Below, piece after piece: positions 1-64,000 of a stretch of DNA of 64,000 nt. Location of the stretch: positions 23,958,819 through 24,022,818 of the forward strand of contig OZ037768.1 of NCBI GenBank assembly GCA_964035545.1, written 5' to 3'. A model generated the notes under the pieces. That model worked only from the letters and a program-made list of their open reading frames with translations, searched no databases and was not told the origin of the DNA. A program made the position numbers and the translations under genes. The stretch's first letter is position 1. The number at the start of each line of letters is the position of its first letter. This DNA is from Bugula neritina (taxonomy: Eukaryota; Bryozoa; Gymnolaemata; Cheilostomatida; Bugulidae).

Positions 1-116
1 AAAACTTTTAATTTAATATTTTAATATACTGATTGACAAAAACTTGGCTCGTCAATAGTGTCTGTTTTAGCATCTGTCTTTTAGTTGTATTTATTAAATG
101 GAGTAATTGAATGTAT

Positions 117-285
117 TAGTCAATGCAATAATGCTTTAGTGAAATTGATAACGCTTTATTCAATGTGATGATACATTAGTCAATGTGATGATACATTAGT
201 CAATGTGATAATGCTTTAGTCAGTGGGATAATGCTTTAGTCAATGTGATAATGCATTAGTTAATGTGATGACACATCAATACATG
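117..285. repeat. Intronic ~20-bp minisatellite
   Basis: Roughly eight degenerate copies of a 20-bp unit resembling TCAATGTGATGATACATTAG lie in the UNC79 intron and end about 30 bp before the acceptor at 314-315. The unit does not contain the splice junction. Confidence 0.8.
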
Positions 286-315
286 ATCACAATGATTTAA
301 CATCCATACCCACAG

Positions 316-2570
316 GTACACATGAAGTGTACGTGTCTACATGAAGACACATTCGGAGGACTTCTCAAGACTGGCATTGCGCAAATCATAGCCTTAGAGA
401 TGTCCAACATGATTCAGAGTGACCCTAAGGCTGCCCAGAGGATCATCCCGTGGCTCTATACACAGCAGAACTTTCCTCAGAGAGGGTAGGCTTTAGTCTG
501 TTATCTTATGAGAAGTGATATGAGTCATACTATTAGTCTTAATACTATCATACGACTCATAGTATGATATTAGTCATACTATGAGTCGTACTGTTAGTCA
601 TACTATTAGTCATGCTATTAGTCATGGGTTACAGTATGAGTAATGTACAGCTAGGTTTGATGGTTTAATAACTTTATCTTTCTACTCTGAAGATACCGTC
701 AAATAAAAATTAAAAAGTTTTTAGTATAACTCCTTGAAAGAGGTGACTTGTGCTCTACAATATAATATTGTAAGTCATATGAAAGTAACAAACTACCTCA
801 TAATGAACACGCATCACTTTCTAACCTCCAGTCCCAAAGAGTTCCTCGAGTCTATTGACCACGTGCGCTTCCTGTGCTGGTTATACATCGGAGCTCTGAC
901 TCATCACGCTGTCGCTGAGAACGTCTTCAAGACTAAATGTCAGCCGCTGCCTCTGGAGGACGTCAGCAACATCTCCATAATGGCCACGTCCATCATGACG
1001 GGGTTCGTCGAGTACTCCACTTCCTCTGTGGCGTTCATGTCCAGTCTGTTCTACGGCTTCATCCTCTGTCAGGTGAGATAGTGTCAGGTGAGATAGTGTC
1101 AGGTGAGATGGTGTCAGGTGAGATAGTGTCAGGTGAGATAGTGTCAGGTGAGGTGGTGTCAGGTGAGATGGTGTCAGGTGAGATGGTGTCAGGTGAAATG
1201 GTGTCAGGTGATGTGCTGCCAACAAAAACTTGTTCATATATTCTCTCAGCCTATAGAAAGGCATAGGCTAATATATTACTCTGTGTAAAATATTATCAGT
1301 GTACATAATCTCCTGCATTTCTGTATTGCCTGTGGAGGCATTACTTTAGACATGTTTGTTGAACATCTTTTTCTTGCTTTGATTTTCTCTTTGACTTAGA
1401 AATGTTGAAAGTTCTTTGGTTTGAATTCACTAGTCACGGAGATGGTGTGATAGAGCAGCACACTGCAGTACTTGTCCCTCTTTAAACTAACTAGTTTTTT
1501 AGCCTTAGCTCTGAACAATGCGAACTGTAGGTGTGGACCGTATACTGTGAGACCCTCACATTTGACTACGTTGGCTCGGGCCCTGGCAATGACATGGATA
1601 TCACTCAGATTATCTACAACTTCTGGTCGATTGTCTCCCCTACAATTCTCAACATGGTGTCTCACAGCAAAGTGGTGAGTTTCTTTGTAGCCTCAGATCT
1701 TGTGCTCAGCTTGTAGGCTGGACGCGTTTGCTAGCTTTCAATAAATATTGAAACATTTGCTGTATTTTTAGTTGAGAGAGATGATAACTCTGCATGTGCT
1801 GAGTATGATGGAAACCCTCCAGGAATGCCAGTCGTCTGTTGTGGTTAAGGTAAGCTAATGTAACGTACAGACTGGTGTAGCATCTCCACTTTTGTCTTTT
1901 AGTGGAACCATCAACCTTGTCTTCTCATTTCTCATATTGATCCTTGGTTATGGGGTTTCCAAGACTACAGTATGGCATTTTCTGTCTTCCTCTTTCAGGC
2001 TAAATATTGTTTTTGATTTTGTAGTTATCCCCTCTGTGGAGACAACTCCTCTTCACTCATGACACTAAGGTTTGTTTTAAATTAATTCAGTAGTTATAAT
2101 ACACGTTTTTGTTTTGGAATCTTTAAAAAGTTCAAAACTTTATAATTACAGCTGCGGAAAGTTAAACCCTGAGGGTTACATTGTCTAACAAAGGATTGGA
2201 TTTCATATAATATATTATATTAGGACAGACAGTGATGTATTACACTAAAATGTATGTCCACCATCTTAATGAAATAACAGCAGCCAGGGTTGTTATACCT
2301 GCACAGACAGCAAACAAAGTATTTGAACCTTTTACCATAATACACCAATCAATGGATATCAAGCATTCACTGCTGGCTGTGTTATTTGTAATGTACTTTT
2401 AGCTGCCGATCAACATCCTTGTGAGGATACAGAGTTTAGACAACTGGCAGCCGTCTAAGAAGAAAACGGTCAACAAGGCTATTCTGCTCGATTGGATCAA
2501 GAAGACTCAGTTTCGACTCGCTCAGATTGAGATTCAGTCCTCCCGCGCCGTGAACTTTGTCACTATCTAG
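316..2570 (+). CDS. UNC79: UNC79 homologue, C-terminal six exons (gene enters from left edge)
   Basis: UNC79 is a large scaffold subunit that, with UNC80, stabilises and regulates the NALCN sodium-leak channel at the plasma membrane. Exons read from splice sites are 316-485, 832-1072, 1531-1674, 1772-1849, 2025-2069 and 2403-2570 (TAG stop), giving about 281 residues in phase. Recognition rests on the C-terminal tail, where TQFRLAQIEIQSSRAVNF resembles the vertebrate UNC79 end (TQFKMAQVEIQSSEA, from memory). Helical-repeat segments such as HVRFLCWLYIGALTHHAV and IMTGFVEYSTSSVAFMSSLF precede it. The rest of this very long protein (over 2500 residues in vertebrates) must lie left of position 1. 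The intron after exon 832-1072 begins with tandem copies of its own splice donor (separate entry). Family assignment is from memory of the tail and not checked by search. Confidence 0.8.
1068..1210 (+). repeat. 15-bp minisatellite made of repeated UNC79 splice donors
   Basis: About ten tandem copies of GTGTCAGGTGAGATA start exactly at the exon end (..TGTCAG|GTGAGATA). Every copy therefore carries a CAG|GTGA-type 5' splice site identical or nearly identical to the real donor at 1073. The unit is five codons long, but reading into it gives Gln-Val-Arg-stop, so use of a downstream donor would truncate the protein. Confidence 0.9.
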
Positions 2571-3811
2571 AGGACGGTTTGTGATGTGACTCAGTAGGGC
2601 AGACAACTTCTTACAATCATTGAGAGACTAATGTGTCAGTTGATGATTAAGGAAGATAACTCCTAACTAACTGTTGAATTGTGACATGACAGACTGACTC
2701 TAGTGCCCTCAGTTTATTATTAATTGTAGTTATGAGTTTTTATGGTTTTCTTAGATTTCGGGAAAGAAAGAGTAGTCAATTGTTATTGGGAACTGATCTA
2801 AGACACATAGCAGCAGGTTTATACTAAGTATTAAAATAAGTTAAACTATTAGAAGCAGTGGGTTTCTTGACCTTTGAATATTAGGTTTGGGACGTACATG
2901 TTTGCTAAACACCAATTAGTTTTTATTGCCAGTTCTAATTTTAGGTTATCATCAATGATAAAATATATAACAGTGTATTATGTTTTGGGTTGTTATAACT
3001 TTCAGTAGTTGCGCTACTCGCTGATTAAAACTTGTGCTCTTTAATTTTTAGCTTTTATTTATTTTGTGAGTCTGAATTTCTAGTCATGTTCTAGTCGCTA
3101 TCTGCTTTCTGTGATACTCTATTCTGTGGATTTTGTGTTTATGTAACTCTATTAGATGTCTATACGATTTATTATATTATAATATTATCTGTTCTATGTT
3201 TTAGATGTTAATATATGTTATTGTTCAAATGGATTGTATTCAGAAATCTTAAAAGTTGCATCAGCCGTTGAAAGTATCGCATTTGCCATTTAACATAGAC
3301 AGATATTTTCACTGAGTTTTCTACAGTGTGCCTCTATTTCAAGTGAGGACAAAGCTTTCAGTTACAAACTTCTGCAGGATGAAATCATACAAGATTCTTT
3401 CACCTGGTCTCTATTATTCTTGGCTGTTGCTGCTGTGAAGTTGTGTCATTTAACTAGTAAGTGGGGTTAATTGTGGAGTATATATACTATATTGTGAAGT
3501 ATCGCTAGCAATATTACCATGATTTGTGATTAGAAGAATACGAGAAAGTAGAAGTTTGAGATCCCCTTTTAACCCCCTGCAGTACCACAACAGAGTGCAG
3601 GAAGCATCTTTTGTATTTCAGCTGAAGTAAATTGAAGTAAATTAAATTCTTTATATTAAATTTAAATAACAAAGTATCTCAATTAACCTTGTATTTAATA
3701 AATTCAGAAAATGCAATTGAAAGTGGAAAGATAGTTTGATTATCTGCCAATTTCATCAGTTGAGAAGTAAATATTAAGTGATGAAAACATAAATAAAATA
3801 GAGAGCTTTGA
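2571..3811. other. 3' UTR / convergent intergenic region
   Basis: This is the AT-rich space between the UNC79 stop (+) and the 3' end of the first receptor gene (-). No coding region is visible. It must hold the UNC79 3' UTR and polyadenylation site; only a variant ATTAAA near 2830 was noticed. Part may be the 3' UTR of the minus-strand gene. Confidence 0.5.
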
Positions 3812-3817
3812 TTTATT
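3812..3817 (-). terminator. Candidate polyadenylation signal of the first receptor gene
   Basis: AATAAA on the minus strand, about 100 bp downstream of the stop codon at 3920-3922. This is the usual place for a eukaryotic polyadenylation signal. Confidence 0.5.
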
Positions 3818-3919
3818 GAGCAGTTTTTGAGGTTAATATGCCACCATAGGCAGGTATATGTGTGTTGTGACCATCTCATGCATGATACAGAAAATACTGA
3901 AGGATGTCACGCTGACAGT

Positions 3920-6900
3920 CTACCACTCGTCCTCATCTGTCTCGCTGTCAGAGTTTTCCTCCTCCTTTTCCTGGCTTGTGTTCTGGGATTTGGAGTCGGG
4001 TGGCGCAGAGGATTTTCTACCTGAGGTTTGGCGCTCAGTCTTTTGCTTCTTGATCTTTGTTTTCGGTTTTCTTTTCATCTCTGTTTGACCTTGTGATTCA
4101 AGTTCAACCAGATTATCAGCCGTGGAAGATTTACCTAAAAACAAATTCAATCATGTAATTTATTATTGCTACTACTACTGCTACTACTGCTACTGCTACT
4201 ACTATTACTACTAGTACTACTACTACTACTATTACTACTATTACTACTACTACTAGTACTACTACTAGTACTACTACTACTACTACTACTACTACTAGTA
4301 CTACTACTACTACTATTACTACTACTACTAGTACTACTACTAGTACTACTACTACTACTACTGCTGCTGCTGCTACAACTACTGCTATTTCACTTACCAC
4401 ACGGAATGAATCTGGACAGTGTACCCAGGTCCAGCACTAGTATCACAACTATGAGTGTCCCTATCAGCGTGAGACCGATGGTGCCGTAGGCAGGGCCGGA
4501 TTTAGCCTCCTCAGGGGGATAGGTGTGACCATTTTTAATAATAACCGCCTCCTCTATAACAGACATTGTATAATCAAGTACTTGGGGATTTTGTTTATGG
4601 TCTTTTTAAAGGAAACACACATGTGAAGCCAGTTTTATAATACTACCGACTTCAGTCCAGTTATAGACGCACACAGAACTCCTCGCCGCGTGTTGTGTGT
4701 CTGATCAGATGCCGACTGCTTTAGTCATGCACTACGCAGGTAAACTTACCTACGCAGTCAGTAGGCACGCTCAGCCACTGGAGTGTCACGATGTCACAAG
4801 TGGCTATTCTGTACTTGTCACCGTTTATGAACACCAGGTCATCCAAGCAGGTGTAGTTTACAACAGTACCTGACTGGATGACATCCGTGTCTCTATACGC
4901 TCCTTCAACGTCTGGTGGTCTCGGACCTTCACATTTAGTTGCTGCCAGAAAATAGCAGTTATATGTTCAATAGATTTACACCTGACTTGTGTGTCTCCAA
5001 TCTCCACAAGGATTGTCGTTAAAACATAGCATACTATATATGTACATATATTATCATATAAACATACTCTATATGTACATATATTATCATATAAGCACAC
5101 TGCACCTATATTATCATATAAGCACACTGCACCTATATTATCATATAAGCACACTGTACCTATACACGCAGGGAGCTCATCGCTCCAATTCCCATTCACT
5201 TCGCAAGTTAAAATTTTTTTAGTCGACTCGTCAGGAAACTGGTAACCAGGGTTACACTCCACAACAATCTCGTCCTCGTACACACCTTGCTCTGGGGTGA
5301 CGGTGGCGTGTGGTACCGTGTATATGGGACAGGATCGACCTAGAACACAGGCTATATCTGTACACGTGTTACTGTATGTGTTACTGTAGCTACATGTGTT
5401 ACTGCATGTGTTACTGTGGCTACAGGTGTTACTGCATGTGTTACTGTAGCTACAGGTGTTACTGCATGTGTTACTGTGGCTACATGTGTTACTGTATGTG
5501 TTACTGTGGCTACAGGTGTTACTGCATGTGTTACTGTAGCTACAGGTGTTACTGTAGTTGCAGTTACTGTGTATACAGCTTCATTTTAGTTTTTTATTTA
5601 CAATTTGCTATCCAAAAATTCACAATCACTGCAATTCCAGTTGAATCACTTCGATTGTAAACTAAATCACTTTGATTGTACAAGCAAATTGAACATCAGT
5701 AAAAGTGAACACTGTAAAGCACTTACGGACACAGGAGAGCCCTGTGGGTAGCCATATGCCATCTCTGCTACACCAAAACAGTTTCTCCACTTCACCATCC
5801 TGAAAGCTGTATCCAGGCTCACATGAATAGTAATTCATATCTCCCAGTTCATCTAATCCCGGCTTGTTTTTAGGTGTCGTGTCTGGTAAGGCCGGCTGAG
5901 GGCATTTGAAGTCTGTGAGAGAAACAAGAATACTGCAAGTTAAACAACCAGTACTCTGGTTTACATTCTCACTCTTCATCTTTCTTATTGTTTCAACTCT
6001 TTATAATAAAATCTGAAAGTTACAAAACTACGACCTGATAATAAATCTTTCACCAACAGAAAGACACTCTGATCAACTTTGTTCACATGTTTACTCCTCT
6101 AAGAGTCTAAACAGAACCTACTTGTACACTTTCCCAGTTGTGTATTGTTCCAGGTTCCATCGCTGAGACACTCGATAGTCTTCTGTCTATCTCCGTCCGA
6201 AAACAGCATCCCATCGTGACAGGTGAAGGTCACTTGAGATCCGACCACGTTGTTTGTCGTGTCAAACCAGGCATTCTCCACTTCCTGTCCATCCAGGTTG
6301 AGTAGCGGACAGGTAGTTGCTAAAATATGTGCTCATGCAATGAGTCTCCTACCATCCTTTTGATAGGAGTAAAATTACTTGACTTCAAATTCATTCCCTA
6401 ACTAATGAACGTGGATTACTAAAATTCTCTATTACTTTTTATTTCTAAAACTTATTAGAAAAAGCATTATATGGGTTTAAAAACAATTTCTCCAGAAAAG
6501 AATCAAGCTTTTGATTAGCAAAAGTATATGAAAGATATTAACTTTATTTTAAAATTTTATCGAATTAGTTTGAGTTGAGACTAATGTATAATATAAATTA
6601 ATTTGATATATTATACTCACGGACACAGTTGCTAATTTTAGACCAGTAGCCGCCCTCTTCACACTGGATGGTCAGATTTTGTCCAATTCCTTTGAAAATG
6701 TAATTAGCCTCGCAGCTGTAGGTAATTTTAGTTCCAGCATTAACTGGGAACTGGGGCAGAGATATGGCTGAGCCATGAGCTATTTCAGGTGCAGGACCAC
6801 AGACTACAAAATAATGGCATATATTTGTAGCCTGTTGGCAGATATAGTCATAGCATGTGACATATCATGTGACGTGTAGCATGTGACATATCATGTGACA

Positions 6901-9900
6901 TAGCATGTGATGTATCATGTGACATGCAGCATGTGACATATCATGTGACATGTAGCACGTGACAATCATGTGACATGTAGCATGTGACATATCATGTGAC
7001 GTGTAGCATGTGACATATCATGTGACATAGCATATCATAAATCTTACTGGCACTCTTCTTGCAGATGTACGGTAGCAGCTCGTCACAGTTCCTGTCTTTC
7101 CAGAAGCCCTTCACAGACGTACGAGCACACTTATAGAACTCTGGGTATCCCTCAGCAAACTTAGTGAAGTTATTCTCTCTTCCTCCTTTCCACACCCACT
7201 CTTTCAAGTAGTTCTCGTGATAGCCAATCCAAAAGTCTGTTTCATATATGTCATATCTGTAACACACGAGTCTTATCTGTAACATACGAGTCATATTTTT
7301 AATAAAATAATATATCTTTAAACTTTGAGTTAAGCAGTAAAAAGACTGTGTGATCTCAACAAAACTTTTAAGACTTACAATCTGTTTGAGAAATTCTTTT
7401 CATTTCACAAGATAGTGTAAAAGGTCTAAATATCAGGTTAGATTGTGTGATTATCAGTCAAACAGACAAATATTTGCTTACGTCTGCGTTGCAATCCATG
7501 CAGCCTCTTTCTCAGAGGTAACCATGGCAAGGTTGGAGTATCGGTAGTTGCAGGTCTCCTCCGCGTACTCGTAACGGAGTCCCAACGCGTTACCATCAGA
7601 GAAGAAGTAGCAGGCCTCGTTGAACTTTACCCAACCTTCCTCACAGCCACTCTCTACACACATGACAGTACATAGCCTATCCGTATGTAAAAACTTACGT
7701 CTGCGCAATGAAGTTGATCTATGTGACCCACAGGACCACCGAAAACACTATTATTGAGTCAAAAGGCTAAAATTTACAGCAAAAGTCAAAAGTAGTTGAA
7801 ACTGAAACAAAAGTTGAATAACTGACTACAAACAACCCTTTTTAAGTACTAACAGAAGTTAGAGTCTAATAATGAACACTAGTAAACAATATGGCCGACT
7901 GTGAACATCTGTAAACCACATAGAGATTGGGTAGAGCTGCTACTGTTTGACCACACAGATATTGTGAGTTGATAATGTAACATTACCATGACAACCAGAG
8001 AGAGGAATCTCGTAGTCCCACTGTTGATCAGATTCACAGTTAATAGTCATCTCAGTTTCGCCTCCGGGAAAGACGAATCCCTCATTCGTACAGTTGAAGT
8101 AGAGGGCGTGCTCATAGTTGTACTTGGGCAGCACTAAAGAGACGTTTGCCTCCGCAACTGTTAGACCATCACATCCCACCGCTGCCACAATAAACAATAA
8201 ACTGATACCAAAGTCAGCATCAGAAAACTTTCATTTCATTGTAAGATTACATTGTTATTTGGAGTTGTGTTCTATTTGGCAAATGAGGCCATACCGTATT
8301 CATAATATTATACACTCAGTTTTACACTCCATTTCAGACATTTCCAAGCAGAACTAAAAATTAGCCAAGTATGTACTTCACAACAGTTAGTAGTGACTCT
8401 GTATACTACACAACAGTTAGTAGTGACTGTATATACTACACAACAGTTAGTAGTGACTCTGTATACTACACAACAGTTAGTAGTGACTCTGTATACTACA
8501 CAACAGTTAGTAGTGACTCTGTATACTACACAACAGTTAGTAGTGACTCTATATACTACACAACAGTTAGTAGTGACTCTGTATACTACACAACAGTTAG
8601 TAGTGATTCTATATACTACACAACAGTTAGTAGTGACTCTATATACTACACAACAGTTAGTAGTGACTCTGTATACTACACAACAGTTAGTAGTGATTCT
8701 ATATACTACACAACAGTTAGTAGTGACTCTATGTACTACACAACAGTTAGTAGTGACTCTATGTACTACACAACATACTTATGCAGTCCGGAATGGTGCG
8801 GTCCCAGTCGTTATCGACATCAGCACTGAGAGACTGAAGACACAGAGCAGACGTGCCAACCTCTCCGTCCAACTGAGCCGTGCCCTCCTCGCAATACCAC
8901 ACCTGGTAGCTGCCGACAGCCATCCCCTGGGGGCTGTTCCTCTCAAACGTGCTGCTGCCAGTCTCCGGCAAGTTGGGACATTGGATTGCTGCAACAGCAC
9001 ATCAGCTCTTGACACACCTACTTCCTGTTACTCTACTTCCTGTTACTCTACTTCCTGTTACTCTACTTCCTGTTACTCAACTTCCTTTTACTATACTTCC
9101 TCTTACTCAACTTCCTGCTATTCTACTTCCTGCTACTCCACTTCCTGCTATTCTACTTCCTGCTATTCTGCTTCCTGTTACTCTACTTCCTGTTACTCTA
9201 CTTTCTATTTCCTGTTACTCTACTTCTTAGACTAATATCTAACACAGAGCACATATTTAATATTACCCTACCAAAATAAGTTCCAAGTTAAAAAATAATC
9301 ATTATTCGATTTGCCGCATTTTCAACAACTATTTTGACGAGTCAAGTTATTCACGGAGCACCATGTTGGCTGAGGGAGTTTGATGAAGTGACTGAAAAGA
9401 TTATAACCTCAGTACTGCATCGCCACACTCACCTGTACAGTTGAGGGCGGCAATCTCACTAGAGGGCGCCCAGGTGGGTCCAGTTCCCTGACAAGTGATG
9501 GTCTTGGATACCGCATCGTCGGCAAACTTATACCCAGATATACAGGTATAGGTGATAGTGTGTTCATACAAGGTGACCGTGTTGTCCAGAGTGCCGTAGA
9601 ATAAGTAAGGGGGAGGGTCACACCGCACAACTATAAGCATACAGACACGACTTCCTGTTTTTAAAGTTTCTTTACATAAAATGGTACTAGTGTACAGTAA
9701 GAGTAAATTATCATTCCAGTACAGTTTGTGTATAATTAGTTGTGTAACTGTGTAACTAATACAGTGTTGATATCACAGAGTGATCAGAGGAGAAATAGCC
9801 TACTAAACCTACATTTGCAGGGCTCTAGGGGAGGGTTCCAGTAGCCATCACCCTCACACGTGAATATTTTACTGCTAACACCCGGGGCAAACCAAGTGTC

Positions 9901-11353
9901 GTTGGTACACGTATAAGTAATTATGTCCCCAACGAAATGATCCTCGGAGTTTCTGATGGTGTAAGCAGGGGGGTCTATTAGGTCACATTCTATTGCTGCC
10001 GTAGAGAAAACATAACGTCATGTAACACAGGTCACACAGGTCAGTGTATGACACACTTTCATTCACGAGTGATTGGCTCACAATGTGGTAGCAAATCACC
10101 TTTAATCAGCGATTCCGCTATACTATATTATCATACTATTATACTATATTATTATACTATTATATCATATTAACATATTATTATATTATATTATTATACA
10201 TACGTTTACAGTCTCGAGCTGGGAAACTCCATTTATTTCCTGGAAGGCAGTACAACGTCTGCTCATCTATGCCGACTGTCACGTGATAGCCATCGTTACA
10301 GGTGAAGGTCACTGACTGGCCCGAGTATAACGGCATCTGATTATCTTGACTAGAGGCGTAAACAGAGACATCGGGACAGCGTAGGTATGGGTCTCGCTCT
10401 GTAACAGTGGAATTCAGGCTATGTAAATTGTATAAAGATTTATTTGTTATTGCATTCAGCAGTCTTACTTGGAATAAGTCATAATTAATAAAACTCTTGA
10501 AAGGTGAATTGTACAGTGTTGGGATAAATAGACAGACAAATATATAGAAAATTCAGTATAAAAAGCAAGTCAAACATAGCTTCAAGATATTTTATAGGAA
10601 GCAGTAATTTGCCTTCTGCTGTGATATTTTTATGACCGACTTATTTGTACAGAGCTACGAATTCAAAGACTTACCTAGACTACAGAGTATGTCGTAGACA
10701 TACTTCTTAGCATCAATATGAGTCATCTCCCAGTCACCTGTTGTGTCTAGTAGAGCCATGTGAGGGGTACCTGTCTCAGTGTAGGAGTGAGTGTAAGCTG
10801 AGCTGCCATTGTTCCATCCCCATGTGCCATCAATTGACTTGTGGTAACCAATAAATGCAGGCCTACGGTATAATAATACAGTATAATACACACATACAGT
10901 ATAATACAGACACACAGATCGACATACAGCTGACTGACCTGGTGAGAAGGGCAGCGACAGCGGTATTAGTAGCATCAGAGTCTAGAACAGCCAATGAGCC
11001 AGCAGTAGCCGCACACGCCGCCACTGCTGTGTTCCAGTCTGAGAAGTTTCCAGAATCGTACACCCAGAAACAAATGTTGTTCACCACAAAGGCCTGCTGA
11101 ATCCCATCTCCACTCATACAATCCACCGCATCATCTGTCAAGTATTTGAGATTGTTATATGAACTAGCAAAATGTTTCATTGCTCCAATTGAAACCCTCA
11201 ATTACATTTCTACGAGCCCTGTACGAGTATAAAATAATATTGTGTGATGTAGTATAATATTAAACTATATTTACCTGCAGTTGTTGAATGAGTGTACAGT
11301 AATGCAATTATTGAAAAGTTCAAAATTATCTTTTCACACGAGTTTTTAAACAT
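3920..11353 (-). CDS. Selectin-like receptor: 2 CTLD + 10 sushi (CCP) domains, transmembrane
   Basis: Seventeen exons: 11275-11353 (signal peptide), 10939-11134 and 10675-10862 (CTLD1), 10204-10398, 9813-9995, 9433-9630, 8779-8988 and 7987-8181 (CCP1-5), 7482-7653 and 7048-7256 (CTLD2), 6621-6803, 6122-6319, 5727-5912, 5160-5339 and 4750-4941 (CCP6-10), 4398-4553 (transmembrane), 3920-4134 (tail). They sum to 3135 nt, or 1044 residues. Each CCP is one phase 1-1 exon with four Cys and the late Trp. CTLD1 covers about residues 27-154, CTLD2 482-608, the membrane segment 922-973 and a Lys/Ser/Glu-rich tail 974-1044 ending in DSETDEDEW. CTLD2 has WIGYH and a WKDRNC core, but the EPN/WND calcium-sugar motif is replaced by EGYPE/WKD, so carbohydrate binding is doubtful. 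CTLD1 is more degenerate. Role inferred: cell-surface adhesion or recognition. It is paralogous to the gene at 18393-28030. Confidence 0.88.
4135..4397. repeat. TAC/TAG trinucleotide array filling an intron
   Basis: About 210 bp of (TAC)n interrupted by ACTAGT steps fill the intron between the transmembrane exon and the tail exon of the receptor. Both strands give spurious poly-Leu or poly-Val open frames here; these are not genes. Confidence 0.9.
5034..5165 (-). repeat. 27-bp minisatellite repeating the CCP9 exon donor, in frame
   Basis: On the minus strand the CCP9 exon ends TGTATAG|GTACAGTGTGC. It is followed by two further 27-bp copies ending AATATAG|GTGCAGTGTGC, then more diverged units. 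Because 27 is a multiple of three and the frame stays open, use of a downstream donor would add nine residues (TVCLYDNIG-like) per copy after the last CCP cysteine. Confidence 0.8.
5360..5570. repeat. 30-bp minisatellite (GTGTTACTG-based)
   Basis: About seven copies of a ~30-bp unit with core GTGTTACTGTAGCTACAG lie in the intron upstream of the CCP9 exon. The unit lacks the splice junction. Confidence 0.85.
6840..7030. repeat. Minisatellite of CATGTGACATAT units
   Basis: Tandem units of about 12-25 bp (TAGCATGTGACATATCATG) fill most of the intron between CTLD2 and CCP6 of the receptor. They begin about 15 bp past the CTLD2 donor. Confidence 0.85.
8371..8775. repeat. 30-bp minisatellite, ~13 copies
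   Basis: Very regular 30-bp units (core ACTACACAACAGTTAGTAGT) start within six bases of the CCP4 donor at 8778 on the minus strand and continue for about 400 bp. The high identity suggests recent expansion. The long open frames here (YYTTVSSD and LYTTQQLV periodic peptides) are artefacts of the unit length being a multiple of three. Confidence 0.92.
9010..9230. repeat. Tandem CTTCCTGTTACTCTA repeat
   Basis: About 14 copies of a 15-bp unit (CTACTTCCTGTTACT) lie in the intron upstream of the CCP4 exon of the receptor. It is pyrimidine-rich on the plus strand and contains no junction sequence. Confidence 0.88.
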
Positions 11354-12432
11354 GACAGAAAACTAAAGAGATAAGAAATGTGGCAACAACTTGAACACCA
11401 TGTTTGCTAGTTGAGGTAACTTTATTTACCTTTAATCAATATAAAACAATGGAATAAATAACTTGATGTTAAGGGAAGATTAATGTGTATTTCAATCAGT
11501 AAGGCCAATCTTAGGGGCATCAAATACATTAGTTTATTGATCCAATGGTTGGTAGACAATAGGAGCCATTATTTGGTGTAGCAAAGGAGCTATGAGTTTG
11601 TGGCAGATGAAAAAAGTCCCCCCCCCCCCCGCAAACAAAAACTCCTTCCCAATGTAATTTTCTGCACCCACATTGACCTGAGCATATAAATACAATGTTA
11701 AAAATAAAGGGATTCAACCAGTCACGGCAATAGTCTTTCAACATTGAGAACTTACAAAAAATGTATTTGGATTATTCATGGAAAGTTATGAAAAAATACA
11801 TTCTATAGGAAAAGTTAGGAAAAATGAAGTAGAAAAGCAGCTTATTTAACAACCAACAAAGAGAAATTCAAGAAGAGTAAAAACATGCTACATAAGATCT
11901 CCGAGCTGCCACTACCATTGGTAAGTCAGGTAGTGAAGGTTCGGAGGTGACAGTTTAACAAACGCAGCTGGAGTATGCAAGGAATGTGTTAGCTTAAGCT
12001 TTCAGCTGATTCATCCAAATCTTTTACTTATATCCATTCATCTTAAACATATTTTCCCTAATGATATTTTATTTATAAATAATACTATTTATAACATTTT
12101 GAAAACATTCAGTAAAATAAAAGGGTTTCCATTCTGAATTCACAATTTGCACATCGATACCGAATCATCCCGTAACTTTTTGAAATACCTCCACATGTAA
12201 AGTGATATCAGAGCACAATATAAAGACTTTTTTGATTTAATAGCTAAAAATAATACGACAAATTTTCGCAACACGCATTTTAGTCATGAGGGGGGGGTTT
12301 GATGACACTAGATATCCACCCGATTTAGTGGCATCTTAAGCCATAAGGCTAATTCAGTTCAAATACTTATAAGCTTTGTCAAATGAGCAATCCTGTCTAA
12401 TACAAATTCAATAAATACTACATCTACAAACA
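11354..12432. other. Intergenic region between receptor start and START gene 3' end
   Basis: This holds the 5' flank of the receptor (its promoter must lie here) and the 3' flank of the START gene. A poly-C run sits at about 11617-11630. No coding region, RNA gene or clear promoter motif was recognised. Confidence 0.5.
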
Positions 12433-12438
12433 TTTATT
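12433..12438 (-). terminator. Candidate polyadenylation signal of the START gene
   Basis: AATAAA on the minus strand about 310 bp downstream of the START-gene stop at 12750. Other AT-rich candidates exist, so this is tentative. Confidence 0.35.
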
Positions 12439-12749
12439 CAACAAAACTAAAGCCTCAGAACATAGAATACATTGCAGAAAATGTCTAAATACAAATATGT
12501 TGTAAATAGCAAAACAGCTGGATATGTATAGATATACATATTTTGTTTTTGCTCAAAAAAGCACGACTATACAAAATAACAGAATAAAGACTAATAGCTG
12601 GTAGACAATTAATGATGAGCAAAGAAATGACAACTCCTAACTCATACATACATATAATAATGGATTATATGAATCAGTTAAATACAGTAGGATATAGAAT
12701 GTGGACCTGTATTGCATAATGTTGGTTGTATGAGTATTGCGTCATGTGA

Positions 12750-13734
12750 CTATGTAAAGGCAGTAAGGTAATCTCTTAACTCAGCAATAGCTACAGGTTG
12801 TCTCGATATAAACTCGTCATCAAACAGCTGAATACCGGACGTGTTGGGGTGACTCAGATCAATCTGTGAAAGGTAAGTTACTATGGAGTAGGTGTTGTTG
12901 TTCTTACTTACTATCGGCTCCACGATCCACCCACTCGCTGCAAACTGTAAGTACAAGGTGTCTGTGCATTTTACTTACGACAGTATAACAGCAGAACAAT
13001 CTGTTTTAACTAAAAGCTGCAAAGTTTGGTATAAATAGTTGGTCAAAACTGATGAAATATATACTAGAATATCTACAGATACTGTCTACAGATACTGTCT
13101 ACAGATACTCTCTACAAATACTCTTTACAGATACTGTCTACAGATACAGTGTCAAGGTCACCTTGCCGCGTGGACAGTCCTTACTCTCTGGCTCGGGGTG
13201 ATCAAACGAACAGACAGTTAATATTCGCTTATTCTCACAGACTCTTTGAGCTTGAAGGACATAAAACTCCCTGCAGTCTTTCCTTAGCACCTGATTGGTT
13301 GAGTAGAAAAGCCGCACTACAACAGAAAGGTTACAACATAGTCGGCAGAAAAAATAAATTCCCGAGAGTGGAAACCCGGACAGCCGTACTTACGTAGCTT
13401 CATGCCGTCTCCCAAGTCGTTGATGAGAGTCAGTTCTTTGAGCATGTCGTCATATATATGTCTGCTGTACGGGTTTATGATGGTTTGCCACACTTTCTCC
13501 GGGGTAGCTTTAATCAATCCTTTTCCCAGCCAACTATAGGAGACAGATACTAGATAGCTTATTCTTATATAGTAAATATATTTTTATATATAATAGATTG
13601 TATAAGATAGTAAATAGATCATATAAAAATAATTAGGATATTATAGACATGTATAATATATAGATACTTCATAAACAGTAGAAATCATGTAACTAGATAA
13701 CTAATATATCATATCATTCACAGATAATGTTAAA

Positions 13735-13784
<50 letters not shown>

Positions 13785-16700
13785 ATACATATATTATGAT
13801 ACAAATATCCTATTGCAATCATAAAATAAGTATAAAGTGTATCTCTAGTCTCTACAGTGTAGAATGTTTATAAACCCAACACAGTATACGCATATCTACT
13901 TCAAACATGAATTACACCAGTGAATATCACAAGACTGAAGAGAGAAGAGAATACCTCTGATATGGTGTGGGATTTTGACTGTACTTCTGTAGAATGGCCA
14001 CGCCTCTTTCTGTGTTCTCAAACCTACCATACAGTGTAATACGTATACTATAACAGGGTATTATGTATAGTATTACAGTGTATTATGTATAGTATTACAG
14101 TATAATGCGTATAGCAATAAACTGTATTACGTATTACAAAGCAAACTTACACCCAGCCGTTAACAACCGGGGGCTCAGGAGTTGTCTTATCAGGCTTCTG
14201 TTTCTGTACTAAGTTGGTGGCGTTGTGCACCTCAGCCAATACGTCTGCTGCACAGGTGTTGGAGAGGGTCTTGAAGTCCACGTGCACCATTTCTGCTCGG
14301 AAACATACAGCATTACACACTCTCTCGTAACAATAAACGGCTTATAGTCATATAGTAGCCTGGGGACTTAGGGAGTGTAGCCTGGGGACTTACCTGAGCT
14401 ATCTGTTCTCAGGAACACAACACTTTTATATCCTTCAACTTTCTCTTCTCTTTCTATTAGTTGTGAAGCAGAGATTGAATTAGAGATCTGGTCGGGTGTT
14501 GACCTGAGTGTATATATATTACTTTATATATTATATTACATATCATACTATATATCATATTATACTATATATTAAAATACATATTATACTATATATTATA
14601 TTATATATTATATTAAATTACATATTATACTATATATTACTTTATATATTATACTACATATCATACTATATATCATATTATACTATATATTATAATACAT
14701 ATCATACTATATATTATATTATATAGTATATACATACGTGACTTTACTAAACTAGTCAAATTGATTATTAAAACATTTTACTATTAATAATTCTATATAT
14801 CCCCTGTATAGAATGGTAGAAATATGTGATGAGTGCATTAGTCAGGCAAAATATTCAATAAAAATAAAATGCATTTGATTGTGACCAACTAATGTTTCAC
14901 ACTTACAAGCTTTAAATGATAGAAAAAAAGGATTGGGTGCTAGATAATCTATAAAATTCAAATGTAAGTTAAACGCTGAAACCAGAGTATTAGATACAAA
15001 AAGAGTTTAAAAGGTAAGTACAAAGAAGTAGAATAACTTACTTAGCAGTGACATCATGTTCTTCTTGACTAGACTGAGAGACTATATCTTCACTCTCCCC
15101 TGGAGAGTCTGGATCCAGAGCCGACCCACCTTGATAACATAACACAGAGACATACCAGTAAAAGTGTTCAAACCTCCACAAGACTATTTACATTAAAATC
15201 TATTCAAAGACATACCAGCTTTATCTAAAGGAAGGTAGAAAGAGGGTTTGTCAGCCATGAGTGAATCTACTTGGAGTATAGACTGAGAACTAGTGTGATT
15301 GCCATAGCCTGTGGTCACGTTACCGTCTTTATTTTCTGCCTGTAAATACAAGTCTACCAGAAAGTCAACAGAACCTGAACCATGCATGATGTCAGAGCTT
15401 AGAATGTCAGATGATAGACTCACAGTGTCAACATGGGAAGATGGAGTTTGACTGGTGTCAACAGGTGCTCTCTGTATAGCAAAGTAATCCATCAAGCACA
15501 TGCACTCATGAGTCAACTTGCTGATGTCACCTGTTGTAATGGCAGTCAGTCTGCACTGGTCGTTCTCTACAAGTATGACTCAATGAGGTATAGCCATGTC
15601 AACACACCAGAAAGCAAATCTTTCAAAAGCTTTTAATGGTGCAAAATCAATTGTAAAGTAAGGAGAAAATGCAACAATAAATGTGTGAAAACTAAGAATC
15701 AAAATATAACATCGGTTGACCCAAAGCAAGCCAAAATTATATAATTAAGGTGTAAGCTTACCAACCATTGACATTAGTTATTGCTTGGCTGAAATATGAA
15801 AGAATTACATTTACAGTTGGGTGGACACATATTTTAACCAAGATTAATGATTGGCTGACCTATAAACTTACCTAAACCAATAATTGGTTGACATATAAAC
15901 ACAGTGGTTTCTCGTAAATTCTCAACTTTTTCATAGATTCTTGAAAATGTCTCATCTTTTACTGTAACTCTAAAATCAAAAAGGGTTATAGTTTATTACA
16001 TATTCTATAGAATAAAGCGTATAGAACTTAAACTGTAAATGTGTGTCAGTTTACATAAGCTTTTACAGACGTAACATTAATGCAGACGCAACGATATTTG
16101 CAGGCGTCATCAAACAATAACCTTGACACGGTATACTCAGGCTCTAGCAGAGGCTCCAAACACCATGAGATAACATTATCGGTGTTAAGAAACAGCGAGT
16201 CCATTATGGCTCTGTAAGTTTTCGTCTTCTGCTTCCATTTCAAAACTTGAGTGCAGTTCCCCTGTGCGTCGGGTGGCGTATTGTAAATACTTTTCACATC
16301 ACTGAGTCCGGGTTTCCACTCTTTTAACGTGTCGACACATTCAATAAAATTTACCAAATTCTGCAACAGTTTAGAGTACCATAAATACACAGTTATTAAA
16401 CTTTGTATCAAATCAATGATACTATGGTTATACTATGGTTATACTATGGTTATACTATGACTATACTCTAGGTATACTATGACTATACTATAGATATACT
16501 ATGATTATACTATGACTATACCATGGTTATACTATCATCATATTATGGTTATACTATGGCCCAAGAAGAAAAATAAATGAAGAATTTTAACTTCAATCAC
16601 CAACAGTAGTACTATGATTATTAATGATTACCATAACTACTAGTGAGTACCATAACTACTAGTGAGACTATAACCAAAAGCTAATAATATAACTGCAAAT

Positions 16701-17560
16701 GTTACCCGAGATGAAGTTTTTATGCGGAGAGCTAAAGAAAATAACTCGATTTGAACTCCTTTGGTAGACTTCCATGTCCTGTGCCAGACTCTGTGACCAG
16801 ATAGAATGTTGGTGAGAGTCCAGTGATTTCTGGATGTGACAGGCAAGAGCTAGAGAAGAGGTACATATTATTCTATATATTCGTCACATAAAGATTTGTC
16901 ATATTTATAGATGTATTATTTCATACTGAAAAAATCACACAAACCTGACTTATGTCTTTCTCAGTGAGAATTTCATGTAAATTAGCAGAGCGGTTAAGTT
17001 TTGGAACTTTTTCTTCCTAAATTAGGAAGTAAAATAAATTGATAGTTCAACTTCGTGAGTAAAAAAGTAGTAGAGAACAACAGCAATATTTATTAAACAA
17101 AAGTACTTCACGATTTGTATAGCCTAACATTTTCGCAACTTTTAGTAATACTAATTTATTATCAATACCAACTAGTACTACAAATTAATAAAACAAAGAC
17201 TAATAATAATACTATAGGCAGAGATACTAGTATTAGTTATAAAATAACAAATAATAATATTCATCCTTTATATAAATATAATTTGATATTGGATGAATCA
17301 GCACCTTTTAGTTTTACTTTTAGCCTAAGAACTACAACTATAAGCCTAAGGTAATAATATAAAACAAGAGTCATTATTAAACAAGAATATAATTTATATA
17401 CTGACATATAAGTTACAGTTGTAACTGTAAGATAATAAATTGATAACTTGAAACTTACCGTTGACGACATGTATTCCAAGTTTATCATTTCTTTCACTAG
17501 TAACAACGCCCACACAATGCAAGCTAGTAACGATAGCGTTAATAACAAAAGCAGAATCAT
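12750..17560 (-). CDS. Membrane-anchored START-domain lipid-transfer protein, probably double START
   Basis: Thirteen exons: 17459-17560, 16945-17016, 16706-16849, 16071-16360, 15872-15969, 15216-15566, 15042-15129, 14394-14503, 14151-14292, 13955-14023, 13394-13533, 13162-13277, 12750-12944. They sum to 1917 nt, or 638 residues. It starts MILLLLLTLSLLACIVWALL, a signal anchor or signal peptide. The C-terminal ~200 residues are a START domain: GKGLIKATPEKVWQTII, then REFYVLQAQRV, CPRGK, and SGWIVEPI with YLSQIDL near the end. Residues from about 70 to 330 have the same logic (LKEWKPGLSDVKSI, TTVFICQPIIGL, CRLTAITTGDISKL), suggesting a first, diverged START domain; a Ser/Asp-rich linker joins the two. 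START folds carry sterols or phospholipids; the ligand is unknown. The donor at 16070 (GTCTGT) and acceptor at 13278 are weak and chosen by reading frame. No specific orthologue is recognised. Confidence 0.75.
13066..13150. repeat. Short ATCTACAGATACTGT repeat
   Basis: Five or six copies of a ~14-bp unit (CTACAGATACTGT) lie just past the donor of the START exon 13162-13277. Confidence 0.75.
13738..13782. repeat. (TA)n microsatellite
   Basis: About 44 bp of uninterrupted AT dinucleotide in a START-gene intron. Confidence 0.95.
14505..14735. repeat. AT-rich tandem array (ATATTATACTATAT)
   Basis: Degenerate tandem units of ATATTATACTATATATTA and relatives lie immediately upstream, on the minus strand, of START exon 14394-14503. 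They generate a spurious Tyr/Ile-rich frame. Confidence 0.8.
16410..16560. repeat. Tandem TATGGTTATAC repeat
   Basis: About a dozen copies of an 11-12-bp unit (ACTATGGTTAT) lie in the START-gene intron just upstream of exon 16071-16360. Confidence 0.8.
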
Positions 17561-18392
17561 ATTAAATCCGTGTATAAATTATATGGGTATTACTCAGAGT
17601 ACATTTAATCATCAAACCCGAAGTAAGCAAAGTTATAAAACTAAGGAAATCCTAGTGCATATATTTTTAAACATTATTAACTCTAAAGACAAAATTAAAG
17701 TAGCAAAAAGGAAACCGTTCGAATGATTATTATTGGTTTCGCTAAGATAAATTTATACTAAAGCTTAAAATTATGGGAGGACAACTTCTTAAGCAGGCGT
17801 GTAATTAGCAGCTTGAACCAATTTTTAATCAATTCAATGAAATATGAATAGCACAGCAAGGTGCTTGTAACACAACGTCTAGAACAGATATTGTAGAGTA
17901 ACAAATAACATATTTCAGAATGAAGTAACGGATACTAATGATCAGTGTAAGAATAGTAAACATTTGATTTTTGAGTGTGTCACAATGACGCATATAACTA
18001 GAGTTTTAAATACCATTTTTATTTATTTTATTATTGCATACCCCACAACATATTTTGCATAAACTAGCATGACATAGAAATCTCTAGAAACTGATTTTTC
18101 TTAATTGCGTATTGCACAATATTTCAAGTTAAATATCATTAAAGATGAAATACTAAAAAGACATTAATGTAAACATGGAGTTATTTATTTCCTATTTCAA
18201 TTGAGATAAAATTATCCATTTATAAATACTCATATTTCAGTTTTATCATTTATACAACAAAACACAAGATTCAATCTCTCATAACATACAGATTGACAAT
18301 TTGCAATCAGAAGTTGAGTTCTTCACTGCTCCTACTAAACTCCGCCATCTTGTCTGACAACATAACAAATACGACACACTGACTAGCACACA
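17561..18392. other. Intergenic region, START gene 5' flank and second receptor 3' flank
   Basis: AT-rich, with no coding signal. On the minus strand AATAAA occurs at 18184-18189 and again around 18020-18035; either could polyadenylate the second receptor gene. START promoter elements were not identified. Confidence 0.4.
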
Positions 18393-21300
18393 TCACGCCA
18401 CCATCTGCAGGCGTATCGGCTCTTCCTGTGAAGCCTCACTTTCATCTTCACTTTCCACTTCCTCCTCCTTCTCCTCGCTCTGACACACTCGCAAGATTTT
18501 CCTACAGAACAAGTAGCCATATGAGCTAGGAGCTGTATTGTAGAAATTGTAGCCTGAGATCTTACAGAAACTCACCTGTCCTCATTGCAGTCGGAGCAAA
18601 CTATCAGCCACATGAATGCGACTATTACAACTAAGGCTAGAGAAGCCGTCACTGTTGACAAGATTTTTCCTGCTCCAATGATATTGTTAGCTGGGCCCAG
18701 CGTATCCCCTGAAACACACAGACAGCAATATGACTTGGTATAGTGTTGAGACTGCCTAGTGCTCCCTGTGGTGTAATGGTTAGCACACCTGCTTGCATGT
18801 CGGAGGTCTCGGGTTTGAACCCCAGTAGAGACAAAATTATTTTATTTAGCATACAGAGTCTTACATATACACATATTATATAGGTGGCTATAATGCAGAG
18901 TGAATTCATAGCCCCGGAACTGAACTACAATATAGAGGGTCATACAGCTGCCCTCTTCAACTGTATTCGTGATTTAGGAAAACATTCACTACTAAATTTA
19001 TAACATCATAGTTAGAAGAATTATTCCAACTAAATAACTAAATAGACATATAAACTAAGATAGAGTAGGCGTGCAGGTACTTTATTATACATAATCCCAG
19101 GTAGAGTTTCACCACTCAAATATGGAATTGTCTTCACTTTTATTAAATGTCACGTGACACCCAAACCGATTTTTAAAGTCAGATTAGAAATTATGTTCAA
19201 GATTTATACAATTAAATAGAGCTTCCAATAACCATAGCTATCACAGACTAATGCAATGATGATATGATTACATAATAGTGTATATGTTGTGATATATCAA
19301 ACAAGATAGGAATACACAGCAAGCATTGTAACTGTATTAATTTAAAGTCAACACAATTATAGATAACAAAGCATCAAATTTACTTAGTAAATTTCAAACA
19401 TAAAAAATGACCAAACTTTTATCAAATATCTTATAGCCAAATTCTCAGTAAAAGAGATCAGCTTACCGAGACACTCCGTAGGCACCCCGACCCACTCTTG
19501 GGTTTCGAGGTCGCAGTAGGCTATCCTCTCAGTGCTCCCATCAATGAACGTGTAGCTGGCATTACAAGTGTACTTAACCACAGTTTCTATAATTCCTTCG
19601 GTGGTGTTGGGGGTGGCATTCAAAACAGGTGGCGGCGTCCCGCCTGGACATTTCTTAGCTAAAGTACAGACATAATATGTATCAACAGACTATTTAGGAG
19701 TTATCCACTCAATATAAAGAAATCGATGCGCACTGTGAGCGTAGACTTTACGATATAAGGGAGCAAATTGTCCAATTATTTTAGTCAAAATGTGCAGTTT
19801 TTAGTAAACCTGCTTTTACATAGTCAAACGGTTTTTCATAGAGCGCATAACTCTATATCAAGTTGTTGTAAAGGGATGTAGTGAACAGCATAGTAAAACT
19901 CCTTTCATAAGAACCAAATTTTGAGTTTGAGCTTCTTAATAAAGTATATATTTTCAGCTTAGCTAAATATAAAAAGTCTATCTGAAATGTATTAGGAGTT
20001 GTGTCCCTACAGTTGAGTATAAGAAGTAATATTCGGTGAAAGCTTGTGAATATATTAGCACTTACATAACTAACAGCTAGCAATATCCATATAATATAGC
20101 TTACCATTTCAAACTATACATACACAAAAATGGGAGCAAGTGAAAGGCTACTTTTACTAGAATATTCCAACACTGCTGCTGTGAAGTTGCCCACCCACTC
20201 ACAGCTATTCCAGTAAACATTTACTGAGCATCCTTACGTTCACAGAGCGGTAAGTACGGATCCCAGTGGTGGTTGGCCCCGCACCTGGTTCTCTTCACTT
20301 CTGCACCATCTGGGAACTGGTACCCCAGATCACAAGTGACCTCTATCCGCTCCTGGTACTTTGCTACCCCTTCTGTTCCACTTGTGATGTTACCACGGTA
20401 CTGAATATATGGCTGACACTTCCTCTCTACAGTAGAGGGCAATTCCAAATTCAAGTGATACATACGTGTTTTTACTCGCAAAAAATGCAATATTATGTAT
20501 TTTGAACTACAGAGTAAAACATATATTTTTGTTCTTCAAGGCAATAACTATTACTAACAGCATAGCTTCAGCTTCACATTCCTAACAAGAAAGTTTAGCC
20601 TGAGAGACTATTATACAAATACTTAGATGTAGAAGCTATTAGGCTGATAGCCACGATGTAGAGTAGTGATTCCACTTTCACCACCAGCAGAGAACGTAAC
20701 TTACTCCAGCAGCTGTCTGACGGTATCCAGCTGCCGTCTGCTTGGCACGTCATCGTACGCACCGTCTCGCCTGGCTGGAACTCGTACCCCTCGTAGCAGG
20801 TGTAGACGTCAGTGGAGGAGACTTCATTGGTTTGGTTTAGAGGTTGAGCGTTGAGAATTGCTGGCACTGGACAGTACACCTCTGTAAATATTACGTCACT
20901 CCATAGCACTAATACTCCGTCACTAGTACTCAGTAACTAGTACTCTGTAACTAGTACTCTGTAACTACTACTCTGTAACTAGTACTCTGTAACTAGTACT
21001 CTGTAACTAATACTCTGTAACTAGTACTCAGTAACTAATACTCAGTAACTAGCACTCTGTAACTAGCACTCTGTAACTAATACTCTGTAACTAATACTCT
21101 GTAACTAATACTCTGTAACTAATACTCTGTAACTACTACTCTGTAACTACTACTCAGTAAGGAGTACTCTGTAACTAATACTCAATAACTAGCACTCTGT
21201 AACTAATATTCTGTAACTAGTACTCAGTAACTAGTACTCAGTAACTACTACTCTGTAACTAATACTCTGTAACTACTACTCTGTAACTAATACTCTGTAA

Positions 21301-24300
21301 CATTTATTCCAGAAGATTCACAAGAGGGACTCACTGATACACATCTCCGGTATGAAAGACCACGTGCTATTGGCCAGACAAGTTATCACCTTGGAGAACT
21401 GGCCGTCAGGAAATATGTAGCCTGAGTTACACGTCCACGTGACATTGCTGAGGTAGGTGCTAGCCTGAGTACCAACTATAGCCGCGTTTCTCACAACATG
21501 GGTCAGTCGGTTGAGAGGGGGACACATGGTGGCTGCGATAATATAACACTTTATATTACTACACATAATACTTTATATTACTACATATAATACTTTATAT
21601 TACTACATATAATACTTCATATTACTACATATAATACTTTATATTACTACATATAATACTTCATATTACTATATATAATACTTTATATTACTACATATAA
21701 TACTTTATATTACTACATATAATACTTCATATTACTACATATAATACATTATATTACTACATATAATACTTCATATTACTACATATAATACTTCATATTA
21801 CTACATATAATACTTCATATTACTACACATAGTACTCTATATTACAACTCACGTTGGCAGTTCTCAATAGCCGAGTAGTAAGCTCCTCTGAGACACTCCA
21901 CCACCCTCTCCGTACTCCTATCAGCTCTGAACGAGAACCCTGGTCTACACTTGTATGTGATGTTCTTCCCCACGTCCATCAATTTCGGGATTTCCGGCAC
22001 ATCTGGTCCGCCATTGGCTATGACTGGCGGTGACTCACACACTGGAGGTAGAAACAAGATATACACAGCGTGTTCAGCTACAATAGCGTGTCTATCAGCT
22101 TCCCTCACTAGTTATAGCTTTTTTTACCAAACAATGTTTAAATATCTAGCCGCTACATTCACTTATAACAGCATGAGTGTGTGTTCCCATACAGTACCAA
22201 ACTCATAGATAATCTGCGTGTGCAGCGACAATACCACACCTATGTACATGACTCACTAGTCGGTTTCTTGCAGACGTATGGCATGAGATCCTCACAGTCC
22301 CGGTCCTTCCACACAGCAGAGATGGTGATTCTGGCGCAGCTGTTGGACAACTCCGGATAGCCTTTGTGCCACTTGCTGTAGACTATGGTCTCGTCTCCAA
22401 ACCACGCCCACCCATCTGTCGCTACGTCATAGTGGTAACCTATCCAGTAGTCCCGTAGAGAAACTTCGTACCTGCAGTGGTTGTTTCAGTCTATTGTGAT
22501 ACAGGAGTTAGTTTGATCTTTCAGACCAACGGCCCGGCCGGGACTCAAACCTGTGGCCCGGCTCTTACTATACCAGTGGTGTAACCACTACGACTACTCC
22601 CTACTTGTTTACAGACACACTAACATATGGAGTTCTCAGTCCTACAGTATGGAACTAGTCTCAGTTTATATCATACCTTTATTTTAAACATCTGCATGTG
22701 ACTACTGAGGCTACTTTCATATAAACCTTTTTTATCTAAAGAATCCCTGACACACTTCACTTATGCAGTATTAAATATTCATATATACCTTGCCTATCAT
22801 TTACAGAGAGCGTTAAATGCCAAACAACTTCATTTTATAAAAAAAATTGTGCTCATGCCGTGGAGTTTATGGAATTATAAAGCTAATAGTAATTATTGCT
22901 GATTTTCACAGCATGCTTTTATTATCTTCTGCAACACACAGCCTAATCACTGAGCTGGTGTGAAAGTTTAAAATGGAAAATACTACATAAATAAAGTGTG
23001 TCAGGAATTCCTAAAGCACATCCAACTCGCTGTTACAGCTTCCTGTAGCTACTGCTGTATGTATGATTACTCTGCTAGCAGTTTCCTACCTGCCAGTTCA
23101 GCTGGTTTAGTGTTCCTACACACTTGTTAGATACTGAAGACGCAGTATAACTATACTGACTCCTCAACCAAAGAGCTACTTACGTCTGAGAGAAGATGAA
23201 GAGCCCCTCCTCTGTGCTGTTGATAGTAGCCAGGTGGGCGTTCTTGTAGACGCAGGTTTCCTCGGCGTAGTAATACCTGAGACCCCAGCTTTCGGCATCA
23301 GAGACGTAGTAACAGTGTCCTTCGTACTTTACCCAGCCTTCCTCACATGTGCCCACTATAACATATAGTACCCTTTATATATCCCCCACACAGTACCCTC
23401 TATATATCCCCCACACAGTACCCTCTGTATATCCTCACTACAACATACAGTACCCTCTATATATCCCCCACACAGTACCCTCTGTATATCCTCACTACAA
23501 CACACAGTACCCTCTCTATATCCTCACTATAACACACAGTACCCTCTCTATATCCCCCACACAGTACCCTTTCTATAGTTTATATCCTCACTACAACACA
23601 CACAGTAGTATTTGCCCTACCTTGACACCCTGATATTGGAGGTTCACTATGCCATTGGGAGTTGTGGTCACATTCCATTCTATGAAAGGATTTTCCACCC
23701 GGAAACAGACCTGTTTGGCACACGAGTTTCGACATGGTCTGATACTCACTTCTCAGGAAAGCGTATTCGGAGTTTTCAGGCAGCTCCATATATGGGCATT
23801 GCCGAACTGTGAAACAGAATTGTTCGTTATTTATTATACTCAGACTAGAATCAGGAGTTGTCTCTTCTATGCAGTGTAGTGCAACTCTGACAGACCTAAA
23901 TTAGGAGTTGTCCCATTTAGAGGTCCATTTTATTATTTTCATAACGCTGAAGTGCTGAGGAATTGCTCTTATATCTCTAGAGAAGCAGACAACTGTTTAC
24001 CTAATAATTATTTACATCAAGAAAATAAATTCTTCGACATGGAAAAAAATGTACTTATAGTTGCAGTATATTGGATTAGATAGTATAAGTTTTGTTTTTT
24101 TCATCTATACAGTCAACAGTACATTGGTCCAGATAAATTATTCTCAAGATTTTTGGTGACCAGGAACTTGCGGGTGACAGAAGAAGGAGGAGCTAAGTTA
24201 GCTGACCTTAAATGAGTCAATGTCAGCAGGAGATGAATTTATGAGTAACTAATTCAACAGATGAGTGAGAAGTTGTCTTCTCGTCAAGGGATTCACATGC

Positions 24301-27300
24301 CAATTTCTGGTTTCATTGAACAAAACTTTGAATTTTATGGATTTCAAAACTATTAACTCTTTCTACAATATTGAAACAAAACTGCCAAAACTCAGTCAAC
24401 TTTTACATCTTTAATGGAAAGAGGATTTACTAAGCAAGCACTTGCCCAGCGTTTAGATGGTCAACATTTGTTGCATGTTGCGTCAAACAGGAAACAGTAC
24501 TATAATGATATGTGTCACTCACTTATGCACTCCTCATACAACCCGTCCAGTTTTCCCGAAGCTGCACATTTGCCGCTGACCATGATACCCCCAGTACCTC
24601 TTGTGTAGCCCTCGGTACAGAAGGCGTTGATAGTGGAGCCCACCTGCACGGAGTTGTTGATGTTGTACGCGTCTAGCCCGTCATAGATCACTGTACTGTA
24701 GTTGGAAGGCAAACCCTCGCAATATTGCACTGAAAAAATGGAGGTGTGCATTGTGGGTATTTGTTTTCATGGTTTCCATAGCAACAGTTGCTATTTCAAT
24801 TACGTTGCAGCAAGTTTATTAAGGGGCTGTAATTGATTTGTATAAAACAGCTTCCACAAAACTAATGAACTAATAGCTGGTCCATAGACTATAGAAATGC
24901 GCAGCATTAGAAATAAAATATAAGGTCTGTCTGTTAGTCTGTTTGTCTGTCTGGTTTATTGAACTTCAAGTGTTGATACTGAGCATAATATCACCCCTAG
25001 CAACGCCAACATGTCCTTCCAATATACTACAAGTAGCACCTGCTGTCACATGTCAAGCTGTGTAACACCTGCTGTCACATGTCCAGCTGTGTAACACCTA
25101 CTGTCACAAGTCAAGCTGTGTAGCACCTGCTGTCACATGTCAAGCTGTGTAGCACCTACTGTCACATGTCAGGTTGTTCAGGAAGCTGCCTGACTCCGGC
25201 ACCCACTCCAAGGTCTCGGCATCGCAAGTGATGACCTTGATGGTTGCTACGCCAGAAAACGAGTAGCCATACATGCAGCCATAGGTGACGGCTGTCCCGG
25301 CCAAAGTGGAGATCGTGGACACTACAGAGTGTTGTATGGGAGGCTGATTACCACATCTTGCAGCTGCAAAGTATTCATAACAAATCAAATTACTAAATGT
25401 TTAAAATCTACTGAGATAAAAAAATTCAAGTGCTTTTAGCCAACATTTTAGTTGATTTGGAATATTCTTGAAATACAACATATCATGTATTTTTAAATAT
25501 ATACATCAGAGTGAAAAAATTGTTCAATCATGTTTAATAAAAAGTTTATAGCTCTTAATGTTGATGTTATCAAAAATTCAGCCATGCAGTAAAAACACAT
25601 TATAAACAGTTGTATTGCAACTAAAATTATACAAATACTTCTTAATTTGAATAATTTTTATTGAGCTGTTAGATTATAGTAAATATATTATAGTAAATAT
25701 ATTATATAGTAGATATATTACAGTAAATATATTACAGTAACTATATAACGTACGAAGACAGGGATTTGGTAAGGCACTCCATTCTCCAGACTCCAAACAC
25801 CTAACTTTATAGACGGTTTTGCCATTTGAAAATGTCTCCCCTGGAACTAGGCAACTATATTCCACGACAGTTCCTACAGCTACGTCATCTGTTGTCCTAT
25901 TGGTCCTTTCTGGCACCCCAACGTAGTGGCATTCAGAAACTGCTGACTTGGCTGCCAACAGTATGAATATTGTCAGTATATGCATGACTATATATTCACC
26001 TAGATACATCTGACGTCACTAGTCTTATTACTAACTTGATTAACTTGATTACCTCATTTTAGTCAATTTGTAGAAGCGTTGAATCAATTCGATTCACTTA
26101 AATCAAATTGACAATGACTTATAATCATATTAAATCAAGTTTTACAATTATTGCATCTCAAGTTAGATATATTTTTAAGTTTATAGTTATGGACTATGGT
26201 CATATATGTTGTTAGTTCAATTCATACTTCAAAATCGCTCTATTTATAATTATAGTAATTATAAATAGGTAAAATACAAAACTGATGAAATCTGTACTTA
26301 CTGTATCATACTGACATTGCAAACATTTGAAAAATAAGAAAAATAAATATAAATAAAAACGAAACAGACAGCATGCACAAGGCATTGTTAATGTTAATAT
26401 GACAATGAATATGAATATCAACTCAGTGAGCAATTTTAAGTGTGCACTTATATTTGGAGCTTTTAATAACAACCCACTTACACTAACAGTTAGAGTAAAT
26501 TACAGTTACAGCCAGTGCCGTTTACAGTTACTCTTACTCTTAGACTTAAAGTTAAAGTTACATTTACTGATTTAGTTTTACTGCCAGTAGTAGCTCAGAT
26601 AGTGATAGAAAACAAAAAGTTTTCAAATACGAAAGCAGCTTGCAAAATAAATTCCCTCTACTAAAGAGTAAATCTATATTTTTGTAAACTTTGTCATTAT
26701 TATAGTTATGTTCAAAAAATTATACGAGTATGCCTACTATATCTATATAACGACTTTAAGTAATAACTTAAACTAAGACAGTGGAAAATCCAAAGAAGTG
26801 GTGATGACGAGTCATGTTGAAAATGGACGTCTGCCAGCAGAAGAAAGAGAAGATAACTCGAATAAAGCTGCAGTTTAACAGAATACATAAAAAAGGAAAA
26901 TAAAAGTTCTATAAAAGAAACCTATTTAAAAAGGTCAAAAAAGTCACTCTGTCGAAATATATATTGTTTTGATAACTAGCTCTTTTTGTTGAAGTGAATC
27001 CAAAGACAGTTAGATTTTAATTCTGAAGTTATAAGTTTGGTTTCTACAAACAGTTCAAAAGCAGCTTATTATATACACTATTTATTACACTAAATCTAGT
27101 TATATACAGTGGTTAAGGTGAACTAGTACTCCGGTACGTTGTGCCTTCACCACATTTTCTTGAGGTATCCTAAACTTGGGCATATACAAGGACGTGAGAT
27201 TAGTGCCTAAATGGTTAAAGATTTGATATAAAGCTGGTGATAAAGCTATAGCTCATGGAATATTGAGAGCCAAAACTAGTTGTCGGTAGCAGTTGTCATT

Positions 27301-28030
27301 ATTTACCTAAATAGCTTCAAAATCAGAGCTTTTTTTCTGACTTGCCTGCTTATCTTTTTTTCATGTTTTACTTGTATAAACATAAAGTTTAATATTCAAG
27401 TTATATAAATAAATGAATGTCAAAATGGTAAACCATCTTCCTTGCGAATTTCTCAACAACAGACTGATTTAGTCTTATGCAGATAAAGTGCACAAGTTAT
27501 TACATTTATGCTTTATTTTTACAATTAACCGCCAAACTAATATTTTTTCTAGTTTATTTTGCCCTTAAAAATGTTTGAAATTGCAATATGATAAATTGCA
27601 GATGAAAAATTTTAAAAATATAAGTTGTGCATTCTATCTATTTAAGACTTATACTTGGGAAATTGAGGCCACACATAGCATCTTAGGTACTAAGATTATT
27701 ATATTATCAACTTTCTATAATAGCCTATCCCCACCATTTCCTCCAGACCACCTGACTTATATATATAATATGAGAAGCCAATATATATATTTAGACAGTG
27801 ACAGTATCAGAATGAAAATAAGCTTCAAGTTAGCGGTTTATTTTATATATCACCAACTCTTCAAAAATCCGATATTTAGGAAAAAACAGTGCAGTATTTG
27901 TATTTATAACGTTTTTGGTGTTAAATAATACCTAATATATAACAATGAGCAACCAACCAATAAAAATGGTTATACCTGTTGATATGAAGCAAGCAGCAAC
28001 TAAAAATATTGAGATAGTAACTGATGTCAT
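18393..28030 (-). CDS. Selectin-like receptor paralogue: 9 sushi (CCP) + 1 CTLD, transmembrane
   Basis: Fourteen exons: 27976-28030 (signal peptide MTSVTISIFLVAACFISTG), 25754-25939, 25160-25363, 24523-24729 and 23621-23806 (CCP1-4), 23184-23355 and 22257-22471 (CTLD), 21853-22041, 21335-21532, 20705-20881, 20238-20426 and 19467-19658 (CCP5-9), 18576-18708 (transmembrane), 18393-18501 (tail). They sum to 2412 nt, or 803 residues. The CTLD, about residues 280-408, has GLRYYYAEETC, YWIGYH and WKDRDC but lacks EPN/WND. The membrane helix is followed by a short basic and then acidic tail ending RLQMVA. The first CTLD half is 172 nt and the last CCP 192 nt, as in the paralogue at 3920-11353, and the last CCPs share the pattern W.(S/G)VPT(D/E)C(V/L)G. 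Relative to that gene it lacks CTLD1 and one CCP. An alternative first exon is possible at 25985 (see findings). Confidence 0.87.
18761..18832 (+). mobile_element. tRNA-like SINE head, copy 1
   Basis: The stretch reads like a decayed tRNA: A-box TGGTGTAATGGTTAGC, a Thr/Ala-like anticodon arm and B-box GGGTTTGAACCCC, followed by AT-rich sequence. It matches the copy at 29924-30000 almost base for base across about 70 bp. Two dispersed near-identical copies inside or near introns point to a tRNA-derived SINE rather than a functional tRNA. Confidence 0.7.
20925..21300. repeat. 14-bp tandem array (TAACTAGTACTCTG)
   Basis: About 26 copies of a 14-bp unit such as ACTCTGTAACTAGT nearly fill the intron between CCP6 and CCP7 of the second receptor. 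Confidence 0.92.
21545..21848. repeat. ~22-bp AT-rich minisatellite
   Basis: About 13 copies of a unit like TTACTACATATAATACTTTA fill the intron between CCP5 and CCP6, beginning about ten bases after the CCP5 donor at 21852. Confidence 0.9.
22525..22602 (-). mobile_element. tRNA-like SINE head, different family
   Basis: On the minus strand there is a cloverleaf-like stretch with A-box TAGTCGTAGTGG and B-box GGTTTGAGTCC. It is GC-rich compared with its surroundings. It sits in the intron between the two CTLD exons of the second receptor and differs in sequence from the copies at 18761 and 29924. Confidence 0.6.
23357..23612 (-). repeat. Minisatellite carrying the CTLD exon acceptor
   Basis: Units of about 20-34 bp (GGGTACTGTGTGTTATAGTG and shortened forms on the minus strand) fill the whole intron before the CTLD exon. 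The real acceptor reads GGGTACTATATGTTATAG|TG, so several copies repeat the 3' splice site plus its first exon bases. Confidence 0.75.
25015..25168 (-). repeat. 29-bp minisatellite carrying the CCP2 exon donor
   Basis: The exon end reads CTGACATGTGACA|GTAGGTG on the minus strand. It is followed by four more ~29-bp units with TGACATGTGACAGCAGGTG or TGTGACAGTAGGTG. The last exon bases and the donor region are thus repeated; some copies keep GT, others have GC. Confidence 0.8.
25940..27975. other. Long first intron of the second receptor
   Basis: AT-rich sequence without recognisable genes. It contains a hydrophobic in-frame extension of the CCP1 exon that could be an alternative start (ATG at 25985). 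A hydrophobic open frame at 26212-26472 (-) and one at 27575-27928 (+) look like AT-rich chance frames. Confidence 0.5.
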
Positions 28031-28687
28031 GATCACCAGTCCCTTGTAGTTTCAATATTTTCCTTCACTTGACTCTATGACCAGTGTTCTTTTTGGCAGC
28101 CATTTTGTCTCATTACACGAGTAATCAATAATGTAATTGGTTGGAGAGAGAATAATAAGATGTTTCTATCTCACTAACTATTGTCTGTTGTGTTTGGTTC
28201 GTCTTTCCAAGTTTACTTTTGTTTGTACCAATCAATAGCAGCAGACAATGTTAAAGTGGATGACATAATCACGGTAACTAGTGTAGCCTGCATATCACAA
28301 TGTACAATGGGCGTTTTGACATGTGCCCATGATGTTATTTCGTAAATATTGGGTTCTATGGTTATGGCATGTAATAATTATACTAATAGATGTACGCCAG
28401 ACACTTGCAGAACAGTCACCCCAACAAAATAACGATCGTGCGAAACGTGTGATTGTACACGAGGCATCATATTAAGGTAACGGAGTTATCTTACCTATAA
28501 ACTTTATTACTTCTAAGCAACCACTGCTAAACTTGATTCTGTTCGGATATTTATAAGAGAAAACGATTTTGTATAAGCATGTTATTTTATTTCAGTAGAA
28601 AATAATTTTAAAGAACAATAGAAATCTTTTACAACCTTCACAGCAATAGTGGAATTCTAGTATTTTATTTGATGTTGAATACAGCAC

Positions 28688-28693
28688 TTTATT
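28688..28693 (-). terminator. Candidate NOXRED1 polyadenylation signal
   Basis: AATAAA on the minus strand 93 bp past the NOXRED1 stop codon; a second AATAAA lies at 28664-28669. Confidence 0.5.
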
Positions 28694-28785
28694 TACACAG
28701 AATTTGGGCTGTGGTAGAACTGAAAGCAAGCACACGGCCCGCACTAGGTGACTGACTCTGTTCATCTGATGATGTGGAAGACATG

Positions 28786-31718
28786 TTAAGATTTGCCAGT
28801 CTCGTCACCTTCCTCCCCGTTGTATCTCCTTGCATCTCTATACTCTTGGAACACTGAAACAAACTTCTTGGAGAAACTTCTTTGTAGCAACTCACTCTCT
28901 CGCAACTTTTTCACTACATGCGAGTCATTATCGTGGATCTTACTCAGGTCAAACCTCGGGAACTTTCTAGAATGTATAATATATAATATAGCATTGGTAA
29001 TAAAAGTTCTAAGAATAAATATATTCAATAAGTATTTATACTTTCACTTTCTAGTACATGCAATTTTATAACATAATAAAACTAATGATCAGGATTTAAG
29101 AGTCTTTATTAACTAGTCATAAATACAGGTGTGTTATATAGTAGCAAAATAATATAATATAAAGATAATACATAATATTAATAATATAATAATGCATTAT
29201 AATCTATGTAACAGCAGTATACATCAATAATATGATAATGGAGACCAATGATACAATTTTATAGTATAATGTACGTATAATAATATACAATAATCATATA
29301 TAGCATTATTCTTATAATAATATATTATACATTAATCAAAATATAAATCATCAATAATTTGCTAAGATATCTTAGAGTATCTGATATAATATCCACACAA
29401 ATAATACAAACATACAATAAAACCCACAATAAGAGTATGAATGCATGTAGCTAATGAGATTTGAAGTACTAGGCTTTGCAAGTCAAAAAATCAGACCGCA
29501 AAAGTATATAGCTTATCGCGACATATTATTATACATAAATTACTCCTTGGTAGTAAAATTTCATTAGAATATTAATTATAACAACTGAATGAATTTACTT
29601 ATTTCAATACCTGACTGAAAGATCTGTCTGGTTCCAGTTTATGATGAAATCTCTTTCCACAAATCTGTTAGTAGTTGCCTTCTCTAGTTTATCCATTCCC
29701 ATGCAGATTCCATGCAGAAGGTCAAGGGCAGCTTGTGAGGTCAAATCAAGGTCAGTACATTGGTTGATAAAAGCACAGATTACTAGCTCTACCCACTTAT
29801 CTGTCAGTCTGACACAAGATGCTACAAAAAGGACACAGCACTCGAGTTTAGTTATACACTGTTGGTAAAATTATTGTTTTAGGCATATTATAGTTTATAA
29901 TGAAATGAATATTGTAAAACTTTTGTCTCCACTGGGATTCAAACCCAAGACCTCCGGCATGCAAGCAGGAGCGTTAGCCATTACACCACAGGGACTACTG
30001 GGTAATCCCAACATTACACGTTCCAATGTGTCTTTCACCACATTCCTGTTTTTTGTAATGACTAGTTTTAACACTGAAACGTCCCAAACACACATACATA
30101 ACTTGAAGTCATCAATACAACAGCATTGGAAAGACTATCTAAAACTACTAACTAGTCTACACTAATTTCTTCAGCTATTATTCTTTCTACTTTCTAGTCA
30201 TATATTATAAAATATTTCAGTTATTAGCTCGGAACACACAATTTCTTTAAACAGAAAATTATTATACTTGAGAAAATGCTGAGTTAAGATAGAAAAAATC
30301 ACAACAAATCAATTAATTAATTTAAATACAAGTAGTAAAATTTAATGACACATTTTGTTTTGCTCACTTAAACATATTTATCTAGTATATGAAACATTTT
30401 TTATCTAGTTTGTACAAATTTGATTTTATTACCTTTTCCCTCATTAGTTAAAGGGCAACATTTCTGTAATGAATCATCATCTTCCAGTGCTTGAGTAACG
30501 CTCATACAGCTATTCCATTTATTTGCTTGTGAATTGTCAAAAACAAAATTAGGAATAATAATATTGTCTGTTTTCAAAGTTCGTTTCAGTTTGGGGGCTG
30601 TGGTGTGATTGACTAAGCAGTATGTTAGTGTGTGTTTATCCAGGGCTGAGTGAATTTCTTCTACTACTCCAGGAAGTTGAGAAGGCAAGACGCAGACAAA
30701 CAGAATGTGTACAGAAGAGGCTACACCGACATTGTTGTAAGAAACGCTCACTCCTTGCTTCACCAGCTCACCTAATTTTAAATAACAATAAATGTGTTTC
30801 ACTCACTGCAATTTGTTAAAGCAGTACCATGTGATGAGTCATGAGTTCGAATTTTAGCAAAAACATTGGTGATGTCAGTAAGGGCATTCAGTCCTAATCA
30901 CTTTTGAGGTAGACCCAAATTCTTCAAAATCTGTTGGAAAAATAGTAAGAGATGCATTCTTTAGTCTGCTTAAGATTGCAATTTGAATAAAGTCAATGTT
31001 CATCTTTTTTTATAGTTTTAGGTTTGTAATTTGTGATTTGACATTTAATTTTGAAACTTTAACTTTTTATGAAAACAATTTTTATACTAAACATGTATCA
31101 CTAAAACTAGCAATTTACTATACAACTGCAAGTTTGCACCTACCTCTTAAATTTACTCTAATTTAAATGTTTGAATGTAAACTTGCAGTAATTTATAAAT
31201 CATTAATAAATATTTAAATATGAAATTAAATTGATATTAAATAAATGCACCCATATAGATTAAAATAAAAAATTTCAGCAAATAAAAACTACAAGTACAA
31301 TACCTAAGCTATCAGGCCTCCGTGTGGAGATAGACAAATCTTCTGGATTTATCACATTCAGTTCTAATAAGGAGTTGACAATGTGAGATCCAAGTCGACC
31401 ACAACCAATTAGACCAACTTTTAACGGATCTTTAGGCACGGAGTCAGCAGTCAAAAGCTGAATAGCCCGTCTCTGTTTTGTTGTTCTGGCAAGATCAGCC
31501 CTAATTTGTCTAGTTTCATTTAAAATGTGCACCAAAAATGCAGATGTTGCCGAAGCTATAGTGGTGTGAGCATGACTTTGCTGCCTTAAATGTATAAGAA
31601 GCAATTCTTCTTCATCTAACGCGCATTCAAATGTTAGTGATGGCAGATTTCTAGTGATATCTTGTTTGTTTTCTTGGGAAATGAGCGATGAATTCATTTG
31701 TCTACGTGATTCAGCCAT
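28786..31718 (-). CDS. NOXRED1: NADP-dependent oxidoreductase domain-containing protein 1
   Basis: Four exons: 31304-31718, 30433-30771, 29611-29821 and 28786-28966, totalling 1146 nt, or 381 residues (human NOXRED1 is about 359). The family resembles pyrroline-5-carboxylate reductase / F420-type NADP-binding proteins; its substrate is unknown. The Rossmann entry VGLIGCGRLGSHIVNSLLEL (GxGxxG) is at about residue 115, followed by the NADP-type STRRPDSLG. Next come the second-half strand HILFVCVLPSQLPGVVEEI, the conserved VWQ-type C-terminal helices and the tail FPRFDLSKI. The start chosen is the ATG at 31718 (MAESRRQ); an in-frame upstream GTG is not a start. Its 5' end faces SLC25A1 across about 930 bp. 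Confidence 0.88.
29924..30000 (-). mobile_element. tRNA-like SINE head, copy 2
   Basis: On the minus strand: TGGTGTAATGGCTAAC (A-box), TGCTTGCATGCC (anticodon arm) and GGGTTTGAATCCC (B-box), ending CAGTGGAGACA. It is nearly identical to copy 1 at 18761-18832. It lies in the NOXRED1 intron between exons 2 and 3. Confidence 0.72.
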
Positions 31719-32652
31719 TCTCAGAAGCACAAAAAGTTAAATTGGGATCATTTAGTAAAAGTGATTTAGTTACTATGATACAGCATGCTAACCTTGACCT
31801 AGTTGTTAGCTGTTACATGTTTTGATATTAAGAAGATAACTCTATGTTCATTGAAATCTTGTATTTTAGCACCGGTATTGTTTGATTATAAATTTAGCAG
31901 CCCGGTATAATGAAAATGCCGATAGCCAATGAAAAACGTTAGATTTTGTTATTATTTTGATGATGAATGTGGATGGCGTGAGTTGAAATTTCATTCCGAT
32001 AAACATCCTGATGGTCATATGGACTGATTTTTGAGCAGAATAAACAGGTGATCCGTGATAATACTCCTACTTATGTTACCCGTTTCTATTTTTAAGTTTA
32101 TATTAAAGAAAACGTTATAATTATTCAAGTACGTATTACTATCGTTTTTATGCCAAGAATTTGTAGTACCACTTGAGGCTGAGCATCAGCATGTCTATGA
32201 TAAAGTGGTACCTAACTGAGAAGTTGTTTCGGAGTAGTTATAAACGTGAGACTGAATTGAGTGTCTGTTTCAGTTTGGCATCAAATAAAGAAATATAATA
32301 GTAATAGTCACTATTGACACGTGTGACATTAATTCTGGGTGATTCCAACTTGCTAACCCAGTAAGTGAGTAACTGTAAGACTCATACTCATAGTCATAGT
32401 CATACGATTGTTTTCATTTTTGTTTTACTATCAGTATTAGTACTATTAGTATTAGTATTTGAAAATAGTGATTTTAATTCAGATAAAATTGTAGAATGGC
32501 GTAATTATGATAACTATTATGTCATACTTTAGTTAACCCAATTTTAATTTAGTTAGTTACTTCTGTCATAAAATCATTACAGTATGTTAAAAAACCACTT
32601 ACTAACTAAATGTTTATTTCATCATATTTTAGTTGATTAGACAAAATACACC
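31719..32652. promoter_or_regulatory. Shared divergent promoter region, NOXRED1 (-) / SLC25A1 (+)
   Basis: The two start codons are 934 bp apart and head-to-head, so both promoters must lie here unless an upstream noncoding exon exists. An acceptor-like TATTTTAG at about 32626-32633 suggests that SLC25A1 may have a 5' UTR intron. No TATA box position could be assigned with confidence. Confidence 0.5.
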
Positions 32653-35600
32653 ATGGGAAAAAACTCTGGGAATTCAAGTTTCTCCGACCCATTTCAAAGA
32701 CCCAGCGCGCAGATGATGGCGTCAGCTAATTCGGGCTCCAGTTTTCTTCCATCTCAGAAAAGTCTGAAGGGCATAATTGCTGGTAAGAGTTGACTAAAAG
32801 ACGTATCAAGTGTCTAAAATGCTGAAATCATGGCATTGAACTATTTTGATTCCTTTGAATAATTAGTGATTTACCTTTAAAGTCAAATTGATTTTATCAA
32901 AGAGATTTCCAAGTAATATAACCTGTGATCACACATGTTTAGGTGGTTTGACGGGAGGGATAGAGATATGCATCACATTTCCAACTGAGTTTGTCAAGAC
33001 TCAGCTTCAGTTAGACCAGAAGACCGGTGCTACTAAAAAGTATAACGGGATATTTGACTGTGTCCGACAGACAGTGCGTGCTCATGGGGTGCTCGGGCTA
33101 TACAGAGGTCTCACAGTCTTACTCTATGGCTCCATACCTAAATCTGCAGTCAGGTTAGTGTTGGTTAGTAGTTCTAGTAGTAGTACTAGTAGTCGTAGTA
33201 ATAGTAGTATTAATAGTAGTTATTAGTGATGCTAGTAGTAATAGTACTACTAGTTATACTATCACTACTAGTACTACTAGTCTACTAGTACTACTACTAC
33301 TACTAGTGATACTATTAGTCTGCATATCTATACAAATACATACTCAAGATCATTGGTGCCTGTTTATAATAAGGATTACCTATTGCAAGGAAAAATAGTT
33401 TACATTCACCCCCCCTTGCACATTGCATCACCCTAGAGCCATCTCAGTCTAGAATATTTCACCTGTCACCTGTTATTAAACACAAGTTGCAGGCTCATGC
33501 AATGACAACTACTAAAATATCATGTCAGTGCAAAGGTCCACCTGGCCTAGCCTCTGGTCCCCCAGTGTTTGGCAGGTTCAGTAAGCCTAGGGCCACACGG
33601 TGCGTATTTTCGCATGCGAAAATTGAAATCAGAAGTAGCAAAGGTGTCCACTGCGCGCGTTGAGAAAACCTTCGCACTTGCGTTGAAAATGCTGAGCGAC
33701 AAGTGCGAATCGTCTCTGTCATCGTCACCTAATTGGCTGGTAGCTATTCAGCGAGCCCAATTTCTTTAGTTTAGTGCTACATTCCAGTAAATTGCGTTCT
33801 ATTGAAAGCGAGTGCGATTTGAAAATGAAAGCTTTATTTATCACGCATCACTGACGCTACAGTGGACACCTTTGCTACTTGTGATTTCAATTTTCGCATG
33901 CGAAAATACGCACCGTGTGGCCCTAGGCTAAGGGAGGGGGATTTAGCTGCCTGCTAAATATCGTTGCTGTCCAAATAAGAACTTTTCTTTAGTCAAGTTT
34001 ATTCTGTTAATACAATGATGGTGTAGAAGCCAGCTGCTCCACTGTGGGACCAGATGAAACGGTAAACTAGTCATATAGAGCTGGTAACACAGTACATATG
34101 GTTGTACCAGTATCAGCTCCTTACACATGTGCTCTGTCATTCGTGTGCCAGATAATCATCTGCAAAACATTACTTCACTGCAAATTATTTTAGTATGAAG
34201 TGCAAATAGTTTAAGCATGCTGAAATTTTCCCGTCACACTGAAATCTTATCTCGTGTCATATCTCTAGCTCACAGCGTGCTTAGAGCAGTACTGGATAGT
34301 TAGCTGTATCTACTAGGTTTCCTTAGTCTGGCAATATTGATCTTTGTACCTTGCAACTTTAACATGATACGGCACTAATATATAGGATAAAGTGACACTC
34401 AAATAGTCATAATGAAATTACAAAATTAACTCATGAATAAATTAGCCAGCTTGTCTTGCATCTGGCATTTTCCTTGCTTGTCAATACCTCCTTGCTTTGT
34501 ATTACTACACGTGAGAGCTGCACTCGTTAGAGTTACTAGTATAATTAAAAGTCCCGTAGCTTGGGAATTATCTGTGGGTTCATATCTTACAAATTTTCAG
34601 CCGGTACTCACGCAATATGTTGGTCACAATAATTAGTTGTGATTTTGATAGCTTGTTACATATCCTTGTAGGGTTCTGTGAATAGTTCTGCTGACGGTTC
34701 ATGAGTTGACAGTTTTTGAGTTATAAATCACTATTTCGTGTCTGACATGCAATTTCTGTGTTTAGTGTTTCTGTTTACACAAGTTGGTGGAATAAACCTC
34801 CAAGTTGTGCCAGTATTGCTAATGGAAGTACTTAGTTTCATGCATGCATGAATTAATTATCTAGCAACGTATTTAGTGATGTTGCTGTTGGATTTTCAAC
34901 AGAGAGAACTGGCAGTTCAGTTATTGATTACAGGTAGCCACCCACCCAGCCTTCATGTAAACATGCGAATTGTTGTACTGTTTAGCTGGCATTTTCTTGT
35001 TAAGTAATTCCTTGCTTGACTGAGTTTGTATTTATTAAACTCACTGTGCTATTTGTTTGTGAAATTGAATTTTAATTTTCAATAAGTATGTTGTTAAAAA
35101 TTATTGTACCTTGTGAAAAACAGAGTAGCTGTTGCTCGATGCAAATTTCGACTGAGTTGAGAAAACTTAAAAACAATTTAAAATGCTTTGTTTCTAGAAA
35201 ATCTGATAGTTTATTATTACTAGTAATTACATATTTGCTATTTTTGTGGATGAAAAGTTTAGTTTTTCTTTCTCTAAAAATTTACATCAAAATATTAATT
35301 AAATAGACACCAAGTTATAGTTTCAGCAAAAATATAATCCTCTAGCAACAGACCGGCACTAGTAGGGGGGGGGTTAGTGAACAGACTGAAACTAGCCCAA
35401 GAAGTGTAGAGTCTCACCAATTTACAGAGTATTCATTATTATTCTAATTTTGTAGGTTTGGGTCTTTTGAAGAGTTCAAAAAAAGAAATGTGGATCACAC
35501 AGGAAATCTGAGTTCAAATAAGAAGTTACTCTGCGGATTAGGTAATACCTCACACCTTTGTGTAACACCCCTTTGTCACAGCTAGCTACACCACTCTGTC

Positions 35601-37453
35601 ACAGCTAGCTACACCCCTCTGTCACATCTAGCTACACCACTCTGTCACATATAGTCACACCCCTCTGTCACATCTAGCTACACTTCCCAACTCTTCTTCT
35701 TGGATATTTATAGTGCCAATGACTATTATATAGTGTTATTATAAATTATTATTAAAATGAGCAGCTTATATAAAATGGCGTCATTTTCCAGTGTGCTGAC
35801 TTTCTGTAATGATTCCCAATGAATGGTTTGCTTGAATTTGAAAGAATTTTGTTATTATATAGTAAACTGTAAAGTATATGTTGTGTATGTTTAGATACAC
35901 TTCTTATTCATGTAGATGGAAAACTATATTCAGTTATTGAAAGGAGATAACTCTAGCTACATAATTATATGTTGTTATATTATAAACAGGGGCAGGCATC
36001 TGTGAAGCCATCTTTGCAGTAACACCCATGGAAACTGTGAAAGTTAAGTTTATAGATGACAGAAACAGAGCCCAGCCGAGGTTTAAAGGTTTCTTCCATG
36101 GGGTTGGGATGATAATCAAAGAGCAAGGTAGACACAAGTCTGTTTGATTGCATTACAACATTTTCACAACAGAATAGAATTACTTTATTCTGTTGAAATA
36201 GTGGTAGATTTGTATTTCAGGGGTCAGTGGTGTATACAGCTTTCTATTTCAGGGGTCAGTGGTGTATACAGCTTTGTATTTCAGGGGTCAGTGGTGTATA
36301 CAAGGGGCTGACAGCTACCATGATGAAGCAAGGCTCTAATCAAGCTATCAGATTTTTTGTGGTAGAGTCTTTCAAGGAATGGTACAAGGTAGGGTGACTA
36401 CCCCACGCCCCGCAATGAATATACAAATCTGTACTTTTCAACATTCACTCAGCTATTTATTAAACTATCAACTAATTTTTTCTGAATTTATCTGGTTTTA
36501 ATCAATTTCGGTAAAAATATCAACGCCAAACAAGTATAATATGTTTTTGACTGATTAATAAAATTCAAGTTAAAAGCATTTCGAATGTTAGCTAGCAAGA
36601 TTCTGGGATATTCATGCTGTAACGAAAAGTGAATGCTGATTGGATGCATTCTTTAGCTTCAGCCAATCAGCATACAGGTTGGTGATATTTTACTGTAGGA
36701 TGGAGACTCCAAGAAGCACATACCTAAGCCGGTGGTGGGAGTGTTCGGTGCTATAGCCGGGGCTGCCTCAGTGTACGGTAACACTCCCATTGATGTCGTC
36801 AAAACTAGAATGCAGGTGCGGGTTTACCTGGTTTACGTAATACTCGCATTTCTCAATCAAAACACCCGTTTCGCCAGACAGCTATTAGCACTTCCAAATA
36901 TCACAAGAATGTCAATCATACTGTGTATTGATGTTTTACTTCTTAATAAAAATATTCAGCATAACACGGTGTAAAGATTGAAATTAATTCTTGTTTAATA
37001 CTAACTTTGCAGGTCTACATTGTGCAATATTAAAGGCTTGTCTGCTCCTTATCTCATAGAGTGGGCAACTCCTGAATCTCATATTATTCTATATTTAGGG
37101 CCTCGACGCACATAAATACAAGAATACGCTGGACTGTGCTGTGAAAATATTCAAGAATGAAGGACCTGCAGCGTGAGTGTTTACTGTTAATACTGTAGTT
37201 GTTGGTACTGTAGTTTTTTGTGTATGCACTGTGGTTATTTGTGTACTCATTGTAGCTGCTGCAGTAGTTGCTACTGTACTTACTGTAACTGTTGATATAC
37301 TCACTGTAGCTGTTAATGTACTGGTTATGCTGTTCCAGGTTCTACAAGGGTACTGTACCTCGGCTGGGCAGGGTCTGTCTGGACGTAGCCATCACTTTTA
37401 TGATCTACGACAGTTTTATGGAACTCTTCAACAAAGTTTGGGTGACCGACTAA
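32653..37453 (+). CDS. SLC25A1: Mitochondrial tricarboxylate (citrate) transport protein
   Basis: Eight exons: 32653-32782, 32943-33153, 35456-35541, 35990-36127, 36285-36388, 36699-36815, 37099-37172 and 37339-37453, totalling 975 nt, or 324 residues. It exchanges mitochondrial citrate for malate across the inner membrane, feeding cytosolic acetyl-CoA. Three carrier repeats are visible with their signature motifs [14 protein letters not shown] and TPIDVVK. Long blocks match animal SLC25A1 from memory ([61 protein letters not shown], end KVWVTD). The N-terminal ~40 residues (Ser/Gln-rich) are not conserved. Intron 2 (2.3 kb) holds a MITE. Exon 5 is preceded by two decoy copies of its own acceptor. 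Confidence 0.96.
33165..33315. repeat. TAG/TAC trinucleotide array
   Basis: (TAG)n turning into (TAC)n through ACTAGT steps, starting just after the SLC25A1 exon 2 donor. The change of phase makes it locally self-complementary. Confidence 0.9.
33585..33928. mobile_element. 344-bp MITE with ~69-bp terminal inverted repeats (PIF/Harbinger-like)
   Basis: The left end GCCTAGGGCCACACGGTGCG and the right end are reverse complements for about 69 bp, with one mismatch (CAGAAG versus CACAAG) seen by eye. The element is flanked by the trinucleotide TAA on both sides (33582-33584 and 33929-33931). There is no transposase frame. Length, long TIRs and a TWA-type target duplication fit a non-autonomous PIF/Harbinger-like element. 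A 16-bp palindrome TTTTCGCATGCGAAAA lies inside each TIR. Confidence 0.85.
35555..35690. repeat. ~24-bp tandem array (CTGTCACAGCTAGCTACACC)
   Basis: Five or six copies follow the SLC25A1 exon 3 donor. The splice junction itself is not repeated. Confidence 0.8.
36211..36300 (+). repeat. Three tandem copies of the SLC25A1 exon 5 acceptor
   Basis: A 32-bp unit (TATTTCAG|GGGTCAGTGG TGTATACAGCTT..) occurs three times, with acceptors ending at 36220, 36252 and 36284. Only the third continues into coding sequence (GTGTATACAAGGGGCTG). Use of the first or second would insert 64 or 32 nt and shift the frame. Confidence 0.9.
37173..37335. repeat. TACTGTAGTTGTTGG-type repeat in SLC25A1 last intron
   Basis: Degenerate units built on TACTGTAGTT/TACTGTAACT occupy nearly the whole 166-bp intron between exons 7 and 8. 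Confidence 0.75.
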
Positions 37454-39073
37454 CCCCCCCCCGACCTTCTGATAACTCAAGTAGTTTACAAACTACTCAC
37501 CTACTCCTAGTACCTTTGATCGAGTAATTGAAAAACAATTTTCTTTTCTGTAAATATATGTATTTTTTAGTAAATTATTGCATAAAAATTACATATTTCA
37601 AACTTGTATCCATGACCTAAGCAAATCGTTTGACTGTAGTCTGAAAATATTTATATTAGTTGCTGCTCCTTATTTGGAGCCGTTTTTAAAAAATTACTTT
37701 ACAAAGTTATCTAATATTTTATAGGTGAAAATTTACATTTTTTGTCTCTATTTGAGAGTTATCTGTACCATGATCTGGTGAGCAGGTATAGCAACTCCTA
37801 AACATAGTTGGCTCATCTAATTATTATATAAAAATGTAGTTGTTATTATACAATTGTTGTTTCTTATTTATTTCATATTTCAAGCAGGCTTTTCAATTTA
37901 TAGTAAAATCTTTTCATTATAATGACTTGAGACTAGTTGATGTAAAACTGTTTATTCTGTCATTGTTTTAGTTGAACTGAAATATATTCTCCGTTCATTC
38001 CACTTTACTCCATGTTTTGATGTGCTTTAATGAAGGAACCTTTATCTGCATGAAGTAGACAACTTTTCACAAAATATATCTTTAGATTTCCTACACAAAC
38101 CTGATTTCAAATGTTTGTCCTTAACATCTACTATTTTAAATTGTAAATTAAATAGTTGACCTTTAAGAGATTAATTTTAAAATGCTTTCCATTGATCTTG
38201 CTAAGCATACTACCATTAGTTAAAAGGTAAAGTTAAGGTATTTGTGGTGGATAAGAGTTCAAATGAAACCAATCTCGAGAAGTTTATTAGTGGAGCACAC
38301 ACATATTTAATCTATTGGGTTCAAAGATGAATTAATTTGTCCGCAATTTCCATAGAAACAGATTGATTATATTTTAATAACAAGAAGATGGGTAAATAGA
38401 CATCATTTAAAAAGACGTGTGGCACAGCCAGTTAGTCACAAATCACGGCAGCCAAAAGTTTGGTTTGGTAGACTAGCCAAACGCTGCCTGTGTCTGCTTT
38501 GGTAAGGGTGTCTACGAAATCACAAAAGAAACATTACACGATTCTTTACACTATATTGAAAGAAGACAACCCCATACTCCTGGTAGTATGGTAAAAGCAT
38601 TGTTTTAAAAAGGCACTACAAAAATAGGGATACAGCACTTATCATGCACACAGATTATTTGAGCAAATTCAAACTTGAAAGCACAAAATAGCAAAACTTA
38701 GTTACAAAATATGCATCTAGCGAATATATATATGATGATAAAGTATCTACAAAATAGAATTTTGTAGGAATTAACAAGTAAAATATATGGGCAACAATTG
38801 CATGCCGTGATTTGAATCACACCTTTAGAACATAATATTGATAGTGAGGTGGACCCTTGTACATACAATTGTCTAGTGAAAAGTAAATCAGAGATGTGAC
38901 AAATGTTTTGCAAACAAAATCGTCGCTAAGCGGAAAAATTTCTATTAAATACAGAGTTACCTTCCCATAGTAAAGTCTAACAATTACAACTTTTTAATAA
39001 TCTGTTTAAAGAATTTACCATGCCCTTTGGCTTGTTCAGTACATGTCAAGTCTAGCCTAAGTATCTACTCAGC
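37454..39073. other. Convergent intergenic region (3' UTRs of SLC25A1 and tektin)
   Basis: SLC25A1 (+) and the tektin (-) end tail-to-tail here. The sequence is AT-rich with no coding signal and a cytosine run at 37454-37462 just after the stop. No clear AATAAA was assigned for either gene. Confidence 0.5.
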
Positions 39074-39323
39074 CTAACGTACAAGGGGCATGTTGAAGAT
39101 CGGCCCGACATTTCCGTCACTTGGGAAAGTCTTCCTCAAACCCATGCAGGCCTTCGCATCAATAGCCAATGAGTTCTCCTTCACACTGATGTCTGTCTCA
39201 ATCTGTGACTTTGTCTTCATCAGTCTGGCCATCTGTATCTCTGATGCCCTCAGTTTGTCCTTGAGATATCTCACCGATTCTCTAATCTCGTAAACTTCCC
39301 GTGCCAATCTAGAATATTATATG

Positions 39324-39361
<38 letters not shown>

Positions 39362-42300
39362 CTAGCACACAAATTAAGAGCCAATTATAAATTCAATTCT
39401 TCTAAGGTGTGAAGTGGTTATTGACTGAACACAAAAATATTGTGTGTTGTAACTTTCTTTATCTTGGTGTAATTGTGTTATAGTGCTACATTGTAACTGA
39501 GTTAGGTTACAAGGAGATTGTGTTTACCATAGCAACCGGTTGCTATGCACACAACTCTTTAATACACAGACATGAGTTCTGTTTATCGAAATTAGAATAA
39601 GTCTCCAGGAAATTGTCCCTGACAGTCATTAAACTCAAGGGCTGCATATAGTCAGTGTTGTTATGCCTGCTGTGACAGACTTTCAAAAGATCAGCTCATA
39701 TACAAGTATATTAGATTCAATGATAAGGGGCATTGTGTGCGTTGAAGTGGTATTAGTATTAGAAGTGAGATTAGAAATTTTGCTATCACCTCAAATATTT
39801 GCACAAATTTTGGGGTGGAATGTTTATTATAAACAATAGCCTGAGGTCCAGCAACAGCTTGAATATTTTACTTAAATCAGTAGAAAGTTGCATTGAAAAA
39901 TTGAAAATTAATAACTTTTACAAGAATATTACTAACTTTAATACATAATACACCACAGACTGATGTCTTCAGAATATGACCCACTATATAACACATAATA
40001 CACACACACTGATGTCTACAGCTGCCTACTCACCCTTTCATTGGGTGATCTTTACAGATCTCTACATTCAGTCTTTTTGTTCTCTCCTCCAGTCTGGTCT
40101 GAGCCACCTTCATGTACGCCTCCTTGTCGCGGATGGCTTTACGCAGCAACTCAATGTTCCGATCCATGTCCATGATCTCTTGCATCACCTGCAGCAGACA
40201 TCAAGTAATGACTCACAGTCATGTGACCAGCTATAGGCAGTGAGGAACACAGCGGCAGCATTGGTTTACTGTGCCATGCGTATGAAATTGTTTAGATACT
40301 GAGTTTTGAGTATATTTTATTTATAAATATTTTTTTAAAATTATGATGTTTAGATTTTGCATTGAAAGTGACTTTTAAAACAGCAACTTGAAGTTATATC
40401 TGTTTGCAGTACATCAAAATAGTGGACTATAAAGTGACTGTATAACACATATTATGCTGATTGTACTTTAATACAAACCGAAAACATAGTAAGACATATC
40501 ATAATATTATTCTCATAACAAATACAAGAGGAGTTACTTACTCTCTGAAGGTGAGACTGAAGCTTATCTCTAGCATCTGTAGTCTCCCGAATTCTGGTGT
40601 TGAAAGCATTATTCACAGCATTGAACTGGCTCCACATGGCATTGGCACAGGCTCTGAGGCACGCGTCTATCTCGCCCCGTAATCTTTCACTAGCAGCCCT
40701 CTCTCTTTGGGACCTGGCTATGTTGTTCTGAGTGAATTTAATCCAAGAGTATGGAATACTAAGGCTACAAAAGTACAATAAGGCTACAAGAGTGTGGAAT
40801 ACTAAGGCTACAAGAGTGTGGAATACTAAGGCTACAAGAGTGTTGAATACTAAGGCTAAAAGTGTAAGCTTCTCAAACACTAAAACGCTTTGCAACATCT
40901 TTACTAAGTCATCAAACTCAGCTAGAGGGAACAAATTTGCATAGAAATTAAGGCTATGTAGTAACTGCCTCCATTTGAAATTTTCACTGCTGCGTTAGTC
41001 CAGTCTAAGGAGTTTTCTTCTCTCTATCTTAAATCTATCAAGAGACTGATTAGAGTTACCCCCCCCCCCCCCCTATAGACTGCACTAAGCATGTCATCTA
41101 GCCCAGGATTTGTATATAACACCAGCGCATTGTCCCTCTCTATTTATTCACAGAGTTCAATGCATTTACCGCCATATTATTAGTCAAACAAACTAAAACA
41201 AAAGACTGAATGCCCTCCATAACTTTACGAATAAATCTCTTCTGTCGGTATTTATACATTAATTTGAAGTTTAGAACAAGTTTTGAAATAAAGTTAATTG
41301 ATAGGCGGCGTAACAAAACATTTTAGTCTAAAACAAAAAGCATAGTTGTTGATTTAACTGTTCTTTTATTTAAGTTGAGACGGGATTTTGTTGAAGTTTA
41401 TAGAGTGTGTCTGGGGCTATATATAATATAAAGTGAGATGTTAGATATGTACTATACTCTACAGTGCCAGTCAGTGGCTCAAACTAAATACTAATATAAA
41501 TGCTATTACCTGGTTAATGTATAATGTGTTAATGTGTAATGTAATAATGTGTTAATGTGTAATGTAATAATGTGTTAATGTGTAATGAGTCATTGTGTAG
41601 TGAGTTAATGTGTTAATGTGTTAATGTGGTAATGTGTTAATGCAGAAGGTAATGATAGTAAGTCATACAAATGCAACAGTTAAATCCAGGGTGCTGGTAA
41701 TGTGCAATACGCTGTAATGTGAATTAATTGTGTGAAATGCATATTTAGCTTTAGCTCTCTTACGTATTATCTACATTCTCTATTCCAGGATAGTAACCGA
41801 TTCCAACCGAAGAGTTTCTAAGCTGGTGCATCCTGTCGTCAATATTTTGAGCGTGATGTTTGTCCTTGGCATCTTTCTCGCACTCATGGAGAGCGGCTCT
41901 GTTCAATCTAATAATAGATTTAATGTGAGTTTGTAATATATAGTAATGTAATGCACTTAATAGCAATGTAGTGTAATTAGTAATAGTGTAATGTAATTAA
42001 TAGCAATGTAATGTCATTAGTAGTAATGTAACGTAATTAATAGCAATGTAATGCAACGTAATGATAGCTGATATTTAAAATGAAGTTATTGTAACACAAA
42101 AATTAATGACCAACACAAAATATTTAATTTTTAAGAATAATTTAGAACTTTGTTTCATGACGGAGTTATCATTATATATACGAATCTGTAAAAAAGTCTC
42201 TCCTCATTGTTTTGATATTTCGAAGTAATTATTTAATGATTAAAATCAAAATTAAAATAATAATTAATTCAAATCTGTAACTTTTATTGCAACAGATATT

Positions 42301-44544
42301 GAGGCAGCAGTGAGAGAAGCAGCAGCAAGTAAGACGAACGGGGACTCACTTTAGTTGTATGTGAGCTTTCTGTATGCATCTCTTCATCTTTTCTTGACAC
42401 TTCTTGATGACGTCAACTTCCTTTACAAGCTCTTTCTCCACGTCGTCGTGGACCATGTCAATCCCCGTTCTCTTCTCTCGGTGTAGAAGGCACTCCTCAG
42501 CGATGTGGAGCGGATTGGCTGTTGCCATGTACGCCTTCTCCAGCACTCTCTTGTGTTCCTGTGTGGGGAGGATAACTCTTGGATAATATGTATAAACACT
42601 GCTTATTACTTTGCACAGTGTCAAACAGAGCACAGGTTGAATATAAAGTAACAATACTAGATAAAAAGGTTTATCTTTTCAAAAAGCGTTAAACTTTGTT
42701 TATAACCGGGAGATATAAAATATTACATAAGAAAACAATCATATTCAAGTAGCCTTTCCTGTTAACTTTGTACTAGACTTAATTATCAAGCTTGTGAACC
42801 ATTTTCTATTTTAAAAAATATTTTTGTGTCATGATTGAAGCAGCCATATTTGAAGCAAGCTACATCTCTGTTACATTGAACTCTATTTGAACATGTCAAT
42901 CAAGGGTAGCATGGCAGCAGACAGAGTAAATAGAGATCAAGTTTTATATGTACAAAATTTGAGTCTTAATAAACAGACGTTTTTGTTTCATACAAACACC
43001 TTACAAATGAAACGTTATACTTATAAACCAAACCAACACATGTGTTGAATGTTTGTTTATTATACATTGCAATAAATACACAACATAAGATAAATATTTT
43101 ATTTGTACATATCACTACACACTGTTGTCATGGAAAGCCATGTTTGCTAAATGTTAAAACTATTTTCTTAAAACATTTTAAGCAAACATTTAGTAACTTG
43201 AAACATAGTGGCATCTTGTATACTGTTGGTATATTTAGTAAGATGCAATTCTCCTGTAAAGAAATTGCATGGTGTTTGCATAGCAACGCATGACTTCTAA
43301 ACTGAAAGTATTGATTGTAAATTATAAGATGATTTAGTTGACTATTGTAGCCAGTAATTCAATAATGAAACCCACACGAAGACGGGGGAGGGGGGGAGGG
43401 GTAGACTGATATCTTCCCTAAAACTCTTGGAGTTGAGTCTTGGTATAAGTGACAAATCACCACTCGGCTAACTCCCAATTGACTAATCAGCATTCACCAA
43501 ACAAACTCACCTGCAGATTCTCCGTCTCATTCTCCATGGCTCTGATCTCGTTGATCAGCTCCTGCTTCCAGAAGTGAATATCGTCTCTCCTGTTGGCCAG
43601 TTTTCTTGTGTTCTCGGCTTGCCTCCTTCTGGTTCGGTCGTCTGTTTCCTGTTTCCAAAATGGAGGGAAATTAATTATTCATCATACCTGAAGTTAGAGT
43701 GAGTAACTCCAACAAATAAGAACTTCTACAGTTTCCCTAATAAAATGTATCATAGTGATTTTTCAATGACTCACATATGAGTCACAGTTAGATGGAGTGG
43801 ATGTTCAACATAAATTTGGCAGAGTTTAGAAATTTTTTGGACTCTTTGCTTTTCTCACAATTACTAGATTATGTTTAGGTATCAAAACACAAATTTTTAC
43901 ACTCCTTACTGTATATATATGCTATACGCACCCCCTATATATCTCCCCTGTATACACTCCTTTCTACTGAGTGAATTCAACACAGTTTCTCACCTTCACG
44001 GCTCTCCAAGCATCAGCTCTGAGATTATTAGCCTGAGCTCTCTCCCTGTCTGACAGCATGTAGTGGGCCTTGTTGCTGTTGGACCAATCATTGTCAGAGA
44101 ACCTAGCATACACCATGTTCCTGCAACAACAAAAAAACACTTCTTTATACAGTCCAGGCTAACAGGTGGTTGACATTGATCTCAAGGTTAGTTGTGGGTG
44201 AAAGTGAAACTACTGCATCGAAATTCAGTTTTTGTAAAGCAAATTTCTGCAAGCGATACATGATAGAGAAATGCAATGATCTATAAAATATTGCACATTA
44301 TATAGCATCTAACTTTGCAGGAGTGTATAGTACAAACCTTGCAGGGGGTTATAATACCTGACTTTGCAGGAGTGTATAGTACAAACCTGGCAGGGTTGTA
44401 GACGTTTCTAGCATGACTAATGTCAACTGTAACTCCATCCTTGAGGGCTGAGAACTTTGGTGAAGGAGCTTTGATGTAGCTGGGAGAAGGAGATCTCATG
44501 GAGAGGTTAGCTACGGGGGAGATAGATTGGTATGCCACAGCCAT
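39074..44544 (-). CDS. TEKT3: Tektin, tektin-3/5 type
   Basis: Eight exons: 44387-44544, 43994-44120, 43511-43648, 42350-42558, 41764-41907, 40542-40764, 40034-40188 and 39074-39308, totalling 1389 nt, or 462 residues (human TEKT3 is 490). Tektins are coiled-coil filament proteins inside ciliary and flagellar doublet microtubules. Blocks typical of TEKT3/5 are [73 protein letters not shown] and [14 protein letters not shown]. The hallmark nonapeptide RPNVELCRD is changed to RLNVEICKD. The N-terminal ~55 residues (Ser/Pro-rich) are lineage-specific. Assignment to TEKT3 rather than TEKT5 is by resemblance from memory. Exons 1 and 6 have splice-junction repeats beside them. Confidence 0.92.
39329..39361. 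repeat. (TA)n microsatellite
   Basis: About 32 bp of TA dinucleotide just upstream, on the minus strand, of the last tektin exon. Confidence 0.93.
40764..40865 (-). repeat. 24-bp minisatellite repeating the tektin exon 6 acceptor
   Basis: On the minus strand the real junction is TTTTGTAG|CCTTAGTATTCC. Upstream lie four further TAG|CCTTA junction copies in 24-bp units (CTCTTGTAG|CCTTAGTATTC), the last spacing shortened to 19 bp. Acceptor and first exon bases are both repeated; the 19-bp step puts upstream acceptors out of frame. Confidence 0.85.
41510..41642. repeat. TAATGTGTTAATGTGTAATG repeat
   Basis: Tandem 9-11-bp units lie in the tektin intron between exons 5 and 6. A related TAATGTAATTAATAGCAATG array occurs on the other side of exon 5 at about 41940-42065. 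Confidence 0.8.
44318..44395 (-). repeat. Duplicated tektin exon 1 donor
   Basis: On the minus strand the exon end CCCTGCCAG|GTTTGTACTATACACTCC is followed by a second copy, CCCTGCAAGGTTTGTAC..., and a third partial unit containing CTCCTGCAAAGT. The duplicated block spans the 5' splice site. Confidence 0.8.
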
Positions 44545-45329
44545 GTTCGGTTGTATGCAGGTACTTAGTCTATATTAGTGAGTTGACTAAAACATATTAG
44601 GGCAGATATTCATTCTACTAATAAATGTAACGTGAATCTGCTTAGCAATGTTATTGTATGCCCAGTATTACATCATCTAATAATATGCTTTGTTTTATTC
44701 TACAGAAAACAGAAAGTTGGTGTAAAAGATTTTTAGTGCTGCTCAATACACAGTTTATTTATGTTGAAATATTTATGAGTCACCCATATTAAGGTCAAAG
44801 GTGAAACTTTTCTTTAGAAATAAAAGATAGTTTTGGCTTCAAAAGGTTCATTTAGACAGGTAATGTCCAGGTAGGTTAGTTAAAGGTAGGTGTGTGTACA
44901 GAGTGTAAGTTTACTAATGATTGCCCAGTAGTTATGTTTCTTCATCTAAAAACTAATTTATTAAACTCTCTAGTTTGACAGAATCTCTGTTACGGCCAGA
45001 CAAGCTTAGTTGATTTTAAATGAAGTTTTCAGGTACAGGAAGTGTATGAATACGTAATATGAAAATACAATAGAATTATGGGAAGTCTATTAATACGTAA
45101 TACAAATATACAGTATATTTACAGCTGCTAGACTTTTTAAAGATCTGTTTTGAAAGATCAATAAAATGTCAATTTTAAAGGCATATGAAGGGCAGAAATA
45201 GAGGAAACGGTTTTGAATGAAAGAGTGGGTTGGTGATGGAAAGGAAAGACGTGTTATAGAAAACTAATCGATTTTAACAGCCGGAGTGGGAATAATTAAA
45301 AATATAATCATTATGAACCATCATAGACA

Positions 45330-45505
45330 TGTTATATAATATAGCATAGACATGTTATATAATACAGTATATACACGTTAGAGAATATAATACATACATG
45401 GTATAGAATATAATACATACATGGTATAGAATATAATACATACATGGTATAGAATATAATACATACATGGTATAGAATATAATACATACATGGTATAGAA
45501 TATAT
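45330..45505. repeat. 23-bp minisatellite (ATACATACATGGTATAGAAT)
   Basis: Five near-identical 23-bp units plus diverged flanks lie upstream of the tektin start codon. Confidence 0.88.
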
Positions 45506-46110
45506 TATATATATAATATATATTATAGAATACAGTATAGAATTCTCAGTCACGGTACATTAAAGTAAATTGCTCAAGGAGATATCAAGGGATAATTGCA
45601 CCAGTGTGTGTGGAAAGTCTATGATTGATATTATTCTTTAGGGAGTATGAAAAGTTCACATTTTATAATTCACAGGATTGTTAAGAGATGATTGGTGTCT
45701 GGAGTTTAATTGTGCCCATAAAATATCGATACTTGCTAAAGTTCATCTGTACTAATAAAATATCAATTCTACATTGATGAGACGCAAAGTACTGTTTAAT
45801 CTACTAGAATGGTTTATATAATTCAATGAAGTTGGTTTATAATTATTTCTCACACTTGAGACAATGGGTTGGTGAATGCAACAAATAGCATGAAACAGTA
45901 ATAAATTTAGAGTAAAATAGTACCTAATTAAAAAGCAGCAAGTTTTTGGTTGCTAAGGACTCTTTCCTTCTCTAAAACAACCTTCGCTTCATAAAATGTT
46001 GAGTTTAAAGCCTAAAATTTGAATTTCTTTCAAAGTAACTGAACTGATGAAGTTTAAAGTACTACATTAAAATAATACTGTAAGAAAGAGAAGATAGCAC
46101 CTGGTCTTAC

Positions 46111-46200
46111 CTGTCACAATCTGTAGCTAATGTCTACTTTCACAGCAGAATCTGGAGGTGGGCAATGAAACTGCACTCGACCGTCGTCTAGCAGATTTGC
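46111..46200 (-). other. TEKT3: Possible noncoding first exon of the tektin gene
   Basis: A near-perfect donor ACAG|GTAAGA ends a less AT-rich stretch about 1.6 kb upstream of the tektin ATG, and a candidate acceptor lies shortly before the ATG. This is only a splice-site argument; no transcript evidence is available. Confidence 0.3.
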
Positions 46201-47049
46201 ATATGTAAATATATCAGCCAATAGGAAACAAGAGTCGTATTGTATTTTAATAACAACTAATCTATGCAACTTAAGAGATTTAGGCAAAGGTTGATTAAAC
46301 TTAGCCTAGTTGTTTTAATATTTATATTTAGATTTCAATGGGTGCTCAGGTTTAGCCTCCCAGTACGCTTGATTTTGTGGTTTTAGGTCTAAGGTATTTT
46401 ATGTAATATACCTATTACATGATTACATTGTAAATAAAGACCTAATTGTAATGACAAGGTATATAGCACACAAAATAGACCAGTAGATCAATATTATGCG
46501 ATTTAACTTACAATAGAAATACTAATAAAGAAATACAAATGCTTTACACAGACTATGAACAGTGACTCTCTTAATTCTTTTGTGTTAAATTAAAAGCTTA
46601 GGTTATCAATACCAGAATTACTGTATTAATTATTATAGAATAATGCAGTTATTCAATGTCTTACTTTCTCACTTTTTAGCAAATAAGTTCATTTAACCTT
46701 GGCTTAATTATTTCCATATTTTAGTCTAAGAAATAACCAGAGAGTTACTACCTATTAAACTCAGCCTGTGAATCTTTTATTAAGTAACAAATTTTTATAG
46801 ACTAAGATACTTTTCCTAAGGGTTACTCATAGAAAATAATTCTGCAATCGGTTATCAAATAAAAAATTGTAAACAAATGGCATTTTATTAACTTTAATTA
46901 AATAAAATAATTAAAGAACTTGGGCAATGTCTCCACTACTGCTCCTAAGTTATTTTAACATCAATTTGAATTATTATTATGGTACAACTATGATGAGTTT
47001 AAACCACTGTTTACTAGTAAAACTTTGAGCTGAACGGTTTTCCCTCTAC

Positions 47050-47155
47050 AGTTACTAGTAGTAGTATTAGTGGTAGTAATAGTGTTGGTGGTAGTAGTAG
47101 TAGTGGTAGTGGTATTAGTAGTAGTAGTATTAGTAGTAGTGGTATTAGTAGTGCA
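47050..47155. repeat. TAG trinucleotide array
   Basis: (TAG)n with TGG and TAT interruptions, of the same type as at 4135, 33165 and 58885. Confidence 0.88.
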
Positions 47156-47842
47156 ACTGGTCAGGGTACATTTATATTCATTGGAGTCGTAATCTATATA
47201 GTTTACCTGCCAACAAAGTTCCCTATTAGTTTACATGTTTACAGAAGTTGCTGCTGTAATTTACTCAGTCAACTGTCTTATATAACCTGCTATTGTAATG
47301 CCATTGTTGAGACTGCTGCAGTGAATTGTTAACATACCAAACTGAAATAGTAGCAATGCTTATAGACATTGCTGTGTTGTATCGCAGATATACTCATTGC
47401 GGCTGTTTTAGTGAAAGTATGGGACTCAATCTCTTAGATGCTTCTAGAATCATCTTGGCAAAAGCTAGAGTCTTAAGAAAGCTGTCTTTTTATATATCAA
47501 CATGACATCTTTATGGAAAGGCTATTAATTATGCCAGAAAGCCGAAAAGGAGGTGTGCTTCATTTACTAAACAAATTGTTGATTTGCAAAGATCTCACCT
47601 CTGAAAGTCATTGTTTTACTAAAAATTGCAATGGAGTTGCACAGGGAGGACTTAAACAGAGCAGTCAGTCAGCTGTAACCGGTTATTAGGAAAATGAATA
47701 GAACTTCATTTTTTAGTAAAGACTAGCATAAAAGACTGAGAAAAATACTTCATAGTCAAAAAAGGAGAAATAACTTTAAGATTTCCCCTTCTTGCTATAC
47801 AATAGTTATATATCTGCTGATGTATGATAAAACATGTAAATG

Positions 47843-47844
<2 letters not shown>

Positions 47845-47935
<91 letters not shown>
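47845..47935. repeat. (TA)n microsatellite, ~90 bp
   Basis: Uninterrupted AT dinucleotide run. The Tyr-Ile open frame across it is an artefact. Confidence 0.96.
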
Positions 47936-47936
<1 letters not shown>

Positions 47937-48852
47937 TGTAACTCTAAGATGGGTCATAAGCAGATAGTCAAGTTTTGAGGGAACCATGTTAATAATTGCC
48001 CATAGAGAAGATAACTAACAGTAGAGATAAAGTAACAGCTGAATATTGTACCTTAGACTTTATTTCTAATTACTTGTTCGCAAAAAGTTCCTGGAAATTC
48101 CGATTGACAAGAGTTAGATTAAAGTAGTAAATAAATAACATCATAAATACAATTGTTAGCTGGGTCAGCATACACCGTTAGTCAATAGTATAATAATATC
48201 AATGAAAATAATAACAATCAGCTATCCAAGTATATTATTATAGTATAAGTGCAAAGGGCATGCAACTCCCTGGAAATATTATTTAGTACACGTGGTTTGG
48301 CAACTACCTCGGTGCTCTCGGCTTCCAGAGGTACAGAAAGCACACTATGTCGCCATTTGTAAACATAAGAACCACAAGGTACAGAAATCAGCTGGAATGC
48401 AGCTTCAGAGAGTGCTGACGCAAAGGAGGCAGCATTAGAGAAGTTGGCAGCACGTGTGAAGGAAAACACACAAACAGTGAGAAATACAACAGGGATGAGT
48501 ACTAGCTAGTGAGCTAACAGGCTGCATCTATATAATATATATATCAGTATAATAAAATATATAACTATTGATCCTGGTGATTGGGTGATGGCATAAGTTT
48601 TATGATTTTAGTGATTATAGTCCGCAGTGACGGATTATATGGGGGAGGGGGTGAGCCTCTATTAGTGAATAACTGTCAGTATTAGATGAGTCACCATGTT
48701 GCCATGACAACAAATGTCGTCTGCTGAGTCATTTGGCATAAGTGACTGGAGTCCAGTTATGGTGAGTCACTGTGAGAGACTGTCACTGCGAGTCACTGCA
48801 AGTCACTGTTACAGAGTCACTGCGAGTGGCTGTAAATCACTGTGAGTGTTAG

Positions 48853-57353
<8,501 letters not shown>

Positions 57354-58884
57354 CCTGTAGTCTGTCTGTCCGTCTGTCTGTTGCTAATTAGAGATCAAGT
57401 TGTTTCCTGATTACTCCAAAGTCATACGAGAGAGGATACACTACTTAGAGCCACTTCTCAATACAGTCAAGTACTGTTAGGGACTCCTTATATCTTCTAC
57501 AAGGCATGAAAGGAATAACTATAATCACTAATCAATAGCTGCATACATGAGAGGGCATACAAGGGGTTGTCCCCCCCCCCAGAGGGCAGCCACCCCAGAG
57601 GGACACGCAAGAGTGTAAATAATATAATATAGTATATAATATGCAGGCATAATACCATGTAAAATATGATGAAAATATCTTTTTGCCTCATGGGGTGTAT
57701 TGAGCCTCACAACACATAAATATGTATCTTTATAGCAATTTTGTTACTATGGTCAAAGATTGTGACCTGCTAAGAGGTGATTTTATATAAAATCATGAAA
57801 CCGGTCCTTATTGCGGAGGGAGAGGTCCTTCACCTTTGGGAGCTGGTGGCAGAGGAAGGGGCCAGATATTATCCAATAAGAAAGCTCTATCTCATTTACT
57901 GCATGAACTATGTCAGTCCCTACCTTTTAGGCTTACAACATGTGAAATATTTCTACCATGTTTCAGTTGAAAGTTGATATGAAACACACCTGAATATAGA
58001 GTTGTTGTGACAGCAAGACTAATATTTAGTATACAACTTCATTACTTGTAACTTATTCACCCAGAGGGTGAGTTTAGCATATATTCTTTGCAGAAAGAAT
58101 TTTTTTATAGTTCTGGTAATAGAATAAAATACCAAATGAGATTGAAAGGCTGCTGTCTGATCAAATGTTATTGTACAGATGTGAAATAAATTAAGAGTAA
58201 TTATTTCTAATATTAGTAGTAGAGTAGCCAATAGTGCAGTGTGACCACAACTATTAACAGATAGAGGAAGGGGAGTTAGACATTAGCACACCCCCCCCTC
58301 TCAAAGTGGGCTTCTAGTCACTGGTAATTGTGTTCCCACGGCACAGTGATAGTGAAGTACCCATTTATTGCCATAATTACATAGACACAGAGTAAAGTAG
58401 CCAGTAACTGCAGGGCCTCAGGCTACCAACGCAAACATGTTTTCTAACAAGTTGTAACTTCGAGAGTTGAATAACTTTCCCATGAATCATTGGCAGCGTT
58501 GAAACTGACTTATTGCATATTTATGTGGCACTTAGGTGCAAAGAGTAACATTCAAACCTGCAGTTTTAGCTTTGACAACTTTGTGAAGTATTATATACCC
58601 CTCCCATCTTGAGAGAAGTTAGCGGTGAAGAGCACAGTCTACCTAGTTGTGTACAGTGTACAGGTATACAGTGTACAGGTATACAGTATAGAGGTACACA
58701 CCATACACAGGTATATTATTACGCAACACACAGCAGGACTGCAGTATATAATTATACACTCATCACAGTTACTAAGTCCCTCATGATAATATCTTAGAGA
58801 ATATCTCCTTCTACCATCAGCTGGTCCAAAAGTGTTTTTTATACAACATGATGATACAGGCAGCGATGACTTATGCCAACTTTC

Positions 58885-59045
58885 ACTACTACTACTAGTA
58901 CTAGTAGTAGTATTAGTATTAGTAGTAGTAGTAGTAGTAGTAGTGAAAGTACTACTACTACTACTACTACTGCTACTACTACTAGTACTGCTACTATTAC
59001 TACTACTATTACTACTGCTACTATTACTACTATTACTAATACTAT

Positions 59046-59076
<31 letters not shown>

Positions 59077-59205
59077 GCTACTATTACTAATACTACTACT
59101 ACTAGTACTACTACTATTACTACTACTACTATTACTACTGCTACTAATACTACTACTATTACTACTACTACTAGTACTAACACTAATACTACTATTAGTA
59201 CTATC
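58885..59205. repeat. TAC/TAG trinucleotide array, ~320 bp
   Basis: (TAC)n and (TAG)n with many ACTAGT or ATTAGT phase changes, giving long poly-Leu, poly-Val and poly-Thr frames that are artefacts. The (TAG)8-like block next to (TAC)n is self-complementary. Confidence 0.93.
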
Positions 59206-59589
59206 TCTAGAAAAGCCACACCCACTGTCATGGAAGATGTCATCTAGGTCAGGGAAGGTAGTAAATTAATACCTGAGATAATGTGACTGTAACAAAGGAC
59301 TTATTGTTGGGGCATTCCTTCACTTAGAAGTTACAATAGTTTTGTTCTATTCATAAACACAGGAGCTGAGAGTGGTAGCTGTATAATCATTATAGTGTAT
59401 AATGAGGTAGGCGTTTATATTACAGGTATAAGATGGGGGTACCCAGGAAATCAGCCACACATAACAGCATACTAACTAATTTAGTCACCACCTCACCATC
59501 TCATCATTATGTCCTCTCTCTCTCTCTCTCTATATCTAGTGATGCCATTTACCTATTAGGTCAGCTAAAACTCATGCTAAAAGCATGGT

Positions 59590-59735
59590 ACAGGCCAGAA
59601 GCCAACAATATGGTACCGGACCAGAGGGCCAACAATGTATGTAGCTATAGTACCGGACCAGAGGGCCAACAATATATGTAGCTATAGTACCGGACCAGAG
59701 GGCCAACAATATATGTAGCTATAGTACCGGACCAA
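59590..59735. repeat. 37-bp minisatellite (GTACCGGACCAGAGGGCCAA)
   Basis: Four copies of a ~37-bp unit, more GC-rich than its surroundings. Confidence 0.88.
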
Positions 59736-60354
59736 AAGACGAATGACATAGTGCAAGACTAAAGCCTAGCTCAGTAATTCCCACAATTTCATCTCCTCTT
59801 TCAGATTTTGTTTGCATTAGATTCGTATTTTAAGAGATTTACAAACTCAGCTGATTTTCTAAGTGTCATTTCTACAGACTTATAAAATATTCATTAACTC
59901 ATTTAAATTAGTAGCTCTTAATTATTTATGGAAATTAAATTGATGAGGGTTTCGAATCACGATATTGATGGTCAGTTATCTGATCCAATGACAAATTAGA
60001 TAAACTGAAAAGAGAAACTGATGGAGAAGTGACTATCACTGTACAGATGTGAAGACAGAGTATTGTCATGTAACAACTGTTTGAAGCTGAATTACCAAAT
60101 TCTATTCATCAGAGTAACAATTTAGTGAGGGAAGAAGTTGAATTTCTAAAAAAATCAGAACCCAAGTAGAGAGAAATGATCAGCGGTTTCAGACTGATGA
60201 TCACCTGAGTTTCAGGTAAAGTGCTGCCAGATATTACATAATGTTGTCACTACAAACAGCATGAGAGGAACCTAGTCTGCTGCAACCAGCTACTGGGTTA
60301 TTTCAAAATACATTTCTTGTCCAAAATCAGCAACACTTTTAGACGGAATCCAGA

Positions 60355-60480
60355 ATACACCTTCACACTATAGAAGACACCTTCACACTACAGAATACAC
60401 CTGCAGACTACAGAATACACCTTCAGGCTACAGAATACACCTTCAGACTACAGAATACACCTGCAGACTACATCTGCAGA
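60355..60480. repeat. ~20-bp tandem repeat (CTTCAGACTACAGAATACAC)
   Basis: Six copies of a 19-20-bp unit with few differences. Confidence 0.85.
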
Positions 60481-63400
60481 AGACAGGGATGTGCAGAAAA
60501 CAGAAAATGTGGAAAAGACTAGATAGTAATAAATCAGATTGATTTAGAATGTCAGTTCAAATAAATCACAAGGAATACTTGTGTGTGGATGATATATTTA
60601 TCAACAGAAAGCCCATCCTTCATATTGACTAGCGAATCGTTTTACTTTCCCATTTCCTGACAAGAGTAATTTATGAACCAGTGAACTGCAAATGCAAATA
60701 TATGCATCTAATCAAATAAAGACACAAACAGCTACTATACGTGTCCAGTAATGTTACTCTATATTGATTATACGTTGGTAACTATAATTAAGTTGTATTT
60801 ATTATTGACTATTCTTTCATATAACTTCATTGAATAGACACTTGACTGGAATAGTATTATATAAGCACGTTTACAGACTATAAGGTGCACAACCTTTACA
60901 ATAAAATTCCAAATAAAGAGCTTTCTAAACTATGAATGAAACTGGAAAGAAATAGGTGCTTCTCGTAGGTCATTCAACTCTGTTAAAATCTACAGTTGAA
61001 CTTTTACAAATATTCTACAAAACTGTAAACTTACTATTAATAAAAACTTAGCTTACTACGAAACTGACATTTAAAACTAAATGGAAATTCTACTAAATCC
61101 ATGAACAGGCTAAGCAGTGGAATGAGAATTTGTTTATACTAGTAACTCTGTAGTATAAACTGTATGTTACAGACCTGTGATTACAAGCAGGGCAACTATT
61201 GCACAACTATCTAGAATGAACTATCAAAACGAACACCACTTATCAGGATCTGTGAAATAGATAAAATACCAGGCAATGGTTATTTACTTATCAGTTTGAG
61301 CCTGTTCTGTTACAAATGCCACTGAGGAAGGTTACACCAGCACCTCGCAGAAAGCAAACAGCTATCAATCAACTTTGTCATCCATGTAATTACATTTCAC
61401 AGGTAATATTCATAATGATTCATAACTTAACTGACAACATTGAAGCACCCTGGATACAAAAAGTCAGCAAACTCACAACATCTGATTCCCAAATAAGCAT
61501 GAAAACCATTAACTCTACCCAACATAGCACAGTATAAGTCAATTTTATATATGTTGACAGATCTATACACTAAACAGACTTAGTAAGTTTCAAACTTTCT
61601 AACAAACAGCGCTGGCTGGCAAAAGATCTAGAAGGTTCTAACAGAATAAAGAGGCATACCAACTACTGTAAACTTGCTGTTCAGGCATTATGAAAATTAC
61701 CACCTGCCATTATTGTCAGCTGAAGTTATGCACAGCTCCTAGGCATGTTAGAGGTTTGAAAGTATTACTTGAAATACAGGCAAATAGATGTGTAAATTAT
61801 GTAAATGATATAATGCAGTGCCTGTGCGTAGCTGGCTGGAGTTAAATTAGCCAAAACCAAGGATTGAAATTTCCTGAGTGTTGAGTCATTTTTATTTTAA
61901 ATATAGCCTAGTGATTGGAAAGCTAACTGGCAAACTTTCAAAGAATAGCACTGGATTAAATCTCATAGGAAGACAGTATTAATGTGGAAAAGGTAAATAA
62001 AACTATAAAACTAATTATGCAAGTATAACAAATGCTATGCTTATAGTCAAAGTTAGCTTTGATTATCACTTAGAATTTTCAGGAAAGATTTAACTATTAG
62101 ACTATTATATGACAGTTGTCATAAAGATAATGGAAATTAGGAGTGTGATATTCTATAAGTGAAGATATATTGCGTTAGCAGTGACTGGTATGACTATCAT
62201 ATTTATAATAGCTTTACTCTCTTTAATGACAATTAAAAGCTATTCATACCAAGTATTAATCTTCCTTGATATCAATATGAATAGTTAGGTGCATATATTC
62301 AACATTGGGAATGAAAATGAATGTGGAAATGATTGCAGTGTGACAAACTTAAAAATCCAACTTCAAGTTTAAAATCCCCCCACTAACTCCAAGAATATCA
62401 ACTAGCTTCCATTACTTATTGCTGCTACAGTTTTCTAATTCTTGTCTTCACATTTTGTTCAAGGCATGACATTGTGATTGAGATTTTCCAGCACTTGACT
62501 AACAATAAAAATTTTCTGCATTCAAGTGGCATTTACATTTAAAAAAATAATTGATGATTATAATATGTGCATCACTATGATTATGGCTATGACTATAGTA
62601 CAAACTACTCAGTCTCATATTCACTGCGACTACTACCAGTTATACTTATACTTATAGTAATACTAATAGCAGTGAACCTAGCACTAATACTAATAGTAAT
62701 ACAGTATTAGTAATACACGTACAGTATGAGTATAACTTATAGTAATGGTAGCAGCTATCATTAACTTTAAATGCTATTATTAATTATTCATTAATTATTG
62801 TCTGAATCATAAATAATAATTATCGTTGTGATTCACTTCCAGCTCTGATACTCGTACAATAACAATTACAAAAGTATCATACTAATATATCTAATTTTAT
62901 AATGCAAATACGTAGATTAATAGTAATATACACTTAAAACTGTAAATAGCAATACCAAATTGTACGCGTCTTTCACTAAGACTAAGTATGAGTACCACTG
63001 CTAGCCATTAGATTAAGGGCTTAGCCTTCAGCTTTTAGGAGTGGGTGTGGCGCAACGGCAATATCAATATGACTATCTGCTAATACTTGTTCATGGCGAT
63101 AAAACTATTGCAGGAATACTAGAACTAGGCAAGGATTGTTATCTTTAAAACAAATTTATGCTCCGATAGATAAATATCAATATACATAAAAGCCATAAAT
63201 ATTACATAAGTCTATTTCAAATTAAACTCTTACCCATGCAAAAACTCCGCTCATCTACTACTTGTGGAAACGATTTGATACAAATCGTACTAACCGGATG
63301 CTCGCAATTCCTGCTTCGCAAAAAACACAATAGATGATTGGTCGAATTCTCTAAAAGAGCCTTTGTTCTATAACACGGAATACAGCGAGGGACGCTACTG

Positions 63401-64000
63401 ATTAATCTGGGTTTATTTACATTTATAAACTTGCGCTAGCTGTTAAAATACAGAGAACACAACTTCAACTTACACATTAAAGTCATCAGCATTATGTTTA
63501 AATGTAGGTTACAATTATGTTTATATAAAAATTAAAATGCCTGCATTCAGCTTTCATGAGATTATGTTTTACTATTTGCAAGTGTTATTTATTATCACAT
63601 TTGCAATCTTTGAATGAAAAGAAAACGAATTTTATAGAAATTAATAGATAAGATATTATGTAATTGATGCCATTGATGCATGCAGCAAGGAGATATATTT
63701 AATCAACACTATATGAATGAAGCTTGAAATCTGAGTTTATAATACTCTGTCTTTGGCTCTTGTTGTCTTCAAAGGAAAGTTCTACTCAAACTGTGCAAAT
63801 AAAATGGAACCTGGGAAATAGCAATCTCTATAAGGAAATAAGTTTCTACTTTGAGACAAGCTTAACCCAGGTTCTAATAACATATGACCTTTCACTAATT
63901 AGCTATAACTTAGAAACTTATAAGTCTTTAAATTGTAGCATGTGTACCTTAAACTTTGAGCCAGAAAACCAAAATATAAACAATTTCACAATTTGGAGTT

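Follow-up and report, generated by a model that had tools for sequence, protein, structure and literature searches.

Splice-site arrays in the window

The window, i.e., the whole stretch of 64,000 nucleotides of the Bugula neritina genome that was analysed (C4:23958819-24022818), lies on chromosome 4 (C4; 24.8 Mb, in an assembly of 215.8 Mb), approximately 0.8 Mb from the chromosome end. Its genes were identified by protein comparison. UNC79 matches solved unc-79 with E=9.5e-66, PACSIN matches syndapin with E=8.5e-89, and the tektin matches solved tektins, the best with E=1.6e-118 and Tektin-3 next. A carrier matches SLC25 proteins (E=2.1e-30); the name SLC25A1 was set aside for it, its best solved relatives being other SLC25 carriers. 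The receptor pieces contain Sushi domains, and the first piece also presents a C-type lectin domain.

Tandem arrays were called with TRF, and those of period at least 7 were counted. An array was considered to straddle a junction when at least 3 exon bases lie inside it. The features of the window are as follows.

832..1072, forward strand: UNC79 exon; donor at 1072/1073, CTGTCAG before the junction and GTGAGATAG after it; spliced product aligned across the junction to Protein unc-79 homolog
1067..1211, forward strand: UNC79 array; 15-bp unit, 9.7 copies, 6 exon bases; donor after 1072
5030..5164, reverse strand: CCP9 array; 27-bp unit beside the exon (33-bp further out), 5 exon bases; covers the donor at 5160 of CCP exon 5160-5339
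7250..7296, reverse strand: CTLD acceptor array; 20-bp unit, 2.3 copies, 7 exon bases; acceptor at 7256 of CTLD exon 7048-7256
23367..23602, reverse strand: CTLD intron array, non-straddling; intron before CTLD exon 23184-23355
25033..25171, reverse strand: CCP2 array; 29-bp unit, 12 exon bases; donor at 25160 of CCP exon 25160-25363
36209..36302, forward strand: SLC25-carrier array; 32-bp unit, 2.9 copies, 18 exon bases; overlies the acceptor, before 36285, of exon 36285-36388
40744..40862, reverse strand: tektin exon 6 array; 24-bp unit, 21 exon bases; acceptor at 40764 of exon 40542-40764
44301..44394, reverse strand: tektin exon 1 array; degenerate 24-bp unit, 70% match, 8 exon bases; donor at 44387 of exon 44387-44544
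52902..53152, reverse strand: PACSIN exon 5 array; 32-bp unit, 7.8 copies, 16 exon bases; acceptor at 52917 of exon 52797-52917
56150..56564, reverse strand: PACSIN exon 2 array; 16-bp unit, 25.9 copies, 4 exon bases; donor at 56561 of exon 56561-56763

An earlier note on this DNA had named nine arrays whose unit would include a splice site and adjoining exon bases. TRF, the sequence, the exon finder and protein comparison bear this out for eight of them, with 4-21 exon bases each. The ninth, given as 23357-23612, drops out: by TRF and the exon finder, the CTLD array at 23367-23602 does not reach the acceptor at 23355 and stops 11 bp away from it. The straddling array at 7250-7296, in turn, was absent from that list. 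Minisatellites consist of head-to-tail units of about 10-100 bp, and the window straddlers have units of 15-32 bp in 2.3-25.9 copies. Elsewhere in the window, 47845-47934 is a perfect AT microsatellite of 45 copies.

Protein alignments continue through the array-bearing junctions of UNC79, PACSIN, the tektin and the carrier, while the CCP and CTLD junctions were placed by means of the exon finder, phase and matches to domains. For tektin exon 6, an acceptor at 40758 was discarded, which leaves a two-residue gap at the junction in the alignment; the exon finder's choice of 40764 scores 6.3 versus 1.9 for 40758, lengthens the protein by two residues and gives the better fit. Outside the genes checked by homology, the exon models are those of a self-trained finder, and long introns may conceal missed exons, so that false junctions, whether from wrong exon models or from assembly expansion, have to be considered. 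Given the alignments, however, together with window arrays of at most 415 bp and a published assembly built, according to PMC11480708, from PacBio reads, such an artefact is highly improbable. The junction-straddling arrays are real and mechanically simple.

Reading frames and competing splice sites

Up to 26 copies of one splice site are found in a gene. In seven of the nine window straddlers (UNC79, PACSIN exon 2, CCP2, the carrier, tektin exon 6, PACSIN exon 5 and the CTLD array at 7250-7296), splicing at the distal copies leads to a stop in the spliced exons, and in these cases the exon-proximal copy yields the conserved protein according to the alignments. The UNC79 array contains nine further donors with scores of 5.6-7.5, each resulting in a stop codon, and the 25 equal-scoring distal donors of PACSIN exon 2 all do the same. 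In both arrays, most or all distal donors score like the proximal one, i.e., a donor is predicted in each unit at the exon end. In the carrier, splicing to the acceptor copy at -32 or at -64 puts the frame out. Given the distal copies break the frame in seven of nine cases, the exon-proximal site must, judging from the reading frames, be the main splice site used.

The frame stays open at the distal donors of CCP9 at +27 and +54 and at a single in-frame distal donor of tektin exon 1, at +24. Weaker sites that are not copies are also open, namely carrier AGs at -57 and -45 and a CCP2 site at -6. Use of the open CCP9 donors (array 5030-5164) would lengthen the stretch between CCP domains by 9 residues for each unit, yielding possible protein variants.

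The two open cases, which could add in-frame peptides, bear on whether arrays at splice sites are selected for, either as insurance against splice-site mutation or for the protein variants they allow. A precedent is human IFI6, in which a minisatellite provides several used donors, as cited in PMC4526556. Selection of this kind is nevertheless very unlikely, as distal copies break the protein in 7/9 cases and the distal GT/AG dinucleotides are not significantly conserved: decay affects 8 of 218 of them versus 143 of 2283 other unit positions (odds ratio 0.57, P=0.14). Nor are these dinucleotides lost more often than other unit positions.

The IFI6 (6-16/G1P3) minisatellite with multiple splice donors (Turri et al. 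1995, cited in PMC4526556) resembles the arrays described here in that a tandem unit carries a 5' splice site, which results in several potential donors. As cited there, it concerns one human gene in which downstream units are used as donors in transcripts, whereas the Bugula arrays occur in several genes of one genome, include acceptors as well, and have distal copies that, for the most part of those examined, break the frame. A literature search of titles and abstract openings turned up no description of arrays across splice junctions as something that occurs throughout a genome.

Rows of 2 to 26 almost identical splice sites that compete within one gene amount to natural experiments on how such sites are chosen. 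They are comparable to the proximity rules treated in PMC9225289, which also concern choice among near-identical competing sites; in the human survey reported there, the downstream, intron-proximal 5' site wins approximately 60% of events. The Bugula reading frames demand the opposite, i.e., the exon-proximal 5' site. At acceptors, exon-proximal choice would mean that the upstream copies are passed over.

A single array lies wholly inside strong exons, versus approximately 20 expected at the density found in introns, and the exon-proximal site is intact in the cases examined. These observations fit the proposal that expansion is tolerated where a splice site stays available, and suggest that expansions in exons are purged by selection while those across borders are spared. 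Tandem expansion can remodel introns without damage to the protein.

Array placement relative to exon edges

The sample amounted to 256.5 kb, comprising the window and 23 loci (192.5 kb outside the window). Five of these loci are random 10-kb stretches (L032-L036), and 18 are stretches around mitochondrial-carrier hits (L037-L054), picked blind to repeats. Exons were predicted with a self-built finder trained on the carrier hits and on the UNC79 and tektin exons. It recovers 50 of 52 carrier segments, which are also its training data, hence this is not an independent score. The finder yielded 214 strong exons, with 7 window exons added or corrected by homology; it gives repeat bases a slightly negative score, and exons made mostly of repeats could go undetected.

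In total, 130 arrays in the sample reached the period threshold of 7, of which 47 belong to the window and 83 to the other loci, and 79 of the 130 lie in the 187 introns. Fifteen intron arrays straddle a junction, nine at donors and six at acceptors. Nine belong to the window and six to the remaining loci (L035, L045 with two, L046, L050 and L053), so that six of the 24 stretches contain straddlers. Beyond the window, two cases are clear, as listed below.

L045:6558-6950: straddling array; 44-bp unit, 23 exon bases
L046:3239-3762: straddling array; 22-bp unit, 23 copies, 6 exon bases

In L053, a single tandem array with a 29-bp unit fills the predicted intron at 4000-4278 almost perfectly, from its donor to its acceptor.

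The number of straddlers was compared with shuffled placement of the arrays, allowing a founding unit to penetrate the exon by up to its period minus 2. Fixed penetration limits of 10, 20 and 30 bases were abandoned, since they gave limit-dependent results (P=0.001, 0.07 and 0.14, respectively, for all arrays). The P values are uncorrected across several related tests, and the question itself was prompted by the window.

Own intron, founding unit placed uniformly, straddling positions allowed: 15 seen, 12.9 expected, P=0.27
Any intron of the same locus: 15 seen, 5.4 expected (2.8x), P=0.00025; window only, 9 versus 2.6, P=0.0008; loci outside the window, 6 versus 2.9, P=0.056
Own intron, restricted to introns whose non-array (residual) sequence is 150 bp or longer: 9 seen, 3.7 expected (2.4x), P=0.0085; donors, 6 versus 1.84, P=0.009; acceptors, 3 versus 1.85, no significant excess; window, 6 versus 2.15, P=0.014; loci outside the window, 3 versus 1.55, P=0.20
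Introns with less than 150 bp residual: 6 seen, 9.2 expected, no excess

Whether straddlers exceed chance depends on the null. The earlier note's contention that random expansion would not hit junctions so often stands against locus-level placement and in introns whose residual reaches 150 bp, yet against own-intron placement the observed number is near expectation, and in the loci outside the window, which provide the fair test given the window gave the original finding, the excess is borderline. The own-intron expectation is high (12.9 of 79) since numerous introns are short and made up mostly of array sequence. An exon score threshold of 8 was preferred to 12, since fewer exons lengthen introns artificially; with 12, the own-intron test gave 14 versus 9.6 (P=0.06; arrays scoring at least 80, 14 versus 8.8, P=0.026).

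The three nulls disagree because the number of arrays per intron hardly varies with residual length, being 0.63 in introns with less than 100 bp residual and 0.29-0.54 in the longer classes. Arrays therefore track the edges of exons more closely than they track intron DNA. Where an intron has 150 bp or more of residual sequence, array density per collapsed kb is 1.84 for straddling arrays, 1.23 at 0-24 bp from the junction, 1.07 at 25-49 bp, 0.41 at 50-99 bp and 0.31 at 100 bp or more. Within introns, 34 arrays start between -2 and +49 bp of a junction, versus 23.6 expected (P=0.004). Straddlers are the end of this broader exon-proximal excess. We read the exon-edge excess as real but modest and greatest in the window, with straddlers as one part of it. 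A raw coverage profile around junctions was also tried and presents no peak there: coverage at window donors is 0.106 at +1..+10 versus 0.262 at +41..+60, and at window acceptors 0.068 at the junction versus 0.232 deeper in the intron.

Two accounts are at stake in these values. Either the arrays are ordinary minisatellites, or a mutational process favouring exon-intron borders, chiefly 5' splice sites, founds tandem duplications there (e.g., when transcription, splicing or chromatin at exon ends gives rise to breaks or slippage). The own-intron result was counted in favour of ordinary minisatellites. Counted against them were the locus-level and long-intron excesses, the surplus of arrays starting from -2 to +49 bp, and the flat number of arrays per intron, a pattern that points to borders rather than length as the apparent driver. 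The density gradient, the donor straddlers of long introns and the locus-level result favour the mutational process. It is opposed by the borderline or non-significant values outside the window, by the absence of an excess in introns with less than 150 bp residual, and by other non-coding DNA, whose 0.55 arrays per kb exceed the density deep in introns. Short exact tandem duplications also argue against a mutation hotspot at borders, as they are rarer near junctions (8, or 0.94/kb) than deep in introns (180, or 2.28/kb).

Splice motifs and the origin of the arrays

A mechanism tied to splice motifs, put forward as one example in the earlier note, found little support. In the 64 arrays that do not touch a junction, donor-like motifs that recur with a score of at least 4 number 4 in sense and 8 in antisense orientation, which suggests the donor motif itself does not seed arrays and counts against a border process; acceptor-like motifs number 11 in sense and 6 in antisense. 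Strong recurrent sense donors (score at least 6) are present in 4 of the 79 arrays within introns, each of which sits at a junction; this was counted in favour of ordinary minisatellites.

Genome-wide, the donor motif AGGTRAG occurs in 6022 triples of short spacing, versus 501 for the reversed motif GARTGGA, 679 for GATRAGG, 767 for GGARTAG, 1454 for AGATRAG and 7347 for GARTAGA. As single words in the sample, these motifs number 85 (AGGTRAG), 55 (GARTGGA), 21 (GATRAGG), 40 (GGARTAG), 62 (AGATRAG) and 86 (GARTAGA). TTTCAG forms 96,940 triples versus 260 for the reversed GACTTT. The match totals are swollen by a few long arrays, and the triples were not accepted as decisive proof of donor enrichment, given GARTAGA outnumbers AGGTRAG and TTTCAG is swamped by satellite. 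Motif permutations in the sample were likewise rejected, their distribution being too uneven for a verdict (median 0 and mean 2.0, versus 6 for the donor motif).

Among the approximately 100 matches listed per motif, the initial 2.13 Mb of C1 holds 15 distinct arrays for AGGTRAG, 1 for GATRAGG, 3 for AGATRAG and 0 for TTTCAG. The contrast of 15 with 1, 3 and 0 among the matches listed was counted against ordinary minisatellites. The 5' flanks of eight of the 15 AGGTRAG arrays were inspected: judged by coding score, three start where an exon ends (8.6-32.7), and visual inspection adds two (L055 and L060, with scores of 0.6 and 1.8), while 5 of 150 random pieces reach a score of 8. The flanks support donor arrays at true junctions, though not decisively. 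The excess of AGGTRAG over its reversal, its 15 arrays and these exon-end starts speak for a border-directed mutational process, and the greater number of GARTAGA triples speaks against it. Taking all the evidence together, we consider such a process rather unlikely. Equally doubtful is the stronger proposition that minisatellites are actively nucleated by the edges of exons, and by 5' splice sites most of all, with approximately 900 donor-bearing arrays genome-wide, a number extrapolated from the matches listed (6022 triples at approximately 6.7 per array). If it were true, the genome would hold a built-in, genome-wide test of spliceosome choice among identical sites.

On balance, the arrays are probably ordinary minisatellites that are purged in exons and tolerated across borders by means of the surviving exon-proximal site. 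Segments of approximately 15-45 bp would have been duplicated in tandem by the routes generally assigned to minisatellites, slippage during replication or the repair of breaks, with the founding unit happening to span an exon-intron border in some cases. Duplications in exons are scarce, presumably lost to selection, while those across borders would be tolerated, given the copy nearest the exon is predicted to retain the exon together with a working splice site. Correct splicing would then need only the choice of the exon-proximal site, as the reading frames indicate. As a first guess, the exon-edge excess could result from persistence, in that conserved DNA at the exon edge would always keep an intact seed copy. 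Direct support for persistence was not found: in an insensitive test on the sample, dispersed repeats are no commoner in deep intron, i.e., no dilution effect was seen.

A further possibility is that some arrays record the birth of their introns, through tandem duplication of exonic sequence holding AGGT. Intron gain by tandem duplication across a border is described in PMC4974935, and the likeness is that the duplication crosses the border and copies the splice signals. In the process described there, one duplication makes a new intron, whereas the Bugula arrays consist of many short copies accumulated inside an intron. Among the 15 straddled introns, four consist almost entirely of array, their remaining sequence amounting to 15-49 bp (L046, PACSIN intron 4, L053 and L050), but the other 11 retain 81-966 bp of other sequence and just 3-30 exon bases lie in the arrays. 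Hence, intron birth is a rather remote explanation.

For ordinary minisatellites, duplication would be more frequent towards chromosome ends, and array coverage in the sample does rise in that direction: it correlates with distance from the chromosome end with a Spearman coefficient of -0.64 (P=0.001) in the 23 loci without the window and -0.68 with it, in a small sample of 18 loci picked by carrier hits and only 5 random ones. Coverage is 0.34 at 0.41 Mb from the end and below 0.01 in the three loci beyond 12 Mb. Human subtelomeric VNTRs, described in PMC7608644 as arrays with units above 15 bp, are likewise concentrated towards chromosome ends. They are GC-rich according to that source (above 60%), whereas the Bugula arrays have a median GC of 0.31-0.38.

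Other repeats were encountered in the motif searches. At C2:168002-170812, among the matches listed, a long array of the 25-bp unit GATAAGGTGAGAGAGTATAGAGTAT lies near the chromosome end. C1 is occupied from 14,695,200 to at least 14,704,555 by a satellite with units of approximately 10 bp, such as TTTCAGTGTG and TTTCAGTATA, which may mark the centromere of chromosome 1. In addition, the small contigs C96, C124, C150, C173, C211 and C222 contain many mitochondrial-carrier matches broken by stop codons, possibly intron-containing genes of another organism or pseudogenes.
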